Shown in pieces: positions 1 to 64,000 of a DNA stretch of 64,000 nucleotides. The number at the start of each line of letters is the position of its first letter. Position 1 is the stretch's first letter. A program made the translations under genes and the position numbers. This DNA is from Streptomonospora alba. Its GTDB lineage: Bacteria; Actinomycetota; Actinomycetes; Streptosporangiales; Streptosporangiaceae. The notes beneath the pieces were generated by a model, which did not search any database, was not told where the DNA came from, and saw only the letters and a list, made by a program, of their open reading frames with translations. The stretch lies in assembly GCF_000826685.1 (NCBI RefSeq), contig NZ_JROO01000009.1:1-64000 (forward strand), in the 5' to 3' direction.

Positions 1-400
1 GGGACTGACCACCTTCTCACTCACGGATCCATCACCAAGCGTGCTCCGGGGACGTTAGCTCCTTACCCCGGCAGTCCCGGGGAGTACGGCGAAGGTCATC
101 GAACCACGCATCGGGGACGCTCGGAAGCGCGCCGACCGTTTCCGGACATGCACGGCCCGCACCGGAACCCCGCCACGTCGGGCAGCGTCGAACATCCCGA
201 TGGGCGGAGCACATGCTGGCCCCTGCCTGCCCAGTCCGCGGCCGCCTGGGCCGGCATCGGTACCGCCTACTGCTCTTGGGCGGCGGCTGTCGCGCGCCGT
301 GCTCAGCGGAGCAGGTCCGGAAGGCCGGTCCCTCGCTACACAGTCCGAAGCCGAGCCTCAAGCGAGACATCGGCGTCCCCAGCCACCGGCCGGTCCCGGG
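1..400. other. no convincing gene
   Basis: GC-rich stretch at the window edge, downstream of the minus-strand dehydrogenase that ends at 401. Reading frames exist on both strands, but their translations are rich in Arg, Pro and Ala without recognisable motifs, as expected of non-coding frames in high-GC DNA. I see no RNA gene or clear terminator here. Confidence 0.4.
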
Positions 401-1333
401 TCAATACGTGCTCCACACGTCGGGCTGTGCGCCGTCGATGTCGGTGAACCCGTACTCCCGGGCGAGGAGAGCGGAACTGACCGAGCGCTGGTTCCACCGC
501 GCACGTTCGGGGTCGGCGGCCAGGGCCGCCACGGCACGGCCGACGAAGCGCGGGGACTCCGAGTGCTCGAATCCGGCCGGGGCGCCGGGACGGTCGTCGC
601 TGCGATCGGGGGCCAGGGACTCGCGCCACGAGTCCTCGGTCACACCGAAGTCGTCCAGCATCATCTCCGAGCGCAACCAGCCCGGTGTGAGCGCGACCGC
701 GGTCGCGCCGTAGGGGGCAAGCTCGTGGCCCTGGGAGAACCCAAGCCGGTTCACCGCCGCCTTGGCCAGGTCGTAGTACACCGAGATCCGGTACCGGTCG
801 GCGTTGAAGTCGGCCGTGCCATCGGTGACCTCGACCAGCAGCCCGCCGGGGCGCTCGATCAGCAGCGGCAGCAGGTGATGGGAGGTGATCAGGTGCGTAT
901 CGATCGCCAGCCGCAGGATGCGCAGGCCGGTGTCCAGGTCGTGCCGCCAGATCGGGGTGTTCCACGTCGGCGGCGGGCCCTTGAGCGCCTCGGCACCCCA
1001 GATGTCGTTCACCAGCACGTCAAGGCGCCCGTGCTCCTCGCGGACGCGCTCGGCCAAGTGCCGCACCTGCTCGGAATCGAGGTGATCGACCTGGTCGGCG
1101 ACGCCGACACCGCCGAGCCGGGTGACGAGTTCGGCGGTCCCCTCGATCGTCTCGGCACGCTCATAGTCCGACCGGATCGCACCGGTCCCCGCCGTACTGG
1201 TGCGCCCGGTACACACCACCGTGGCGCCCGCCTCCCCCAACGCGGCGGCGATGCCGCGCCCGGCACCGCGGGTCGCCCCGGCCACCAACGCCACGCGGCC
1301 CCGCAGCGCACCGGAGTTCGGCAACCGATCCAT
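401..1333 (-). CDS. SDR family oxidoreductase
   Basis: Short-chain dehydrogenase/reductase of about 310 residues. The N-terminal Rossmann motif reads GATRGAGRGIA, the central region has LDVLVND (equivalent to the NNAG segment), and the catalytic pair is YYDLAKAAV (Tyr-x3-Lys). The product should be a cytosolic NAD(P)-dependent oxidoreductase of unknown substrate. A longer frame begins at 1366, but the Met at 1333 sits closer to the usual SDR start (MDRLPNSGALRGRVALV), so I prefer it. The gene stands alone, convergent to nothing obvious. The WGAEAL insertion after the VND motif and the extended C-terminus resemble the longer SDR subfamily annotated as dehydrogenases of unknown specificity. Confidence 0.85.
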   Translation of the reverse strand: MDRLPNSGALRGRVALVAGATRGAGRGIAAALGEAGATVVCTGRTSTAGTGAIRSDYERAETIEGTAELVTRLGGVGVADQVDHLDSEQVRHLAERVREEHGRLDVLVNDIWGAEALKGPPPTWNTPIWRHDLDTGLRILRLAIDTHLITSHHLLPLLIERPGGLLVEVTDGTADFNADRYRISVYYDLAKAAVNRLGFSQGHELAPYGATAVALTPGWLRSEMMLDDFGVTEDSWRESLAPDRSDDRPGAPAGFEHSESPRFVGRAVAALAADPERARWNQRSVSSALLAREYGFTDIDGAQPDVWSTY

Positions 1334-1562
1334 GCGGACAGCCTCCCAGCGTCGGCCTCCGGACATCGCGACCTGATGCCAATGTACGCAGCGGAAGCCG
1401 GATGCGGGCAGTCGTCGAAGCCTCAGCGGGCACGTGGCACGCGGCCGAGGACCGCAACCGCCCGGTGGATCCGAGCGGTCCCGACCCCTTGAGCGAGGTG
1501 CCCGCCGCAGCGCCCGCCCCGTCGCCGCCCCGGCCTATCCGCCGACCGGGGCGCGGCGCTTC

Positions 1563-2339
1563 CTAAAAGCCTTCCGAGTCCGTCCCGGTGCCGTACTCGC
1601 CGTATTCTCCGTCGGCGCCGAGGAGCGTGCGCACGGTGCTCAGCGCCATCACCGCGAACGGCAGCAGGACCGACAGAGCAGCAGCGCCGCCGACCAGCAC
1701 GGCTGCCGGACCGGACTGCGGGACCAGGGTGTGGGCGGCCGGTACCGCAACCAGCAGAGCCAGGCCGAGGGCGGACATGGCGCGCCCGCCCGGCCGATGC
1801 GCCTGCGCCCACGCCCACACCAAGCGGCGTGCCTGAGGGGAGCGGGGCAGGGACACGGCTCGGCCGATCGCGGGCATGGCGGCTCCGAGCGCGACCAGGA
1901 ACGGGCCGAGTACCGCGAGCACCGCGGGCAGGACCGGTATCGGGGCGGATGCGAACAGCAAGGCGACGAGGATCTGCAGCGCCAGCAGCAGCCCTGACAC
2001 CAGGACCAGGGTCAGGTCGAGCGCGCGCTGCTTGCCGACGTTGCTGTCGGCGCCGAACCGCAGATCGAACCGGCGCTCGAGAACGCGCTCTGTGCGGGGG
2101 GCCAGCATGAGCAGGCCGGTGATCACCACGCCGGCGGCGGGAAAGGCGCTCAGGATCACCCACCGCGGCACTTCGGTGGCGTCTCGCTGCTGAGCCGCTT
2201 CGCGGGTTGTCACGATCTCGGGCACCGAGTCCCATGCGATCCAGGAGACGGCGACCATCGCGAACAGGAGCACCGCCGTGCCGAGCATCCCCGCACGCGA
2301 AGGCTCAGCGGCGCGCGTCCGACTCTCTCCTGACGTCAT
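1563..2339 (-). CDS. SdpI-like integral membrane protein
   Basis: Membrane protein of 258 residues with six or more hydrophobic segments; the first is AVLLFAMVAVSWIAW and the next is VILSAFPAAGVVITGLLML. The ATG at 2339 overlaps the stop of the upstream ArsR-type gene in an ATGA arrangement, so the two are translationally coupled. The longer frame from 2429 would lie inside the regulator and is rejected. Pairing with an SdpR-like autorepressor and the DUF1648/SdpI-like topology suggest an immunity or signalling membrane protein as in the SdpRI pair, although overall similarity to SdpI is weak by eye. The C-terminus is short, acidic and Gly/Tyr-rich. Confidence 0.6.
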   Translation of the reverse strand: MTSGESRTRAAEPSRAGMLGTAVLLFAMVAVSWIAWDSVPEIVTTREAAQQRDATEVPRWVILSAFPAAGVVITGLLMLAPRTERVLERRFDLRFGADSNVGKQRALDLTLVLVSGLLLALQILVALLFASAPIPVLPAVLAVLGPFLVALGAAMPAIGRAVSLPRSPQARRLVWAWAQAHRPGGRAMSALGLALLVAVPAAHTLVPQSGPAAVLVGGAAALSVLLPFAVMALSTVRTLLGADGEYGEYGTGTDSEGF

Positions 2340-2674
2340 CGGCGGCCCCCGTCCATCCGGATCCCTGCTGCGGCCGGCGCCCATTCGTTCCTCCCGCCGC
2401 CGTCGGGTGCGGTGCCGACGAGGTCGCAAAGGGCCGTGATCTCCCGGCGAATGCGTTCGGCGTCGATACGGTAGAAGACACGGATTCCCGAACGGCGTGC
2501 GCTGACGAGCCCGGCATTCTTCAGGATGTTGAGATGGCCGGAGAGAGTGGGCTTGTTCGTTTTCAATTGTTCGGCTATATCCCCGGCCGTGTACGCCTCT
2601 CCCGTGCGCAGCAGCGCGAGCACCGCCCGGCGGGTCGGGTGCGCGAGGGCGTCATAGAATCGATCGTCCTTCAT
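2336..2674 (-). CDS. ArsR/SdpR-type autorepressor
   Basis: Winged-helix repressor of 112 residues. It opens MKDDRFYDALAHPTRRAVL, the usual ArsR/SdpR N-terminus, followed by the recognition-helix region IAEQLKTNKPTLSGHLNIL and a wing at RRSGIRVFYRID. I chose the start at 2674 because GGAGG lies at 2681-2685, six bases upstream; the frame could open at 2701 but has no such site. No metal-binding Cys cluster is present, so this is a non-metal ArsR member. It is coupled by ATGA overlap to the membrane protein downstream and probably represses its own two-gene operon. The short tail after residue 85 (Gly/Arg-rich) is variable in the family. Confidence 0.85.
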   Translation of the reverse strand: MKDDRFYDALAHPTRRAVLALLRTGEAYTAGDIAEQLKTNKPTLSGHLNILKNAGLVSARRSGIRVFYRIDAERIRREITALCDLVGTAPDGGGRNEWAPAAAGIRMDGGRR

Positions 2675-2852
2675 CGGATACCTCCGATCACTGGAAACCA
2701 CCCTCGATAAACCTAGACGGGGGCGCCCGCACGGTCATCTCCCGTACGCAACAGGGGCGGCACAAATCCGAAGGCGGTCCCTGTGACTCTGGGCATAGAC
2801 CATTGTCATATAAGTGGTTGCGGAAATAATCCGAGAAAGCTAAGCTGACTCC

Positions 2853-4109
2853 ATGGTCGCCGATGCGCACAATGCGGGCCTGCTCGGCTGGTTGGAATTA
2901 ACGGAGAACCGCCCTCCGCGCATCCTCAGCTTATTCTTCTGGGGGGCGATCGGGGCCACGGTCCTCGTCGGTGCCGCATCCTTTATTTCCGAGAACCCGC
3001 TCACCTGGCCTCCGCGGTCCCCGCTGCTGGTGGTCGGCGTCCTCAGCACCGTGCTCGTGTGCGCCACGTGGCTGGTCATCCCGTGGACCCCTGCAGCCCC
3101 CGCCCGGCGCAAGGCCATGACGGTCGTCTTCCTCGCAGGAACGCTGTTCGCCATGCTGTGGGGCAACTTCACGGCATTCGTCCTGATGAGCCTGGCCATC
3201 GGCAACGCGCTCATCGTCCTCGGAGTCGCAGCGGCGTTCGGCTACATCGCGCTGGCCGCCCTCTTCCATCTCGTGGTCAGCCTCGCCAACCCCGCCCAGA
3301 CACTCATGGACGCGGCCCTGAACACGTCTGTGGCGCTGATCCAGTCGGGAGCGGTTCTGCTCGTGTTCCTGGCACTGTTCGAGGCGTCCCGCACCGCCCG
3401 CCAGACCCGTCGCCTCTACACCGAGCTCGAAGAGGCCCACGCCGAGTTGCGGCACTACGCCGACCGGGTGCGCGAGCTCACGGTGACCGAGGAACGCGCC
3501 CGCATGGCCCGGGATATGCACGACTCCGTCGGCCACCACCTGACCGTGGTCAACCTGGGATTGCAGAACGCCCGGCGGTTCCGCCGGTCCCGCCCGGAGG
3601 AAGCGTGGCAGGAGGTGGCCGAGGCGCAGCGGCTGACCGAGGAAGCGCTGCAGGACGCCCGCCGGTGGGTGCGGGCGCTACGCCCGCTGCGCCTGGAGGG
3701 GCAGACCGTCCCCGAGGCGATGCGCCGCTTGACCGAGTCCCTTTCCGGAGCGGGTGTGGACGTCGGATTCACCGTCAGCGGCGTATGGCCGGGGCTGGCG
3801 CAGGACGTCGATACGGCGTGCTACCGGGCGGCGCAGGAAGGGCTGACCAACGCGCTGCGCCACTCCGGTGCCCGGCGCATCGACGTTTCGGTGCGATGCG
3901 GGGACAGTGTGGTCGTCAGCGTCTGCGACGACGGTCGCGGCGCGGAGGCCGAGGCGGTGCGCACCGGCCCCGGATTGCGTGGGCTGCGCGGCCGTATCGA
4001 AGCACTGGGCGGGGACATGGAGTGCCTGCCACAAGGGGCGCTCGGCGGGACGGAACTGCGCGTCGCGTTTCCGGTGAATGCCGGCGCGCAAGCAGAGGTG
4101 CCGCAGTGA
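2853..4109 (+). CDS. NarL/DesK-type sensor histidine kinase
   Basis: Membrane sensor kinase of 418 residues. The N-terminal half has about six hydrophobic helices (for example FFWGAIGATVLVGAASF and AFVLMSLAIGNALIVLGVA) with no extracytoplasmic sensor domain. A coiled segment follows, then a HisKA_3 dimerisation box with the phospho-acceptor His in MARDMHDSVGHHL. The HATPase_c domain shows NALRHSGA (N box), DDGRG (G1) and GPGLRGLRGR (G2). The stop overlaps the GTG start of the response regulator, so the pair is one operon. The stimulus cannot be inferred; the multi-helix sensor resembles DesK-like kinases that read membrane state. Confidence 0.9.
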   Translation: MVADAHNAGLLGWLELTENRPPRILSLFFWGAIGATVLVGAASFISENPLTWPPRSPLLVVGVLSTVLVCATWLVIPWTPAAPARRKAMTVVFLAGTLFAMLWGNFTAFVLMSLAIGNALIVLGVAAAFGYIALAALFHLVVSLANPAQTLMDAALNTSVALIQSGAVLLVFLALFEASRTARQTRRLYTELEEAHAELRHYADRVRELTVTEERARMARDMHDSVGHHLTVVNLGLQNARRFRRSRPEEAWQEVAEAQRLTEEALQDARRWVRALRPLRLEGQTVPEAMRRLTESLSGAGVDVGFTVSGVWPGLAQDVDTACYRAAQEGLTNALRHSGARRIDVSVRCGDSVVVSVCDDGRGAEAEAVRTGPGLRGLRGRIEALGGDMECLPQGALGGTELRVAFPVNAGAQAEVPQ

Positions 4110-4804
4110 GCCGCGAGCAGAGCGGGACCGAGCAGCCGCCCGTCCGCGTCCTGCTCGTCGACGACCAGACCCTGATGCGGCGCGGCCTGCGCCGACTGCT
4201 GGACGCCGAACCCGGGATCGAGGTCGCGGGGGAGCGCGGCGACGGTGTCGAGGCCCGGGAGTTCATCGCCGCGGCGCCGGTGCCGCCCGACGTCGCCCTG
4301 GTCGACGCCCGCATGCCGCGTATGGACGGCATCACCCTCGTCGAGCTGCTGGCACACGACCACCCGGAGGTGGCTTCGATCATCCTCACCACCTTCGACG
4401 AGGACGAGTACGTCTTCGGTGGGCTGCGGGCCGGGGCCCGCGGGCACCTGCTCAAAGACACCTCGCCCGACGACCTGGTAGCCGCCATCCTCCGGGCGCA
4501 CCGAGGGGAAACCGTCCTGGGAGCCACCGCCGCCGAACGGCTGGTAGGCGAGTTGCGGAGGAGCCGGCCGCACGCGCCCGACCAACCGGGTCCCGACGCT
4601 CCCGCCGATCGCGGTTCCTCGCCTCTGTCCGAGCGCGAGTCCGAGGTGGCCCGGCTGGTCGGAGCGGGCATCGACAACCGGGGCATCGCGCGGCGCCTGC
4701 ACCTGTCCGAGGGCACGGTCAAGAACCACATCGCCAACATCCGCCGCAAACTGGCGCTGCGCGACCGAACGCAACTGGCGGTGTGGGTCAACCGCTCGGA
4801 TTGA
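4106..4804 (+). CDS. NarL-family response regulator
   Basis: Response regulator of 232 residues, starting at a GTG that overlaps the kinase stop (GTGA at 4106-4109). The receiver domain has the acidic pair in LLVDDQTLM, the phospho-acceptor Asp in VALVDARMPRMDG, the Thr switch in ILTTFDEDE and the conserved Lys in HLLKDTSPDD. A proline-rich linker leads to a LuxR-type helix-turn-helix, SERESEVARLVGAG through HLSEGTVKNHIANI. It should bind DNA when phosphorylated by the adjacent kinase. No target gene is evident next to the pair: the DNA immediately downstream is a decayed methyltransferase fragment. Confidence 0.92.
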   Translation: MSREQSGTEQPPVRVLLVDDQTLMRRGLRRLLDAEPGIEVAGERGDGVEAREFIAAAPVPPDVALVDARMPRMDGITLVELLAHDHPEVASIILTTFDEDEYVFGGLRAGARGHLLKDTSPDDLVAAILRAHRGETVLGATAAERLVGELRRSRPHAPDQPGPDAPADRGSSPLSERESEVARLVGAGIDNRGIARRLHLSEGTVKNHIANIRRKLALRDRTQLAVWVNRSD

Positions 4805-5010
4805 GATATGGACCTGGACCGCAGCTCATCACGAAGTCGGCGGTCGGCGCCTGGGAATCGGAGGTCCTTTTCACCCTCGCGGAACTGGACATCGTCACCG
4901 TCCTCGCCGCCGAGTCCCTGACCGCCCCCGTCCTCGCCGACCGCCTTGGCACACACGCAGACGCCACTTCCGCGCTCCTCGACGCCGGAGTTGCGCTCCG
5001 CCTGTTGTGA
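4803..5010 (+). pseudogene. remnant of O-methyltransferase dimerisation domain
   Basis: In the frame continuing to a TGA at 5008-5010, the translation contains GAWESEVLFTLAELDIVTVL, a short gap and then LADRLGTHADATSALLDAGV. This pattern (helix with FTLAEL, then ADRLGT..ATSALLDALV) is the N-terminal dimerisation helix bundle of acetylserotonin/hydroxyindole-type O-methyltransferases. No start codon in frame follows the regulator stop, and the SAM-binding domain that should come next is absent, so this is a fragment rather than a gene. It lies in an otherwise empty gap just left of the mobile island and marks past rearrangement here. Confidence 0.6.
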
Positions 5011-5225
5011 CCAAGGCGAACGGTCGCTACTCCCCACGCAGCCGGCCCTGGGCCGGGAGGGGGCGACAACGGCCCGATGTAGTGGTCCACATCGAGGGCA
5101 TGCGACGCACGCACATGTGGTCGGCATCGCGGATCAGCAACGCCTTGGCCAACGACAGTAGACATAACCCTGGCGCCGCACCTCCGCAACACTGAGGCCA
5201 AGCAAAATCGAAGGGGAGCACAGAT

Positions 5226-6206
5226 ATGGACGATGAGCGGGACCTGATCGCATACGAGGAGCCCCGAGTCCTGGGCGAGGTCTTCCCCGACCGGAATGCC
5301 GACGATCCCGAGTACCGAATGTGCTCCACATGCAGGGTCGTCCTGCCCGCTGACCAGTTGACCGTCATCAAGCATCGTCACGCCGGGCAACCGAAAGGGC
5401 ATCTACGGATCTACTGCCTCGACCATTTCGCCCGTGCCGACGAGCGGGCCGAAGGCAGTGACTCCGAACCTGCGACTGGCCCTCCAAGCAGGTCGCGCCC
5501 GCTGGACGACCGCGTGATCGACACAACGTATGACTTCCAGACCGACACTCCCCAGGGCAAGGACCCCGACGCCCACAGCGACACGCTGCACCGCTACCAC
5601 CGAGCGCTCTGGAGCAAAGAACTTCCCGACGGGACGCGCCTCGACCTCGCCGATGGAAGGCCGGGAAGCTACCTCGACCACGAGTCGGAGAAAGGACGGT
5701 TCTGGCTCACCAGCGACGCCGTCATCCCCACGTTCCCGCACAAGGCGGGGGACATCGTCGCGAAGCTCGACGACGGCGAGTTCGAGGAGTTCCATAGCCT
5801 GGGCTACACGATCGGCGGGATGATGATCTGGCCGGGCAACAAGATCGGAAACAAGCAGACGATCAACGGCGCTCGCGGTTTCCACCCGCGGATCGCCGAC
5901 CGGTTCGATCTCACAGTCGAGTGCATCCGTCGCCACTACGCAGGTCAGTCGAGTCCACTCAGCGACGTCCTCGCCCGGTACACCGACTTCTTCGCCCTGT
6001 TCGAAACCTTCGAAGGGTTCATCGACCACTTCCTCCTCCACGACCTGCTCGACGGCGGGCGGGTCCGGTTCGCGATGCCGTTCGACGAGTTCGGTGGGCC
6101 GTCGGTGCCGCAGGACCTGGCGACATACCGCCGCTATATGGAGGCGAGCATGGAGTTCGTCCACGCCAGGAACGCCCGCATCGCCGCGTCCACCAGGACT
6201 CTCTAG
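5226..6206 (+). CDS. DUF6994-like protein with N-terminal zinc-ribbon-like motif
   Basis: Soluble protein of 326 residues. Residues 30-70 contain CSTC and later YCLDH, a possible Cys/His metal site. The main domain begins near residue 97 with IDTTYDFQTDTPQGKDPDAHS and LHRYHRALWSK, which I recognise from the DUF6994 family of uncharacterised proteins, and includes the conserved IGGMMIWPGNK. The start is supported by AAGGGGAG eight bases upstream. The enzymatic role is unknown. It is the last gene before the left-most tRNA-derived repeat (6302), so it could be the chromosomal flank or an older cargo gene of the island. Confidence 0.7.
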   Translation: MDDERDLIAYEEPRVLGEVFPDRNADDPEYRMCSTCRVVLPADQLTVIKHRHAGQPKGHLRIYCLDHFARADERAEGSDSEPATGPPSRSRPLDDRVIDTTYDFQTDTPQGKDPDAHSDTLHRYHRALWSKELPDGTRLDLADGRPGSYLDHESEKGRFWLTSDAVIPTFPHKAGDIVAKLDDGEFEEFHSLGYTIGGMMIWPGNKIGNKQTINGARGFHPRIADRFDLTVECIRRHYAGQSSPLSDVLARYTDFFALFETFEGFIDHFLLHDLLDGGRVRFAMPFDEFGGPSVPQDLATYRRYMEASMEFVHARNARIAASTRTL

Positions 6207-6301
6207 CCTCGGGCTCTCATGGAGGGCGAGACCGGGGCGCCGTCAGCGGGCGTGGGATAGCTCCGAGCCTCTGAAGGTCCTTAGGGCCGGCGCCCTGCGT
6301 C

Positions 6302-6641
6302 CGTGCACCCTGGTGCACCCTCGCCGCAGGGCTGGATGACGGGAGGGAGTCTGCACAGCGGCCCGTCGGCGCGAGGTCGTGCATCCTCGCGTGCACCCTG
6401 GGCAGCAAGAAAGCCCTGCCTGTTCGGTTCGGTACCGCAGGTTAGGGCTTTTTTCGTACAGAGCGGATGACGGGAATCGAAGGCTGCAGGGGGAGTTCGC
6501 TGACCTGCGAGTATTCGAGTATCCCCAGGCTGTGGACGAGGTGCGGGCCAGGTTGTGCGCGGATGCGCCGGGACGGATAGCGAGATGTGCACCCTGGTGT
6601 GTGCACCACCTCCGCAAATTCCGTGCACCCTCCGGGGGCAC
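6302..6641. repeat. att-like direct repeat A (tRNA-Gly 3'-end copy)
   Basis: First copy of a 338-340-bp direct repeat also found at 14918-15255 and 21848-22185. In order it holds GTGCACCC boxes in direct orientation (one box is degenerate, GTGCATCC), a hairpin of GCCCTGCCTG type with a T run, the core at 6461-6481 containing GCGGATGACGGGAATCGAA (identical to the 3' end of tRNA-Gly at 27294-27314), about 140 bp of conserved sequence, and an imperfect GTGCACCC/GGGGGCAC inverted pair at 6623-6641. It is more diverged than copies B and C. I read it as the left boundary of the integrated island. A trace of the array-terminal sequence (gcgccgtcagcggg near 6237) lies just to its left, hinting at a lost earlier unit. 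Confidence 0.8.
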
Positions 6642-6800
6642 GAGCCCTTCGATCGCCTTGGGGGGATCCTGGACGATCGCCGGCATGGCAGCGCCAAACA
6701 GCGGGCCCCCAGTAGGCTGGGGTGTCGGCGCAGCCCGTTGTGTGGCGGGCTTCGGAACCGGAAGCTCATGGATTTCCGGGGGAGATTGCTGGGACCTACC
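6642..6800. repeat. leader-like repeat, copy 1 (truncated)
   Basis: Copy of the leader-like sequence seen intact at 17431-17671 and 26338-26575. It retains the cggcatggcagcgcc segment, the gcgcagcccgttgtgtgg segment and the left arm CTTCGGAACC, but the right arm of the inverted repeat is decayed. No CRISPR repeat follows it; instead the lasso/ABC cargo begins at 6855, suggesting that cargo was inserted between this leader and its array or that the array was lost. Confidence 0.6.
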
Positions 6801-6854
6801 TGAGTGGGTGCTCACGTTCAGGCGGGCCGACTCGCCGCGGTGCGAACCCCCGGC

Positions 6855-7607
6855 TCAGGCGTCGCGGCGAAAGAGGCAGTAGCCGCCCGCCGCCGCAGCG
6901 AGAATCCCCCATCCGACGAGGATGGCTGCGGCCGCGCCCGGGTGGAGTTCGGTGACGCTGTAGGCCGGGGTGCCAACCAGGCTCAGGCTCGCCTCGTGCG
7001 GGAGCAGCCGGATCACCTCCGGCACCTGGAATACGCCGGTGGCCACCAGCACGGGAGCCAGAACCAGGAGAGCCGGCGGCGCCACCACGGTGCGTGTAAC
7101 GATCGCGAGCCCGAAACCGATCACCGGCAGCACGATGTAAACCGCGTACCAGCGCAGCAGTTCCACCGCGATATCCGGCTCGGACGTCTCCCCGAGCAGG
7201 AGAGCCAGGCGGCCGGGGGTCACCACTGCAACGGCTGCGGGCACTGTCACAGCCAGCAGTGCCGCGAGCTTCGCGGCGTACAGCCGCAGCCGGTCGGGCA
7301 CCGCGGTGAGCGTCACGCGCAGTTGTCCATTGTGGTACTCGCTTCCGGCCGCGAAGACCGCGACCAAGACGAACACGTAGACCGGCGCCATCAGCACGCC
7401 ACCGAGGTCGGAAAGTGCCACAGCGCCGCCACCGGTGCCGATGCGGATGGCGTCGGTCGCGGCGGCGGCGCCCAACCCGGTATTGAGCACCAGTGTGGCG
7501 GCGATGGCCAGCCACGTCACCGGATGCGTGACGATCTTGGTGGCTTCAGCGGCGAACAGGTCGCGTCGGCGCAGGGTCGCGACTGCTGTGGTGGCTTCGG
7601 CCGTCAT
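6855..7607 (-). CDS. ABC transporter permease, second subunit (immunity type)
   Basis: Polytopic membrane protein of 250 residues with six predicted helices (for example LGGVLMAPVYVFVLVAVFA, LLAVTVPAAVAVV and ILVGWGILAAAAGGYCL). The organisation is that of ABC-2/BcrB-type permeases that pair with a separate ATPase. Its ATG overlaps the stop of the preceding permease (ATGA at 7604-7607), so both are in one operon with the ATPase at 8398-9150. Together they form a BcrAB/immunity-like exporter. Position at the end of the streptomonomicin cluster suggests self-resistance, but no direct evidence of substrate is in the sequence. The last residues end LFRRDA at the edge of the leader-like repeat. 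Confidence 0.8.
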   Translation of the reverse strand: MTAEATTAVATLRRRDLFAAEATKIVTHPVTWLAIAATLVLNTGLGAAAATDAIRIGTGGGAVALSDLGGVLMAPVYVFVLVAVFAAGSEYHNGQLRVTLTAVPDRLRLYAAKLAALLAVTVPAAVAVVTPGRLALLLGETSEPDIAVELLRWYAVYIVLPVIGFGLAIVTRTVVAPPALLVLAPVLVATGVFQVPEVIRLLPHEASLSLVGTPAYSVTELHPGAAAAILVGWGILAAAAGGYCLFRRDA

Positions 7608-8404
7608 CGGGCGTCTCGCAGGCGGATCGCGACCGCAGCCCCGGCAACGGTGGCCGCCGCCCAGCCGGTCAGTACGGTCGCTCCGTGCAGCGGGCTCGCG
7701 CTGAGGACATTGGTCGTGGGCTCCAGCAGCAGGTTGCGCGCGGCGCTCAACGGCAGTAGGGCGTCGATGGCCGGTACGGTGGCGAACACTTGCGCCATCG
7801 TCAGCGCGATGATGGCGGTAACGGCGATAATCCCCACCAGGGTGCGCCGGACCAGCAGTGTGATGGCGAATCCGACCAGGGTCACCGTGACCGCGTACAG
7901 CAGGAACCGCCCTTGCCCGGCCAGCGCCTCAGCGCTCCACAGGATGCCGGGATTCCAGTCGCGGACCCCCAGATACATGAAGAAGGTCGACAGCGCCGCG
8001 ATGACGACACCGACGATGAGGGCGTACAGCGCGGTCGCGATCACCTTGCCGAGGACAAGCTTCCCCCGGCGCGGGACGACCGAAACGCTGACCCCCAGGT
8101 GGCCGGAACGGAACTCCTGTCCGGCGATGATGGCGCCGATGATCGGCAGAAACAGCCCTGGTTGCAGTGAGGACGCCACCAGCAGCCCCAGAACCACGGG
8201 CTCGGCCTGCTGGCGGTGGCCGGTGAAGAACTCGATAGTGCCGTCGGGGCGCATGCCGGCGAGGGAGTCGGCCAGCATGCCTAGCGGCTGGACCAGTACA
8301 ACCACGGCGAGCAGCAACAGCGCCGCCGTGGCGATCAGGACGCTGGGCAGTGTGGTGATCTTTGTAAGTTCTGAGCGTACGACGCTGGTCACGGTCCTCA
8401 CCAC
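7604..8404 (-). CDS. ABC transporter permease, first subunit (immunity type)
   Basis: Membrane protein of 266 residues with about six helices: an N-terminal anchor (VLIATAALLLLAVVVLV), an ABC-2-type fold with FLPIIGAIIAGQEFRSGHLG, and later IIAVTAIIALTMAQV. The GxEFRxG motif is typical of BcrB/YhaP-like permeases that start with a cytoplasmic gate helix. The start overlaps the end of the ATPase gene by seven bases and the stop overlaps the second permease, so the three genes are tightly coupled. Having two different permeases with one ATPase is common in bacteriocin and lanthipeptide immunity transporters of the LanFEG type, which is my best functional analogy. Confidence 0.8.
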   Translation of the reverse strand: MVRTVTSVVRSELTKITTLPSVLIATAALLLLAVVVLVQPLGMLADSLAGMRPDGTIEFFTGHRQQAEPVVLGLLVASSLQPGLFLPIIGAIIAGQEFRSGHLGVSVSVVPRRGKLVLGKVIATALYALIVGVVIAALSTFFMYLGVRDWNPGILWSAEALAGQGRFLLYAVTVTLVGFAITLLVRRTLVGIIAVTAIIALTMAQVFATVPAIDALLPLSAARNLLLEPTTNVLSASPLHGATVLTGWAAATVAGAAVAIRLRDAR

Positions 8405-9150
8405 CCTTCGCCTGGCGTGCCACCGGTGAGCTCGAAGAACGCCTCCTCCAGCGAGGCGTTCCCGGCGGTGACGTCGGCGAGCGTCCCCTGGGCGATGATG
8501 CTGCCGCGGTTGATGATGACCACGTCATCGACGGTTTCGGCGGTCTCACCCATCAGGTGGCTCGACAGCAACACGGTGTTGCCTTCGGCCGCGTAGGACC
8601 GCAGAAACGTGCGGACCGTGCGGATGCCCTCGGGGTCGAGGCCGTTGGCCGGCTCGTCGAGGACGAGCGTACGGGGCTCGCCTAGCAGCGCAGCGGCCAA
8701 ACCCAAGCGCTGCTTCATGCCAAGGGAGTACTTGCGTACCCGTGTCTTCGCCGCGTGGGAGAGACCGACCTGCTCCAAGACCTCCTCCACCCGCTTCCGC
8801 GGGATCCGGTTGGACTGGGCGATCCACCGCAGGTGGTCGGCGCCGCGCCGTTCGGGCACCGGCCCGGCGCCGTCGAGCAGGGCGCCGACGGACCGAAGCG
8901 GCTGGGCGATCCTGCTGTAGGGGACGCCGCCGATCAGCGCGGTGCCGGAGGTGGGGCGGTCCAGACCCAGCAGCATGCGAAGGGTTGTGGATTTGCCGGC
9001 GCCGTTGGGCCCGAGGAACCCCGTGACCCGGCCGGGCGCGGCAGAGAAGGACACGTTGTCGACGGCCTTGTTCGAGCCGAACCGCTTGCTGAGTCCGGTA
9101 ATCGCAATCACGTTATTCCACGGCTCCTCAATACCGTTTCGCATCGTCAA
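8398..9150 (-). CDS. ABC transporter ATPase, BcrA/LanF-like
   Basis: ATP-binding subunit of 250 residues. Walker A is GPNGAGKST, the Q-loop region follows, the signature is the variant YSLGMKQR, and Walker B is TLVLDEPANGLDP with the H-loop at LLSSHLMGE. The KYSLGMKQRLGLA signature together with the C-terminal SLEEAFFELTGG is characteristic of BcrA-type bacitracin/lantibiotic immunity ATPases. It heads a three-gene operon with two permeases. A start downstream (GTG in NNVIAITGL, preceded by GAGGAG) is possible because the first Met lacks a good ribosome site. Inferred role: expelling the mature lasso peptide or protecting the membrane from it. Confidence 0.88.
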   Translation of the reverse strand: MTMRNGIEEPWNNVIAITGLSKRFGSNKAVDNVSFSAAPGRVTGFLGPNGAGKSTTLRMLLGLDRPTSGTALIGGVPYSRIAQPLRSVGALLDGAGPVPERRGADHLRWIAQSNRIPRKRVEEVLEQVGLSHAAKTRVRKYSLGMKQRLGLAAALLGEPRTLVLDEPANGLDPEGIRTVRTFLRSYAAEGNTVLLSSHLMGETAETVDDVVIINRGSIIAQGTLADVTAGNASLEEAFFELTGGTPGEGW

Positions 9151-9270
9151 GAGATCCCATAGCGCCCGATCCCCATCGGCTATAGATCGACTGCGGGACG
9201 CCGTCAGGTTCCTCTCCTAGCCGGCACCTCACACGGCCCCGAGTTTTGCACATCATCGGGGGGCGGTCCA

Positions 9271-11157
9271 TCAGGCGTCCAGGAATTGCCGTTCCGCCAA
9301 CCCCCGATACAGTTCTGAGCTGCGCAGAAGCCGAGAATGGGTGTCTTGGGCCACTACGTGCCCTTCGTCGACTACCACGATGGTGTCGGCCGACTGCACG
9401 GTGGCCAGGCGGTGGGCGATGATCACGATTGTGCGGTCGGGTCCGGATGCATTGAGCACCTCTTGTACGACTTCCTCATTGCGGCTGTCCAGATTCGAGG
9501 TGATCTCGTCCAGCAACAGGACCGGCGAACCCACGGCGAACGCGCGCCCCACGGCCAGCCGTTGGCGCTCGCCGCCGCTGAGTTGCTCGCCCAACTCGCC
9601 GACCTGCCGGTCCAGCAGCGCGACCGCGGCGTCGCGGTCGGCGGCCAGATTGACGCGCACCAGCGCCTCGGCGCAGGCGTCGTCGGACAGGGCATGATTG
9701 CCGATCGTCAGGTTCTGGCGCACGGTGCCCGACAGCACGGGAGCATCTTGCTCGACGTAGGACAGTTGGGAACGCAGTTCGTCCCGGGAGACGGTGCGCA
9801 CGTCGCGGCCGTCGAAGAGGATGCGACCGGAAGTCGGCTCGTAGAAGCGCTCCAGCAGCGCGAATATCGTCGATTTTCCGGCACCCGAAGGACCGACGAT
9901 CGCCGTCGTAGCACCGCGCGGAATGTGAAAGTCCACCCCTTCGAGCGCATTTTCTGGCTTGCCGGCTCCGTTCGTTCCGGGATAAGTGAAGTGGACCGCT
10001 TCGAACCGGAAAATCGCGTCGGTGGAGTCGTCATCGGGGCCTGCGGTGCCCATCTGGTCCGTAGAGGATTCGGGTCCTCCGGTGGAACCCGTTTCCGGCT
10101 TGTCCTTTTCTGTTTTGAGCTTAAGTACCTCCTGAATCCGGGTCAACGCGCCGAACGCTTCTCCCAGAAGAGAGAGGATGCTGCCGAACATTCCGATCGG
10201 CGCTGCGAGATAGAGCAGGTACATCATGTACGCGCTCAGGTCGCCGATGGTGATCGCGTCGGCGGCGACGCGCAGCGCGCCGACGCCCACGACGACGATC
10301 AGCAGAAGCTGGACGGCGACGCCGGTGAGGGTCTGGATCGCAGCCTTGAGAGACGCCGCGATCCGGCCGTGGCCCAGAACGTCCTGGGAGTGCCGTATTG
10401 CCGAGGCCACCTCCCGGTCGGTGGCCCGGCTTGCCCGGATCATGCGCAGCCCGCTGAGTCCTCGGCTCAGCTCGGCCGCAAGCTGGCCGATCGAGTGCTG
10501 CATGCTCAAGCCGGCTGGGCGGGTGCGGCGCCCCAGCATGACCACCGCCGCCAGCAGGCCGGTGACGACGATAACGGTGACCAGCAGGAGCACCGGGTCG
10601 ATGATCCCCATCATCACGATGGAGACGGCGATGGTGATGCCGCTGGTCGCGATCTCGACCAGGCCGGAGCTGAGGATCGCTCGCGTGTGGGCCACATCGG
10701 CGGTGACTCGGGAGACCAGGTCGGCCCGCGGTCGGCCTTCCACCTCGGCCATGTCCAGGCGATAGAGGTGGTCGATGATCTTGGCGCGGGTCTCGTGCGC
10801 GAACCGTTCGGCCGTGCGCTGCAGGATGAGCTGTCGCAGACCGGTGAGTAGCGAGCTGGCGGCGAGCAGCCCGATAAGCGTCCCGATCCAGATCCGGGAC
10901 ACCTCACCGCGGAATCCGTCGACTATAGAGGAGACCACCAGCGGTTGCAGGGCGCTCGCCAGGGTGGCGACGATCCCGAGCGCCAACGCCAGCACCAAGG
11001 CGTTGCGGTAGGGCCGCAGCAGCGGCATGACCGTGCGGAACCCGGCCGGTTTGCTTCGGCCGGGGACCGCGTCCGCCGTCGGCGCTGCCGTCCTGCTGCC
11101 GACCGCGGTCGCGCTGTCGGTTGCCGCTGCATCGCCGGGCGGAATCGTCGCGGTCAT
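9271..11157 (-). CDS. lasso peptide ABC exporter (StmD-type)
   Basis: Fused ABC exporter of 628 residues. Residues 1-45 are a low-complexity N-terminus, followed by a six-helix transmembrane domain (first helices ALVLALALGIVATLASAL and TLIGLLAASSLLTG). A charged linker rich in Gly, Ser and Asp follows, then the nucleotide-binding domain with Walker A GPSGAGKST, signature LSGGERQR and Walker B VLLLDEITS. No N-terminal C39 peptidase is present, as expected of lasso D proteins, which export an already processed peptide. It lies 57 bp downstream of the B2 protease in the same orientation, so it is probably the last gene of the A-C-B1-B2-D operon. Confidence 0.88.
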   Translation of the reverse strand: MTATIPPGDAAATDSATAVGSRTAAPTADAVPGRSKPAGFRTVMPLLRPYRNALVLALALGIVATLASALQPLVVSSIVDGFRGEVSRIWIGTLIGLLAASSLLTGLRQLILQRTAERFAHETRAKIIDHLYRLDMAEVEGRPRADLVSRVTADVAHTRAILSSGLVEIATSGITIAVSIVMMGIIDPVLLLVTVIVVTGLLAAVVMLGRRTRPAGLSMQHSIGQLAAELSRGLSGLRMIRASRATDREVASAIRHSQDVLGHGRIAASLKAAIQTLTGVAVQLLLIVVVGVGALRVAADAITIGDLSAYMMYLLYLAAPIGMFGSILSLLGEAFGALTRIQEVLKLKTEKDKPETGSTGGPESSTDQMGTAGPDDDSTDAIFRFEAVHFTYPGTNGAGKPENALEGVDFHIPRGATTAIVGPSGAGKSTIFALLERFYEPTSGRILFDGRDVRTVSRDELRSQLSYVEQDAPVLSGTVRQNLTIGNHALSDDACAEALVRVNLAADRDAAVALLDRQVGELGEQLSGGERQRLAVGRAFAVGSPVLLLDEITSNLDSRNEEVVQEVLNASGPDRTIVIIAHRLATVQSADTIVVVDEGHVVAQDTHSRLLRSSELYRGLAERQFLDA

Positions 11158-11214
11158 CTCATGCCCCCTGGTGGTTTGCTGTGGTGGTCGGTTTCTTCGT
11201 TCGCTCGACCCTGA

Positions 11215-11646
11215 TCACGCACTGGGGCGCGCCGAACCGGGATCGACTTTGAGTGTGGGGATGAAGTCGCGTACAGCCTCGGGCTCGTCCACAGGAACAC
11301 CGTCGACCTCCACCCACGCGTGCGCGAGGAAGGGGTTGGGACGTATGCCGGCGCGCCAGGAGGAGACGGAACCGTAGGAGCGGGCCAGCAAGAACGTCGC
11401 GACCGACCGTGGTACGCACCCTTCTCCGGCACACCTGGCACTGACGCTCACAACGGCGCGGCGGCAGGAGGAGACGGTCTCGGGCGTCGCCGCGCGTCCG
11501 CCGCGCCCGGCCAGCCGGAGTGTCCCTACCAGCAGGCGCGGCGGCAGGGCGCTCATCGCCAGCGCGAGCGCGACGCAGACGCGCGCCCGTAGGCCCTTGT
11601 TCATCGGGGCGCTGCCGACGTCCTCGGGCAGGATCGGGGAGCTCAT
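11215..11646 (-). CDS. stmB2: lasso peptide B2 leader peptidase (transglutaminase-like)
   Basis: Protein of 143 residues matching the stand-alone B2 Cys protease of actinobacterial lasso clusters. The catalytic Cys lies in GCVPRSVATFLLARSYG (Cys77) and the His/Asp pair in FLAHAWVEVDG (His109, Asp115). An N-terminal basic/hydrophobic region precedes it. The enzyme cleaves the leader after the conserved Thr at position -2 of the precursor. The start overlaps the stop of the B1 gene (ATGA at 11643-11646), so expression is coupled. The gene symbol follows the naming convention of the streptomonomicin cluster as I remember it; the family assignment itself is firm. Confidence 0.9.
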   Translation of the reverse strand: MSSPILPEDVGSAPMNKGLRARVCVALALAMSALPPRLLVGTLRLAGRGGRAATPETVSSCRRAVVSVSARCAGEGCVPRSVATFLLARSYGSVSSWRAGIRPNPFLAHAWVEVDGVPVDEPEAVRDFIPTLKVDPGSARPSA

Positions 11647-11909
11647 GAGTGCCGCACCTCGACCAGCTTGGCCTTGCGGAGCTGGTCCACCAGTTCGGTG
11701 AGGTCGTCCCGGACAGTCTGCTCGGGGGCGGAGGTTGCGGCGCTGATGTCCCGGGCGACCTCGTCGACGGTCTCACCGTCGGCTATGCGCGTGAGCATCG
11801 TGTACGCCGACGAGTTGAGGTGCCAGTATTCGCCGTTGCGCAGGTTGAGGACGAAGTTGTCGCCGTCCCGGGAAACGATCTGCACGTTGGGCCGCATCTG
11901 GACTCTCAT
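11643..11909 (-). CDS. stmB1: lasso peptide B1, PqqD-like RiPP recognition element
   Basis: Small PqqD-fold protein of 88 residues. Typical B1 features are the beta strands VQIVSRDGDNFVLNLRNGEYWHLN, the helix SSAYTMLTRIADG and the C-terminal winged segment RDDLTELVDQLRKAKLVEV. It binds the precursor leader (YxxP region) and delivers it to the B2 protease. The ATG at 11909 follows GGAGG with an 11-base gap; a GTG at 11921 inside that site would add four residues. It sits between the asparagine-synthetase-like cyclase and B2, in the canonical order. Confidence 0.88.
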   Translation of the reverse strand: MRVQMRPNVQIVSRDGDNFVLNLRNGEYWHLNSSAYTMLTRIADGETVDEVARDISAATSAPEQTVRDDLTELVDQLRKAKLVEVRHS

Positions 11910-11959
11910 GAGGGCTGCCACCTCCGAGGGAAGCGAAGATCAAGCGGATTCTGGTGGGT

Positions 11960-13846
11960 TCAGGCTGTTCCGGATGATTCGGGGAGGGCGTCGTGGAGTC
12001 GCACGGAGCGCACCCATTCCTCGGCGAACGCCAGGTAGGCCAGGTCGGTGTACTCGCGGCCGGTGATGGAGAACCGCTGGGCGCTTTCGAGTACGGCACG
12101 GGGGTCGACCAACCCCATGTCCTCAAGCAGCGAACCGTCGGCGAAAAGCTCCCCGATCCGGGTATTCAACGCCCGGTGCTGGTCGAAAACCTCGGCTGTG
12201 TAGTCGCCCTTGTCGCGTCTGGTGAAGTAGTCGAGGCTCATGGTCGGCGGGCGCGCGGCTGCCAGAAGCGGCTTCGCCGGATACTGCTGCGCGCGGTCGG
12301 CGACATCGAGCGACAGCGCGAGGTCGACCACGTGGCGGTCGAGATAAGGGCTGTCGAACAGGATCGGCACACTGTCGCGGCGGGATGGACCGACGGCCCG
12401 GTTCATGCCGCGGACCGCGGCGCCGTGCACGGTCAGATACTGCATGATCTCGTGTGTGGTCAGGTCGGCCGACAGCGGCTGAGGGTCGGCTCTGACGGTC
12501 GCCTCGACAAGGCTGTGCAGGCGTTCGCGTGCGGCTGCGGTCATGGCCGGGTGGATCCGGGGGCGGTTCACCCAGCGAGAGAAGTCGGCGATGTCGTAGG
12601 CGGCGCGCGCGTCGTCCAGGTGCCGGGGCAGATCCGCGAGGTCCCTTCGCAGCGAGCCGCGATGCAGCAGCATGCGCGACATCGCGAACAGCGGGTACCG
12701 GTTGAGGACGCGGTGCCGCCGGATTTTGCGCAGCCGCCCGGGGGTGTTGGAGCGCAGCAGCGACCAGGCGAGGCTGGGGACGGGACCGAAGAGCGCGTCG
12801 CCGCCGTGGCCGTTGAGGTGGATCCGGCTGCCGGTCGGTTTCAAAACGGACCTGATGCGAGGCGTGGCCGCGATCGCCACGGTCGACACGCCCGGCCCCT
12901 CGGGAAGCAGATCGACTGACGGTGCGGCGTCGGTGCCGAGAGCGTCGATGAACGTCTGGTAAGGCTGCTCGATGTGGTGCGATCCGATCTCGTCGGCGGC
13001 GCGCGACGCCCACTCGTGGTCCCGGTTCGCGCGGTTGACGCTGGCTAGGAACAGGGTGTGGTGACCGGCGGTTCGAGTCACGGAATCCTCGGCGAGTATG
13101 AATCCGAGGGTGGTGGAGTCCAGCCCGCCGGAAAGGTCGGAGCTGAAGTTCGGACGGCGCTGGATGCGTCGACTGAGGGCCTGCGACATCGCGGCGCGCA
13201 GTGGGTCGGCGAGGTCGGCCGTGGACCGGTCAGGACTCGGCGGCTGCCACCACGTGACATTCCGAGTTCCATGACCGGGCTCCCATGCGGTCCACGTGCC
13301 CGGGGGTGCCGTGCTGATACCCGACCAGACGGTGTGCTGGGCGAACGGGTAGCTCAGACCGAGGTCGGTCAGGCGGCCGGCCAGGACGTCGAGGTCGAGG
13401 TCCAGACCGGACAGCTGCGCCAGGGTGAACTGGTCGTCGCTGAAGACGGTGCCGGAGCCGCGCTCCGTCCAGCAGAACGCACGGGTCTGGAACACGGGGG
13501 CTTGAAGCCGCAGTCGGCCGCTCCGGGGCTCGCGGGCGACGGCGACGACGTCGGCTTCGACCAGCTCTGTAAGGGGGCGGTCGAGTTCGTCGATGCGGCG
13601 TCGCCCAGCGCAATCCCGGGCGAGGACGTCATCGGTGCGGTCGGTCGAGGTCCCGAACAGATATACCTCGATGTCGCGGTTACGCACGGACGCGGCCACG
13701 CCGTCCTCACGGGTTAGCAGCCACGGGTGCCCGGACTCCGTATTCGCCGCCGCCGAATACCCCTGGGCGGCCAGTTTCGAGCGCACCTCATCATCGGCGA
13801 TGCCATCAGGAAGAACAACGATCGGCACGCAGGTGCCCCTTTCCAT
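11960..13846 (-). CDS. stmC: lasso peptide cyclase (asparagine synthetase-like)
   Basis: Macrolactam synthetase of 628 residues. The N-terminal third resembles a glutaminase-like domain that lacks the catalytic Cys2; the C-terminal domain carries the ATP-pyrophosphatase P-loop SGGLDST at residues 239-245. It adenylates the Asp side chain at core position 9 and closes the ring onto the core N-terminus. The ATG at 13846 is used here, but a GTG at 13828 (VPIVVLPDG) preceded by GAAAGGGG is equally plausible. A weak hairpin at 13920-13933 separates it from the precursor gene, which would lower cyclase transcription relative to the precursor. Confidence 0.9.
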   Translation of the reverse strand: MERGTCVPIVVLPDGIADDEVRSKLAAQGYSAAANTESGHPWLLTREDGVAASVRNRDIEVYLFGTSTDRTDDVLARDCAGRRRIDELDRPLTELVEADVVAVAREPRSGRLRLQAPVFQTRAFCWTERGSGTVFSDDQFTLAQLSGLDLDLDVLAGRLTDLGLSYPFAQHTVWSGISTAPPGTWTAWEPGHGTRNVTWWQPPSPDRSTADLADPLRAAMSQALSRRIQRRPNFSSDLSGGLDSTTLGFILAEDSVTRTAGHHTLFLASVNRANRDHEWASRAADEIGSHHIEQPYQTFIDALGTDAAPSVDLLPEGPGVSTVAIAATPRIRSVLKPTGSRIHLNGHGGDALFGPVPSLAWSLLRSNTPGRLRKIRRHRVLNRYPLFAMSRMLLHRGSLRRDLADLPRHLDDARAAYDIADFSRWVNRPRIHPAMTAAARERLHSLVEATVRADPQPLSADLTTHEIMQYLTVHGAAVRGMNRAVGPSRRDSVPILFDSPYLDRHVVDLALSLDVADRAQQYPAKPLLAAARPPTMSLDYFTRRDKGDYTAEVFDQHRALNTRIGELFADGSLLEDMGLVDPRAVLESAQRFSITGREYTDLAYLAFAEEWVRSVRLHDALPESSGTA

Positions 13847-13919
13847 CGGGGTGGGCGCGGACGTGGGGATAACCTCGCGGATTCCTGCTCCACGCCCACC
13901 CCTAAACAGACCGGATTAA

Positions 13920-13933
13920 CCGCTATAAAGCGG
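13920..13933 (-). terminator. weak hairpin between stmA and stmC
   Basis: Inverted repeat CCGCT-ATAA-AGCGG, four bases after the precursor stop codon, followed on the minus strand by TTAATCC rather than a T run. It could act as a partial terminator or RNA-stability hairpin that gives precursor-rich transcripts, as proposed for other lasso clusters. Confidence 0.5.
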
Positions 13934-13936
13934 CCG

Positions 13937-14062
13937 TCACGGGTAGATGACGATCAGAGCCGGGTAGCCCAGGATGTCGTTGTAGGGGGAGCTGCCGAGG
14001 CTCTTGGTGACGTCCTTGAACTTGCCGATACGGGTGAGAGTGGGGATCTCGTAAGCGCTCAT
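13937..14062 (-). CDS. stmA: lasso peptide precursor, streptomonomicin
   Basis: Precursor of 41 codons, too short for ordinary gene calling. The leader is 20 residues, MSAYEIPTLTRIGKFKDVTK, with the YxxP motif (Tyr4, Pro7) and Thr at -2 that B1 and B2 recognise. The 21-residue core starts SLGSSPYND and ends ALIVIYP; Asp at core position 9 is the ring acceptor for the Ser1 amine. This core matches streptomonomicin, the Streptomonospora alba lasso antibiotic active against Gram-positive bacteria, as I recall the published sequence. GAGG lies eight bases before the ATG. The remaining lasso genes follow on the same strand. Confidence 0.93.
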   Translation of the reverse strand: MSAYEIPTLTRIGKFKDVTKSLGSSPYNDILGYPALIVIYP

Positions 14063-14160
14063 ATCCCATTCCTCGTTTCGCTGTAGCTGCAACCGATCGC
14101 GTCCGTGAACCACGAACGCGGGTCACGTGATCCGCTATGCGGACTCGCGACTCGGACAGG

Positions 14161-14189
14161 ACATTAGATGCGGAGGAAGAAGCTGGCAA
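14161..14189 (-). promoter_or_regulatory. candidate promoter of stmA operon
   Basis: On the minus strand TTGCCA (14184-14189) and TAATGT (14161-14166) are separated by exactly 17 bases, a good match to the housekeeping consensus. Transcription would begin near 14154, giving a leader of about 90 bases before the stmA start. Confidence 0.5.
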
Positions 14190-14510
14190 GTAGTCATTCA
14201 CCAGCGGATTTGTGAGTATTTCCTGGTTCCGCGCATGATCATATGTGCGGTAAAGCGCGTGTGATGAGGGCTGGGCATTAAACGGTCGGTGTCTACCCTG
14301 GGGATTATCGTGGATGGCCGGAGTCGGTCAGCATTTTGGGGTCTTGCAGCTGACGGCTCACGAAGGCGCGGCAGTCTCTAGCTGTACTGATCATGGAGGT
14401 TGGTAACAGCGGTCCCCGCTGACACACGCAAAGGATCTTGGGCCGTTCAAGGCGGTGACGATCTTCGGGAAGGCACGCCGGCTGCCGCATGATGATGCGC
14501 TGGGGCTGTA
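14190..14510. other. intergenic region upstream of lasso operon
   Basis: No gene is visible. It contains an imperfect inverted repeat with arms GTCAGC (near 14326) and GCTGAC (near 14348), separated by a T/G-rich loop, which may be a terminator or regulatory hairpin. GC content is a little lower than in the flanks. Confidence 0.4.
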
Positions 14511-14643
14511 GTTGGGAACCGGAAGTACTCATGGGATTCCGGGTAGGTTCCTAAGGACATTCGGGGTGTCTTGGGTTTTCGTGTCCGGTTCCCATGCTTG
14601 GTTGGACGCATGACCCTCGGGTGTTTTCCAAGATCAAGCGCAG
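14511..14643. repeat. diverged leader-like sequence before CRISPR array 1
   Basis: Contains ggaaccggaagtactcatgg and a later gtaggttcct, recognisably related to the leader-like repeat at 17431-17671 but shifted and diverged. It directly precedes the first repeat of array 1 at 14644, which is the position of a CRISPR leader. Confidence 0.5.
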
Positions 14644-14870
14644 GTGGCGGTCGCCGCCCGCGGCGGCCGAGGATCGCAACCGTCGAGCGCAGATCACCAT
14701 CAGCTCCCTGGCCGCCGGTGGCGGTCGCCGTCAGCGGCGGCCGAGGCGTTGGGCCAGTTCGGTGTGATGCTGCGGGGTTGCGGTCGCCGTGAGCGGCGGC
14801 CGAGGATCGCAACCCCCGGGGTTGCAGACCGGAACACAGCAGGACGTGCGAGGGTGGCGGGCGGCAGGCC
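14644..14870 (+). CRISPR. CRISPR array 1 (3 repeats plus degenerate end)
   Basis: Repeats at 14644-14680 (37 nt), 14718-14746 (truncated, lacks the final ATCGCAAC) and 14777-14813 (37 nt), then a degenerate terminal repeat from 14854. Spacers are 37, 30 and 40 nt. The repeat begins GTGGCGGTCGCCG, has a variable four-base loop, then CGGCGGCC and ends GAGGATCGCAAC. The stem GGTCGCCG/CGGCGGCC forms an 8-bp hairpin. The terminal spacer is nearly identical to that of array 2. No cas gene lies in the window. Confidence 0.82.
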
Positions 14871-14917
14871 AGGTGCGGGGCGACCCCTGAAGTCTCACGG
14901 GGGCGGCGGGCCATCCC

Positions 14918-15255
14918 GTGCACCCTGGTGCACCCTCGCCGCGGGGCCGGATGACGGGAGGGAGTCTGCACAGCGGGCCGTCGGCGCGAGGTCGTGCACC
15001 CTCGCGTGCACCCTGGGCAGCAAAAAAGCCCTGCCTGTTCGATTTAGTATCGCAGGTCAGGGCTTTTTTCGTACAGAGCGGATGACGGGAATCGAAGACT
15101 GCAGGAGGAGTGCGCTGACCTGCGAGTATTCAAGTATCCCCAGGCTGTGGGCGAGGTGCGGCCCGGGTTGTGCGCGGTTGCGCTGGGATGAATAGCGAGA
15201 TGTGCACCCTGGTGGTGCACGACCTTTCCCGATTTCGTGCACCCTCCGGGTGCAC
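14918..15255. repeat. att-like direct repeat B
   Basis: Second copy of the 338-bp repeat. GTGCACCC boxes lie at 14918, 14928, 14994 and 15006 (direct), then the terminator hairpin, the 21-bp core at 15076-15096 identical to the tRNA-Gly 3' end, then boxes at 15202 and 15237 and inverted boxes at 15214 and 15248. The last two form the perfect pair GTGCACCC-TCC-GGGTGCAC at 15237-15255. The arrangement of a short core flanked by arrays of the same octamer resembles the arm-type binding sites of a tyrosine recombinase attachment site. Confidence 0.82.
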
Positions 15256-15275
15256 CAATTGCTGACCAGAGGCTA

Positions 15276-16889
15276 TTAGTGGTGTGTCATCCAGAGATGT
15301 TCCTGGACCAGCGTCTGGATCTGATCGAAGTGGGAGTGGACGAAGTCGCGCAGCATGTGCGGCATGAGACCGTCAGGGCGCATATAGGCGGTCTTGCTGG
15401 TTGGGCTGACGGCACGAACGATCTCGCCCTCCTGAGCCGTCCAAAGTTCCAGGACACCCTGTCGGATTCCCAGGGGGTCCACATCTATCAGGGCGTAGCG
15501 AAGTCCCCAGAGCGAGAGCAGGAGGGAGTCCAATTCTCCGATCTCTCCGCTGTGGCGGTACACCGCCCATCCCGTCGGTTCACGGAGCGGAGGGGGTGCC
15601 AGACGGGCCAGGTTGGAGCGCTGCCACCCGTCCCATACCAGGCAACCAAAAGTGGCCCGGGTACGGCCTCCGGTGTAGGTGGCCGTGGCCCGGAGCATAG
15701 GCGCGTACTTTTCGAGCGCTGACGATGTATCAGTCAGTCCGTACATCAGTGTCTGCAGGAGGTCACAGGGATTGTGAACGTAGATATCCACGTCCAAACA
15801 TGACGAGTCCGCTTCGGCTTCGTCCAACCATCGTTCCATCAGAACGGACCAGTCGGCGTTCCCGGCAAGGGTCTGTCGAATCGACTCTCGTTCTGATGCC
15901 CACCGGGGTTGGATGTCCGGTACGGCAGTGCCCTGACGGCGGATCTGGGCGCCTCCGTACCTGCCTGCAACGGCTTGGTATAGGTCGTCGTCGGTCAAGA
16001 GCTCCGAGGTCGCGTAAGCACCGGAGCGGCGCACCGACCGAAGCTCCCAGTGGGGGTCGTCGGATATCCGGATGAAATCCTCGGGGGCGCCGTTCCTTGA
16101 TACTCCGAGGGCCTTATGGGAGAGGCAGATGTGGTGCAGGGCCCGGTACTCGGCGGGGTGTTCGCGGTAGTAGTCGGGGACGTCGAAGAATGGGTCGTCC
16201 TCCTCATCGTGTGCGGGTACCACGTCCAGTGAGTCCTGGAGGGGTGCGAGGTCAGGATTGATCCGGCCGATCGCGAAGTACAGCAGATACTGACCGTCGA
16301 CGAGTTCCGGTGCATCAATTCGATCGAAGTCGAAGCCGATCAAGTGGTGGGCTTGGGCCTGTGAAGCCAGTTCGATGATCTCATGCCAGCCTCGTTCACG
16401 TTCCTCAGCTGTCGCGTAGACCTCAATGCAGTGCACCCGTGAAGGATGATGGTTAAAAGGCTCGGGAGACCAAGAGACCCTTTCAATACCCGGGATCCTG
16501 CCGCTTGGCGCCGCGGAAATCTTGTAACCTCGCAGGTCATGCCCCCAGTCGCGGGCGAAATTGCTCGCTGAAGTATACAGATCATGCCAGGTTGTCGATA
16601 GGATGAGGGTGCGGATTCGGTCCTTGGGGAGGTTCATTTGATCACGAAGGAGTTCTGTGTACTTCGCGACTTCGTGAAGGGCTTGACGTGCGCTTGTATT
16701 TGTACGCTTTAATTCGATTACCACCCACATTTCATTCTTGTCTTTAGCAAGTATGTCGATGAATCCATCTGCCCCATTTGGGTTTGCGATTCTAAACTCG
16801 GTGGCGATCAGAGAGAGGCGGTGCTCTGGCTCAATAATCTGGAGGTTGGCAGCGAGGTAGTCTCGAATGTGTTTTTCGTGTGCCTTCAT
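15276..16889 (-). CDS. PD-(D/E)XK nuclease-like protein (NucS/DUF91-type N-terminus)
   Basis: Protein of 537 residues. The N-terminal 110 residues look like a NucS/DUF91 endonuclease core: GFIDILAKDKNEMWVVIELKR supplies the Asp and the E-x-K motif of a PD-(D/E)XK active site. The remaining 400 residues contain no domain I recognise, though segments such as HHLIGFDFDRIDAPELVDGQYLLYF (in two parts) look well folded and may sense a target. As the only gene between att copy B and the next leader/array, it is a candidate single-gene defence effector. Codon use is slightly less GC-rich near its 5' end. Function beyond nuclease-like is inference. Confidence 0.65.
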   Translation of the reverse strand: MKAHEKHIRDYLAANLQIIEPEHRLSLIATEFRIANPNGADGFIDILAKDKNEMWVVIELKRTNTSARQALHEVAKYTELLRDQMNLPKDRIRTLILSTTWHDLYTSASNFARDWGHDLRGYKISAAPSGRIPGIERVSWSPEPFNHHPSRVHCIEVYATAEERERGWHEIIELASQAQAHHLIGFDFDRIDAPELVDGQYLLYFAIGRINPDLAPLQDSLDVVPAHDEEDDPFFDVPDYYREHPAEYRALHHICLSHKALGVSRNGAPEDFIRISDDPHWELRSVRRSGAYATSELLTDDDLYQAVAGRYGGAQIRRQGTAVPDIQPRWASERESIRQTLAGNADWSVLMERWLDEAEADSSCLDVDIYVHNPCDLLQTLMYGLTDTSSALEKYAPMLRATATYTGGRTRATFGCLVWDGWQRSNLARLAPPPLREPTGWAVYRHSGEIGELDSLLLSLWGLRYALIDVDPLGIRQGVLELWTAQEGEIVRAVSPTSKTAYMRPDGLMPHMLRDFVHSHFDQIQTLVQEHLWMTHH

Positions 16890-17411
16890 CGCCTCGACAC
16901 TAGCGGACGTCGGTGACAGGGCAGCAGCAGATCCGTCTTTGGAACGGGCGGGTAGCCTCCTCGTTAGCCCCGAGCGCGTTACGCCTGTTCAGTCCAAGCG
17001 GCATGTGGGTGCCGCTGGGGTGTAGGGCGCCACGATCATCGGATCGCGAACTCAGCTCAGTCAGCTCCGATGGTTGTTTCAAGGACGTCGAACAGAATCT
17101 GGACAGATGATGAGATCCTCGCTTATAATATCCGGCTCGGGCGACCCGCAGTCGCCATCGTGGACGAGATGACTGCGCCATTGCCGACACACGACCGCTC
17201 GACCGTGATCGTCAGAGAAATCGTGCCGGATTTCCGGGGCGTTCGTGTTAATAGCCCAGGAGAGTGCCACTCTCCACTTTCGTGGCGGGCTGAACTGATG
17301 CAGGCCCAGTCCACGGTCCTCCGACGGCGGGCGGCACGTTCGGTTTCTGGGCGCGGTGCGCGAAGCCAGGCGAAGTGAGAACCCTGATGGTGCACGACAC
17401 TTGGCGTTTGG
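16890..17411. other. intergenic region, no convincing gene
   Basis: About 520 bp upstream of the nuclease gene. A minus-strand frame of 96 codons (16900-17190) has no recognisable motif and unusual composition, so I do not call it. A short hairpin gagagtg/cactctc lies near 17263-17277. From about 17380 the sequence turns into remnants of the att right arm. Confidence 0.4.
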
Positions 17412-17430
17412 GTGCACCCTCCGGGTGCAC

Positions 17431-17671
17431 GAGCCTGTCGACCGCCTCGGGGGTCATCTTGGACGATCTCCGCCTGGCAGCGCCACACGGCGGGCCGGCC
17501 GGTAGGCTGGGCTGTGGGCGCAGCCCGTTGTGTGGTGGGCTTCGGAACCGGAAGCTCTCATGGATTCCCGGGGAGGTTCCGAAGTAGGTTCCTTCCTGAG
17601 CGGGTGGGTATGTCTGTTCTCGGTGCAGTGCGCGGCGGGGATCGTTTGGGCGTTTCGCCTGCTCGGGCGCT
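17431..17671 (+). repeat. leader-like repeat, copy 2 (complete)
   Basis: Begins after a perfect GTGCACCC/GGGTGCAC pair (17412-17430) and ends at the first repeat of array 2. It holds a perfect 10-bp inverted repeat, CTTCGGAACC at 17540-17549 and GGTTCCGAAG at 17575-17584, with a 25-base loop. The last 100 bp (ending gcctgctcgggcgct) are also conserved before array 4. Its position and conservation fit a CRISPR leader. Confidence 0.65.
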
Positions 17672-18056
17672 GTGGCGGTCGCCGTGAGCGGCGGCCGAGG
17701 ATCGCAACCATCGTCTGACGGATGAAAAGACGGAATGGAATGGTGGCGGTCGCCGTGAGCGGCGGCCGAGGATCGCAACGGCGAGGGCACCGACGTCATC
17801 GTGTACGGCGAGGCGTGGCGGTCGCCGTGAGCGGCGGCCGAGGATCGCAACGTGACCGTGGACGCGTCGACTTCGGCGACCTGCCAGTGGCGGTCGCCGT
17901 GAGCGGCGGCCGAGGATCGCAACTGCGTCATCGCCTCCAGCTTGGCGTCGACGCCCTGGTGGCGGTCGCAGTGAGCGGCGGCCGAGGATCGCAACCCCCG
18001 GGGCTGCAGACCGGAACACAGCAGGACGTGGGAGGGTGGCGGGCGCCGCCAGCAGG
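17672..18056 (+). CRISPR. CRISPR array 2 (5 repeats plus degenerate end)
   Basis: Perfect or near-perfect 37-nt repeats at 17672, 17743, 17815, 17887 and 17959 with spacers of 34, 35, 35 and 35 nt, then a 40-nt spacer and a degenerate terminal repeat from 18036. The repeat is the family consensus with loop TGAG. The fifth repeat has one change (GTCGCAG for GTCGCCG). A complete leader-like sequence precedes it, so this is the best-preserved array. The spacers look like unrelated unique DNA. Confidence 0.9.
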
Positions 18057-18111
18057 CCGGGTGCGGGGCGAGGTCCGAAGGCTCACGGGGCCGGCCGGGC
18101 CATCCCGTGCA

Positions 18112-18280
18112 GCTCGATCCCCTCGATCGCCTCGGGGGGCATCTTGGATGATCGTGGGCATGGCAGCGTCACACGGCGGGTCGGCCAGTAGGTTGGGGTG
18201 TCGGCGCAGCCCCGTTGTGTGGCGGGCTTCGGAACCGGAAGCTCTCATGGATTCCCGGGGATGTTCCGAAGTAGGCGTCG
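18112..18280 (+). repeat. leader-like repeat, copy 3 (no array follows)
   Basis: Repeats the leader sequence from the gcctcggggggcatcttgg segment through CTTCGGAACC (18228-18237) and a one-mismatch right arm TGTTCCGAAG (18262-18271). It is joined upstream to catcccgtgca, the start of an att left arm, without any core, showing a deletion. The HEPN gene, not an array, lies downstream. Confidence 0.6.
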
Positions 18281-18333
18281 AGGTAGCGACCGTTGGTACC
18301 AGACATCCTGATATTTTCTACTTTATTCGAAGC

Positions 18334-19020
18334 TTACCAAGGTGAGATCGTAAGTTTGCATATTCTCATCACTGATTGTCCAACTGCGGTATTTATCTCT
18401 CTGGCTAGATCTTGAACTAGGGCCACGTAGTCGTCCACATCGATATGCGTTGCAGACGCTGAGGCTTCGCCATGAGCTATGGCATTGCGCCTCGCGACAA
18501 GACCATTAACTCTATCGAGAAGTGGTCTTCGGTCGATCTTTTCGAGGTGTTGAAGGATGTCAACATCTAGTAGTGCTAGAAACTGGCAGATTTCTCGCGA
18601 CCCCGGATTGTCCATCTGGCTGCATACGGTCTTCGCGCGAACCATTGTCGCTTCCAGAGTGGCGCCAGGTCGCCAGAGGAATGATTCAGAAGCAAACATA
18701 TCCTTGATCTTGGGTGCACGAGCATTTTTGTCCTTAATGGATTCTATTGCTCTAAGGTGATCCTCGACGTGGAGTGCACGTAAAATAATGGGTAGATCAT
18801 CCACGCAGGCCTTATTTGCAACGAGGAAATCGACTGCTTCGGCTGCAATGTCCTCCAGGAAGCCTTCCAAGTGAGCTGATAATAGAACGATACAGCTTCG
18901 GTTGATCGAATTGCTCACTGCGGGCTGTGATGTTTCCCCGGATCGCATAGGGTCAAGGTCCGAGAGCAGGCGGATTTCTGCCAGGCGATTCGCCAGATCC
19001 GCCCAGGCCGTGGATGTCAT
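18334..19020 (-). CDS. HEPN-family nuclease-like protein (MAE_28990/MAE_18760 type)
   Basis: Alpha-helical protein of 228 residues. The HEPN active-site motif R-x4-H is present at ARRNAIAHG (Arg178, His183), and the N-terminal helix CIVLLSAHLEGFLEDIAAEA is typical of the RiboL-PSP-HEPN/MAE_28990 group. These proteins are predicted RNases that occur next to DUF262 proteins in defence islands, and here the ATG at 19020 overlaps the DUF262 stop (ATGA). DNA here is visibly AT-richer than the rest of the window, consistent with recent transfer. The likely role is an abortive-infection RNase controlled by its DUF262 partner; this is inferred from family and context. Confidence 0.8.
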   Translation of the reverse strand: MTSTAWADLANRLAEIRLLSDLDPMRSGETSQPAVSNSINRSCIVLLSAHLEGFLEDIAAEAVDFLVANKACVDDLPIILRALHVEDHLRAIESIKDKNARAPKIKDMFASESFLWRPGATLEATMVRAKTVCSQMDNPGSREICQFLALLDVDILQHLEKIDRRPLLDRVNGLVARRNAIAHGEASASATHIDVDDYVALVQDLAREINTAVGQSVMRICKLTISPW

Positions 19021-20183
19021 GCTTCTGGGAGATGAGGAAGGGAGGAGGGGATATCCAGCGATTTTAGCATTTCGCTGTACTTTCGAACCCTTCCGTGCAT
19101 GCGTGTTCGGTCAGCCGTCGCTCTGCCGATGAAAACTTGAAATGTGGAGTCGCTCAGAAGCTCATGATGAGCTTCCCTTATTCTGGATTCCTTTCCGGTA
19201 ATGGAGCCCAGGTCTGCAAAGGCAAAACTCAGGCTGACTGCATCATACAGTGCTCGGTTTACGTTGGTGGCCGGTTTTCCTTCCTCCTGTATGATGCGGA
19301 AAGCGCGACCGTCGAAGATGGAAGCAATGTGTTGCATTGTTGCATCAAAAATAGCAACTACCTCTTGGCTGGGGCGCCGTTGGCGGTTGCGTCGCATGTG
19401 TTCGTTCAGAAACTGAGTTACGGGCGGTTTGTAACCGGAAAGGTTCTCGTGTAGGGCCAGGAATCTCAGAACCATCTCTTCATCGCGCATGCGGGAATCT
19501 TTGCCCCGACCTATGGCTCTCCTGAAGCTATCCATTTGAGCCAAGTCTTTCAGGGTGTCATTGAAGGCGCCACGGTATATACAATTGCGTAGCTCATGCG
19601 GTGCTAGCTTGACTGCGCCAGTATTCAACCGCTCAAAAACGTCAAACTTAATATCCGGGTGTGACTCATCCGTGATGACAACAAATCGCAAAGTACGTGA
19701 TTCTACTCGCCGCTGGTCGCGGGCAGATATTTCGCTGAACTGTTTGCCGTTTAATTCTGTTAGAACGGAGAGTCCGCGCAAAGCAAGGTCGTCCTTGAGA
19801 AAGCGAACGATGGAGTGGACCCTCTGGAGCCCATCAATAACCTCCCAAGTCCCGTCTTCGTTTTCGGCGAAGTAGCAAACCGGGATCGGCACATTTAGCA
19901 GGAGCGACTCGACCAGCCTGCTCGCTTTTGCGTCATCCCAAACATATTCTCGCTGATACGGGACTTCCATCAGTAGAATCTTGCGCTTGTCTACATGTGA
20001 TGTTAGTTGGTCCACGGAATAGTCATAGGGTTGCGTTACAAGCTTACGCTCGCCAGCTGCGACATCCAGTGGTTCAGGATTATCCTCGAATTCGAAGGTG
20101 TTCTGTCCTTCTTGCTCCACCAAGTCTGTCTCCTCGCCTGAACGTCGTATGGCGCCAGTATAGACCTCGTACGTACTCAACAT
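19017..20183 (-). CDS. DUF262 (GmrS-like) protein
   Basis: Protein of 388 residues with the DUF262 ParB-like nucleotide-binding fold: PYQREYVWDD (residues 75-84), then LVESLLLNVPIPVCYF and WEVIDGLQRVHSI with the DGxQR motif as DGLQR (117-121), and later FERLNTG. DUF262 is the GmrS half of GmrSD type IV restriction enzymes, where it hydrolyses NTP. The DUF1524 HNH (GmrD) partner is missing; instead the HEPN gene follows with a four-base overlap. The N-terminal 60 residues are acidic and probably a linker. GC content is low relative to the chromosome. Confidence 0.85.
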   Translation of the reverse strand: MLSTYEVYTGAIRRSGEETDLVEQEGQNTFEFEDNPEPLDVAAGERKLVTQPYDYSVDQLTSHVDKRKILLMEVPYQREYVWDDAKASRLVESLLLNVPIPVCYFAENEDGTWEVIDGLQRVHSIVRFLKDDLALRGLSVLTELNGKQFSEISARDQRRVESRTLRFVVITDESHPDIKFDVFERLNTGAVKLAPHELRNCIYRGAFNDTLKDLAQMDSFRRAIGRGKDSRMRDEEMVLRFLALHENLSGYKPPVTQFLNEHMRRNRQRRPSQEVVAIFDATMQHIASIFDGRAFRIIQEEGKPATNVNRALYDAVSLSFAFADLGSITGKESRIREAHHELLSDSTFQVFIGRATADRTRMHGRVRKYSEMLKSLDIPSSLPHLPEA

Positions 20184-20332
20184 TGTTCCTCAAGCTTGGT
20201 TTGCCGCAATTGGCTAGGGGGATGGCGGAATATAAGGGGCGCCACGCGTGCCGGCGGCCACCTGACGCAGCCGACGATGCGCTCAAGCTTCTCGGCCACA
20301 CACGGGGGACGCGCCGCTCATCCCCACATGTC

Positions 20333-21577
20333 TTAGGTGATCGCCGACGCCAACTGTTCCTTCGTGAGCACAAGCTTGCTCAGATCGACGCCCCTCAAAT
20401 CAGCGTCTCCGAGTTCAGCGCCGATCAGGCGCGCGTCATCGAGGTGAGCACAGGTCAGGTCCGTGTGGTTGAGATGAGCGCCGGCCAGCGTTGCGGATTC
20501 GAGACGAGCGCCGGACAAGACTGCACGTTCGAGATGAGCGTCGGACAGGTGAGCATCTTCGAGGTGGGCGTCGGTCAGGATCGCGTTCTCGAGACGGGCA
20601 CTAGGCAGGATCGCGTTGTCGAGGTGGGCGCTGCCCAGGTAGGAGCCCTCGAGATGGGCGGCGTTCAGGATTGAACTTGAGAGGTGGGCCCGGGCGAGAG
20701 TAGCGCCTTCGAGGCGGATACCGGCTAGGTTCGCGTTTTCGAGGTGGGCGTCGGTCAAGTCCGCGTCATCGAGGCGAGCGCGGGTCAGGTTCGCGTTCTC
20801 AAGGTTGGCGCGTGTCAGGATCGCTCTGTTCAGGCGGGCGCCGTTGAGGTCGGCGCCGCGCAGGTCGGTCTCCGGGAGATGGACTGGGTTCACCTCCTGG
20901 CGGTCGGGGCGTCGTCCGATCACGGTGAGCGCCGCTTGCACGTCTGTGGCAGGTCGAAGGCGTTGGTGCTCAGCTTCGGAAGTTCCGGTTGGCGGGTGCC
21001 GCCGGCCCCGGCCAGCTTCGGCGGGAGAAGGGGTCGGGCGGTGGGCGGGTGCGTGTTCGCGGACGAATGCCGCTAGAACCTCGATCACGGTCTCGTGGTC
21101 GCGCTCGGATTCGCGCATGATGTGCTCGAGGGCGTAGACGGCGGTGATGCGTGTAGCGATGCTGTCCGAACCGAGCTGTTCGCCGGCGTCCTTGAAGCGC
21201 TGGGCCTGCTGTCCCCGTTCGGTCAACTGGTAAGTCTGCTGCGTCACCTGAAGGGTGCGCTGGCCGACCTCGTGGTTGCGCTGGTTAACCCATGAGTTCA
21301 TCCATGTGAAGTACAGCGCACCCAGGGCGGCGCCGCCCACGCCGATCTGGAGGAGCGTACGGCGGGCAGCATCCAGGGACACCGCCTGGTCCTTGGGCTC
21401 CATGTCCGCGAGCACCCCAGAGCCGACGAGCAGCCGTGCGATCGGTCCCAGCAGCAGGGCCAGGATCGCGGTGCCGACCACCGCCACCAAGACGGCCTTG
21501 GCGCCCGCCGACCATGCCTGCCCCCGCTCGACAGGGGCCTGTGGCGCCAGCCGGATCGTCACATTGCGCATGCGCAT
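20333..21577 (-). CDS. membrane-anchored pentapeptide-repeat protein
   Basis: Protein of 414 residues. Two hydrophobic helices (AVLVAVVGTAILALLLGPIA and QIGVGGAALGALYFTW) lie in the first 110 residues, followed by a helical, probably coiled-coil, region around QVTQQTYQLTERGQQAQRF. From about residue 235 a right-handed beta-helix of A(D/N)Lxx pentapeptides runs to the C-terminus (for example LRGADLNGARLNRAIL). I chose the Met at 21577 (AGGA upstream); upstream in-frame codons would translate CRISPR repeats. It lies 150 bp from the DUF262 gene in the same orientation. Such membrane pentapeptide proteins occur near phage-defence genes; the role is unknown. Confidence 0.78.
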   Translation of the reverse strand: MRMRNVTIRLAPQAPVERGQAWSAGAKAVLVAVVGTAILALLLGPIARLLVGSGVLADMEPKDQAVSLDAARRTLLQIGVGGAALGALYFTWMNSWVNQRNHEVGQRTLQVTQQTYQLTERGQQAQRFKDAGEQLGSDSIATRITAVYALEHIMRESERDHETVIEVLAAFVREHAPAHRPTPSPAEAGRGRRHPPTGTSEAEHQRLRPATDVQAALTVIGRRPDRQEVNPVHLPETDLRGADLNGARLNRAILTRANLENANLTRARLDDADLTDAHLENANLAGIRLEGATLARAHLSSSILNAAHLEGSYLGSAHLDNAILPSARLENAILTDAHLEDAHLSDAHLERAVLSGARLESATLAGAHLNHTDLTCAHLDDARLIGAELGDADLRGVDLSKLVLTKEQLASAIT

Positions 21578-21631
21578 CTTCCTAGCAGAGGCGAGCATCC
21601 ACCGGCAGGAGGCGGCCGCCCCCGGCCACCC

Positions 21632-21797
21632 GCTGCGGTCGCCGTCCGCGGCGGCCGAGGATCGCAACACGGTGGGCATGGCCGGGGCCGGAAAGAGCGT
21701 GTAGTTGCGGTCGCTGTCCGCGGCGGCCGAGGATCGCAACGCCGCCGAAGACCTCGAAGCGCGGCTGCGCGTGGTGGTGGCGGCCGCCGCCAGCGGT
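21632..21797 (+). CRISPR. CRISPR array 3 (2 repeats plus degenerate end)
   Basis: Repeats at 21632-21668 and 21704-21740 (37 nt each, loop TCCG), spacers of 35 and 36 nt, degenerate last repeat from 21777. It has no leader copy immediately upstream; the divergent pentapeptide gene starts 55 bp to its left. Transcription from that gene would run away from the array. It probably represents the distal end of an array whose leader side was replaced by cargo. Confidence 0.75.
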
Positions 21798-21847
21798 CCA
21801 GGTGCGGGGCGAGTCCCGAAGGCTCACGGGGTCGGCGGGGCGGTCCC

Positions 21848-22185
21848 GTGCACCCTGGTGCACCCTCGCCGCGGGCCGGATGACGGGATGGAGTCTGCAC
21901 AGCGGGCCGCCGGCGCGAGGTCGTGCACCCTCGCGTGCACCCTGGGCATGAAAAAAGCCCTGCCTGTTCGATTCAACATCGCAGGTCAGAGCTGTTTTTC
22001 GTACAGAGCGGATGACGGGAATCGAAGACTGCAGGAGGGGTGCGCTGACCTGCGAGTATTCGAGTATCCCCAGGCTGTGGGTGAGGCATGGGCCGGGTTG
22101 TGCGCGGTTGCGCCGGGATGGATAGCGAGACGTGCACCCTGGTGGTGCACCACCTTCACCGACCTCGTGCACCCTCGGGGTGCAC
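21848..22185. repeat. att-like direct repeat C
   Basis: Third copy of the 338-bp repeat, with the core at 22006-22026 and GTGCACCC boxes in the same order as copy B. The hairpin preceding the core has one change on its right side (caggtcagagctg). The terminal inverted pair is GTGCACCC-TCG-GGGTGCAC at 22167-22185. Copies B and C are closer to each other than to A. Confidence 0.82.
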
Positions 22186-22309
22186 CAGCGACCCGAACGG
22201 GTAGCGGACCGCTTGCCACGGCCGACGACATGAATAGTTCAATAACTGGGAGCCCCTTGATCCCAGGTCGTACGCATGGAGAATGGTCAGCTGACCGATC
22301 ACCGCAGGA

Positions 22310-23977
22310 TTACTCAGTATCGATATCAGCCTCTCCAACTTGGTCGTCAGCGTGCTGTACGCCTAGCCCGCTCATGAATTGGCGTTCTCGCTCTGCCAAG
22401 AACTGTGTTCGAGTCTCGATAAATCCCTGGTCTTTCCCTAGGCGCAGGTACCTCACGGATTCCTCCGGGATACCATGTGACTTAAGGACACTTCGCCCTT
22501 CGTCGTCTAACGCCAGATCCACCAAAGTCTGGCGCAGTGAGGTGCCGGAGGGCGAAGACATGATCAGTCGATTGGCAGGGCTCGACACATCGGCTAACCT
22601 GCGATTCGTTACAGCATGACGGTAGGCCTCCGTGTGGGAGCGCGCGAGCAACTCTGCCGGCTTGATGGTCGTTCTGCGGTCCGAATCGATCCGATGCGGA
22701 AACTCCCGAAGTTCCCACAAAATAAAAGTGCGCACCCGTGCACTACGGAAATCGAATTTGCTTGGGAACGGTCGGGCACGTTGATCGTGGAAGTCCAAGG
22801 GCCCCTTACCGAGCGCGAAATCCCTCATCCTTTGCAGCGCCTCCCGCACCTGAGTCGTGTTCGCTCCCGCGAATGTCCCAGCCCAGGAGGTAGTCCAGAA
22901 CCAACGCTCCAGATCTGCCAGTCGCTCTCGATCGGGCTCCGCGCAATAGTGGAAAAACGCAGCCAGTAGTACAACCTGCAGGTTGTACGGAATGAGGCGG
23001 GCAACGGGCACCCACACTGTATCGCGCAGGAATTCGATGGTCTTGTCCAGGGCGGCGTCGGCTTTTTCTACGGCATCGACTAACCCGCCTTCCACCCGCT
23101 TCGCTAGAACCTCCCAGCCGGTGCGCTGTATGTCCTCCTCGCCAGAAATCGCTAGAACGACTCGGAAGACAGTCAAGGAGGGGATGTCGCCGAATCCGGT
23201 GGCGGCAATCCGTTCCCGAATATCTTCAATTCGTTCGCTCAGGCTCTCCGGACCAGTCGTTGTGTAGGTTAGTGCGGAGACCATCTGATCGGGCGACATG
23301 GGTTGCCCGCTACTATTGACCCGCGAGAACACTTCGACGGCTTGCGAGAGGCTTCCGCCCGTGAGACGTACAATTGCCATCTGGTGGGACTTGAGTCGCG
23401 CCGCTACCGCCTCCGCGTCGGCGATGAGGTTATCCACATCTTCGTCCTCGGCACGCTGTTGGAGTTCCCGGGCGAAACCGAGGAAATCCATGGTTCGCAG
23501 AAGCGAACGCAAAGGCAGGAAGTGGAGCGGTGGCCTTGCTTCCGTTTTCCAGTGCCGGTAGCGGCTCGACCGGTCGTCACCGCTGCGTAGATCGCGATAT
23601 ACCCACCACATCCAATCTTTCTGGTCTGGGGATCTCCGAGCGTCGGCCGATCGTCGCAACGCCCCGTACAGCGTGGACAGTCGCTGGTGGCCGTCTAGAA
23701 CGTAGGCTGTCTGGCGGTTCGATTCGGGAGGAGGGATGGGAAGGCCGCCGATTTCGTCCAGGCTTTCCAGCGGCAAATCCGTCTGCCAGATCAACAGACT
23801 ACCGATAGGGTAGCCGCGCTCGATGCTGTCAAACAGCCCGAGCATCTGCTCGGGCCGCCATACGAAGGGCCGTTGGAACTTCGGAACTCGCAGGTCGCCC
23901 CTGCCGATAGAATCTAGCACTTGTTCCAACAACCAAATCTCTGGCTTGACCGAGATTTCGTCGTGGGTATCCGGCAT
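22310..23977 (-). CDS. DUF262 domain protein
   Basis: Protein of 555 residues. The N-terminal DUF262 domain shows KFQRPFVWRPEQMLGLFDSI (residues 33-52), YPIGSLLIWQ and YVLDGHQRLSTLYG with DGHQR at 95-99, then FSRVNSSGQPMS. The C-terminal half carries a helical region and no HNH motif that I can see, so it is not a complete GmrSD enzyme. Its start is eight bases after the TOPRIM gene stop, so the three genes ATPase, TOPRIM and DUF262 form one operon. The likely job is the NTP-dependent sensor or regulator of the system, by analogy with other DUF262 proteins. Confidence 0.83.
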   Translation of the reverse strand: MPDTHDEISVKPEIWLLEQVLDSIGRGDLRVPKFQRPFVWRPEQMLGLFDSIERGYPIGSLLIWQTDLPLESLDEIGGLPIPPPESNRQTAYVLDGHQRLSTLYGALRRSADARRSPDQKDWMWWVYRDLRSGDDRSSRYRHWKTEARPPLHFLPLRSLLRTMDFLGFARELQQRAEDEDVDNLIADAEAVAARLKSHQMAIVRLTGGSLSQAVEVFSRVNSSGQPMSPDQMVSALTYTTTGPESLSERIEDIRERIAATGFGDIPSLTVFRVVLAISGEEDIQRTGWEVLAKRVEGGLVDAVEKADAALDKTIEFLRDTVWVPVARLIPYNLQVVLLAAFFHYCAEPDRERLADLERWFWTTSWAGTFAGANTTQVREALQRMRDFALGKGPLDFHDQRARPFPSKFDFRSARVRTFILWELREFPHRIDSDRRTTIKPAELLARSHTEAYRHAVTNRRLADVSSPANRLIMSSPSGTSLRQTLVDLALDDEGRSVLKSHGIPEESVRYLRLGKDQGFIETRTQFLAERERQFMSGLGVQHADDQVGEADIDTE

Positions 23978-23985
23978 GTGCCCCC

Positions 23986-24936
23986 CTAAATGATCCTCCG
24001 CAGCATGGCAAGTAGTCCGCGCAGTTCCTCGACGACCCCTTTCCCGATACTCTCAAAGTCGCTGGCGGTGATCTTGCCCGGCGCAGCCTCACGTTCCAGC
24101 AGCTTCGTCAGGTTGTCGCCGAATCCGCTACCAAGCACATCGACGGTCGTGTCCTCGAGATCACTGTACAGGTCTCCGTGGTTCGTACTAGGTTGCGGCT
24201 TTCCGGCGAATCCCTTCTTCATATCGAAGTACCCGCGTTGTTGCGCTGAGAGGAGCTTCAGTGCATCAATTCGTCTTCCAACTTGCTTGTGGGGGGTGAC
24301 AGCAGCGAGTACCTTGTTGGGTACGTAGTTCTCCGCTTCGCGCAACTCCAGCACATGGACCCATGCTCCTAGTTGCCGTAACTCGTCGGCGGTTCGGTGG
24401 GACTTGGTGCTCTGACCCGGTTGAAGTCGGTCACTGTCGAGCAGCACCGCCACACGCTTGGTGCGCCTGAAGCGGTTGAGGTCTTCGGCACAGTGGTCCT
24501 TGACACGGCCACTTCCTCCACCGTGTTGAAGTTCCAGATGGTTTGTGGAGAGTGCGCGGAGAACGTCATTGCCGTCGAGGACATGCGCGACCGCAACGAG
24601 GAAGCTCCGATCGGAATACCTATCCTCCACGATCAGGTAGGCGGACTGGCGCAAGTCATGCACGTCATCATGCAGAGTCTCGCTGGTGACATTAACGGGT
24701 GGTTGAGTAGCACCACTGCCGGCCCATGCCTGGTTGACGCTGGCCTTGCGCGCGAACTCGGCGGCTGAGGATCCCAACCGCCCGAAGTTGCGGTGGCAGT
24801 AGTCGCCTGCGGTGACCGCGTCCCGAGGGTCGATGACCCAGTCGTGACGGCCACGGACGAATTCTTGGATGAGGTCGTAAATTTGCCGGGAATGCCCATC
24901 TGCTTCGAATAGTTTGGAGCAGAGCCGAACCCGCAT
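23986..24936 (-). CDS. TOPRIM-like nuclease candidate, partner of AAA ATPase
   Basis: Protein of 316 residues. The central region has a TOPRIM-like pattern: a strand ending in Glu (SAYLIVEDRYSDRSFL, Glu104) and, 60 residues later, a strand ending in Asp-x-Asp (RVAVLLDSDR, 167-169). This matches OLD/AriB-type nuclease subunits, although the usual spacing and the rest of the fold are hard to judge by eye. Start and ATPase stop share one base (TGATG), strong evidence for co-translation. A two-gene ATPase-TOPRIM pair is the plan of PARIS and of split OLD systems; the addition of DUF262 downstream is what is unusual. Confidence 0.6.
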   Translation of the reverse strand: MRVRLCSKLFEADGHSRQIYDLIQEFVRGRHDWVIDPRDAVTAGDYCHRNFGRLGSSAAEFARKASVNQAWAGSGATQPPVNVTSETLHDDVHDLRQSAYLIVEDRYSDRSFLVAVAHVLDGNDVLRALSTNHLELQHGGGSGRVKDHCAEDLNRFRRTKRVAVLLDSDRLQPGQSTKSHRTADELRQLGAWVHVLELREAENYVPNKVLAAVTPHKQVGRRIDALKLLSAQQRGYFDMKKGFAGKPQPSTNHGDLYSDLEDTTVDVLGSGFGDNLTKLLEREAAPGKITASDFESIGKGVVEELRGLLAMLRRII

Positions 24937-26216
24937 CAGCGCTCCATCGATCTGCTCTGTGCCTCAGTAAGCGCCCGGGCCTCTTCAAAGTCCTCGGAGA
25001 ACACGCCCGTGGGCCAGTAGTCGAGGTTGCCCAACCTATCTACCCCAACCCGGCGTGCCTGAGCCGAACCTTCGGAGTGCTCGACGAAGTAAATGGAGAG
25101 GTCCTCCGGAGCGATCTCGCCCTCGGCGACGCGACGGCGCAGCCGGAGTAGGAAGGTTTCGCTATGTGTCTCCACGAGATAGCGTACGGCGGTCTCACGG
25201 CTCCCGCGCAGCAATAGGTCCGCCACCATCGCGTGGGCCGAGGGATGGAGATGCAATTCCGGCTCCTCCACCACTTGCAGGACCGGGCGTTGGGGTGACT
25301 GCGCCGCATCCATTGCCCGTTGCGTCAACAGCGGCAACAATTGTGCAACACCGGTTCCCGCATCTCGAAGGTTAACTTTGACGTGTTTTTCGGTCAAAGC
25401 GCTGAGATCTAGCGTGAAGTGCCGGTCGTCAAGGCTGTGCACCTCGAATTTCCATCCAGGAAGATGCTCGGAGAGGAGATCGTTGATCTTATCGATGATC
25501 TGCCGTCGTCCCCGAACCGCATCGTAGCCGATCATGCCCAATGCTTCCTCTCCGGAACTACCCACTGCAAGGGGTGCACGCGAGGGCAGGCGGGCCACCC
25601 ATTCCGGTCGTTCACGGAACGGGCCGAGGTAGCGGATCCGGTCGAATCCTTCCCGAATGACGGAAGCAGCAAAATCTGTTGGTGAAGAGGAAAGCGTGGG
25701 CTCCCGTATTTCGGCTGGCAGTAGTCCACGAAATGAAAGCGACTGAAGTGAGCTCTCGCACTCTTCGGGATTTCGCACTCGATATGAGCGCCGCGAACTC
25801 CATGCACTTTCGTCTTCCTTGTAATCCCAAGTCATTTGAGTCGCTGTGGAGTTCGCCCGCAAGACAAGTTCGCTTATTACCTGGGTTTGCCATTCATCAA
25901 TGTTCTGGATTGTCGCCTCCAGGCCGAAGGGGCCGAAGGCTTCGTGTTCAAAGTCCAGTCCGAGCTGGACTCTGCCGTGGGGGTTTCCGCCATAGATGAG
26001 GTCGGAGAAGGTCGGCGCGGCGTCACCGAGTAGGTCGAGGTCCAGTGGCAGGGAAGACTGGGTCCGCACGCCCGTTGAGAGCACGAGAGGGGCGCGTACC
26101 AGCGCGCTCTTGCCAGAATTGTTCTTGCCCAAGACGACCGTGATGCGCCCGAGTTCGATATCCTGTCGGTCGTCGAAGCAACGGTAGTTCTCCACGGAGA
26201 ATCGTGAGAGCGCCAT
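24936..26216 (-). CDS. AAA/ABC-type ATPase with DUF3696-like C-terminus
   Basis: ATPase of 426 residues of the RecF/OLD class. It opens MALSRFSVENYRCFDD, with Walker A GKNNSGKS (30-37), Walker B LQVVEEPELHLHP and a His switch at LVETHSETFLLRLRRR. The C-terminal YFVEHSEGSAQARRVGVD and GVFSEDFEEA are characteristic of DUF3696 ATPases. The frame extends upstream to 26255, but the Met at 26216 starts the conserved fold. It is the first gene of the three-gene operon. In comparable anti-phage systems such ATPases sense infection and release or activate the nuclease partner. Confidence 0.85.
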   Translation of the reverse strand: MALSRFSVENYRCFDDRQDIELGRITVVLGKNNSGKSALVRAPLVLSTGVRTQSSLPLDLDLLGDAAPTFSDLIYGGNPHGRVQLGLDFEHEAFGPFGLEATIQNIDEWQTQVISELVLRANSTATQMTWDYKEDESAWSSRRSYRVRNPEECESSLQSLSFRGLLPAEIREPTLSSSPTDFAASVIREGFDRIRYLGPFRERPEWVARLPSRAPLAVGSSGEEALGMIGYDAVRGRRQIIDKINDLLSEHLPGWKFEVHSLDDRHFTLDLSALTEKHVKVNLRDAGTGVAQLLPLLTQRAMDAAQSPQRPVLQVVEEPELHLHPSAHAMVADLLLRGSRETAVRYLVETHSETFLLRLRRRVAEGEIAPEDLSIYFVEHSEGSAQARRVGVDRLGNLDYWPTGVFSEDFEEARALTEAQSRSMER

Positions 26217-26337
26217 GCGGTCGAGTCTAGACTGTCGGTGCGGGCCTCGCACCACCTACGCTGCTTGCGCAGCGGGGCGCGATGGCCACCGATAAGCGGG
26301 GGGTAGTGGTGGCTAGAGGCGCGACCCCCGATGGTGA

Positions 26338-26575
26338 ACGAGTCCTCGATCGCCTCGGAACATCTTGAACGATCGTCGGCATGGCAGCGCCACACGGCGG
26401 GCCGCCAGTAGTCTGGGGGATCGGCGCAGCCCGTTGTGTGGCGGGCTTCGGAACCGGAAGCTCTCATAGATTTTCGGGGGGTTCCGAAGTAGGTTCCTTC
26501 CTGAGTGGGTGGGTATGTCCGTTCTCGTTGCACTGCGCGGCGGGGCTCGTATGGGCATTTCGCCTGCTCGGGCGC
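26338..26575 (+). repeat. leader-like repeat, copy 4 (complete)
   Basis: Second complete leader copy, directly before array 4. The inverted repeat is CTTCGGAACC at 26446-26455 and GGTTCCGAAG at 26480-26489. It differs from copy 2 by scattered substitutions but keeps both arms exactly and keeps the last 100 bp that abut the first CRISPR repeat. Confidence 0.65.
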
Positions 26576-27082
26576 GTGGCGGTCGCCGTCAGCGGCGATG
26601 AGGATCGCAACGAATCCGAGAACGTCACGCGCGTCTCCGTCACCGAGGTGGCGGTCGCCGTCAGCGGCGACCGAGGATCGCAACTCTTCGGACCATCCCT
26701 GCCAGCGGCGCGGCAGGTGCAGTGGTGGTCGCTGTGAGCAGCGGCCGAGGATCGCAACTCCATCAGCCGGGTATCGCGGGCGATGTCCTCAGGAGTGGCG
26801 GTCGCCGTCAGCGGCGGCCGAGGATCGCAACAGCCCAGCCGGGAAGCGTGCGGACAAGGATGTCGTCGTGGCGGTCGCCGTCAGCGGCGGCCGAGGATCG
26901 CAACACGGGCTTGTCCTCGCCCTTCTCGGCGGCGGTGTCGTGGCGGTGGCCGTCTGCGGCGGCCGAGGATCGCAACTCCCTCATACGTCCGCGCACGTCC
27001 TGTCTCAGAGGGGTGGCGGTCGCCGTGAGCGGCGGCCTCCACCCGCATCCGGCGCTGTTCAGGTGGCGGGCGCCGCCAGCGG
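26576..27082 (+). CRISPR. CRISPR array 4 (7 repeats plus degenerate end)
   Basis: Repeats at 26576 (36 nt), 26648, 26722, 26795, 26868, 26940 (37 nt each) and a truncated one at 27013-27037, then a degenerate terminal repeat from 27063. Spacers are 35-37 nt. Repeats vary more than in array 2, but the hairpin is largely kept: the 26722 copy replaces a C-G pair by T-A (GCTG/CAGC), and the 26648 copy turns the T-G wobble into T-A (GGTC/GACC). The 3' end ATCGCAAC is constant in the first six. Confidence 0.9.
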
Positions 27083-27134
27083 GCAAGGTGCGGGGCGAGC
27101 CCTCGCAGGCTCACGGAGCCGGCGGGGCCATCCC

Positions 27135-27314
27135 GTGCACCCTGGTGCACCCTCGCCGCGGGGCCGGATGACGGGATGGAGTCTGCACAGCGGGCCGTCG
27201 GCGCGAGGTCGTGCACCCTTGCGTGCACCCTGGGCATGAAAAAAGCCCTGCCTGTTCGATCTGGTATAGCAGGTCAGGGCTATTTTTCGTACAGAGCGGA
27301 TGACGGGAATCGAA
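27135..27314. repeat. att-like repeat D, left half, fused to intact tRNA-Gly
   Basis: Matches the left halves of copies A-C: four GTGCACCC boxes, the terminator hairpin and the 21-bp core 27294-27314. To the right it continues into the complete tRNA gene instead of the element right arm. This is the junction expected of the tRNA-proximal end of an element integrated at the tRNA 3' end. Confidence 0.82.
27239..27281 (-). terminator. terminator of tRNA-Gly
   Basis: On the minus strand AGCCCTGACCTG and CAGGCAGGGCT form a stem with one bulge, followed by six T residues. It lies 14 bp after the tRNA 3' end. The same hairpin precedes the tRNA fragment in copies A-C, where it no longer serves a tRNA. 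Confidence 0.75.
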
Positions 27315-27365
27315 CCCGCGCTATCAGCTTGGGAAGCTGAAGTTCTGCCATTGAACTACATCCGC
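27295..27365 (-). tRNA. tRNA-Gly(CCC)
   Basis: The minus strand folds as a cloverleaf: acceptor GCGGATG/CATCCGC, D-arm GTTC...GAAC, anticodon stem TCAGC/GCTGA with loop TTCCCAA (anticodon CCC), and T-arm GCGGG-TTCGATT-CCCGT. The discriminator is T and CCA is not encoded, as usual for actinobacterial tRNA-Gly. Its 3' end is the target core of the island; the insertion leaves the tRNA complete. Confidence 0.95.
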
Positions 27366-27482
27366 GTGGCAGCAGAGGCTCTCGAGCCTCCGCCGACGTG
27401 TCCCAGTCTAACGGATGTGTGCGCGGTAGGGGTAACCGGCGCTGGGGCCTGCGGGTGTGGGTGAGGCGGTAGGTTCTGGAGG

Positions 27483-28079
27483 GTGCTGCTCTCCGATCGC
27501 GACATCAGGTCTGAAGTCGAGGCGGGGCGGGTCAAGATCGATCCGTACGATCCCGGGCTCGTCCAGCCGTCGAGCGTGGACGTCCGACTCGACCGGTACT
27601 TCCGGGTGTTCGAGAACCACAAGTACCCGCACATCGACCCTGCCGTGGAGCAGCCCGACCTGACCCGGCTCGTGGAGCCGGACGGGGACGAGCCGTTCAT
27701 ACTGCACCCCGGCGAGTTCGTGCTGGCTTCCACCTACGAGGTGGTCGCGCTGCCCGAGGACATCGCGAGCCGACTGGAAGGCAAAAGCTCGCTGGGGCGC
27801 TTGGGCCTGCTGACCCACTCCACGGCCGGGTTCATCGACCCCGGGTTCTGCGGGCACGTCACCCTGGAGTTGTCGAACGTGGCGACGCTGCCGATGAAGC
27901 TCTACCCCGGGATGCGCATCGGACAGCTGTGCATGTTCCGGCTGACCTCGCCCGCGGAGTTCCCCTACGGCTCCTCGCAGTACGGGTCGCGCTATCAGAA
28001 CCAGCGCGGGCCGACCCCTTCGCGGTCGTACAAGAACTTCCGGTGGGGGACCGGCGACAACAGCCCCGCGGAGGCGTAA
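27483..28079 (+). CDS. dcd: dCTP deaminase
   Basis: Protein of 198 residues, usual length. It contains the trimeric dUTPase-fold motifs [34 protein letters not shown] and [13 protein letters not shown], with the active-site Glu in VTLELSN. In actinobacteria this enzyme is often bifunctional, turning dCTP into dUMP directly. The GTG start at 27483 overlaps GGAGG closely (CTGGAGGGTG), an unusually tight arrangement; a later start would cut the first beta strand. It lies 118 bp from the tRNA-Gly gene, divergently, and is chromosomal backbone. Confidence 0.95.
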
Positions 28080-28220
28080 TCGCGGATTGCCGAGGACGAG
28101 GCCCTTCCGACGCCGATCGCCGGCTGCCGGACCGTGGCACCGCCGGCCGGCGGCTGAAGGCCCGCAGAACCCTCGGCTCTTCGCACCCCGGTAACGGCTA
28201 CCTACCGCCCCTCCCCGCCC

Positions 28221-29225
28221 CTACCGCGCGAACGCGTCCACGCCCGTCAGCTCGGCCGACAGGGTCCACAGGCGAGCGGCCTCCTCCGGGGCGACGGCGT
28301 AGGTGCGCACCCCCGACGGCGTGCTCGCGTCCCCGGTCTCGACCGCCTCGGCGATGTCGCAGTCCTCGCAGTACACGCCGCCCATCCCAGTGAGCTGAGG
28401 CGAGGTCGCCGCCCATACCTGGGTGGCCGCACCCTGCTCGGGGGTTTTGAACCGCGGGTTGATCTGGTTGCCCTCCTCGTCGATCCAGCCCGCGGCCACC
28501 ATCTCCTCCTTCGGGAGATGGCGCTGTAGGGGAGTGAGGATCCCGCCGGGATGCAGGGAGAACGCGCGCACTCCCTGGTCCTTGGCCAGCGCGTCGAGGT
28601 GGACCGCGAAGAGCGCGTTGGCGGTCTTGGCCTGCCCGTAGGCCTCCCACTTGTCGTACCCCCGCTCGAAGTGCACGTCGTCCCAGCGGATGGGGGAGCG
28701 GTGGTGGCCGCGTGAGGAGACCGAGACGACGCGGGCGCCCTCGCCGTCGTCCTCGCCGCCGGTGATCGCCGGCCAGAGGCGGTTGACCAGGGCGAAGTGG
28801 CCGAGATGGTTGGTGGCGAACTGGGCCTCCCAGCCCGGACCGACGCGGGTCTCGGGGCACGCCATGATCCCGGCGTTGTTGATCAGGATGTCGACGCCGC
28901 GCCCCGAGGCCAGGAAGCGGTCGGCGAAAGCGCGGACGCTGTCGAGGTCGCCGAGGTCGAGCTCGTCCACCTCGACTCGGTCGGCGGCCTCCGCCCCGAT
29001 CTCTGCGACGGCCTCCTCGGCGGCCGCACGGCGGCGAGCTGGGACGACGACGTGGGCGCCCGCCTCGGCGAGGGCCCGGGTGGTCTCCAGACCGAGCCCG
29101 GAGTAGCCGCCGGTCACGACGGCGAGCCTGCCGCCGAGGTCGATGCCCTCCAGGGCCTCCTTGGCGGTGGTCCGGGCTGAGAAGCCCGATCCGATCGGGC
29201 GTTGCGGCGATCGCTGTGTGGTCAT
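28221..29225 (-). CDS. SDR family oxidoreductase (retinol-dehydrogenase-like)
   Basis: Short-chain dehydrogenase of 334 residues. Rossmann motif GGYSGLGLET, the NNAG motif (INNAGIMACPE) and the catalytic AYGQAKTAN (Tyr-x3-Lys) are all present. The HHRSPIRWDDVHFERGYDKW stretch (in part) and C-terminal extension with ATSPQLTGMGGVYCEDCD place it in the WW-oxidoreductase/retinol-dehydrogenase-like group common in actinobacteria. The frame opens upstream at 29906, but the Met at 29225 begins the family N-terminus (MTTQRSPQRPIGSG). Substrate is unknown. Confidence 0.88.
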   Translation of the reverse strand: MTTQRSPQRPIGSGFSARTTAKEALEGIDLGGRLAVVTGGYSGLGLETTRALAEAGAHVVVPARRRAAAEEAVAEIGAEAADRVEVDELDLGDLDSVRAFADRFLASGRGVDILINNAGIMACPETRVGPGWEAQFATNHLGHFALVNRLWPAITGGEDDGEGARVVSVSSRGHHRSPIRWDDVHFERGYDKWEAYGQAKTANALFAVHLDALAKDQGVRAFSLHPGGILTPLQRHLPKEEMVAAGWIDEEGNQINPRFKTPEQGAATQVWAATSPQLTGMGGVYCEDCDIAEAVETGDASTPSGVRTYAVAPEEAARLWTLSAELTGVDAFAR

Positions 29226-29335
29226 GGCCGTGATGCTAGGGCTTAGAGCGCACTCCAACTCAAGCCCGCCGCGCCCCCGCCGCCCGCCCTTCTCACGTCG
29301 ACCGCCCTCCGCCTTTCGCGTCGGCCGGCCGTCGG

Positions 29336-29962
29336 CTAGCCCCGAGGTGCGCCGTAGCCCCCGTACCCGCCGTATCCCGGAGGAGGGCCGGGCGTCACCG
29401 GGCGCTGCTTCTGGCGCCGGGGCAGCACGTAGGCCGCCAGGAGCCCGCCGAGGAAGCCGAAGAGGTGGGCCTGCCAGGAGATTCCGGACTGCTGGGGAAG
29501 CACCCCGAAGATGAGCGTCCCGTAGAAGAGGACCACGCAGATCATGATCACGATGTCGGCGGTGCGCCGCTCGATGATGCCGCGCAGGACCGTGTAGCCG
29601 AAGTAGCCGAACACCAGCCCGCTGGCGCCCACGGTCAGCGTGCCGGGGGCGGCGAGCAGCCATACGCCGGCCCCGCTGACCAGGATCACGATCACCGTGG
29701 TCCACAGGAACCGCCCCAGTCCGCCGAAGGCCACAAGCGCCCCCAGCACCAGGAACGGCAGCGAGTTGCTGAGCAGGTGGCCGAAGCCCGCGTGCATGAA
29801 GGGGGCGGTGGCTACGGCCCAAGCGTTGTCGACCGTCCACGAACGCAGCCCGAACACCGTGTCCAGCGCGCCTCCGAAGACGGTGTCGATGATCTCGAAC
29901 ACCCACATCGCGGCGAGCATGCCCGCGACGGTGAGGAAGCCGACTATGCGTGAGTGAGTCAC
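29336..29962 (-). CDS. rhomboid family intramembrane serine protease
   Basis: Membrane protein of 208 residues with six helices. The family signature is complete: HAGFGHLLSN in TM2, the nucleophile in GASGLVFG and the catalytic His in SWQAHLFGFLGG. The C-terminal tail after RRQKQRP is Gly/Tyr/Pro-rich (PPGYGGYGGYG), likely cytoplasmic and disordered. The gene is monocistronic and divergent from the betaine operon. Confidence 0.92.
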   Translation of the reverse strand: MTHSRIVGFLTVAGMLAAMWVFEIIDTVFGGALDTVFGLRSWTVDNAWAVATAPFMHAGFGHLLSNSLPFLVLGALVAFGGLGRFLWTTVIVILVSGAGVWLLAAPGTLTVGASGLVFGYFGYTVLRGIIERRTADIVIMICVVLFYGTLIFGVLPQQSGISWQAHLFGFLGGLLAAYVLPRRQKQRPVTPGPPPGYGGYGGYGAPRG

Positions 29963-30496
29963 CCCTACGACTCTATGCGACCGCTTCCAGCCGCCCCCAG
30001 GCCGGTTACAGGCTGTGGACGAGCATCCGCAACCCCCGGCAACCGCTCCATTAGCAGAAAATCACGGTATTCACATGCGGGCGGCCTGAGCGTAGCCGGT
30101 ATGAGCAGCCAAGACGTTCGAATTGTGATGGCGATCACCGCGATGCGAAGTGTGGCGCAGATCACATTCGTGTGGCACTCGCTGGCCTAAGTTCCGTGCG
30201 CACGTCGGCTTTCCGGGTCCACCCCAAGGGTAAACGTGTTATCTCTCCGTGACGATGTCGGGGGCAAGTCTTCGCACTTCATCGGTAAGGTTCGTATCGC
30301 CATAAAAAGGACGTGAAGAGCGGTGAGGACTCGGCACATGCGCAGGGGGCCCCGACCCGGGTGGGCCTCGTGCCCAGGTGCGGACACGCGATCCGGTCAC
30401 CGAACGTGATGACAACGCGTATCGCCGACGCGCGGAGGCCCGCCCGCGGGGCGGCCCGCTCTTCCGCGCGCCCCGGACAGACCCGAAGAGGAGACC
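29963..30496. other. long divergent intergenic region
   Basis: About 530 bp between the rhomboid gene and the betaine transporter operon. It holds two CRP-like sites (30124-30166) and no gene that I can support. The last 100 bases before 30497 include the ribosome site GAGGAGA. Confidence 0.5.
30124..30166. promoter_or_regulatory. tandem Crp/GlxR-like operator sites
   Basis: Two 16-bp palindromes, TGTGATGGCGATCACC (30124-30139) and TGTGGCGCAGATCACA (30151-30166), match the TGTGA-N6-TCACA consensus of Crp/GlxR with one mismatch each. Their centres are 27 bp apart. Which divergent gene they control is unclear; they are about 170 bp from the rhomboid start and about 340 bp from the transporter start. 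Confidence 0.45.
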
Positions 30497-31834
30497 GTGC
30501 CAGCAGTACGCGCAGACAAGCTCTACAAGATATTCGGCAGGCGTCCGACCAGGGCCGTCGAACTGCTGGCGGACGGCCGGCACCGCGATGAGATCACGTC
30601 GCTGAACGTCACGGCCGCGGTCATCGACGTCTCCTTCGAGGTGGAGCCCGGCGAGATCTTCGTGGTCATGGGGCTGTCGGGGTCCGGCAAGTCCACGCTG
30701 ATCCGGATGCTCAACGGCCTGCTGCCCCACACTTCGGGCTCGGTCGAGATCGAGGGCACCGACATCACCAAGCTGGGCAAGTCCGAGCTGCGTAAGCTGC
30801 GCAGCGAGAAGGTCAGCATGGTCTTCCAGCACTTCGCGCTGTTCCCGCACCGCAGCGTCCTGGACAACGCGGCCTACGGCCTGGAGGTCCGCGGTGTCGC
30901 CCGCGACGAGCGCGACGCCAAGGCGCGCGAGGCGCTGGCGATGGTCGGTCTGGACGGTTGGGAGCACAAGGTCCCCGGCCAGCTCTCCGGCGGCATGCAG
31001 CAGCGCGTCGGCCTGGCGCGCGCGCTCGCCGCCGACACCGACATCATCCTGATGGACGAGGCCTTCAGCGCGCTGGACCCGCTGATCCGCCGCGACATGC
31101 AGACCCAGTTGCTGGAGCTGCAGGCGTCGCTGGGCAAGACGATCATCTTCATCACGCACGACCTCAACGAGGCCATGCGCCTGGGCCACCGCATCTGCGT
31201 GCTGCGCGACGGCCGCGTCGCCCAGATCGGCACCGCCGAGGAGATCCTCAACGACCCGGCCAACGACTACGTCGCCAACTTCGTCGAGGACGTCGACCGC
31301 ACCCGCGTGCTCACCGCCTCGTCGGTGATGGAAGCCCCCATCCCGGTGGTCGACCCCGGCCAGGGCCCCCGCGCCGCGCTGCGGACCATGCGCGACAACC
31401 AGACGCCCTCGGCGTTCGTGGTGCGCCGCGACCGCACGCTGGTCGGCGCCGTCAACGAGAACGCGATCGGCGAGGCCGTGCGCGACAACGTCAAGGCGCT
31501 CGACGGGCTCGTCGACTCCCTTGAGCGCGTGACCCCCGACACCCCTGTCGCCGAGATGTTCGCCCAGGCCGCCGAGAGCTCCTACCCGCTGGCCGTGGTC
31601 GACGACGAGGAGCGCCTGGTGGGCGTCATCCCCCGAGGCACCCTGCTCGCCGCGCTGGCCACGCCCAACGGCGACGACAACGAGACGGGCGAGGAGCCGT
31701 CGCGGGGCGAGGTCGGCGAGTCCGGCACGACCGACGACACCGCCGGCACCGCCGAACAGCCGCACGAGGACGCGGCACAGTCCCAGCCCGATCCGGGCGG
31801 CGACGCCCAGGCCACCGAAGGGAGCCGGCAGTGA
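30497..31834 (+). CDS. glycine betaine/proline ABC transporter ATPase
   Basis: ATP-binding subunit of 445 residues, ProV/OpuAA family. Walker A GLSGSGKST, signature LSGGMQQR, Walker B IILMDEAFSALDP and the H-loop FITHDLNEA are intact. The C-terminal region after residue 265 contains two CBS-like modules (for example ESSYPLAVVDDEERLVGVIPRG), which in OpuA sense ionic strength. A 55-residue acidic tail rich in Gly, Asp and Gln follows and is longer than usual. GTG start with GAGGAGA five bases upstream. First gene of a three-gene uptake operon for osmoprotectant, fitting a halotolerant organism. Confidence 0.93.
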   Translation: MPAVRADKLYKIFGRRPTRAVELLADGRHRDEITSLNVTAAVIDVSFEVEPGEIFVVMGLSGSGKSTLIRMLNGLLPHTSGSVEIEGTDITKLGKSELRKLRSEKVSMVFQHFALFPHRSVLDNAAYGLEVRGVARDERDAKAREALAMVGLDGWEHKVPGQLSGGMQQRVGLARALAADTDIILMDEAFSALDPLIRRDMQTQLLELQASLGKTIIFITHDLNEAMRLGHRICVLRDGRVAQIGTAEEILNDPANDYVANFVEDVDRTRVLTASSVMEAPIPVVDPGQGPRAALRTMRDNQTPSAFVVRRDRTLVGAVNENAIGEAVRDNVKALDGLVDSLERVTPDTPVAEMFAQAAESSYPLAVVDDEERLVGVIPRGTLLAALATPNGDDNETGEEPSRGEVGESGTTDDTAGTAEQPHEDAAQSQPDPGGDAQATEGSRQ

Positions 31835-33072
31835 GCCCCGTTTCCTACGCCGTGCCGGTGCCGCGCATCCCCGTCGGCGAGTCCTTCGACAGCGCGATCA
31901 ACTGGCTGCGGATCAACTTCGAGGTCGTCTTCGACTTCATCGGCATGGTCATCCAGATCTGTGTCGACAACCTCTTCAGCCTCCTCGCCGAAACCTCGGC
32001 CACCCAGTTCACCCTGGCCGCCGCTGGGGTGGTGGGCGTCGGGCTGCTGGCACGCAAGCGCTACGCGCCCACCCTGATCGCTGTGGCGATATGGGCCGGG
32101 TTCTACGTCGCCGAGCTGTCGGCGGGCCTGGCGGCGAGTGTGATCGCCTCGCTGCCCGCACCGCTGTTCGTGTGGGCGATGAACCTGTTCGGCTCCAGCT
32201 ACGTCTACCCGCCGCTGGTCCTGGCGCTGCTGCTGTTCGCCGCTCTGGTGGCCCTCAGCTTCATCGTCACCCGCGACCGCGGCCAGCAGATCATCGCCGC
32301 GGCCTCGGCTGCGTCGCTGCTGGCGGTGCTCGCCCTGCACTTCATCGTGGGCGTGCAGCTCTCGCTCATCGTCGGCGCGCTGCTGGCGGTCCTGGCCTAC
32401 TTCATCGCCGGCTGGGGCGTGGCGCTGTTCAGCGTGCTCGGCTTCCTGCTCATCATCAGCATGGAGAGCTGGAGCAACGCGATGAGCAGCCTGGCGCTGA
32501 TCCTCGTGGCGACGCTGGTCGCCGTGGCGGTCTCGGTGCCCATCGGCGTGCTGGCGGCCCAGAGCCGCAAGGTCAGCACCGTGATCAAGCCGGTGCTGGA
32601 CTTCATGCAGACCCTGCCCGCGTTCGTCTACCTGCTGCCGGCGATCGCCTTCTTCAGCATCGGCACCGTGCCCGGCGTCATCGCCACCGTCATCTTCTCG
32701 ATGCCGCCCGGCGTGCGGCTGACCGAGCTGGGCATCCGACAGGTGGACAAGGAACTGGTCGAGGCAGGCGAGGCCTTCGGCGCTCCGGACTTCCAGATCC
32801 TGCGCCGGATCCAGATCCCGCTCGCGCTGGCCACGATCATGGCCGGCATCAACCAGATCATCATGCTGAGCCTGTCCATGGTCGTCATCGCCGGCATGGT
32901 CGGCGCCGGCGGTCTGGGCAACGACGTCTACACCGGCATCGCCCAGGGTGATGTGCCGGTGGGCTTCGAGGGAGGTATCGCCGTGGTCATCCTGGCCATC
33001 TTCCTGGACCGGTTGACCGGGGCCGTCACCCGCTTCTCCCCTGCGGCACGCGCACAGCGCGCGTCCGCCTAA
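31831..33072 (+). CDS. glycine betaine/proline ABC transporter permease
   Basis: Permease of 413 residues, ProW/OpuAB family. It has an N-terminal amphipathic region, an extended set of helices before the core (unusually long, with LLAVLALHFIVGVQLSLIVG), and the conserved binding-protein-dependent transport domain with SQSRKVSTV-like loop (AAQSRKVSTVI), the EAA segment EAGEAFGAPDFQILRRIQIP and MVVIAGMVGAGGLG. The GTG start overlaps the ATPase stop by four bases. It forms the membrane pore with the ATPase and the lipoprotein encoded next. Confidence 0.93.
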   Translation: MSPVSYAVPVPRIPVGESFDSAINWLRINFEVVFDFIGMVIQICVDNLFSLLAETSATQFTLAAAGVVGVGLLARKRYAPTLIAVAIWAGFYVAELSAGLAASVIASLPAPLFVWAMNLFGSSYVYPPLVLALLLFAALVALSFIVTRDRGQQIIAAASAASLLAVLALHFIVGVQLSLIVGALLAVLAYFIAGWGVALFSVLGFLLIISMESWSNAMSSLALILVATLVAVAVSVPIGVLAAQSRKVSTVIKPVLDFMQTLPAFVYLLPAIAFFSIGTVPGVIATVIFSMPPGVRLTELGIRQVDKELVEAGEAFGAPDFQILRRIQIPLALATIMAGINQIIMLSLSMVVIAGMVGAGGLGNDVYTGIAQGDVPVGFEGGIAVVILAIFLDRLTGAVTRFSPAARAQRASA

Positions 33073-33146
33073 GCCCCGCTCCCCGCTCCGCCGCCCTCCG
33101 CGTCGGCGGGGCTCCGCAGAATCACCCGCACACAAGAGGAGGAATC

Positions 33147-34100
33147 GTGAGCGACCGAAAGCGCTCCACGAAGCTGTTCGGCCTCGGCGCCGCAGCCCTG
33201 TCGCTGACGCTGCTGGCTAGCGCCTGCGGCGGCGGTGGCGGCGAAGGCGTCTCCACGGGCCCCGAAGAGGGTGAGGGCGGCGGTGACAAGGAGATCACCA
33301 TCGGTCTCATCCCGTGGGAAGAGGACATCGCCGTCTCGCACCTGTGGAAGGCGGTCCTGGAGGAGAAGGGCTACGAGGTCACGCTCGAGAACGTCGACGT
33401 CGCCCCGGTCTTCCAGGGCACGGCCGACGGCGACATCGACCTGTTCATGGACACCTGGCTGCCCAACACCCACGGCGACTACATGGACAAGTACGGGGAC
33501 CAGGTTGAGGATCTCGGTGCCTGGAACGAGAACGCCAGCCTCACGCTGACGGTGCCCTCCTACATGGAGGACATCAACTCCATCGAGGACCTCCAGGGCG
33601 AGGCTGACACCTTCGGCGGCGAGATCATCGGCATCGAGTCCGGCTCGGGCCTGGTGCAGACCACCGAGGAAGAGGCCATGCCGACCTACGGCCTCGAGGA
33701 GGACTACAAGCTGGTCAAGTCCTCCACCCCGGCGATGCTGGAGGAGCTGCGGACGGCGATCGAGGACGAGGAGCCGATCGTCGTGACGCTGTGGCGTCCG
33801 CACCTCATCTACGCCGAGCAGGACCTCAAGGACCTTGAGGACCCCGAGGGCGCGATGGGCGACGCCGAGTCGATGAACGTCATCGCTCGGGACGGCTTCT
33901 CCTCGGACCACCCGGACGTCAGTAAGTGGCTGAGCGACTTCCAGCTGTCCGACGACCAGATCGGCAGCCTGGAGCAGACGATCATCGCTGACCACGAAGG
34001 CGAAGAGACCGAGGGGGCCAAGGCCTGGCTGGCCGACAACCCCGACTACCTCAATGAGGTCATGGGCGACGACGCCGAGGGCCTGGACTTCAGCTCCTAA
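33147..34100 (+). CDS. glycine betaine-binding lipoprotein
   Basis: Substrate-binding protein of 317 residues, OpuAC/ProX type. The signal peptide ends in a lipobox, LTLLASACGGG, so the mature protein is a membrane-anchored lipoprotein beginning at Cys. The ligand-binding fold has IGLIPWEEDIAVSHLW, the LFMDTWLPNTHGDYMDKYG segment and LWRPHLIYAEQDL, with Trp residues placed as in the aromatic cage for quaternary amines. It follows the permease after 74 bp with GAGGAGG upstream and is followed by a strong terminator. Mature protein is very acidic, as expected of halotolerant hosts. Confidence 0.93.
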   Translation: MSDRKRSTKLFGLGAAALSLTLLASACGGGGGEGVSTGPEEGEGGGDKEITIGLIPWEEDIAVSHLWKAVLEEKGYEVTLENVDVAPVFQGTADGDIDLFMDTWLPNTHGDYMDKYGDQVEDLGAWNENASLTLTVPSYMEDINSIEDLQGEADTFGGEIIGIESGSGLVQTTEEEAMPTYGLEEDYKLVKSSTPAMLEELRTAIEDEEPIVVTLWRPHLIYAEQDLKDLEDPEGAMGDAESMNVIARDGFSSDHPDVSKWLSDFQLSDDQIGSLEQTIIADHEGEETEGAKAWLADNPDYLNEVMGDDAEGLDFSS

Positions 34101-34151
34101 GGCGGGTATGCCTCGTAGCGTCTGACCTTGGACGCCGCATCCATTCGAAAC

Positions 34152-34187
34152 ACCGCGGGTCGTGTTCCTAGGAACACGACCCGCGGT
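34152..34187. terminator. perfect 18-bp inverted repeat after betaine operon
   Basis: A perfect palindrome, arms ACCGCGGGTCGTGTTCCT and its complement with no intervening base, followed by TTAATTCC. It lies 52 bp after the binding-protein stop and would terminate the operon. The absence of a loop means the central bases must open to form the hairpin. Confidence 0.75.
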
Positions 34188-34339
34188 TAATTCCTGCACC
34201 CCCGGTGCTGGGCGACCCGGTTCGCGGGAATCAGCTTACCGGAGTTCCATGGGTGCCCTCGTTTGTCAGGTTGATCGTGGTGTGGCCGTCCGATATCCGA
34301 TCGGATGCTGGTTGTGGACAGCCCTAGAAGTACGTTGTT

Positions 34340-34597
34340 CTAGGGAAAGTAAAGGTCCAACTGCCAGACATCCTTATAAATGGGAATGCAGCGCCAAGTG
34401 CTAGCGTCGTCGCGCTGTCTGACAAGTGACACCCCTGTATTGTTGCACGCTTTGTTGGTCGAGTACTGGGCCCAGGGGTACCAGCCCTCCAGGTCCGCAG
34501 TGGTTTCCGTTGCGAGCGCGGTTCCCGTTGCGAGCATGGCTCCCGTTAGGGCCACGATTGTGACTGCCGCGGTCCGGCGTGCCAGGGACTTGACCAA
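34340..34597 (-). CDS. small secreted protein, unknown function
   Basis: A protein of 85 residues with a clear signal peptide (MVKSLARRTAAVTIVALTGA through ATGTALA, cleavage near residue 29). The mature part has two Cys (Cys51, Cys70) likely to form a disulfide and several aromatics (EGWYPWAQYS, CIPIYKDVWQLDLYF). The start is a TTG at 34597 after AGGTG; no ATG is available in frame near it. The upstream DNA is AT-rich and may hold its promoter. I do not recognise the family; it could be a secreted inhibitor-like or bacteriocin-like peptide, which is speculation. Confidence 0.65.
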   Translation of the reverse strand: MVKSLARRTAAVTIVALTGAMLATGTALATETTADLEGWYPWAQYSTNKACNNTGVSLVRQRDDASTWRCIPIYKDVWQLDLYFP

Positions 34598-34737
34598 AAA
34601 AGCACCTATATAGGGAATTTTATTTTCTGTATTCGATAGACTAACAAAGTATTGGTTGCAATCAAGGGGCAGTGAAGGCGACGTGTTTTTGCTAGTCATA
34701 AATGAATGCCCTGGTCGGATGATGCTTTTCGCGGTCC

Positions 34738-35250
34738 TCAGCGCCCCGAGGTCAGCGAGCGGTCGCGCGGGGGGATCCCCGCGGTGCTCATGAACGCGTC
34801 GACCTTGGCCGGGGAGGTCAGGCCCGTCAGCGGAAGGTACGGGCGGCTGGCGCGGCGCCCCTGGACGGAGGGGAACTGGCGCGGTCGGCCCGCGACGTCG
34901 CACAGCCCCAGCGAGCGGGTGCGCCCGCGCAGCACGTAGTAGGAGCCGACGTCGGCGAAGGGGATGCGCACGATGTAGCGGCCGCGGGTGTAGCGGAACT
35001 CCCCGTCCTCGACCTCCAGCACGGGCACCCGCAGCCGGATGCCGTCGATCAGCAGGACGAGCCCGCCCACCAGCGCCGCGGCGCCCAGCGCCACCGCCGC
35101 CCATGCCCCCATTCCCGGATCGGCCGTCCCCCACAGCCCGCTCAGGCCCGCGGCCGCCGCGACGGCGCCGATCGGCAGTAGCAGGGCACCTGCCCACAAT
35201 TCCGCCCGCTTGCGGCCCATCGGGCAGGTCAACCGAACCTTCTCGGACAC
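34738..35250 (-). CDS. membrane protein with PH-like domain (STM3941-like)
   Basis: Protein of 170 residues. Two transmembrane helices (ELWAGALLLPIGAVAAAAGL and WAAVALGAAALVGGLVLLI) precede a C-terminal bacterial PH-like domain (VPVLEVEDGEFRYTRGRYIVRIPFADV in sections). This is the layout of the STM3941-like family. I chose the GTG at 35250 (VSEKVRLTCPMGRKR) with AGAGGC upstream; the frame is open further but becomes Arg/Pro-rich. Function unknown. Confidence 0.7.
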   Translation of the reverse strand: MSEKVRLTCPMGRKRAELWAGALLLPIGAVAAAAGLSGLWGTADPGMGAWAAVALGAAALVGGLVLLIDGIRLRVPVLEVEDGEFRYTRGRYIVRIPFADVGSYYVLRGRTRSLGLCDVAGRPRQFPSVQGRRASRPYLPLTGLTSPAKVDAFMSTAGIPPRDRSLTSGR

Positions 35251-35556
35251 GGGGGTTGCCTCTTTCGCTGAGCGTGGGGATGGACGTGGATACCGCGGCC
35301 ATCGGAACCATATCGGTTCGGAGGGCGGCCGCACGGCGGTTTGCGGTGATCGGCGGCGCCGTTTTCCCGTCTGTCCCGAAAGGTTCCGGTGCGCGCGGAA
35401 CAGCGCCTCGGCACCGCCCCCGCACACACCGACGGCGGCCGCGCGCGGCGGCCGCCGTGGTGCTGCTGCAGTGCTGCTGTCCGGATGTCCCCCCGGCGTC
35501 CGCCCCCGGCTTTCAGGGGATGGAGGGGCGGGCGCCGGACTCAGGAAGCGGGCCGG

Positions 35557-36513
35557 TTACCAGGGCCAGCCGCCGCCGTCACCGCCGGAGCAGTGGGTCT
35601 CGCGGGAATCCGAGAGGTCGGAGCCCCAGCCGCCGCTCTCCGGGGCCGGGCAGAGGAACTGCTCGTAGCGCTGGTCCTCGTCCACGTACAGCTTCAGCCA
35701 GGAGATGCTGTACTTGGCGATGGTGGTGTTGTTCGTGTTCGGCGCGAAGTGCGACGCGCCGTCCAGTTCCAGGTACGCCTTGCCGGGCGAGCTGGGCAGG
35801 CTCTCGTAGAACGGGATGGAGTGCCTGCTCACCGAGGCGATGGAGTCGTTCTCGGCGCCGATGATCATGGTCGGCACGTCGACGCTGCCCCAGGTCTTGT
35901 CGCTGTGCCACGGCGTCAGCGGGATGGCCGCCTTCAGCCCGGGCCGGTCCTCGGAGACGGCCAGCGTGCCGCCGCCTCCCATGGAGTGGCCCATGACCGC
36001 CAGCCGGTCCTCGTCCACGATGTCGGAGACGTCGCTGTCGTCGGTCAGGTAGTCCAGGGCGTCGTCCATCTGGCGGCCCCGGCTGTTGGGCTGGTCGTAG
36101 CGGGTGTTGGTGTCGATGGTGAACACCACGAAGCCCTGCGAGGCCAGCCGCGGGCCCAGCCACGACATGGTGCTGGAGCTGGCGGTGTAGCCCGGGGCGA
36201 CGACGACACCGCCGTAGGTGTGGCTGTCGTCCTCGGGGTAGTAGATCGTTCCGCCGCCGAACCCGCTTACCAGCGAGGAGACGCTCTCCTCGTCGGTGTC
36301 GAACGGGCCGGTACGCGCCTCGATGCTGTCCTCTGACGGGTCGGGGCCGATCTCGTCGGCGTGCGCCGGAGTGGCGACGGCGGCGGTGCCGCTGACTGCC
36401 AGGGTGAGGGCGGCGGCGATCCGACCGAAGGCCCGCAGGGGGCCTCGGGCCGCGGATGCGGTCTCGGACGCGATGGTCGCCTCCGGTTGCTCGGTGGCGT
36501 GCTTTGCGAACAT
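35557..36513 (-). CDS. secreted cutinase / polyester hydrolase, type I PETase-like
   Basis: Alpha/beta hydrolase of 318 residues with a signal peptide cleaved near residue 52 (ATPAHA-DE). The catalytic triad is Ser177 (GHSMGGGG), Asp223 (AENDS) and His255 (GASHF). VVVAPGYTASSSTMSWLGPRL (in part), IDTNTRYDQPNSRGRQ and Trp202 are typical of Thermobifida cutinases and LCC. Cys288 and Cys308 correspond to the C-terminal disulfide. A GGDGGGWPW tail after the last Cys is unusual. AAGGAAG lies eight bases before the ATG at 36513. It should hydrolyse cutin and possibly aromatic polyesters outside the cell. Confidence 0.92.
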   Translation of the reverse strand: MFAKHATEQPEATIASETASAARGPLRAFGRIAAALTLAVSGTAAVATPAHADEIGPDPSEDSIEARTGPFDTDEESVSSLVSGFGGGTIYYPEDDSHTYGGVVVAPGYTASSSTMSWLGPRLASQGFVVFTIDTNTRYDQPNSRGRQMDDALDYLTDDSDVSDIVDEDRLAVMGHSMGGGGTLAVSEDRPGLKAAIPLTPWHSDKTWGSVDVPTMIIGAENDSIASVSRHSIPFYESLPSSPGKAYLELDGASHFAPNTNNTTIAKYSISWLKLYVDEDQRYEQFLCPAPESGGWGSDLSDSRETHCSGGDGGGWPW

Positions 36514-37048
36514 GGGGAATGCTTCCTTTGCCTCGGGACGGGGAGCGCTGCTCGGCTCGCACGGGGGTCCGCGGGCGCTACCCGCTGTCAGTTCCAAGGG
36601 GAGAGGATCAGCGGTGCGGAGGCGGGCGGGGTAGGGGATGGGGGGATGGAGATTCCGCCCGGTCGCTGCCGCTGTCTACCGTCTATCGGGGGATGTTCGA
36701 GCGCCCGCGTGAGCCGATGCTGAGCGCGGGCACTTCGTAACTATCCGCAATCGCGGCTTCACCGAATATCCGTTGATTCACCAGTGTCCGCGTCGTCGCA
36801 TGTGAGGCGGGGGAAATCGGTTCTCGGCGCGAACGGCGCCGGCCCCGAGCAGTCGTGCCGGGGCGCTCCGCCGGCGGCGCCGAGTCGGCTCTCCGGCCGG
36901 TGCCGATCCGGCCGCGCTGACCGAAACGTGACGGGTTTCGGCGAGCCGCCCGAGCTCGACGGTTTCGGCGCGGTGGGCCGCAAGCCGTAGCCGGGAGCGG
37001 TTCGCGCGAAGCGGCGTGCCGCGGGTGGTGGGGGCCCGCCGGCCGCGG
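36514..37048. other. intergenic region, nothing recognised
   Basis: About 535 bp between the cutinase start and the next minus-strand gene. Reading frames here are Arg/Ala-rich shadows. The sequence just before 36513 should hold the cutinase promoter, but I could not pick a convincing one. Confidence 0.4.
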
Positions 37049-37942
37049 CTACCAGTGCTCGGGGCGCTCCAATGCCCGGGGCAGCCGGGTGGCGGCGTCG
37101 CCCTGGGCGGCGTTGGCCTGGGGCTGGGTCATGAACAGCGCACCGGTGAGGTCGGCGCCGCCGATGCGGGCGTCACGCAGATCCGCGCCGATCAGGTCCG
37201 CCCGGCGCAGATCGGCGCCGCGCAGGTCCGCGGCGATGAGCAGGGCGCCGCGCAGGTCCGCCGCGCGCAGGTCGGCCTCGCGCAGCTTCGCTCCCATCAA
37301 ATCCGCACCGGCCCGATTCTGCGCCGTGCCGGGCTCGTGCTCGCGCGCGAGCACGCTCGCCCGCCGCAGCAGCGGCTTGGCGCGCTCGCGCAGCCCGTCC
37401 GGGTCGGCGTCCCGCAGTTCCGCGGCACCGGCCTGTGTCAGCAGCGCGGTCTCCTCCCGTACGGCGCGCAGTCCGGCGTCGATCGGCTCCGATGAGGGCA
37501 GCGAGCGGGCCTCGTCCAGGTACCACAGCAGCTCGTGCAGCCGGCGCATCACCCCGAAGGCGTCGAACACCGCACGCGCGGTGCCGGGGTTCTCGCGCCA
37601 CGAACGCCCCGCGAAGGTCACCTGCGAGACCTGCTGACCCGCGCCGAAGCAGTCGAACACGGCGCAGCCGCGGAACCCCTCGTCGCGCAGCCGGGTGTGG
37701 ATGGTGCAGCCGTAGTCCTCGCCCAGATTCGAACACGGCTGCCCGGCCGGCTTGTCCACAGGGAAGTCCGCCGAGACCGAGAACGGCAGGGCGGTGCAGC
37801 ACAGCCCGAAGCACGACGAGCAGTCCGCGCGCAACTCCAGGCGACCCGGCGCACCCGGCCCCCCGTCCGGCTGAGTGTCTGCCAATGCGTCCTGCCCTCG
37901 TGTGCTGGGGTGCCCCGGTGCGCCCGCTTCGGGATCCGGCAT
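37049..37942 (-). CDS. pentapeptide-repeat protein with Cys-rich N-terminus
   Basis: Protein of about 297 residues. The N-terminal part is Cys-rich: DCSSCFGLCCTALPF, then GQPCSNLGEDYGCTIH and FRGCAVFDCFG, a pattern like YkgJ-type metal-binding proteins. The middle is helical, and the C-terminus is a short right-handed beta-helix of ADLRG-type pentapeptides (ADLRAADLRGALLIAADLRG). The ATG at 37942 is used; a TTG at 37966 would add eight residues. This two-part architecture is seen in actinobacterial proteins of unknown role. Confidence 0.8.
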   Translation of the reverse strand: MPDPEAGAPGHPSTRGQDALADTQPDGGPGAPGRLELRADCSSCFGLCCTALPFSVSADFPVDKPAGQPCSNLGEDYGCTIHTRLRDEGFRGCAVFDCFGAGQQVSQVTFAGRSWRENPGTARAVFDAFGVMRRLHELLWYLDEARSLPSSEPIDAGLRAVREETALLTQAGAAELRDADPDGLRERAKPLLRRASVLAREHEPGTAQNRAGADLMGAKLREADLRAADLRGALLIAADLRGADLRRADLIGADLRDARIGGADLTGALFMTQPQANAAQGDAATRLPRALERPEHW

Positions 37943-37966
37943 CGAGGCCACGTACGGATTCCGCAA

Positions 37967-38410
37967 CCGAGTCTAGATTCCGGTGCAGGTCCCGACGACC
38001 GGCGACCGGCGACCGGCGACGGCAGAAGCCGGTCGCGGTCCGGTCCGCGGCTCCCTCCGCCCTCCGGTCGGCGACGGACCTCGCCGACGACGATTCGACG
38101 ACGATGCGGGCCCGCTCAGCCATAACCTGTCGGGTGCACTCTCCCGCCGCGCGCACCGAGGCAGCCGACAGGGCGGCAAGGCGGTGGGACGGCCGGGCGG
38201 TCCGGGGGCGGGGACGGAGAGCCTCGGGAGTGTGACGCTGCGAAGGTGGGACCGACGACCGTATGCAGGGAATCCGTGCGGAAGTCGGGAAGAGATCGCG
38301 ACGTTTTCGAGAGGCCCGGTTGTTAGGGTTGCGGCCGGTTGCCCGGACATGTTGTGCGCATCTGCGCACAGAATCCCCCACCGGACGCCGCGACGGATTG
38401 GATCCCCCCA
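37967..38410. other. intergenic region with short tandem repeat
   Basis: About 440 bp between divergent genes. Near 37995-38021 the unit CGACCGG is repeated three to four times in tandem. No gene is supported. Confidence 0.4.
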
Positions 38411-39052
38411 GTGAAGAGGCTTTCGTCGGACTCCCGGTCCAGCCCGCCCGCACAGCCCCGATTCGAAACCGGGATCGAAACCGGGGACGGTTCCCGACCG
38501 GAACCGACCGTCCCGCCTGACGGCGGCCCGGAATCCGCCATGCCCGAGAGCGCCGCCGCCGTCGCGCGCGAGCACCGCCTCGGTGTATCCGTCAGTGTGC
38601 ACGCCCATCCAGACGTCGACCACCGGCGCGCGGCGGTGTACATGCTCGCGGCCGGTGCGACCGCGGCGGCGGTGCTGCTGGCCGCCGAGTCGTCCGCCGC
38701 CTCCACCTACTCCGAGCTTCCCCGGATCTCCCGGGTGGTCCTGCTGCTGCCCGTCCTGCCCGCCGCACTGTGGATGGCCGCCGTACTGCGCGGCCGCAGG
38801 GGCGTCTACCTCTTCGAACGCGGCCTCGTCGTGCGCGAGGGGCGGCGGTTGCGGGCGGTGCCGCTGGCCGAGGTCGCCGCGCTGAAGCAGATGCCCAGCG
38901 ACAGCACCGAGGGCGACCTCAAGCTGTGGGTCCGCAACGGGCGGCCCCTGGTGATCTCGGGCCTCTACACCCCCGACTCCGCCCGACTGTTCGCCGTGCT
39001 CCGCCGCTACGCCGCCCGGCACGGCCTGCCGGCCAAGCGGCCCAAGCACTAG
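38411..39052 (+). CDS. membrane protein with PH-like C-terminus, unknown
   Basis: Protein of about 213 residues if translated from the GTG at 38411 (VKRLSSDSRSS); an ATG at 38339 in the same frame would add 24. The first 90 residues are disordered and Pro/Ser/Gly-rich. Two helices follow (MLAAGATAAAVLLAA and VVLLLPVLPAALWMAAVL), then a small beta domain (YLFERGLVVREGRRLRAVPL through ALKQM) of PH-like character. No strong ribosome site precedes either start, so the N-terminus is uncertain. Confidence 0.6.
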   Translation: MKRLSSDSRSSPPAQPRFETGIETGDGSRPEPTVPPDGGPESAMPESAAAVAREHRLGVSVSVHAHPDVDHRRAAVYMLAAGATAAAVLLAAESSAASTYSELPRISRVVLLLPVLPAALWMAAVLRGRRGVYLFERGLVVREGRRLRAVPLAEVAALKQMPSDSTEGDLKLWVRNGRPLVISGLYTPDSARLFAVLRRYAARHGLPAKRPKH

Positions 39053-39157
39053 GACTCCGCCGGTCCTGTACTCGTGTCGTCCTCGGCGTCCGAATCGACT
39101 ACACATGCAAGATCAGCTCGGCTCGGAGCGGCCGCCCAGCGACGACGAGGGAGAACC

Positions 39158-40213
39158 ATGCGCGACAGCACGCCCGCCGGCGTCACCGTGCACGAAACCC
39201 TTCCCTGCCGGGTGCTTGTGGGGCTCGGCGCCCGCCATGGGATCCCGGAGGAGGTCGAGCGGCTCGGCACCCGGCGGGTGCTGCTGGTGGCGACCCCCTC
39301 CGCCGGCGGCGCCGCGGACGAGCTCGCGGCGGCCCTGGGCACCCGCCTGGCGGCCCGGTTCGGCGATCCCGTCGTCCACACCCCTGTGGAGGTGACCCGC
39401 GAGGCTATGGCGGTGGTCGAGCAGGCGGGCGCCGACAGCGTGGTCGCCATCGGCGGCGGTTCGGCGATCGGGCTGGCCAAGGCGGTCTCGGCGCGTGCCG
39501 GCCTGCCGCAGGTCGCCGTGCCCACGACCTACGCCGGCTCCGAGGTCACCCCCACGCTCGGGGAGACCGAGAACGGGGTGAAGACCACGCGGCGCGATCG
39601 GGCGCTGGCCCCCGGCACCGTCGTCTACGACGCCGAGCTCACCCGCACGATGCCGGCGGGGCTGACCCTGACCAGTGCGCTGAACGCCTTGGCGCACGCG
39701 GTCGAGGCGCTGTGGGCGCGCGACCGCACGGCCGCCAGCGACGGGCTGGCGTCGGAGTCCGTCGAGGGCGTCCTCGCCACGTTGCCGGAGGTGCTGGAGG
39801 ACCCCGCGGCCACCGCCCCACGCGAGCGCCTCCAGTCGGCGGCCTGGCTCGCCGGACTCTGCCTCGCCCAGACCACGATGGGACTGCACCACCAGCTGGC
39901 GCACGCCCTCGGCGGAACCTTCGACCTTCCCCACGCCGAACTCCACGCGCTAATGCTGCCGCACGTGATGGCGTTCAACCTGCCTTCGGCGCCGCACGCG
40001 GCCCGGCGGCTGACGCGCATCGCCGGCCGCGACCCGGTCGCCGCCGTGGCGGACCTGGCGCACAGCCACGCGGGACCGACCAGGCTCAGCGAGCTGGGCG
40101 TGCCCCGCGACGGGCTGCGCGGCATCGCCGAACGGGTCGTCGCCAAGCCCTACCCCAACCCGCGGGAGGCGGACGTCGACGCGCTCACCGGGCTCCTGCA
40201 CGAGGCCTGGTAG
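39158..40213 (+). CDS. iron-containing alcohol dehydrogenase, maleylacetate reductase type
   Basis: Protein of 351 residues, Fe-ADH superfamily. It has the NAD-binding GGGSAIGLAKAV, the TYAGSEVTP motif and the metal-binding His residues in NALAHAVEAL, LHHQLAHALGG and LPHAELHALML. The TYAGSE and HHxLAHxLGG combination is that of maleylacetate reductases, which reduce maleylacetate to 3-oxoadipate in aromatic degradation. GAGGGAGA precedes the ATG at 39158. No hydroxyquinol dioxygenase gene is next to it, so the physiological substrate is uncertain. Confidence 0.85.
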   Translation: MRDSTPAGVTVHETLPCRVLVGLGARHGIPEEVERLGTRRVLLVATPSAGGAADELAAALGTRLAARFGDPVVHTPVEVTREAMAVVEQAGADSVVAIGGGSAIGLAKAVSARAGLPQVAVPTTYAGSEVTPTLGETENGVKTTRRDRALAPGTVVYDAELTRTMPAGLTLTSALNALAHAVEALWARDRTAASDGLASESVEGVLATLPEVLEDPAATAPRERLQSAAWLAGLCLAQTTMGLHHQLAHALGGTFDLPHAELHALMLPHVMAFNLPSAPHAARRLTRIAGRDPVAAVADLAHSHAGPTRLSELGVPRDGLRGIAERVVAKPYPNPREADVDALTGLLHEAW

Positions 40214-40364
40214 ACGCTCGGGCACGCAGGCTCGGCGGGGTCCCTACCGTGCCGGCGCCGCGGCTGCACAGTGGAGGCGGCGGTACGCGCCGGGGCGGCC
40301 CGGTGATCGCTCTCGGCGCGCTGCGGAGGGCGAGAGGCGGGCCGCCGCCGGAGGGGCGGACGAC

Positions 40365-41066
40365 TCACCCGGGGCTGTGGGCGACGTCGAGGACCACCGT
40401 GCGCACGCCCTCGTCCTCGTCTGCACGCGAGAACACGCGGAACGGCAGCTTCTCCCGCGCACCGACGGCGATCGTCGTGACCGCCTCGAACGAACCGGCG
40501 TAGCGCACCGAGCGCAACGCGTCCCAGGAGGCCAGCTCGCTCTCGGGAACCAGGTGCTCCCGCGCCTTCGCGAGCGGCTCCTCGTCCATGCCGCCGCCGG
40601 GGGTGCCCCGCGCGGGGGAGTACACGATGAGCTTCAGCGCGGCGCCGCCCGCGACGGGCACGGGCCTGCCGCTGCCCGGCTCCTGGACCTCGGGCCGGTA
40701 CTCCGCACGGAAGCCGGTCTCGGCGGTGCCGCCGATGTCGAGGACCACGCGGTCGAAGCAGTCGTGGCGTCCCGCACGCACGTCGGTGATGGGATCGCCC
40801 GAGTTCCCCTCCCGTACGTCGGGGCGCAGCGTCCAGTTCTCGGTCGTCCCGCACGTCGGCGATGCGGCGCCGTCGTCACCGCCGCCTGCGCCGTCCGCGG
40901 GCGCGTCGCCGGCCGTGGACGTACCGGTCTGCGTGGCGGTGCCCGGAGTCGGCGACCGCGGGGTCTCGACCGTTCCCGTGCCGTCCGGCGACTCGGGTCC
41001 GTCCCCGCCGCCGCACGACGCGAGCGGCAGCACCAGCGCGGCGGCCCCGAGGGCGGCGAGTATCCG
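40365..41066 (-). CDS. lipoprotein with AMIN-like domain
   Basis: Secreted lipoprotein of 233 residues. Signal and lipobox: AALGAAALVLPLASCGGG. A Pro/Thr/Gly/Ser-rich linker follows, then a beta-rich AMIN-like domain from about residue 80 (ENWTLRPDVREG, VRAGRHDCFDRVVLDIGG, YVEYRPEV-like AEYRPEVQEP) to the C-terminus (VRTVVLDVAHSPG). Such domains are found in actinobacterial cell-envelope lipoproteins. The ATG at 41066 begins a proper signal sequence; the frame from 41102 would mask it. Confidence 0.8.
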   Translation of the reverse strand, partial: RILAALGAAALVLPLASCGGGDGPESPDGTGTVETPRSPTPGTATQTGTSTAGDAPADGAGGGDDGAASPTCGTTENWTLRPDVREGNSGDPITDVRAGRHDCFDRVVLDIGGTAETGFRAEYRPEVQEPGSGRPVPVAGGAALKLIVYSPARGTPGGGMDEEPLAKAREHLVPESELASWDALRSVRYAGSFEAVTTIAVGAREKLPFRVFSRADEDEGVRTVVLDVAHSPG

Positions 41067-41311
41067 CATGGCGGGTGCCCACCCTTCCGATGTCGGCGCC
41101 ATGGGTTGTTCCGCGTGCTACCCGGGGTGCCCGGCCCACATGCCCTCGGGTCCGGCGGTGCGTCTCCGCCGGATGCCTCCGTGCAGGTGGGCCGGTAGCG
41201 GACGGGTGCGTACAGGCGCGAGGCGCCGCCGCAACCACCGGTGGTGCCGACAGCAGACGCCGCGAAAGGGGTACCGGGCGGTTGCGCGGCCGGGGCGGGT
41301 GCCTCACCGCT

Positions 41312-41366
41312 GATCTTGTACCTACGGACACGGAGAACGATTTCCAGTGACAGTGGGTACAAGATC
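41312..41366. repeat. 11-bp inverted repeat with 33-base loop
   Basis: Arms GATCTTGTACC (41312-41322) and GGTACAAGATC (41356-41366) are exact complements. The element lies in the gap downstream of the kinase gene and upstream of the lipoprotein. It could be a terminator for the minus-strand kinase or a small repetitive extragenic element; neither can be decided here. Confidence 0.5.
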
Positions 41367-41481
41367 AACGGGGCTCGGCGGAGTCGGGACCGGCGGTCGG
41401 CCGTGTGGGGAACGCACCGCCGGGAGCGCCGAGGCGGCCAGTCCGTGCAATGCCCCGCATACCCAGCAGGCACTGAGGCGG

Positions 41482-43068
41482 TCAGTCCGTTCGGGTGAGC
41501 GCGAGTGTCGATTTGGCGCCGGGGACCTTCTCACCCCATGCGTACTCATCGAAGAAGTCGATGGTCATGCCCGCTCCGGTGATGGTCAGGTCAACCTCGT
41601 CGCTCCAGTCCCACTCCTCCCCGCTCACGCAGCTGAGGGACGAGGCGCCCTCGTCCATGCCGGTGAACGCGATGTGCGCCCGGTAGGCGTCGCCGTCGTC
41701 GTTCTTGCCGAGCAGCCTGATCGTGGTCGAGCACGCCTCGTCGTCGAGGGATTCGAGGTCGGCGGCCGGCTTCCCGGCCTCGATGTGGGCTTCGAAGCGG
41801 GTGCCGGCGTCGGTGACGCCTTCCCACGTCCCGGCCTCTTCTTCCGAGAACCGCTGGTCGTCGGAGGCGACGCCGCCCCCTTCGCTGCTTCCGCTCGCAT
41901 CATCTCCCCCGGCGTCGTTTCCCGCTGCGTCGCCTCCGTCGGCGTCGGCGCTCGCTGCTTCTCCGCCACTGTTGCCGCCCGTGCCTTCTTCGCCGCCCTC
42001 GGCGCCGTTCGGCCCCAGGGCGTTGCCGAGCAGCACACCCGTGCCCACAAGCGCGACGGCGGCCACCACGGCGCCGGCGCCCAGTAGCCAGCGGGATCGG
42101 CGTTTGCCTTGCCTGGGTGGGCCGACGGCGTCTGTTGCGGGTGCCGTGGTGGGTGTGTGCGGTCCGCCCGCGACGGTGGCCGAGCCGCCGCCGTGCGATA
42201 CGGCCGTGTGCGCCTCGCGCATGGCTTGGCTGAGGCCGGCGGCGTCGGAGGGGCGCCCCTGGCGGCCCAGCAGAGCCATCAGCACGTCGACCGCGGTGGG
42301 GCGTGCTGCGGGGTTTTTGGCCAGCGCCGCGGCGATCAGCGGGCGCAGTGTTTCGGGCAGCGCTCGCAGGTCGGGTTGGGCGTACAGGACGTTGTGCAGC
42401 ACGTTGGGGACCGTTCCGCCGTCGAAGGGGGAGGCGCCCGTGGCGGCGCAGACCATAACCGAGCCCCAGGCGAAGACGTCGGAAGCGGGTGTGACGTTGC
42501 CGTGGGCGATCTGCTCGGGCGCCATGAACGACGGGGTGCCGATGCTGGAGTCGGTCAGGGTGCCGGTGCCTTCGGTCATCTGGGCGATGCCGAAGTCGAT
42601 GACTCGGGCGCCGCCGTCGCCGAGCAGGACGTTGCCCGGCTTGAAGTCGCGGTGGACGATGCCGGCCTCGTGGATGGCGACGAGGGCGGTGGCGGTGGCC
42701 ACGGCCAGGCGGCCGAGGTCGCCGCCGCCCATGGGGCCGTCCTGGCGCAGGAGCTGGGACAGGGATCGGCCTTCGACGTATTCGCTGACGATGTAGGGGG
42801 TCTGGGCGTCGAAGTCGACGGCGAGTACGGCGGCGGTGCAGAAGGAGGCGACTTGGCGGGCGGCGTCGGCTTCGCGGATGAACCGCCGGCGGACGCGGGG
42901 GTCCTCCAGCGCTTCGGCGCTGAGGCGCTTGACGGCGACGTAGGGCCCGCCCTGGGCGGATCGGGCGAGGTAGACGGTTCCTTGGCCGCCCTTGCCGAGG
43001 CGGCCGAGGAGCCGGTAACCGCCGATCTCGGCCGGGTCGTCGTCGGTCAGGGGCGCGGGTTCGGGCAT
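41482..43068 (-). CDS. membrane serine/threonine protein kinase
   Basis: PknB-type kinase of 528 residues. The N-terminal catalytic domain has GKGGQGTVYLA, the ATP Lys in VAVKRL, HRDFKPGNVLL (the catalytic loop with Phe in place of the usual Leu), DFGIAQ and APEQI. A proline-rich juxtamembrane stretch leads to one helix (WLLGAGAVVAAVALVGTGVLL), then an acidic, Gly/Ala/Asp-rich linker and an extracellular beta domain ending ALTRTD. No PASTA repeats. The extracytoplasmic domain presumably senses an envelope signal. Confidence 0.92.
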   Translation of the reverse strand: MPEPAPLTDDDPAEIGGYRLLGRLGKGGQGTVYLARSAQGGPYVAVKRLSAEALEDPRVRRRFIREADAARQVASFCTAAVLAVDFDAQTPYIVSEYVEGRSLSQLLRQDGPMGGGDLGRLAVATATALVAIHEAGIVHRDFKPGNVLLGDGGARVIDFGIAQMTEGTGTLTDSSIGTPSFMAPEQIAHGNVTPASDVFAWGSVMVCAATGASPFDGGTVPNVLHNVLYAQPDLRALPETLRPLIAAALAKNPAARPTAVDVLMALLGRQGRPSDAAGLSQAMREAHTAVSHGGGSATVAGGPHTPTTAPATDAVGPPRQGKRRSRWLLGAGAVVAAVALVGTGVLLGNALGPNGAEGGEEGTGGNSGGEAASADADGGDAAGNDAGGDDASGSSEGGGVASDDQRFSEEEAGTWEGVTDAGTRFEAHIEAGKPAADLESLDDEACSTTIRLLGKNDDGDAYRAHIAFTGMDEGASSLSCVSGEEWDWSDEVDLTITGAGMTIDFFDEYAWGEKVPGAKSTLALTRTD

Positions 43069-43349
43069 GCCGGATGCTCCATGGGGGGATAGACCGGTGC
43101 GCCGGCGGGCGGGACGGTGCAGGACGGCGACTGCGGGTGCTGGAAGATTTTAACGTCGCCGAGTGCGCTCCGGCTGTGATTCGGTGCGGCCGCACCGGGC
43201 CAACGGCGGCGACGACGCCCTGTGCCGGCGCCCGCACCTGCTCGGGTCGCGAGCCGAGTCGACGGCGGGTGGTGTCGGAAGTCGAGGGCCTCCGTCGGCG
43301 CGCACTGGGCGGAGCGGCAGGCGTGGCGTCAAACCGAGTCAGATGGCGC

Positions 43350-43380
43350 TTGACTTGACATCACTATGACGTCATAGTGA
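43350..43380 (+). promoter_or_regulatory. promoter and perfect 20-bp operator
   Basis: The palindrome TCACTATGACGTCATAGTGA occupies 43361-43380. A promoter TTGACT (43350-43355), 17 bases, CATAGT (43373-43378) overlaps it, so transcription would start near 43385, at the ATG of the next gene. The mRNA would then be leaderless. The operator covers the -10 element and likely mediates repression, possibly by the ribbon-helix-helix protein encoded next. Confidence 0.6.
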
Positions 43381-43384
43381 AGTC

Positions 43385-43939
43385 ATGGATCTGCTGCCGT
43401 ATATCGACACCCTCCGCCGCCAGCTCGTGGTCGCCGCCGAAGCCGGCGACGAGGACGCCCGGGCGGTCGCCGAACGCCTGACCACGGCATTGGAGCCGGC
43501 CGCACGGCTGGCTCTGCTGGACGCGCTGTCCGCCGCCACGGACGAGATCACCCGCGACCTGGCCCCGGGCTCGGTCGAGGTCCGGCTGCGCGGGGGGCAG
43601 CCCGACTTCATCGTGACACCACCTCCGACCGACGTATCGTCCGAAGACGGCACCGGCGGCGGCGCCGAGGCGTCGCATGGCCGTCACGATGACGTCACTG
43701 GGGAAGCCCGGGGGGCGGCGGGTTCGTCCGACGCCGACGAGGGGGGCACCTCTCGGATCACCTTGCGCATGCCCGAGAACCTCAAGCTGCGGGCCGAGGA
43801 GACGGCCCGCCGCGAAGGACTGTCGGTCAACGCCTGGCTGGTGCGCGCCGTGGCCGCCGCGCTCGACTCCGGGACACGCCGGGTCGGCCGGAGCGCGAGC
43901 CGCCAGGTCGGGCGCAACTACACCGGCTGGGTCCGCTAG
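43385..43939 (+). CDS. ribbon-helix-helix protein (HicB/Arc-like C-terminus)
   Basis: Protein of 184 residues. The C-terminal 55 residues form a ribbon-helix-helix DNA-binding motif: SRITLRMPENLKLRAEETAR and then EGLSVNAWLVRAVAAAL. The N-terminal 60 residues are helical (LLPYIDTLRRQLVVAAEAGD) and may oligomerise or bind a ligand; a Gly/Asp-rich linker joins them. The ATG is only four bases after a perfect palindrome, with no ribosome site, suggesting a leaderless transcript and autoregulation. It heads an operon with the DUF4097 protein and the ABC transporter. Confidence 0.8.
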   Translation: MDLLPYIDTLRRQLVVAAEAGDEDARAVAERLTTALEPAARLALLDALSAATDEITRDLAPGSVEVRLRGGQPDFIVTPPPTDVSSEDGTGGGAEASHGRHDDVTGEARGAAGSSDADEGGTSRITLRMPENLKLRAEETARREGLSVNAWLVRAVAAALDSGTRRVGRSASRQVGRNYTGWVR

Positions 43940-44019
43940 CCGCACCCCCGCCCCACACCACCTCCACCACGTCTCCCACCAGCGGAGACGCCCAGCAGCG
44001 CCATGACCGGGAGACATCT

Positions 44020-44814
44020 ATGCCGAATTTCGATACCCCCGAACCGATCACCGCCGAGATCGACCTGTTCATCGGCACCATCCAGATCGACGCCGGCGAC
44101 CGCGCCGATACGACGGTCGAAGTCCATCCGCGCGATGCCGCCAAGGACGCCGACGTGCGCCTGGCAGAGCAGATCCAGATCGAATACGGCGGCGGGCGGC
44201 TGGTGGTGAAGGATCCCAACAACACCGGCCTGGGCCGACTGCTGCGAAAAGGCGTGGCCGACGTGACCATCGAGCTGCCGGCGGGCTCGCAGCTCCAGGT
44301 CGAGGCCGACAACGCCAACATCCGATGTGACGGCCTCCTCGGCGACTCCCGGGTCACCGCCTCCCTCGGCAACCTCGTGCTGGACCGGGTGGCGGGACAC
44401 GCCGAATTGACGTCGACACACGGGCTGATCCGCGCCCGGGAGATCGACGGCACCGCCGCGGTCAAGACCACCCACGGCTCCATCACCCTCGGCACGGTGA
44501 CCGGCCGACTGCGGATGAAAACCGCGCACGGCGACATCGTCGTCGACCGTGCCCTGGACTCCGTCGAAGCCAAAACCGCCCACGGCGGCGTCCGGATCCG
44601 CGAGGTGGTCCGCGGCCGCGTGGACCTGGAGACCTCCTACCGGGAACTGGAAGTCGGCATCGCCGAGGGCACCGCCGCCTGGCTGGACGTGGGCTCCAAG
44701 CACGGCAGCGTCAGCAGCTCCCTGGAAGCGGCCGAGGACCCGGGCGATGCCGGCGAGACCGTCGAGGTCCGTGCCCGCACCAACTACGGCGACGTCGTGG
44801 TCCGCCGCGCCTGA
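44020..44814 (+). CDS. DUF4097 beta-helix protein
   Basis: Protein of 264 residues with the DUF4097 pattern of repeated short strands: a first half with TAEIDLFIGTIQIDAG and then a series of GxI/GxV turns (TTHGSITLGTVTGRLRMKTA, AKTAHGGVRIREV). No signal peptide or membrane helix is visible, so it is cytosolic or surface attached by partners. It follows the regulator by 80 bp, with GGAGAC upstream, and precedes a DrrAB-like exporter. DUF4097 genes often accompany such regulator/ABC operons in actinobacteria; molecular role unknown. Confidence 0.88.
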   Translation: MPNFDTPEPITAEIDLFIGTIQIDAGDRADTTVEVHPRDAAKDADVRLAEQIQIEYGGGRLVVKDPNNTGLGRLLRKGVADVTIELPAGSQLQVEADNANIRCDGLLGDSRVTASLGNLVLDRVAGHAELTSTHGLIRAREIDGTAAVKTTHGSITLGTVTGRLRMKTAHGDIVVDRALDSVEAKTAHGGVRIREVVRGRVDLETSYRELEVGIAEGTAAWLDVGSKHGSVSSSLEAAEDPGDAGETVEVRARTNYGDVVVRRA

Positions 44815-44914
44815 ACCGCAGGCCCTCCGCCGCCGCGCGGCTGCGCACGGCCCGGTCCGAACACCCGTAGCACCACACCACCGCCGCTCGCGGCGAAGGA
44901 GAAACGAGGCAGAA

Positions 44915-45883
44915 ATGGCACCGCACGCGTCCCAAACCGCCATCACGGCCACGGGCCTGCACAAGTCCTTCGGCGACCACGCCGTACTTGAGGGCATCGA
45001 CCTGGAGGTGCCGGCGGGGACGGTCTTCTCGCTGCTGGGCCCCAACGGCGCCGGCAAGACCACCATCGTGAAGATCCTTTCCACCCTGATCAGCGCCGAC
45101 AGCGGCCACGTGCGCATCCTCGGCCACGACTTGGACGCCGAACCCGACGCGGTGCGCGCCGCCATCGGCGTCACCGGCCAGTACGCGGCGGTGGACGGCC
45201 TGCTCACCGGCGAGGAGAACCTGATGCTGATGGGCAGCCTGCACCACCTGGGCCGCCGCCGCGCCCGGCAGCGCGCCGCCGAGCTGCTGGAGCGCTTCGA
45301 CCTGGTCGACGCGGCCAAGAAGCCGGCCTCCACCTACTCCGGGGGCATGCACCGCCGGCTCGACCTCGCCATGACCTTGGTCGGCGACCCCCGCCTCATC
45401 TTCCTCGACGAGCCGACCACCGGACTGGACCCGCGCAGCCGCCGCGGCATGTGGGACATCACCCGCGAGCTGGTGGCCGACGGCGTCACCGTCGTCCTCA
45501 CCACGCAGTACCTGGAAGAGGCCGACCGGCTCGCCGACCGGATCGCGGTTCTCGACCACGGCAGCATCGTGGCCCAGGGAACCGCGGACGAACTCAAGCG
45601 CCGCATCCCCGGCGGCCACATCCGCCTGACCTTCGCCGAGGCCGGCGACTTGGAGTCCGCGGCCCGCACGCTCGGCGGGTCGCGCGACGACACCGCACTG
45701 GCGCTCCAGGTCCCCAGCGACGGCGGCCTCGACTCGCTGCGGGCCCTCATCGACCGCGTCGACGCCGAGTCGATCGAGGTCGAGGAGCTTTCGGTGCACA
45801 CCCCCGACCTCGACGACGTCTTCCTCTCCCTCACCGGCCACCCCACCACCGAAGACGACCAGCGGAAGGCAGCCTCACGATGA
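44915..45883 (+). CDS. ABC transporter ATPase, DrrA-like
   Basis: ATPase of 322 residues of the daunorubicin-resistance group. Walker A GPNGAGKTT, signature YSGGMHRRLDLA, Walker B LIFLDEPTTGLDP, H-loop LTTQYLEEA. The C-terminal domain after residue 230 (IRLTFAEAGDLESAARTL to VHTPDLDDVFLSLTG) is typical of DrrA. AGGAGAAACGAGG precedes the ATG. Its stop overlaps the permease start (ATGA). The pair likely exports a lipophilic compound or acts on membrane stress; no biosynthetic genes adjoin it. Confidence 0.92.
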   Translation: MAPHASQTAITATGLHKSFGDHAVLEGIDLEVPAGTVFSLLGPNGAGKTTIVKILSTLISADSGHVRILGHDLDAEPDAVRAAIGVTGQYAAVDGLLTGEENLMLMGSLHHLGRRRARQRAAELLERFDLVDAAKKPASTYSGGMHRRLDLAMTLVGDPRLIFLDEPTTGLDPRSRRGMWDITRELVADGVTVVLTTQYLEEADRLADRIAVLDHGSIVAQGTADELKRRIPGGHIRLTFAEAGDLESAARTLGGSRDDTALALQVPSDGGLDSLRALIDRVDAESIEVEELSVHTPDLDDVFLSLTGHPTTEDDQRKAASR

Positions 45884-46671
45884 ACACACTCACCCGCGCC
45901 ACCGGCGACTCGGCCACGATGGTGGGCCGCCAGCTGCGGCACCAGCTGCGCTACCCCTCCATGACGATCATGCTCGCCGGCATGCCGATCGTCCTGCTAC
46001 TGGTGTTCGTCTACGTCTTCGGCGGTGCCATGGGCTCCGGAGCCGCCGGCGCCTCCGACGCCCGCGCCCAGTACCTCGACTACATCGCCCCCGGGATCAT
46101 GCTGCTCACCGTGGCGATGGTCGCCCAAGGTACGGCGATCTCCGTGGCCACGGACATGACCCAGGGCATCATCGCCCGGTTCCGCACCATGGACATCGCC
46201 CGCGTCTCCGTGCTGACCGGCCATGTCGTCGGGGCACTCGTCCAGACGCTGTTCGCCCTCGCGATCGTGACCGGGGTGGCGCTGCTCCTCGGATTCCGGC
46301 CGACCGCCGGCCCCGTCGAATGGACCGCGGCCGCCGGCCTGCTCGTCCTGGTCGCCTTCGCGCTGACCTGGCTCACGGTCGCGCTGGGTCTGGTCGCCGA
46401 CAGCGTCGAGACCGCCAGCAACACGCCCATGCCCCTGATGTTCCTGCCGTTCCTCAGCAGCGGCTTCGTGCCTACCGACACGCTGCCGACGGGGCTGCGG
46501 TGGGTCGCCGAGTACCAGCCCTTCACCCCCATCAGCGAGACGCTGCGCGGGTTGCTGATGGGCACCGAGATCGGCGACAGCGCGGTGCTCGCCGTCGCCT
46601 GGTGCGCCGTCATCGCGCTGGCCGCCTACATCTGGGCCAAGAGGCTCTACAACCGCGACCCCGCACGGTAG
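45880..46671 (+). CDS. ABC transporter permease, DrrB-like
   Basis: ABC-2 permease of 263 residues with six helices. It carries the family motifs LRYPSMTIMLAGMPIVLLLVF (split by the membrane boundary), YIAPGIMLLTVAMVAQGTA, GIIARFRTMDIARVSVL and FLPFLSSGFVPTDTLP. Its start overlaps the DrrA-like stop. It completes the exporter; the four genes from 43385 form one probable transcription unit. Confidence 0.92.
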   Translation: MNTLTRATGDSATMVGRQLRHQLRYPSMTIMLAGMPIVLLLVFVYVFGGAMGSGAAGASDARAQYLDYIAPGIMLLTVAMVAQGTAISVATDMTQGIIARFRTMDIARVSVLTGHVVGALVQTLFALAIVTGVALLLGFRPTAGPVEWTAAAGLLVLVAFALTWLTVALGLVADSVETASNTPMPLMFLPFLSSGFVPTDTLPTGLRWVAEYQPFTPISETLRGLLMGTEIGDSAVLAVAWCAVIALAAYIWAKRLYNRDPAR

Positions 46672-46806
46672 CCCCACCGGTCCTCGCACCGGGAACCGCC
46701 CGCCGCAGCCGCGCCGTACCCGCGCGACGCTGGGGTGGGCGGTGAGCTGCGCATGGAACGAGGTGTGCGTTCGGCGGTTCCGGCGCGGGCGGCGGCCGCC
46801 CCCGAC

Positions 46807-47547
46807 TCACAGCTGCTCGCGCACGCCCGCCTCGCGTTCGATCGTCGACGTCTGGTCACCGAGATTGCCCCGCATCGAGGCACGGCCGTCACCCCGGCGC
46901 AACACGGGCAAGATCGTGCGCTTGCTGATGTCCTCGATGAGCAGGGCCAACGCGCCGTAGAACGCAAGTACGCACAACAGCACCCCGGCGAGGCCGGAGA
47001 TCGTCGCCCACAGCGGCGTGCCGGCCAGCTCGTAGCCGCCGGTCAGTGCGAAACGTGCCGATGCGGTCAGCAGCACTGCCGCAGCCAGCAGCTTGCCCTT
47101 CGCCGCGCCTACCGCGGCCACGAGGAGGCCGACCGACACGGCCAGCATCAGTACACCCAGCGTGGGGGTGGTCGCCACGCCCGGCGGGGAGTTCAGGGAC
47201 ACGACCGCGGTCGCCAGCCACGTGCCGCCCAGGATCCCCATCGCGGTGCCGACCACGACGTCCCGGCCCAGGAAGCCGAATATGCAGCCGAGCATCTGCA
47301 ACGGGAACGCGAACGTGATCAGCACCATGGACACGTGATCGCGCTCGCTGTCGGGCAGCCAGCCCAGCTGCAGCGCGCTGAGCATCAGAGTGGCCACGGC
47401 CAGGGCGACGAAACCCACCGGGACGGGGCTGGCGATGGGGCGCAGACCGATTCGCACAGCCGACGTCTCCGGATCGCTCCCGTGGTCCGGCGAGCTCTGG
47501 GGTGCGGCTCCGGTCACAGTGACTCCCGTGGCGAATCGCGTGCACAT
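46807..47547 (-). CDS. GPR1/FUN34/YaaH-type acetate transporter-like protein
   Basis: Membrane protein of about 246 residues with six helices. The first reads PVPVGFVALAVATLMLSALQ, close to the NPAPLGL start of the AceTr family, and the C-terminus ends TSTIEREAGVREQL, a tail I associate with actinobacterial members. The canonical six-helix pore lacks a clear FGG motif, so transport of acetate is only suggested. The Met at 47547 is used; the frame is open to 47754 but the extra residues are Arg/Pro-rich. Confidence 0.65.
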   Translation of the reverse strand: MCTRFATGVTVTGAAPQSSPDHGSDPETSAVRIGLRPIASPVPVGFVALAVATLMLSALQLGWLPDSERDHVSMVLITFAFPLQMLGCIFGFLGRDVVVGTAMGILGGTWLATAVVSLNSPPGVATTPTLGVLMLAVSVGLLVAAVGAAKGKLLAAAVLLTASARFALTGGYELAGTPLWATISGLAGVLLCVLAFYGALALLIEDISKRTILPVLRRGDGRASMRGNLGDQTSTIEREAGVREQL

Positions 47548-47892
47548 CCCGGTGCCGCGCGTCGCCGGCGCGTGCCCGGATCGGCCGGGGCCCGGTGCGT
47601 CCGGCCTCGGCCGGGCGGGTCGAACCGGCATGTTCCAGGCCGAACTGCCTTCTCGGACCGTAGCACGCAGCGCCACCGGCGGTTGCGGCAGTCGGCTGGG
47701 GGCCGCCGTACGGGCGGTCGGCCCTGGCCGTCGTCCCGGTAGAAGACCGTGCACTTCTCGCCGAGCACGCTTGCGGTGCCGGGGACGCCTCTCAACGGAG
47801 GGCCGCCGGGGAAACGGCGCTCCTCACTTCCACTGAAGTCGACGAAGACCCTGCCGAGACACTTACCGCGATGTACGTATGAAGGTCGGGTC
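47548..47892. other. intergenic region, nothing recognised
   Basis: About 345 bp between the transporter-like gene and the toxin gene, both on the minus strand. Frames present here are extensions or shadows without motifs. Confidence 0.4.
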
Positions 47893-48174
47893 TCAGAGCT
47901 TGCGGTAGACCTCGCGGCGATGGGCCACACGCAGCGCCACCACGAGCAGCCGACCATCGTCGATCGAGTAGACGACCCGGTGGTCGCCCACACGGATGCG
48001 CCACAGCCCCGGATAGCCGCTGAGCTGACGGCACCCATCGGGACGCGGCTCCTCCACCAACGCCATCGCGGCCGAGTACACGCGGCGAGCGACGGGTTTA
48101 TCCAGGTTGCTGAGTTCTTTGCGAGCCCGACTGTCGAACACGACCTCGAAGGCAAGCGATCCCTCGTCCGTCAC
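47893..48174 (-). CDS. RelE/ParE-family toxin
   Basis: Toxin of 93 residues. Fold-specific segments are FEVVFDSRARKELSNLDKPVARRV, the CRQLSGYPGLWRIRVGDHRVVYSID core and VVALRVAHRREVYRKL. The C-terminal Arg and His/Tyr residues match RelE mRNA interferases. It overlaps the antitoxin stop by four bases in the usual antitoxin-first order. Confidence 0.92.
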   Translation of the reverse strand: MTDEGSLAFEVVFDSRARKELSNLDKPVARRVYSAAMALVEEPRPDGCRQLSGYPGLWRIRVGDHRVVYSIDDGRLLVVALRVAHRREVYRKL

Positions 48175-48449
48175 AGGCCGAGTTCCCTGGCCACATCCTC
48201 AGCGGACACGACTTCGGCGTCACCGGACCGGATCTCCTCCAGCCTCTGGTGAGCGATTCGCCCGTCCGCGAGATCGATTATCTCCTCGTAGGCCTCGACC
48301 AGCTCGATCGGCACGATCGCGGCGACCCGCTCGTGCTTACGCCCGCGCGTCACATAGGTGACCTCGTCTCCATAAGCGGCTCTGTTGACACGTTCGGAGA
48401 AGTGGTCGCGGGCTTGGGCTACGGACAGCTCGACACGCTCAACGCTCAT
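48171..48449 (-). CDS. Phd/YefM-family antitoxin
   Basis: Antitoxin of 92 residues. The N-terminal DNA-binding fold shows SVAQARDHFSERVNRAAYGDEVTYV with the following RGRKHERVAAIVP, typical of Phd/YefM. The C-terminal helix (DLADGRIAHQRLEEIRSG) wraps the toxin. The Met at 48449 is preferred; three codons upstream there is another. It autoregulates with the toxin, probably through the iterated repeats just upstream. Confidence 0.9.
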   Translation of the reverse strand: MSVERVELSVAQARDHFSERVNRAAYGDEVTYVTRGRKHERVAAIVPIELVEAYEEIIDLADGRIAHQRLEEIRSGDAEVVSAEDVARELGL

Positions 48450-48456
48450 GCCATCC

Positions 48457-48490
48457 ATTATGCGCCAAGTTGGCCAAGTTGGCCAAGTTG
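48457..48490 (-). promoter_or_regulatory. toxin-antitoxin promoter with three 9-bp iterons
   Basis: GCCAAGTTG is repeated three times head to tail at 48464-48490, each unit containing a CCAA/TTGG half-palindrome. On the minus strand a -10 like CATAAT (48457-48462) lies directly next to it and TTGGCC (48481-48486) could be the -35 element. Repeats placed between -35 and -10 fit operator sites for the Phd-type antitoxin. Confidence 0.6.
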
Positions 48491-48508
48491 GCGACCCTCA
48501 GATGAGTA

Positions 48509-48760
48509 TCAATGGCGAAAGTGGACCCACAGGCGGCCGAAGTTCGTGGAATCCTTGTCGATCCGGTGGTAGCGGCTCTTGACGTCCTTCCGGTCGAGGA
48601 AGCGCAGCACCCGCTTCTTCAGCTGGCCGGACCCCTTGCCGGGGATGATCTCGACGGTCTTGGCCTTGGTGCGTTCGGCCTCGTCGATGATGTCGTGCAG
48701 CGCACGCTCGATGTCCCGGCCGCGGTTGTAGATGTCGTGCAGGTCCAGCTTCAGCTTCAC
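48509..48760 (-). CDS. Smr-domain protein
   Basis: Small protein of 83 residues, starting at GTG 48760 (VKLKLDLHDIYN). It consists of a single Smr domain: LDLHDIYNRGRDIERALHDI at the N-terminus and the conserved EIIPGKGSGQLKKRVLRFL in the middle. Smr domains are nicking or RNA-cleaving endonucleases; stand-alone forms are common in actinobacteria. The longer frame upstream is unrelated sequence. Confidence 0.88.
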   Translation of the reverse strand: MKLKLDLHDIYNRGRDIERALHDIIDEAERTKAKTVEIIPGKGSGQLKKRVLRFLDRKDVKSRYHRIDKDSTNFGRLWVHFRH

Positions 48761-48962
48761 GGTGTCCGTCCCTCCCGGCGGCGCCCCCGGGCAGCGGCGA
48801 CGCGCCACGCACGAACGAGAGTAAGAGGCCGCGTCCCGTTGGGGAAGGAGGCCCCTCCGTCGGCCGCCCGCCACTGAAGGCCGCCGATACCCGGCCCCGG
48901 CGCGTCGGCGGTCCGGAAACGGGCCCGCGTCGCCGAACCCGCTGCACTCGTGCACCTGCTTC

Positions 48963-50261
48963 TCACGCACCCGTGCTCACGGCGTCGACCTCGGCGGGCG
49001 CCACCGCTCCTTTCCTCCCTCGGCCTTCGCTCCTGTTGAGGACCGGCGTCTGGACGAGACCGGGGACCGGCAGGAACGCGACGGTGCACAGCACGATCAC
49101 CATGCTGACCGCCTGTATCGCGGTCATCAGCGGCATCGCCAGGGACAGCAACCCGACCCCCACAGCGGGAATGCCCGCGCCCGCGTAGAACGAGAGGTAC
49201 AGGGCCGCCGTCACACCCGCGCGGTGGCGTCGTCCCACGAGAACGTCGACCTCGCGGGCCGCGCCCCAGTAGCTGATGCCGTGACCGCAGCCGCACACGA
49301 CGGCCGCCACCGCCATCACCCCCAGGGCCCAACCGCCTGAGAACAACGGCAGGTAGGAGCCGACCAGCAACGTCATCCCGATCGCCAACGCGGTCAGGCC
49401 GATGGACTGCGCCGCGCGCGGCTCCAGCCGCGAAGCCGCCGGCTGGCTCAGGGCCGAGCACAGCAGCAGAGCGCCCACCACCGCGCCGGAGGCCGCGGGA
49501 CTCGGTGCGGCGGTGACGGCTTCGGCCACCGTTGGCAGCAGTGCCAGGAAGATGCCGACCACCGCCCATCCCAGGAAGCCGGTGACGCCGGCGATGGCGA
49601 ACGTCCTCCGCACGGTCGGTGGGACCGCGGGACGCGTGGGTCGCCACCGCCGTCCCGCGGGAAGGGTCGGCCCGTGCAGTGTGAGTACCAGCAGGCCCAC
49701 CGCGGCCACCAGGCCCAGCATCGCGACGAAGGGGGTCGTGGCCGGGGCCGGCAGACGCTGGGCGAGAAGTCCCGCCATCAGCGGCCCGCCCCCGCTTCCG
49801 CCTACGAAGGCCAGTGTCGTCAGCGTCGATCCGCGCGTGGGGCGCTGCGCCGGCGCGGACTCCACCATCACCGCGATCCCGGCGCCGGTGCCCATTCCCA
49901 AGGCGACTCCCAGCAGGAGGCGCCCCAGGAACAGGCCCGCGATGCCGCCGCTCGCGGCGAAGAGGGCGGTTCCCGCGAAGGCGCAGGCCAGACCTGCGAT
50001 CAGCACCGGCTTGCGCCCCACGGCGTCGGCGGCCGCTCCGAACAGCAGCAGCGAAGGTACCGCCGCGGCGGCGAACGTGGCGTACAGCGCCGTCATCGTC
50101 AGGTCGGACATGCCCAGCGACTGCTGGTAGGCGGGGTACAGCGGGCTGGCCATGTTGGCCGCGGCCGACAGGACCGCGAGGGCTGCGCCCGCCACCCACA
50201 TCTGCCAGGCCGGGCCCCGAGCCCTGGCGGCGCTGCCGCGTCGGTGTCCTGTGTCGTGCAT
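48963..50261 (-). CDS. MFS transporter
   Basis: Major facilitator protein of 432 residues with about 12 helices. The loop 2-3 motif appears as GAAADAVGRKPVL, and GRLLLGVALGMGTGAG marks helix 4. The ATG at 50261 (MHDTGHRRGS) is preferred over the open frame to 50390. It is divergent from a LysR regulator 73 bp away, which probably controls it. Substrate unknown; a drug-efflux role is plausible. Confidence 0.9.
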   Translation of the reverse strand: MHDTGHRRGSAARARGPAWQMWVAGAALAVLSAAANMASPLYPAYQQSLGMSDLTMTALYATFAAAAVPSLLLFGAAADAVGRKPVLIAGLACAFAGTALFAASGGIAGLFLGRLLLGVALGMGTGAGIAVMVESAPAQRPTRGSTLTTLAFVGGSGGGPLMAGLLAQRLPAPATTPFVAMLGLVAAVGLLVLTLHGPTLPAGRRWRPTRPAVPPTVRRTFAIAGVTGFLGWAVVGIFLALLPTVAEAVTAAPSPAASGAVVGALLLCSALSQPAASRLEPRAAQSIGLTALAIGMTLLVGSYLPLFSGGWALGVMAVAAVVCGCGHGISYWGAAREVDVLVGRRHRAGVTAALYLSFYAGAGIPAVGVGLLSLAMPLMTAIQAVSMVIVLCTVAFLPVPGLVQTPVLNRSEGRGRKGAVAPAEVDAVSTGA

Positions 50262-50334
50262 GGTCCCAGCATGGAGGCCACGCACTATGCTTGAAAAGCA
50301 AACGTTGTTGAAGTAAATCGTTCGGTGAGGCCAC

Positions 50335-51261
50335 ATGATCGACCACCGGCTCCGAATGCTGCGCATGATCAGCCACCACGGAACGGTCACCGCGGCGGCC
50401 CAGGCGCTGAACTACACACCCTCGACGGTGTCCCAGCAGATCAAGCAGCTGTCCCGCGAGTTGGGGGTGCCGCTGCTCAGCCACCATGGGCGCGAGGTCC
50501 GGCTGACATCGGCCGCGCGGACCCTGCTGACCCACGCCGACGTCCTCTTCGCCCAATGGGAGCAGGCCCGCGCCGAACTCGACGCGCACGTGGAGGAAGT
50601 CACCGGAACGCTGGGCCTGTGCGGGTTCTCCACGGCGGCCGCCGCGCTGCTGCCCCCGACCATCGCGGCCCTCGAAGAGCGGTACCCGCGGCTGCGTACC
50701 CGCGCCATCGAAGCCGAGCCCGCCGAATGCTACGACCTGGTCCTGTCCAACGAGGCCGACCTGGCGCTGGTGGTGGTGACCACCACGACTCCGCCGACGT
50801 CCGATCCGCGTTTCGAGCAGCGCCACCTCATCGACGACCCGCTCGACCTGCTGGTACCTCTGGACCACCCGCTGTCCGGTCGAAGCGGTGTTTCCCTGTC
50901 CGAAACCGCCGCCGAACCCTGGATCGTCGCCAGGCCCGGCACCACCTACCACCAACTGGTCATGACCGCCTGCGCCAGCGCCGGGTTCACCCCCGAGGTC
51001 GCCCACTACGCCAACGAGTGGGAGACGGGAACGGCGATGGTCGCCCGGGGATTCGGCGTCTGCCTGGTCTCGCGCCTGGCCCGCTGGTCCGACCACCATC
51101 CTGTGGTCCGCATCCCGCTGCGGGGCGATCCCACGCCCACCCGCCGGGTGCTGGCCGTCACCAACGCCGGCGCCGCAGCGCGCCGCCCGTTGGACTTCGC
51201 ACTCGACGTCGTCGCCGACGCCGCGGACACGCTCGTCACGTCGCTGGTGTCCCAGAGGTGA
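50335..51261 (+). CDS. LysR-type transcriptional regulator
   Basis: Regulator of 308 residues. The N-terminal helix-turn-helix reads MLRMISHHGTVTAAAQALNYTPSTVSQQI, as usual for the family, and residues 90-300 form a periplasmic-binding-like effector domain (LGLCGFSTAAAALLPPTI through PLRGDPTPTRRVLAV). It is divergent from the MFS gene; the 73-bp spacer (50262-50334) should carry the shared operator. Confidence 0.93.
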   Translation: MIDHRLRMLRMISHHGTVTAAAQALNYTPSTVSQQIKQLSRELGVPLLSHHGREVRLTSAARTLLTHADVLFAQWEQARAELDAHVEEVTGTLGLCGFSTAAAALLPPTIAALEERYPRLRTRAIEAEPAECYDLVLSNEADLALVVVTTTTPPTSDPRFEQRHLIDDPLDLLVPLDHPLSGRSGVSLSETAAEPWIVARPGTTYHQLVMTACASAGFTPEVAHYANEWETGTAMVARGFGVCLVSRLARWSDHHPVVRIPLRGDPTPTRRVLAVTNAGAAARRPLDFALDVVADAADTLVTSLVSQR

Positions 51262-51411
51262 CGGCCACGGGTTGCGACCTGCGAAAACCCCGTCCGCTCC
51301 CGCATGGGTGAACCCGGTCCGCGCGTGTCCCGGTGCGGTCCGGACCTGCCGGTGCGGGGTCGGCTGCCCGTGCCCGTGCGCCCCGCCCCCACCACCCCCG
51401 CCGGCCCGGGG

Positions 51412-52431
51412 TCAGGCGTGGCACGCGGGGCACGCGGCGCGCGTGCGGTGGTAATGGGAATAGGCGGCCACGGCCAGGCCCAGCCCCCACAGAACGTAGG
51501 CGGGGATCGCCACCCAGAAGAACGCCTCCGGCAGGTCGAGCCCTTGCTCGGACGCGAACGCCCGGCGCCCGTTGAGGCGCTCGTAGACCATGGTGACCAG
51601 AGTGGAACCGAAGTAGGCCAGCAGCCCGCCGGATACGCCCATCGCCGGTCCCAGCACAAGCCACCGCGGGACACGGCCCCCGGCGAGCCCGAGGACCCAT
51701 CGCGGCCACACCCGCCCCCATCCGTGCACCAGAGCGAGCGGCAGCAGCACCCCGGCCAGCACGAACCCGACCTCGAACAGCAGCAGGGACGCGCCGCCGG
51801 CGAAGGGAACGGCGTCCATGCCGACCGCCACCTGGGCGAGCACCCGCAGCAGCCAGCCGAGGACCGCGAGGTAGGCCGCGGCGTAGGCCCAGCGGGGCGT
51901 GGCCGCACGCAGATGGGCGGTGGGGGCGGTGCGGCCGCAGCCGGGACACCCCAGTCCGGGCATCCGGCGGTAGCGCAGCGCGAGCATGGTGAGCAGGGCG
52001 GCCACTCCGAGGCAGCCCAGCCTGCTCAGGGCCCCCAGCGGGTAGAAGCCGATCCCCAGACCGGGCAGCAGCGCACCCACCACGTCCAGGAGGAGCGGCG
52101 TGGCGGCGACCACCAGGGTGCCGGAGATCCCGACCGCGCCCAGCAGAAGCGGTATGCCGGGAACCCGACCCGCACCCGGCCGGCTCAAGCCCAGGGCGAG
52201 CAGCACGGCCGCGGCGCACAGCGCCACCGCCGGCCATCCGGAGAAGACCGTCAGGTCGTCGTCGACCGGCGACATCTTCCCGGGCAGGCCGACGATCCGC
52301 CAGTAGGCCTGGAGTCCGCCGTAGGCCGACGCCCACGCGACGGTGGCGACGGCGAGCCGCCGAAGCCGGGCGCGGCCGTCATCGGAGCGACTCGGCGCTG
52401 GGAAGGATGCCGTGGTGTCCATGGTCTTCAC
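51412..52431 (-). CDS. polytopic membrane protein with CxxC pairs
   Basis: Membrane protein of 339 residues with about eight helices. A cytoplasmic loop holds CPGCGRTAP and the extreme C-terminus ends CPACHA, so two Cys pairs could bind one zinc. I do not recognise the family. It is divergent from the FUSC exporter gene. Confidence 0.75.
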   Translation of the reverse strand: MKTMDTTASFPAPSRSDDGRARLRRLAVATVAWASAYGGLQAYWRIVGLPGKMSPVDDDLTVFSGWPAVALCAAAVLLALGLSRPGAGRVPGIPLLLGAVGISGTLVVAATPLLLDVVGALLPGLGIGFYPLGALSRLGCLGVAALLTMLALRYRRMPGLGCPGCGRTAPTAHLRAATPRWAYAAAYLAVLGWLLRVLAQVAVGMDAVPFAGGASLLLFEVGFVLAGVLLPLALVHGWGRVWPRWVLGLAGGRVPRWLVLGPAMGVSGGLLAYFGSTLVTMVYERLNGRRAFASEQGLDLPEAFFWVAIPAYVLWGLGLAVAAYSHYHRTRAACPACHA

Positions 52432-52610
52432 GGTTCCAGGCGGAGGAGCCGCCCGACCTCCCCCGCGCGTGCGGGATCACTCCCCCGCACGGGGGATCGA
52501 GGGTGAGCGCGCTGCGTCGGCATCGGGCGCCATGCGGGCGCGTGGCTCCGGCCGAGCCGGGTAGCCGTGGGTGCGTTGCCAGGTTGCCGAATCGACCCGA
52601 GGTGCGTGCC

Positions 52611-53798
52611 ATGTCTCGAACCGTCTCCCCGGCTGACAGCGACACCTCTCCGCTCACGACCAGGGCCCTGCTGGCCGCCGGCACGCGGCGTGCGTGGAGC
52701 TACGCCGGTCCGGAGCGCACCGTCGTGATGACCGTCGCCAAGTCCGCCTTGGCCGCCACGGCGGCCTGGGCCGTGTCCAATACGCTGCTGGAGGCGGGTT
52801 CGCCGGCCTTCGCCCCCTTCGCGGCCGTGGTGATGATCCACGTCACGGTGCGGGAGTCGTTCCTGCAGTCGATGCGGTTCGTCGTGGCGGCGGTGCTGGG
52901 CGTGTGCCTGCAAGGTGTCCTGGGCTTCGTGTTCGAACCGCACCTGTGGACGTTCGCGGTCGTGGCGGTGGTCGCCCTGATCATCGGACGGTGGCAGAGG
53001 CTGGGCACTCAAGGGCAGTTGGTGACCACGGCGGCGTTCTTCGCCTACTCGGTGTTCATCTCCGACGACGGCCTCGCCGACCGGGCGAGCATGCTCGGTG
53101 AGCTGGTGGGGCTGGTGCTGATCGGATGCGCGATCGGGTTGGCGGTCAACGTCCTCGTGTTTCCGCCGCTGCGTTACCGCCGCGGCGAGTACGGCGTCAT
53201 CAACCTCGCCCGTTCCTCGGCCGACCTGGTCGGAGACGTCGCGGGTGTTCTGCAGGAGCGCCTGCCCGACCCGAGTGAGACCGGGGACTGGTGGCGGCGG
53301 GCGCGCAACCTGGAGTCGATGGGCAGGCGGGTGGAGGAGGCCCTCGACGAGGGGCGGCGGAGCCTGCGGTGGAACCCGCGTCGCTTGCTGATGCGTACGC
53401 GGCCGTCGCTGGAGAGCTACTTCGAGTTGGCCGACCGCCTCGCCGCCGCGGGGGAGTGCACCCGCTCGATCATGAGCATTCTGCGCAGCCTCGGCCGGGG
53501 CAGCGACGAGGTGGAGCCGGCGCTGCTGCGCCGTTACGGGGAGTTCCTGGCGCAGTTGTGCAGGAGCTTGGAGGAGTTGGCGGAGATCGATCCGGACCGG
53601 CTGGACCGGGCGCGCGTGGGACTGGAGCGGGAGAACTCCCGCGCGCGGGAGTTGCTGGATGTGCTGGTGCAGTCGGATTCGGAAGGCGGCGCGTTCAGCG
53701 ACCGCATCCGCGGCGGGCTGCTGCTGGAGGCGCAGCGGTTGATGTCCGAGATGGAGGCCGTCGAAGACACCATGGTCCCGTCCGGGCAGCAAGCCTGA
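52611..53798 (+). CDS. FUSC family / aromatic acid exporter-like protein
   Basis: Membrane protein of 395 residues. The N-terminal half has six helices of the FUSC/ArAE type (KSALAATAAWAVSNTLLE, FAPFAAVVMIHVTVRES, FVVAAVLGVCLQGVLGF). The C-terminal half is a cytoplasmic helical domain (LESMGRRVEEALDEGRRSL to the end). Such proteins are predicted to export aromatic acids. The ATG at 52611 begins the conserved part; the open frame upstream to 52407 is shadow. Confidence 0.85.
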   Translation: MSRTVSPADSDTSPLTTRALLAAGTRRAWSYAGPERTVVMTVAKSALAATAAWAVSNTLLEAGSPAFAPFAAVVMIHVTVRESFLQSMRFVVAAVLGVCLQGVLGFVFEPHLWTFAVVAVVALIIGRWQRLGTQGQLVTTAAFFAYSVFISDDGLADRASMLGELVGLVLIGCAIGLAVNVLVFPPLRYRRGEYGVINLARSSADLVGDVAGVLQERLPDPSETGDWWRRARNLESMGRRVEEALDEGRRSLRWNPRRLLMRTRPSLESYFELADRLAAAGECTRSIMSILRSLGRGSDEVEPALLRRYGEFLAQLCRSLEELAEIDPDRLDRARVGLERENSRARELLDVLVQSDSEGGAFSDRIRGGLLLEAQRLMSEMEAVEDTMVPSGQQA

Positions 53799-53938
53799 GC
53801 GAACTCCGCCGAGGGAGGGGCACCTGCCGGCTGCCGCGGCCACCGGCGAACCCTGGGCGGGGTCGCGGACGGTGGCGTTGCTCCGCGAAATGGTGATCCC
53901 GCCTCCGCTCGCCTCGCACGGACTCGGTTCGGCGCCCC

Positions 53939-54403
53939 CTATGCGTCCTGGGCGTCGCCGCCGGTAGGGCCCTGCGGCGGCGCGGCAGTGCCCTCGATTA
54001 TGTCGGCGACGCCCGCGGCGAAGTTGGGACAGGTCGCGACGTCGTGGGCACGGCACCGCAAGGCGTGCAGCGTCATGTCTCGGGAACGGGTCATCTCGGC
54101 CATCCGGCGGTCCAGATCCCGGATGTGCGCGGTGAGCACCTCGTGGCGATCGGCGGTCTCACCGTCGAGGAGGGCGCGGATCCGCTCCAGGCTCATGCCG
54201 GCGGCCTTGCTGCGGACGATGACCGCTACACGGGTCACGTCGGATTCTCCGAACCGGCGCCGTCCGGCACTGTCGCGCACCGGGATCAGCAGCCCGGCGT
54301 CCTCCCAGTGGCGGAGCACGTGGGTGCCCAGCCCGAAACGGGCGGCGAGCTGCCCGATCGACCAGTCTGCAGCGTTTGACTTCATGTCGACATGAACTCG
54401 CAT
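53939..54403 (-). CDS. MerR-family transcriptional regulator
   Basis: Regulator of 154 residues from the ATG at 54403 (AGGA six bases upstream) or 148 from 54385. The winged helix reads WSIGQLAARFGLGTHVLRHWEDAGLLIP and then GRRRFGESDVTRV. A dimerisation helix follows (LDRRMAEMTRSRDMTLHALR). Two Cys near the C-terminus (CRAHDVATCPNF) might sense metal or redox. The palindrome CATGTCGACATG at 54383-54394 overlaps its 5' end. Targets are unknown. Confidence 0.88.
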   Translation of the reverse strand: MRVHVDMKSNAADWSIGQLAARFGLGTHVLRHWEDAGLLIPVRDSAGRRRFGESDVTRVAVIVRSKAAGMSLERIRALLDGETADRHEVLTAHIRDLDRRMAEMTRSRDMTLHALRCRAHDVATCPNFAAGVADIIEGTAAPPQGPTGGDAQDA

Positions 54404-54562
54404 CCTGAGTCCTAAGGCAAGCCCCTGCGGGCTCACCGTCCACAGCGGACGCTCCGTCGGCCGTCGCGCCGGCTTGCCGATCACCGGCGCCGGCCTCGGT
54501 CCGATGGCCGGGTCGGCGGCCTGTCCCGCGACCCGAAGGGCCGCCTCGGGTCCCCGCGAAGG

Positions 54563-55174
54563 GTGGAGAGAATGGACGCACAGTATTGGGAAGACCGGTA
54601 CCGCAGCCGCGACCGCGTCTTCAGCGGAGCCCCCAACGGGGTGCTCGTCGCCGAGGCCGCCGACCTGCGGCCCGGGCGAGCGTTGGACGTCGGATGCGGT
54701 GAGGGCGCCGACGCTCTCTGGCTGGCCCGACGCGGATGGCTGGTCACCGCGGCCGACATCTCCTGGACCGCGCTGCAGCGTGCCGCCGCTGCGGGCACCG
54801 ACGTCGCCGACCGCGTGGCGTGGACACGTGCCGATCTCGCCGCCATGCCGCCGCCACCCGCTGCGTTCGACCTGGTGTCCGTCCAGTACTTCCCGCTCCC
54901 GCGCCGACCCGACGCAAGCGCAGTGCACGGTCTGCTGGACGCCGTCGCGCCCGGCGGCACCCTCCTCGTCGGCAGCCACGACCTCGCCGACCTTCCTACA
55001 CGCCGCGACGGGGACTTCGATCCCGGCGACTTCCACCAGCCCGCCGACATCGCCGAACTGCTCGATCGCCACTGGACCGTCCAGGTCGACGAAACCCGCC
55101 CGCGGAGCGCGCCCACGCCCGCGGGCACGCATCACACGCACGACACCGTGCTGCGCGCCCGACGCCAGGGGTGA
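54563..55174 (+). CDS. class I SAM-dependent methyltransferase
   Basis: Protein of 203 residues. SAM-binding motif I is ALDVGCGEGADALWLARRG, motif II VTAADIS, and motif post-I DLVSVQYFPLP. The start is ambiguous: GTG at 54563 or ATG at 54572 (MDAQYWEDRY), the latter being the usual N-terminus of tellurite-resistance/UbiE-like enzymes. Substrate unknown. Confidence 0.88.
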   Translation: MERMDAQYWEDRYRSRDRVFSGAPNGVLVAEAADLRPGRALDVGCGEGADALWLARRGWLVTAADISWTALQRAAAAGTDVADRVAWTRADLAAMPPPPAAFDLVSVQYFPLPRRPDASAVHGLLDAVAPGGTLLVGSHDLADLPTRRDGDFDPGDFHQPADIAELLDRHWTVQVDETRPRSAPTPAGTHHTHDTVLRARRQG

Positions 55175-55266
55175 AGGCGCTGTGGAGGTCGGGCCTGAGG
55201 CCGGATCCGACCGCCTCTGAGCGGCCATAAGGTGTGCGCACGGCAGACTCGGGCGAAAGGGGGTCG

Positions 55267-56058
55267 ATGGTGACAGCGGCAGAGCAGACGCCCAAGAAGG
55301 TCAAATCCGCCGGCAGGGCGCTGGAGATCGTCGACTTCGTCGCCGAGCACGGCAGCGTGACCTTCCAGGACGTCGTCGACTACGGGCTGCCCAAGTCGAG
55401 CGCGCACGGCCTGCTGGCCACGCTCGTGGAGTCGGGATGGCTGGAGCACTCGACGCAGACGCGCCGCTACCGGCTCGGGCTGCGCGCGTGGCAGGTCGGC
55501 CACTCCTACCAGGGCCACCAGATCCTGCTGGAGACCTCGCAGGACGTCATGGACGACACCGTCGCCCGGGTCGGCGAGACGGTGCAGCTCGCCCGCCTCG
55601 AAGGCATCGAGAACGTCTACATCGCGATCCGGCTCTCGCCCAAACCCATGCGCATGGCCTCCACGGTCGGCATGCGTCTGCACGCGCACGCCACCGGGAT
55701 CGGCAAGGCGCTGCTGAGCACGCTCGACCCGGGCGAGGCCCGGCGGCGGCTCGAGTCGGTGGCGCTGCCGCGGCTGACGCCGAACACGGTCACCGACGTC
55801 GACGAGCTCATGCGCGTCATCGGCCGCAGCCGCGACCTCGGCTACGCCGTGGACGACGAGGAGTTCATCGAGGGCTGCCGCTGCGTCGCGGTTCCCGTGG
55901 CCGCGGAGGACGAGACCGGTGTGTGCGCGGCCATGAGCGTCACGATGCCGACATCGCGGACCGACGACCGGTGGCCGCATTCGATGTATCCGGTGCTACG
56001 CGAGGGCGCGAACCGTATTCGCAGCGCAATGGGGCTATCGGGGGCGCTGTCGCCCTGA
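55267..56058 (+). CDS. IclR-family transcriptional regulator
   Basis: Regulator of 263 residues. N-terminal helix-turn-helix: KSAGRALEIVDFVAEHGSVTF and LPKSSAHGLLATLVESGW. The effector domain has LHAHATGIGKALLSTL, LGYAVDDEEFIEGCRCVAVPV and the closing MYPVLREGANRI. AAAGGGGG precedes the ATG at 55267. It lies directly upstream of a sugar-acid catabolic cluster on the same strand and most likely controls it in response to a pathway acid. Confidence 0.93.
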   Translation: MVTAAEQTPKKVKSAGRALEIVDFVAEHGSVTFQDVVDYGLPKSSAHGLLATLVESGWLEHSTQTRRYRLGLRAWQVGHSYQGHQILLETSQDVMDDTVARVGETVQLARLEGIENVYIAIRLSPKPMRMASTVGMRLHAHATGIGKALLSTLDPGEARRRLESVALPRLTPNTVTDVDELMRVIGRSRDLGYAVDDEEFIEGCRCVAVPVAAEDETGVCAAMSVTMPTSRTDDRWPHSMYPVLREGANRIRSAMGLSGALSP

Positions 56059-56223
56059 CCCCGGGCTCCCTTGTGTGATCTGAGACAAGGTGCCATACTC
56101 CCGCAGCTTCATGACCGGGAACTGTGTTTCACGAATGTGAACCAGGGTCGAATCGAGGGGGATGCACATGAGGGGCCCGTGTACGGCACCGACCGGGAAA
56201 GTGGGCCGCCCGGGGGGAGCCCG

Positions 56224-57255
56224 ATGAAGGCGCTCCAGCTCGCCGACTTCGGACGGATGGAGATCGTCGACCTCCAGGCCCCGGAGCCCGGCCCCGGCGA
56301 GGTCCTCGTCCGCATCGTCGCGACGGGCGTCTGCGGCTCGGACCTGCACGGATTCACCGGCGAGAACGGTCGCCGGGTGCCCGGCCAGGTCATGGGGCAC
56401 GAGTCCGCGGGCACCGTCGCCGGCCTCGGTGCGGGCGTCGACGGCCTCAGCGTCGGAGACACCGTCACCTTCAACCCCGTGGTGGTGGCCGAGGAGGACG
56501 TCGAGGCCTACGCCGGACGCGAGCAGCTGTCCCCGAACAAGCGGGTCGTCGGCGTGACCCCCGACATCGTCGCGTCCTTCGCCCAGCGCATCGTCGTGCC
56601 CGCCCGCAACGTCGTGCCGCTGCCGCCGGAGATGCCGATCGAGCTGGGAGCGCTCGTCGAACCGCTGGCCGTGGCCGTCCACGGCGTGCGCAACGCCGGA
56701 GTGCAGCCGGACGACGCGGTCGTGGTCCTGGGAGGCGGGCCCATCGGCCAGTCGACGGTACTCGCGCTGCAGATGATCGGCGTGAGCCGCATCGCCGTCA
56801 CCGAGGTCGTCCCCTCGCGCCGCGCGCTGGTGGAGGAGCTCGGGGTCACCGCCGTCGACGCCGGAGCCGAGGACGCCGAGGAGCTCGTCGCCCGAGCGCT
56901 GGGAGGCCCGGCCGACAGGGCGATCGACGCCGTGGGGATCGAGGCGACGCTCCGTTCGGCGCTGCGCGCCACGCGGATCGGCGGCACGGTGTGCCTGGTG
57001 GGGATGGGCGCGCCCACCCTCACGCTGGACGCCTTCCTCATCAGTACGCAGGAGCGCTCGCTCGTGGGCTCCTTCACCTACTCCGCCCGGGACTTCGCCG
57101 ACGCCGCCGCCTGGATCGGCACCGCCCCTCCCCAGGCCCGCGCGCTCATCTCCCGCCAGGTGCCGCTCGCGCAGGGCCCCCAGGAGTTCTCCGCGCTCGC
57201 CGCCGGCGACGGCACCCCCGGCAAGGTCCTGATCAGACTGGACGAGGAGCAGTGA
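56224..57255 (+). CDS. zinc-dependent sugar/polyol-type dehydrogenase
   Basis: Medium-chain dehydrogenase of 343 residues. The catalytic zinc site is at [10 protein letters not shown] and MGHESAG; the structural four-Cys lobe of classical members is absent. The Rossmann motif is [14 protein letters not shown]. The ATG at 56224 follows GGGGGGAG and starts [14 protein letters not shown]. Its stop is three bases before the dehydratase start, so both are in one operon. In this setting it probably oxidises a hydroxyl of a deoxy-sugar acid or lactol; the exact substrate is inferred from neighbours only. Confidence 0.9.
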
Positions 57256-57257
57256 CG

Positions 57258-58430
57258 ATGGATCGGACCATCGCGCAGGTTCGCGCGTACACCGTGCGCG
57301 GCAAGGGTGCCGACTACCACGATCAGCCCGGATACCACTGGATCGACGACCACATCGCCACGCCGATGTCGGTCTATCCCGAGTACCGGCAGTCGCGGCA
57401 GAGCTTCGGCATCAACGTCCTGGGGACGCTGGTCGTCGAGATCGAGGCCGACGACGGCACCGTGGGCTTCGCCGTGACCACGGCCGGCGAGATCGGGGCC
57501 TGGATCGTCGAGAAGCACCTGTGCCGCTTCCTGGAAGGCCGCCCGGTCACCGACATCGAGCGCATCTGGGACCAGATGTACCGCTCCACGCTCTTCTACG
57601 GCAGGCGCGGCGTGGTGCTCAACGCGATCAGCGGCGTCGACCTCGCGCTCTACGACCTGCTGGGCCGGCTTCGCGGCGAGCCCGTCTACGCCCTGCTGGG
57701 CGGCCCGGTCCGCGACGAGCTGCGGTTCTACGCCACCGGCAGCCGCCCCGACGTCGCCAAGGAGCTGGGGTTCATCGGCGGCAAGATGCCGCTGCACCAC
57801 GGTCCCGCCGAGGGCGAGGAAGGGCTGCGCCGCAACCTCGCCGAGCTGGCCGACATGCGCGAGCGGGTCGGCGACGACTTCTGGCTGATGTGGGACTGCT
57901 GGATGTCGCTGGACGTCGAGTACGCCACCCGGCTGGCGCACAAGGCCGCCGACTACGGCCTGAAGTGGATCGAGGAAGCGCTCATCCCCGACGACTACTG
58001 GGGATACGCGCAGCTCAAGCGTCAGGCGCCGCCGGGGATGCTCGTCACGACGGGCGAGCACGAGGCGACACGCTGGGGCTTCCGGCAGCTGCTGGAGACC
58101 GGCGTCGACGTCGTCCAGCCCGACGTGGGCTGGTGCGGAGGCATCACCGAACTGGTGAAGATCTCCGCGCTGGCCGACGCGCACGGGGCGATGGTCGTGC
58201 CGCACGGGTCGTCGGTGTACTCCTACCACTTCGTCGTGACGCGGACGAACAGCCCGTTCGCGGAGTTCCTGATGATGCACGAGACCGCAGAGCAGGTCGT
58301 GCCGATGTTCTCTCCGCTGCTCCTCGGCGAACCGGTCCCCGAGAACGGCCGGCTGCGCGTGCCCGACACCCCGGGATTCGGTGTCGAGCTCAACCCCGAG
58401 GTCGAGCGGACCCGCCCTTTCACCCACTAG
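57258..58430 (+). CDS. enolase-superfamily sugar-acid dehydratase (rhamnonate dehydratase-like)
   Basis: Protein of 390 residues, mandelate racemase branch. The capping domain includes the [20 protein letters not shown] stretch and [15 protein letters not shown] that I know from L-rhamnonate dehydratases. Metal ligands are in [21 protein letters not shown] and TTGEHEAT, and the catalytic His is in [13 protein letters not shown]. Expected reaction: dehydration of an L-rhamnonate/L-fuconate-like acid to its 2-keto-3-deoxy form. It sits between the dehydrogenase and the FAH hydrolase. Confidence 0.88.
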
Positions 58431-58441
58431 GAGATTCGATC

Positions 58442-59299
58442 GTGCGATTCATGAGACTCGGAGAACCCGGTCAGGAGATCCCCGTCGCTGTCGACGGCGA
58501 CGGGCGCAGGCTCGACCTGCGTCCGGTGACCGGCGACGTCGACGGCGCGTTCCTCGCAGACGGCCTCGGCCGGGCCCGCGAGGCCGTCGAGGGCGGCAGG
58601 CTGGAGCCGCTGGCCGGCGCCGAGGGCATGCGTATCGGAGCCCCGATCGCCCGGCCCATGGCCGTCCTGTGTATCGGCCAGAACTACGCGGCCCACGCCG
58701 CGGAGTCGAACAGCCCGCCTCCCGACGTGCCGATCCTCTTCTTCAAGCACCCCAACACCGTCGTGGGGCCCTACGACGACGTGGCGATCCCGCCCGGCGC
58801 CGAGACCGTGGACTGGGAGGTCGAGCTCGGGGTCGTCATCGGGCGCAGGGCGCGCTACCTGTCCTCCGCCGAGGAGGCCTCGGCTCACATCGCCGGCTAC
58901 GTCACCAGCAACGACGTTTCCGAGCGCGAGTACCAGAGCGAACACTCCGGCGGCCAGTGGTCCAAGGGCAAGTGCGCCGAGACCTTCAACCCGGTCGGGC
59001 CCGAGCTGGTCACCGCCGACCGGGTCGACCCGCAGGATCTGCGCGTGTGGTCGCGCGTCAACGGCGAGCCCCGGCAGGACTCCACGACGGCCGACATGAT
59101 CTTCACCGTCGCCGAGATCGTCCGCCACCTGTCCCACTACGTGGTGCTGGAGCCCGGCGACCTGATCAACACCGGCACACCGCAGGGCGTCGCGCTCTCG
59201 AAGCGGTTCCCCTACCTGCGCGCCGACGACGTCATGGAGATCGGAATCGACGGCCTCGGGGCGGCCCAGCGCCAGCGCCTGGTGGCCGCACGCCCCTGA
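58442..59299 (+). CDS. fumarylacetoacetate hydrolase family protein
   Basis: Protein of 285 residues, GTG start with AGGAGA upstream. FAH domain motifs: IGQNYAAHAAE, the metal ligands in DWEVELGVVIGR, then YVTSNDVSEREYQ and the late GDLINTGTPQGVALS. In sugar-acid routes this family hydrolyses 2,4-diketo-3-deoxy acids to pyruvate and a hydroxy acid. Next to a dehydratase and a dehydrogenase that role fits well, making a non-phosphorylated diketo-hydrolase pathway. Confidence 0.92.
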   Translation: MRFMRLGEPGQEIPVAVDGDGRRLDLRPVTGDVDGAFLADGLGRAREAVEGGRLEPLAGAEGMRIGAPIARPMAVLCIGQNYAAHAAESNSPPPDVPILFFKHPNTVVGPYDDVAIPPGAETVDWEVELGVVIGRRARYLSSAEEASAHIAGYVTSNDVSEREYQSEHSGGQWSKGKCAETFNPVGPELVTADRVDPQDLRVWSRVNGEPRQDSTTADMIFTVAEIVRHLSHYVVLEPGDLINTGTPQGVALSKRFPYLRADDVMEIGIDGLGAAQRQRLVAARP

Positions 59300-59300
59300 C

Positions 59301-59560
59301 GTCCCCGTACGGCATCCGCGTACGGCGCAATGCCGCGCCCGCATGCGGCGCCCACGCAAGTCGCTCACGTGCGGCGCCCACGTGCGGCGCCCACATACGG
59401 CGTCCCCGTACGCCGGGGCCCCGGCACGACCGGGGCCCCCATCCCCCCTCACCCGATCGGACCCGCGGCGGTCGAGCGGCCGCGCTGTCCGCTTCCGGGC
59501 CGGAAGAAAGGAAATGACAGTGGCCGACGCATCAATCCCGCCGGAGCGGTGGTCGCGCGC
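59301..59560. repeat. imperfect GC-rich tandem repeats between FAH and permease genes
   Basis: From about 59303 to 59425 variants of GTGCGGCGCCCAC recur five or more times with degenerate spacing, followed by GGGGCCCC-containing inverted segments near 59417-59443. No gene fits here. The region may attenuate transcription into the permease gene or be a small minisatellite. Confidence 0.45.
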
Positions 59561-60898
59561 ATGATCGATCTCCTCTGGCTTCTCATCAGCATCCTGGTGA
59601 TCGTCCTGCTGATCATCAAGGCGCGGCTGCATCCGGCGATCTCGCTGGTGATCGGTACGCTCCTGCTGGGGCTGCTCACCCGGATCGCCCTGCCCGACCT
59701 CGCCGGCGCGGCAGCCGGCGGCTTCGGCGACCTCATGGCCGGTATCGGGCTGTCCGTGGGCTTCGGCATCATCCTCGGCCAGCTGCTTTCGGACTCCGGC
59801 GGCGCCCGCGTGATCGCCCGCACCCTCGTGAACGCGACCTCGGCGCGCTTCTCCATGTACGGGCTGGCCGGCGCGGCGTTCGTGCTCTCGATCCCGGTCT
59901 TCTACGACGTGACCTTCGTGATCCTGGTCCCGCTGGCCGTGGCCATCGCCCGGGAGGCCGGCAAACCCATGCCGCTGGCCGTGGGGTCGGTGGCGCTGGG
60001 TGCCGGGACGGCGCACACCCTGGTGCCGCCGACCCCGAACCCGCTGGCTGCCGGTGAGATCATGGGCTTCGACGTGGGCATCATGCTCCTCGTCGGCGGG
60101 ATCGGCGCGCTGATCGCGGTGCTCCTGGCCGTGGCGGCCTACTCGGCGATCCTGCCGCGGATCTGGAAACCGGAGTGGGACGAGGAGGGGGCGCCCGCCT
60201 TCGTCGAGCAGAGCGCCGACACGGAACGGCGCGAACCCGGCTTCCTGCTCTCCCTGCTGCCCCTGTTCACACCCATCCTGCTCATCCTGCTGGGCACGGT
60301 GTGGAGCGCGGTGGCCGGCGACATGCCCGGCTGGCTGACCTTCATCACCGACAAGACCGTCGCGCTGCTCCTCGGCGTGCTCGTGGCCTACGCCATGGCC
60401 TCGCTCAACATGAGCAAGCACGAAAAGGACGCCTCGGCCGCCACAGCGGTGCAGAGCGCGGGCATCGTGCTGCTCATCACCGGTGCCGGCGGCGCCTTCG
60501 GCGCGATCATCCAGGAAGCGGGCATCGGCGACCTGATCGCCGAGTCGGTGACGGAGTTCGGTGGCAACTTCTTCGTCGCCCTGCTCGCCTGCTACTTCGT
60601 GGGTATGGCGTTCCGGCTGGCCGTCGGCTCGGGCACCGTCGCCTCGATCACCACACTGACGATCATGAGTTCGCTGGGACCCACGATCGGCGTGCACCCC
60701 GTGTGGGTGGCCATGGCGTGCCTGGCGGGCGCACTGAGCCTGGGCCACATCAACGACAGCGGCTTCTGGGTCACGGCCAAGCTCCCGGGCTTCTCGGTCT
60801 CCGGCGGGCTCAAGACCTACACCCTGGCGCAGTTCCTGGCGTCGGTGTTCGCCCTGCTGGTCGCCCTCATCGGCGCCACCCTGCTCCCGATGGGCTGA
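59561..60898 (+). CDS. GntP-family gluconate/sugar-acid permease
   Basis: Permease of 445 residues with about 12 helices. It starts MIDLLWLLISILVIVLLIIK and shows GFGIILGQLLSDSGGARVIA and the family segment HTLVPPTPNPLAAGEIMG, then SLGHINDSGFWVTAKLPGFS near the C-terminus. It would import the sugar acid degraded by the enzymes encoded upstream. The ATG at 59561 has no strong ribosome site (GCGCGC before it); a strong hairpin terminator follows at 60923. Confidence 0.93.
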   Translation: MIDLLWLLISILVIVLLIIKARLHPAISLVIGTLLLGLLTRIALPDLAGAAAGGFGDLMAGIGLSVGFGIILGQLLSDSGGARVIARTLVNATSARFSMYGLAGAAFVLSIPVFYDVTFVILVPLAVAIAREAGKPMPLAVGSVALGAGTAHTLVPPTPNPLAAGEIMGFDVGIMLLVGGIGALIAVLLAVAAYSAILPRIWKPEWDEEGAPAFVEQSADTERREPGFLLSLLPLFTPILLILLGTVWSAVAGDMPGWLTFITDKTVALLLGVLVAYAMASLNMSKHEKDASAATAVQSAGIVLLITGAGGAFGAIIQEAGIGDLIAESVTEFGGNFFVALLACYFVGMAFRLAVGSGTVASITTLTIMSSLGPTIGVHPVWVAMACLAGALSLGHINDSGFWVTAKLPGFSVSGGLKTYTLAQFLASVFALLVALIGATLLPMG

Positions 60899-60922
60899 TG
60901 CCCCGAGCTGTTCCAGCGCCCC

Positions 60923-60968
60923 GGCCCGTCGTCCTCCCCGCCACCACAGCAGGGGAGGACGACGGGCC
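60923..60968. terminator. strong hairpin terminator after gntP-like gene
   Basis: Perfect 17-bp stem, GGCCCGTCGTCCTCCCC at 60923-60939 and its complement at 60952-60968, with a 12-base loop, followed by TTCCT. It separates the sugar-acid operon from the convergent MerR gene. Confidence 0.85.
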
Positions 60969-61064
60969 TTCCTGATGCCCGGATCGCGGGCGGCGGGGAC
61001 GGCCGGGCACAGGGCGCGGACCGTGCGTCTCACCGGTGCCTCGGCTGCCCCGGCCAGCGAGGGT

Positions 61065-61433
61065 TCATGCGGGGGAGAGAGAAGCCCGGTGCCGGCGGTT
61101 CGTGGCGATCGCCTCGTCGAGGGAGTCGCGGGTGCGCAGCAGTTCGGCGATGTGGGCGTCGAGGCGCTCGCGCTCCTCCGTCAGGCGTCTCCACGCCTGG
61201 TCGCTGTTCTGCGTGCTCGGATCGTCGACGCAGGGCAGCAGTTCGGCGATCGTGCGGCTGGACAGGCCGGCGTTGAAGAGCCGGCGCAGGAGCAGGACCC
61301 GGTCCACGTCGGAATCACCGTAGTGCCGCTGCCCGCTGGCGCTGCGCGTGCTGGTGAGCAGCCCCTGCTCTTCGTAGTAGCGCAGCGAACGAGCGCTGAC
61401 CCCCGCCCTTTCGGCCAGCTCGCCGATTCGCAT
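61065..61433 (-). CDS. MerR-family transcriptional regulator
   Basis: Regulator of 122 residues. The start at 61433 gives MRIGELAERAGVSARSLRYYEEQGLL, the usual MerR helix-turn-helix, then RHYGDSDVDRVLLLRRL and a coiled dimerisation helix. No Cys cluster is seen in the effector end. It is divergent from the OYE gene, a common pairing in which MerR induces the reductase. Confidence 0.92.
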   Translation of the reverse strand: MRIGELAERAGVSARSLRYYEEQGLLTSTRSASGQRHYGDSDVDRVLLLRRLFNAGLSSRTIAELLPCVDDPSTQNSDQAWRRLTEERERLDAHIAELLRTRDSLDEAIATNRRHRASLSPA

Positions 61434-61463
61434 CCCAGGCCTCCGTGATCCTCGGCACAACAC

Positions 61464-61495
61464 TTGCCTCTGACGTCAATGTCAACTCCTACCGT
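61464..61495 (+). promoter_or_regulatory. candidate MerR-type promoter/operator
   Basis: TTGCCT at 61464-61469 and TACCGT at 61490-61495 are 20 bases apart, the elongated spacing typical of MerR promoters, and the spacer contains the palindrome TGACGTCA (61471-61478). It lies between the divergent regulator and reductase; the reductase ATG is at 61502. Confidence 0.4.
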
Positions 61496-61501
61496 ACAGG
61501 C

Positions 61502-62572
61502 ATGAACACTCTTTTCGACAGCGTGGCACTCGGCGACCTCCGCCTGCCCAACCGCGTCGTCATGGCGCCGATGACGCGGGTCCGCTCCAACGCCGAAGGA
61601 CTGGCCACCGCCTCCATGGCGGCCTACTACGCCCAGCGCGCCTCCGCCGGGCTGATCGTGACCGAGGGCGTCCAACCGAGCCTGGTGGGCCAGTCGAACC
61701 CGCTGACACCCGGGATCCACACCGACGAGCAGACCGCATCGTGGCGGCAGGTCACCGACGCCGTCCACACCAACGGGGGACGGATCTTCGCCCAGATCAT
61801 GCACGGCGGACGGATCAGCCACCCGGACACCACAGGCCTCCAGCCGGTGGGGCCGTCGGCGGTGGCCGCCCGGGATGCAGGCGTCTTCACACCGAGCGGA
61901 CCCCAGCCGGCACCGGTCCCGCGCGCGCTCACCACCGAGGAGGCCGGACACGAGGCCCTCTCCTACGCCGCCGCGGCCGAGCGGGCCGTAACCGCCGGTT
62001 TCGACGGTGTGGAACTGCACGGCGCGAACGGTTACCTGATCGGGCAGTTCCTCTCCAGCAACGCCAACGTCCGCACCGACCACTACGGCGGCTCGATCGC
62101 GGGCCGGATCCGCTTCGCCGTCGAAGCCGTCACCGCCACCGCCGAGGCGATCGGCCCGCAGCGGGTGGGCCTGCGGCTCTCGCCCGGCGCCGGAATCTGG
62201 GACGCGGTCGAAGACGAGGTCGCCGAGCTCTACGGCGCTCTCCTCGCCGCGCTCGCACCTCTGGGGCTCGCCTACATCCACGTGGAGGCCACCACCGACG
62301 AACAGACACTGGTGGATCTGCGCGGCGCCTGGCCGGGCCGGTTGATCGTCAACCCGTCCTTCCCGATGGGGCCCGTTGTCGCCGACCGCAAGCTGGCGGA
62401 CCACTGGCTCGACCTCGGTGCCGACCTGATCTCCTTCGGCCGGGCGTACCTGGCCAACCCGGACCTGGTGGAGCGGCTCCGCGCGGACCTCCCCTTGGAC
62501 GAGGCCGACCCGGCGACCTACTACCAGGGCGGGGACGAGGGGTACCTCGACTACACCTCGTACCGCTACTGA
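61502..62572 (+). CDS. NADH:flavin oxidoreductase, old yellow enzyme family
   Basis: FMN-dependent ene-reductase of 356 residues. It starts MNTLFDSVALGDLRLPNRVVMAPMTR and has QIMHGGRISHP, the substrate-binding His/Asn pair in GVELHGANGYLIGQFL, and the FMN phosphate site near the C-terminus (ISFGRAYLANPDLVERL). The ATG at 61502 is preferred over an upstream in-frame start at 61445 that would overlap the promoter. It reduces activated alkenes; divergent from a MerR regulator. Confidence 0.94.
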   Translation: MNTLFDSVALGDLRLPNRVVMAPMTRVRSNAEGLATASMAAYYAQRASAGLIVTEGVQPSLVGQSNPLTPGIHTDEQTASWRQVTDAVHTNGGRIFAQIMHGGRISHPDTTGLQPVGPSAVAARDAGVFTPSGPQPAPVPRALTTEEAGHEALSYAAAAERAVTAGFDGVELHGANGYLIGQFLSSNANVRTDHYGGSIAGRIRFAVEAVTATAEAIGPQRVGLRLSPGAGIWDAVEDEVAELYGALLAALAPLGLAYIHVEATTDEQTLVDLRGAWPGRLIVNPSFPMGPVVADRKLADHWLDLGADLISFGRAYLANPDLVERLRADLPLDEADPATYYQGGDEGYLDYTSYRY

Positions 62573-62710
62573 CCGCCCGGGTTCACACGGCACCGCCGAT
62601 GCTGAGCCCCCGCCCGGCGCGGCGGGCGCCGCGGTACCCGCGTTCGCGGCGTCCGCCCCGGGAAACGGGGGCGACGGGAGCTCTGGGAGAGGCCCGCTTA
62701 CCGTGGAGCG

Positions 62711-63310
62711 ATGACGAAGTACGCGTGGATGTACCGCCTCGGCATCACGCCGTGGGAGCGCTACGGCGCCGTGGCAGGGGCGCAGCTCGGCGCCCTGCTC
62801 GACCGCGAGGCGGAAACGCGTTCGGCCGGTACCGGGCGGGCGTTGGACATCGGTTGCGGCCGCGGGCAGTTCACCCCCGAGCTGGCCCGACGCGGGTGGG
62901 AGGCGGTGGGCGTCGACATCGTCCCGGAGGCGATCGAGGCCGCCCGGAGCAAGGAGCCGGCGGAGGCGACCTACGTCGTCTCCGACGCGACCGACCTCGC
63001 GTCGGCGAACCTGGGCACGTTCGACCTCTTCATCGACATCGGCTGCTTCCAAGGGCTCGGCAAGGACCAGCAGGCCGCGGAGGGGCGAGGCGTGACTGCG
63101 CTCGCCGCGCGGGAAGCCACCCTGCTGATGCTCGCCTTCGGACCGTCGCGGTACCGGCGGCTGGTGGAGGGCGTCTCTCAGGCGGAGGTCGAAGCCGCAT
63201 TCCCGGAATGGGAGCTACTCGAGGTCGAGGATGCGGCCACCGACGGCCTGGGCTGGCCGATGAACCGCACATCACCGAAGTGGTACCGGCTCCGCCGCCC
63301 CACCCGTTGA
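62711..63310 (+). CDS. class I SAM-dependent methyltransferase
   Basis: Protein of 199 residues. Motif I is ALDIGCGRGQFTPELARRG, followed by GVDIVPEAIEAA and DLFIDIGCFQGL. The N-terminus MTKYAWMYRLGITPWERYG is conserved in an actinobacterial group of unknown substrate. No partner gene adjoins it. Confidence 0.9.
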   Translation: MTKYAWMYRLGITPWERYGAVAGAQLGALLDREAETRSAGTGRALDIGCGRGQFTPELARRGWEAVGVDIVPEAIEAARSKEPAEATYVVSDATDLASANLGTFDLFIDIGCFQGLGKDQQAAEGRGVTALAAREATLLMLAFGPSRYRRLVEGVSQAEVEAAFPEWELLEVEDAATDGLGWPMNRTSPKWYRLRRPTR

Positions 63311-63426
63311 CGCAGGCCCGGCATCCGAAGCCCCTCGGCTGGGAGCGGTAGGCACCGACCCGGCGGTGGTGTTCTCGGGCAACCTGCTGCGTTCGTACCG
63401 CCCGGCCGGCGTCCGCCCCGCCCGGA

Positions 63427-64000
63427 TCAGCTTTGCTCGGTGTGTCCGACTATCGCCGAGACGACCACGTCCCACTGTTCCGGGGGCGGTTGTTGGTGCC
63501 CGACGCCGGGCAGGGGGACGAACCGCGCGCCGGTGATCTCCTCGGCAAGTGCCCGGCCGTGTGCCATCGGGAACATCGGGTCGGTGGTGCCATGCATGAC
63601 CAGGGTGGGTGCGGTGATCCGGTCGAGCCGGGCCCCGGTGGGGGAGTCGTCCTCCAGGACGAAGTGATTGGTCATCGAGGCAGCCATGCTCCGGGTCCGA
63701 TCCACCTCCAGGGCGGCGAGCCGCCGCTGACGGGGCTCGTCGAACCCGATGTCTCCCGCGAACGGTCGTTCGACCTCGGTCCGATAGGCCACCGCTGCGT
63801 CCCGGTCGGTCCAGTCGGGTTCGGGGTCCGGGTCGGTGAACGCCGCCATCACCCGCGGCGCCGGCGGCGGCAACCCGCGGTCGTGCTCGGCCGGGACCGC
63901 GGGGCTGGTCGAGATCAGGCACAAGGTACTCACCCGCTCGGGGTGTTCGAGGGCGATGCGCTGCGCGATTCCGCCGCCCATCGACAAGCCCACCAGATGT
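63427..64000 (-). CDS. alpha/beta hydrolase (3' part; start lies outside the window)
   Basis: The visible C-terminal 190 or so residues contain the nucleophile elbow GLSMGGGIAQRIAL at the window edge, the acid region in APTLVMHGTTDPMFPMAHG and the His in LPGVGHQQPP. This is a soluble alpha/beta hydrolase of the epoxide-hydrolase/esterase type. The N-terminus with the oxyanion-hole HG motif lies beyond base 64000. Confidence 0.9.
   Translation of the reverse strand, partial: HLVGLSMGGGIAQRIALEHPERVSTLCLISTSPAVPAEHDRGLPPPAPRVMAAFTDPDPEPDWTDRDAAVAYRTEVERPFAGDIGFDEPRQRRLAALEVDRTRSMAASMTNHFVLEDDSPTGARLDRITAPTLVMHGTTDPMFPMAHGRALAEEITGARFVPLPGVGHQQPPPEQWDVVVSAIVGHTEQS

Follow-up and report, generated by a model that had tools for sequence, protein, structure and literature searches.

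Probable tandem accretion of integrase-less attachment-site cassettes, related to a type I-C CRISPR-Cas element, at a tRNA-Gly(CCC) gene of Streptomonospora alba

How defence systems that lack mobility genes of their own spread between genomes is an open question. The tRNA-Gly(CCC) locus within the first 64,000 nucleotides of contig NZ_JROO01000009.1 of the soil actinobacterium Streptomonospora alba (this whole stretch is hereafter the window) offers a concrete and testable route for the exchange of immune modules: at one tRNA, a CRISPR-Cas locus and CRISPR-bordered cargo are found between attachment (att) sites, and a matching integrase is found in relatives. We consider it probable that the window units are integrase-less att cassettes that accreted in tandem at this tRNA and are related to an element carrying a type I-C CRISPR-Cas system; the order of events and the mobility of the units are what we infer from the sequence.

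The tRNA-Gly(CCC) gene is the sole tRNA gene that ARAGORN finds in the window, and a repeat search recovered 21-bp copies of its 3' end at all four positions named in a first-pass annotation of this DNA (cores A to D, Table 1), each inside a 340-bp block. These direct repeats begin at 6301, 14916, 21846 and 27133 (blocks A, B, C and D). Blocks A to C, which had been called near-identical, are 89-93% identical when aligned base by base with gaps (A-B 91.5%, 311/340; A-C 89.1%, 302/339; B-C 92.9%, 315/339), and the left arm and core of D are 91.7%, 96.1% and 94.5% identical to those of A, B and C, respectively. The 26-mer GTACAGAGCGGATGACGGGAATCGAA is present exactly at 6456, 15071, 22001 and 27289, with no fifth place in the window on either strand at up to 6 substitutions. 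Across the S. alba genome, the 19-mer core (at most 1 mismatch) has four matches, all in one orientation at the tRNA-Gly locus, and the reversed-pattern control has none. A dispersed repeat, which the first-pass annotation had named as evidence against its reading, is therefore rejected for this genome, as the repeats are restricted to the tRNA-Gly site. An assembly artefact is likewise unlikely because blocks A to C diverge from one another by 7-11% and the unit contents are unrelated. As described before, a hairpin common to all four blocks lies left of the core. To its right, D continues into the full tRNA, and the other three blocks have an element arm in common. GTGCACC/GGTGCAC words are concentrated here, with 37 of the window's 48 falling inside the 1,284 bp taken as junction DNA. 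With such words on each side of the core, the blocks look like attP sites, and the words are presumed to act as arm-type integrase sites.

Table 1. Features of the tRNA-Gly(CCC) locus, in window coordinates
Feature	Coordinates	Strand	Remarks
Left arm of lost outer unit (unit 0)	6301..6455		borne by block A
Core A	6461..6481
Unit 1 right arm	6484..6641
Unit 1 outer end: truncated leader	6666..6810	+
Cargo 1: lasso-peptide-type cluster and second ABC operon	6855..14201	-
Second ABC operon of cargo 1	6855-9150	-
ABC exporter of lasso-type cluster	9271-11157	-
B2	11215-11646	-	over NCBIfam cut-off
PqqD	11643-11921	-	Pfam PqqD over cut-off; lasso PqqD model below its own
Lasso-type cyclase	11960-13846	-	Pfam Asn_synthase over cut-off; lasso cyclase model below its own
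Unit 1 inner-end leader and 3-repeat array	14433..14817	+
Unit 1 left arm and hairpin	14916..15070
Core B	15076..15096
Unit 2a right arm	15098..15262
Cargo 2a: 537-aa protein with NucS_C domain	15276..16889	-
Unit 2a partial right arm, leader (17456-17665) and 5-repeat array (17672-17998)	17370..17998	+
Fused junction: 2a left-arm start joined to 2b right-arm end/leader	18112..18275	+	coreless
Cargo 2b: HEPN, NsnA-like GmrSD_N and pentapeptide-repeat proteins	18334..21739	-
Unit 2b array remnant	21632..21740	+	2 repeats, 1 spacer
Unit 2b left arm and hairpin	21846..21998
Core C, 21-bp tRNA 3' end	22006..22026
Unit 3 right arm, inverted GTGCACC pairs	22028..22187
Cargo 3: PDC-M55 C/B/A candidate defence operon	22310..26255	-	PADLOC
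Unit 3 type I-C CRISPR leader	26362..26575	+	homologous to G030 island leaders
Unit 3 CRISPR array	26576..27049	+	37-nt repeats, several degenerate; 35-37-nt spacers
Left arm D, beside tRNA	27133..27286		two GTGCACC pairs and terminator hairpin
tRNA-Gly(CCC), intact	27294..27365	-	3' end = core D; ARAGORN; adjoins dcd in relatives

The count of three units given earlier needs revision: unit 2 is a fusion of two units (2a and 2b) that has lost the core between them, so that the window holds at least four cargoes, and a further outer unit (unit 0) has been lost. Both losses look like ordinary recombination. The cargo of unit 1 is probably a peptide antibiotic; no lasso-peptide precursor was identified in its cluster. 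The PDC-M55 operon of unit 3 consists of a GmrSD_N protein, a protein without a Pfam match and an AAA ATPase, and relatives of PDC-M55 C are found in 19 other genomes of 297, all outside Streptomonospora. The start of the pentapeptide-repeat protein in cargo 2b is uncertain because the listed ORF extends into the 2b array. The scans in Pfam, PADLOC or NCBIfam covered 14 main cargo ORFs out of 15 (the fifteenth being 7604-8404) and named no integration gene, transfer gene or transposase; Tn7-like transposase genes and TnsB end sites would define a CRISPR-associated transposon (CAST).

All four units have type I-C CRISPR leader/array DNA near their arms, with the same repeats and leaders as those that flank Cas1c/Csd1/Cas5c in a second Streptomonospora genome (G030). 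In the array at 17672, four of the five repeats are identical; many repeats of the window arrays are degenerate. Repeats and leaders of a type I-C locus are thus present, and its cas genes appear to be absent, as searches of the S. alba assembly found no Csd1, no Cas3 over the cut-off and only a piece of Cas1 split across two frames, in a draft of 110 contigs (97.5% complete) from which a cas operon or a helper integrase could be missing. The idea that the arrays belong to a complete host CRISPR system is not supported by these searches. Nor is CRISPR DNA an obligate companion of the arms: nine array stretches (G230, G214, G164, G285, G007, G202, G216, G043 and G128) match neither arm nor tRNA-Gly, and that of G128 is an armless type I-C locus away from tRNA-Gly. 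The CRISPR leader/array DNA did not feature in the first-pass account.

That account's statement that the units lack an integrase was borne out, with none of the genome's 12 Phage_integrase matches on this contig; given the genome-wide search for tyrosine recombinases, the window units do not seem to encode the recombinase expected of an integrative element. It had also suggested looking for a tyrosine integrase with the same core elsewhere in the genome. No orthologue of IntA or IntB, the two integrase families of this site, was found among the genome's own integrases, which are at best ~31% identical to either over >100 aa, but relatives do possess IntA, a tyrosine integrase whose elements share the window core and similar arms, and which may be the cognate enzyme of the window units. 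IntA or a fragment of it adjoins the left arm in four genomes (G151, G147, G076 and G241; fragments in the last three, and also in G235). In G238, IntA lies ~4.7 kb from the left arm, and in G030 an array stands between the two. GTGCACC clusters mark each end of the IntA unit in both G238 and G241. Arms and integrase family are not always paired, however, because a unit with an IntB integrase in G247 bears a GTGCACC right arm; this unit and a junction in Nocardiopsis endophytica (G159, below) make the link between the arms and IntA less secure and, with it, slightly weaken the favoured reading.

The same site was compared among relatives. Of the 17 that were mapped, 15 have the full tRNA beside dcd, and all 11 chosen genomes have between one and four core copies (more than one in six, one in five) that share an orientation on any one contig. 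The DNA between the copies differs from genome to genome. Such differing contents support the first-pass annotation's claim that integrations followed one another at a single tRNA 3' end. In G030, whose flanks are orthologous (dcd 96-97% and the outer flank gene, window 5226-6206, 89% identical in amino acids), ~81 kb with content unlike the window's separate the outermost cores. This island contains a left arm, a 10-repeat array, a leader, IntA and a type I-C cas operon (Cas1c, Csd1, Cas5c and Cas3 core, all over NCBIfam cut-offs), has five leader/array copies and, like block A, shows a core with a left arm, here with one repeat, at its outer edge. One end of window unit 1 corresponds to the right-arm leader of G030 and the other, the inner end, to its cas1-side leader/array, at 80% identity. 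In N. endophytica, a unit of 11.2 kb, set between cores at 9869 and 21087, consists of a right arm followed by 27 repeats, the cas genes and 11 further repeats, with no IntA or IntB match; it is without a GTGCACC left arm and instead has 44 bp of copied tRNA at its junction on the tRNA side. Three contigs of N. halophila (G124) fit the same order. The ABC genes of unit 1 also lie at tRNA-Gly in another genus, at 90.1% DNA identity over 2,330 bp in G008 and 92% amino-acid identity in G143. The presence of a complete CRISPR system, or of different cargo, at the tRNA-Gly spot of relatives suggests that immunity modules are exchanged there.

In the favoured scheme, each cassette would have a right and a left arm that meet at the core to give an attP-like site. 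The cassettes would descend from, or have swapped ends with, an integrative element carrying type I-C CRISPR-Cas, in which a leader/array stretch stood on each side of the cas operon, with the right arm outside the first and the left arm outside the second; in S. alba the cas operon would have gone, and its place within the arms, next to leader/array stubs, was presumably taken by the other cargo. A new unit would insert between the tRNA core and the left arm of the resident, every join remaking an attP-like site, and the newest unit is therefore probably the one next to the tRNA. Integration and excision would need an IntA-family integrase from a relative, acting in trans or, after accretion, in cis; the trans-mobilisation proposed in the first-pass annotation is thus also something that we infer. 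A bolder version, which we regard as rather doubtful, envisages a family of 'CRISPR-ended' integrase-less cassettes in which an array-cas-array unit is moved in trans by the IntA of small Replic_Relax-type elements, cas genes can be swapped for immune or antibiotic-peptide cargo through leader/array recombination, and spacers suppress rival AICEs at the same tRNA. If true, CRISPR arrays would be the swap ends of a modular immunity island.

The favoured reading overlaps with one in which the units are classical CIMEs, which lack integration genes, are bounded by att sites and stack at a single target gene (PMC5704250). They would then be decayed elements that have lost their integration and transfer genes and can move solely in cis, carried by an element newly accreted at the site; the CRISPR remnants would be passengers, so that the two readings differ on whether the CRISPR ends matter. 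The definition and a three-step tandem model already exist (PMC5704250), the window units have att sites at a shared target gene and lack integration and transfer genes of their own (contig Phage_integrase search; 14/15 cargo ORFs), and the IntA fragments of G147, G076, G241 and G235 look like decay in progress, which together make this a tangible if tentative possibility; against it, the stubs near the arms seem, across the four units, to be more regular than decay at random would leave them. A single arrival followed by decay, with extra att blocks and arrays produced by duplication and recombination among the element's own repeats, cargo inserted independently and no cassette moving alone, would accommodate the core lost from unit 2 between GTGCAC words, the five leader/array copies of one G030 island and the decayed repeats of the window arrays. 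We nevertheless think it quite unlikely, since core number and DNA at the same site vary between genomes, N. endophytica has cores on both sides of a discrete array-cas-array unit, and unit 1 genes recur at tRNA-Gly in another genus at 90% DNA identity.

It might also be supposed that the arrays are working sources of crRNA that use another element's Cas proteins, making the cassettes akin to mini-array carriers in inter-element conflict. The spacers do match mobile-element genes. For the 2b spacer the match is a TraB-type gene (3 mismatches), and a phage terminase is the one clear phage match of arrays 26575-27050 and 17672-18003 (E 8e-5), the others among the matches listed (E 0.008-0.5) being taken as chance. 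Spacers of tRNA-Gly arrays also match a NUDIX-gene stretch in the tRNA-Gly regions of three genomes, with TTC upstream in 4 of 5 places; the gene is found in rival elements at tRNA-Gly, and the locus offers a case of CRISPR spacers directed against users of one and the same docking site. While these matches and the four identical repeats of the 17672 array favour working arrays, the assembly without Csd1 or Cas3 over the cut-off, the many degenerate repeats and the scarcity of clear targets (only two window spacers have one, with TTG and CTG upstream in place of TTC) make the proposal improbable. The N. endophytica 27-repeat array gave one weak phage match (E 0.05), and array 26575-27050 mainly matched other arrays in the 297 genomes, among the matches listed; its 38-bp match in G296 was dropped because the frame at whose end it falls looks GrpE-like. 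The comparison of array 14647-14813 covered the retrieved loci only.

Several known systems resemble parts of this arrangement, and among the open-licence papers searched no title or abstract described the locus or CRISPR-ended cassettes that lack an integrase. CIMEs as described (PMC5704250) differ in that all window units keep CRISPR leader/array DNA near their arms and a related element has CRISPR-Cas between its ends. Dehalococcoides ssrA islands stand in tandem at one RNA gene, and of 31 islands 15 have no integration module and 2 carry putative complete CRISPR modules (PMC3146451). Unlike the window units, they involve a serine recombinase, a tmRNA target and reductive dehalogenase cargo, and the available text describes no arrays at unit ends (PMC3146451). 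The small microcin H47 island has direct-repeat att sites, no recombination genes and excision by functions from elsewhere, and resembles unit 1 in its (probable) peptide antibiotic cargo; it is a single island, and CRISPR goes unmentioned in the abstract (PMC3191183). Whole CRISPR-Cas loci are found on Vibrio islands, several att-flanked or at tRNA genes, but most of those covered have integrase or transposon genes, and none is described as part of an integrase-less, array-ended stack (PMC6360697). An actinobacterial T4SS-type ICE that joins CRISPR-Cas components with a lantibiotic locus is a single conjugative element (PMC3218068), whereas the window has integrase-less units.

AICEs (pSAM2-like) use the same tRNA, as in the tRNA-adjacent N. 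endophytica unit, which has RepSA, an FtsK-like protein, GntR and IntB; no Rep, TraB/FtsK-like translocase or integrase was named in the window units. The AICE-type units of G159, G076 and G080 have 43-47-bp outer-end tRNA copies, no GTGCACC end clusters and another integrase family, G247 being the exception in its GTGCACC end. Viral CRISPR mini-arrays are element-borne arrays directed at related elements (reviewed in PMC11656645), but their carriers are viruses, while the window arrays sit at the ends of integrated cassettes in a genome where the searches found no cas genes. An 863-bp junction query returned no phage record and 17 plasmid records (16 from Streptomyces, 4-26% coverage), mostly in the array part, and a phage or plasmid source was rejected on these grounds. 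The att pattern was found in no viral contig; in genome contigs it was detected in seven stretches, six from Nocardiopsis and one from Streptomonospora.

The window covers bases 1–64000 of contig C100 in a 5.9-Mb draft of Streptomonospora alba. We found the four blocks at its tRNA-Gly(CCC) gene (A–D), their hairpins and their 21-bp cores at the positions reported in the first-pass annotation, with blocks A, B and C 89–93% identical pairwise in gapped alignment. A genome-wide pattern search gave no further copy of the core beyond these four, and a 26-bp form of it had no extra place in the window with up to six substitutions allowed. To the left of each core lie two pairs of GTGCACC words, about 150–160 bp and 70–80 bp from the core, followed by a terminator hairpin; one of these words is altered in the left arm of block A. 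To the right, cores A–C are followed by words in inverted pairs, reading GTGCACCCTGGTGGTGCAC or GTGCACCCTCCGGGTGCAC or a variant of these, and the 1,284 bp of junction DNA hold 37 of the 48 GTGCACC-type words in the window. Such arm words around a core are the general appearance of the attP of a tyrosine integrase. In a stack of units, an internal join would consist of the newer unit's right arm, the core and the older unit's left arm; since block A has both arms, its left arm would derive from a further unit whose body has been lost. The outer edge of the island in G030, a relative of the same genus, is comparable, being a core with a left arm. The left arm also contains, some 120 bp in, a partial second core copy, at 6334–6344 and at the matching place in the other left arms; ATGACGGG is invariant across 17 aligned left arms while the neighbouring bases drift.

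The geometry of successive tRNA-targeted integrations proposed in the first-pass annotation holds, but the CRISPR leader and array DNA within the units had been overlooked (see table). The array repeat is 37 nt long, GTGGCGGTCGCCGTGAGCGGCGGCCGAGGATCGCAAC and variants, and the spacers are mostly 34–37 nt; many repeats are degenerate, with four of five identical in the array at 17672. Near 18112, in unit 2, a left-arm start is joined to a right-arm end and a leader, and the core is absent. Unit 2 is thus a fusion of two units (2a and 2b), so that the window contains four cargoes. Outside the window, a Cas1 fragment split over two frames lies at 104080–104651 of the same contig (L013), roughly 77 kb away from the tRNA in the direction opposite to the island, and the neighbouring stretches searched contained no array.

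Features of the tRNA-Gly(CCC) site and its CRISPR remains in the window
Feature	Positions	Strand
Leader copy	6666-6810	
Leader copy	14433-14640	
CRISPR array	14644-14813	
Leader copy	17456-17665	
CRISPR array	17672-17995	
Leader copy	18119-18275	
CRISPR array	21632-21740	
Leader copy	26362-26575	
CRISPR array	26576-27049	
tRNA-Gly(CCC)	27294-27365	minus

Unit 1 is a lasso-peptide-type cluster in which B2 scores above its NCBIfam cut-off, the PqqD (62.8 against 70 bits) and cyclase (122 against 300) lasso models fall below theirs, and Pfam PqqD and Asn_synthase are both above cut-off; no lasso precursor was identified in the unit, which additionally holds an ABC operon. Unit 2a encodes a protein with a NucS_C domain, unit 2b a HEPN protein, an NsnA-like GmrSD_N protein (PADLOC, E 1.6e-84) and a pentapeptide-repeat protein, and unit 3, beside the tRNA, PDC-M55 A, B and C, a PADLOC candidate (E 6e-118 or better). 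Positions 6799–9128 are 90.1% identical over 2,330 bp to DNA at tRNA-Gly in G008, and the unit 1 ABC proteins have counterparts of 92% identity in G143; both genomes belong to another genus, and their tRNA-Gly stretches yielded neither the lasso cyclase nor the exporter. In G008 (L071, 8727–11414) the ABC operon adjoins a left-arm hairpin copy, together with a short frame like that at 13923–14201 of the window. Relatives of PDC-M55 C (E 1e-60 or better) occur in 19 other genomes among the 297 sampled, none of them of the same genus.

A 416-bp junction query matched 69 of the 297 sampled family genomes (E 0.001 or better); among the weaker hits, many cover short stretches of core or hairpin. 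The core pattern occurred at 24 places in 11 chosen genomes, with a single core in five (G107, G147, G128, G008 and G143) and two to four in the other six. The central comparison is with G030, whose site is orthologous to that of the window, as judged by protein identities of 96–97% for the flanking dcd and 89% for the outer flank gene. Its outermost cores are about 81 kb apart and, reading from the tRNA, a left arm, a 10-repeat array and a leader precede a gene for the tyrosine integrase IntA; further in lie TraG/VirB4-like and TadA/VirB11-like ATPases, the latter below NCBIfam cut-offs. Its type I-C cas operon (bits, cut-offs in brackets: Cas1c 436 [385], Csd1 266 [218.65], Cas5c 163 [85], Cas3 core 118 [102.45]) is flanked by leaders and arrays, the outermost of which adjoins the right arm and core. 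At its two ends, unit 1 matches G030 DNA, namely the right-arm leader at one and the leader/array on the cas1 side at the other; cargo 1 may have taken the place of the array-cas segment, a reading under which such end matches would be expected.

N. endophytica (G159) has three cores. Its 11.2-kb outer unit runs from a right arm through 27 repeats, cas3, cas5, csd1 and cas1 to 11 repeats, with no match to IntA or to the second integrase family, IntB; at the junction facing the tRNA, a 44-bp tRNA copy stands in place of the GTGCACC left arm, and the unit is therefore no exact repeat of the window's arms. The inner unit, a pSAM2-like AICE, encodes RepSA, an FtsK-like protein, GntR and IntB. In N. 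halophila (G124), three unjoined contigs fit core-right arm-leader, array-cas-array and array-left arm-tRNA. Csd1 was found in four of nine genomes searched (G030, G080, G124 and G128), in G128 away from tRNA-Gly and without the arms. S. mangrovi (G080), also a Streptomonospora, has four cores on C5, C6 and C106, a single IntA gene, two IntB genes and, on C99, a type I-C locus; this resembles a larger stack fragmented by repeats. Arrays with similar repeats also lie about 240–290 bp from tRNA-Arg(CCG) in two genomes of another genus (L123, 5657–7042, G230; L129, 10242–11072, G216), a gene that elements carrying CRISPR may use as a second tRNA target.

Two integrase families are present at this tRNA: IntA (full-length in G030, G080, G151 and G238; 64–80% identical among themselves) and IntB (G076, G247, G080 in two copies, G159 and G007; 67–77%). 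The families share about 25% identity, and IntA fragments occur in G147, G076, G241 and G235. The left arm lies next to IntA or an IntA fragment in G151, G147, G076 and G241, whereas the two are separated by an array in G030 and by about 4.7 kb in G238. In G238 and G241 the IntA unit has a GTGCACC cluster at either end; such clusters are absent from IntB unit ends in G159, G076 and G080. The exception is G247, where a 2.5-kb unit (L078, 16821–19380) combines a GTGCACC right arm at one of its ends with an IntB gene next to the tRNA and may be a hybrid between two element families. A Replic_Relax protein is present in G238 and G151. The integrases of S. alba itself reach at best about 31% identity to IntA or IntB over more than 100 aa, and short pieces at most 40% over 79 aa; a cognate integrase for the window units is plausible, but would be absent from this genome.

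Taken together, these data strongly support site-specific accretion at tRNA-Gly(CCC). That IntA carried it out is moderately supported by the shared arm sequences, with the exceptions described. The CRISPR ends are best explained as coming, by descent or exchange, from a CRISPR-Cas unit at tRNA-Gly like those of G030 and G159, and the arrays at unit ends may be swap sites or mere remains. As far as tested, the window units fit CIMEs, from which they differ in their CRISPR borders and in the existence of a CRISPR-only unit (G159), features that set them apart within the CIME kind, not outside it.

Among 35 distinct spacers of N. endophytica, two match a stretch of a NUDIX gene within the tRNA-Gly regions of both G008 and G076; one of the two also matches this DNA in G143, which showed no intact NUDIX frame. 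TTC, the type I-C PAM, lies upstream of four of the five protospacers. In G076 the NUDIX gene belongs to the IntB unit, and in G030 and G080 it falls within units that have 44–47-bp outer cores; in G128, which has one core, it lies about 330 bp from the tRNA and could be a resident gene. A G030 spacer (1 mismatch, TTC) and a window spacer (3 mismatches, CTG) have overlapping targets, on opposite strands, in a G151 gene of TraB type, whose 332 bits fall short of the cut-off (800). Another match of a window spacer is to a terminase gene of Streptomyces phages (E 8e-5); this spacer also has matches with 3 mismatches in three IMG/VR contigs, where TTG precedes the target. Neighbouring spacers that are identical occur within a single array in G030 (L066, 19429–19537) and G128 (L085, about 5010–5120 and 5300–5415).
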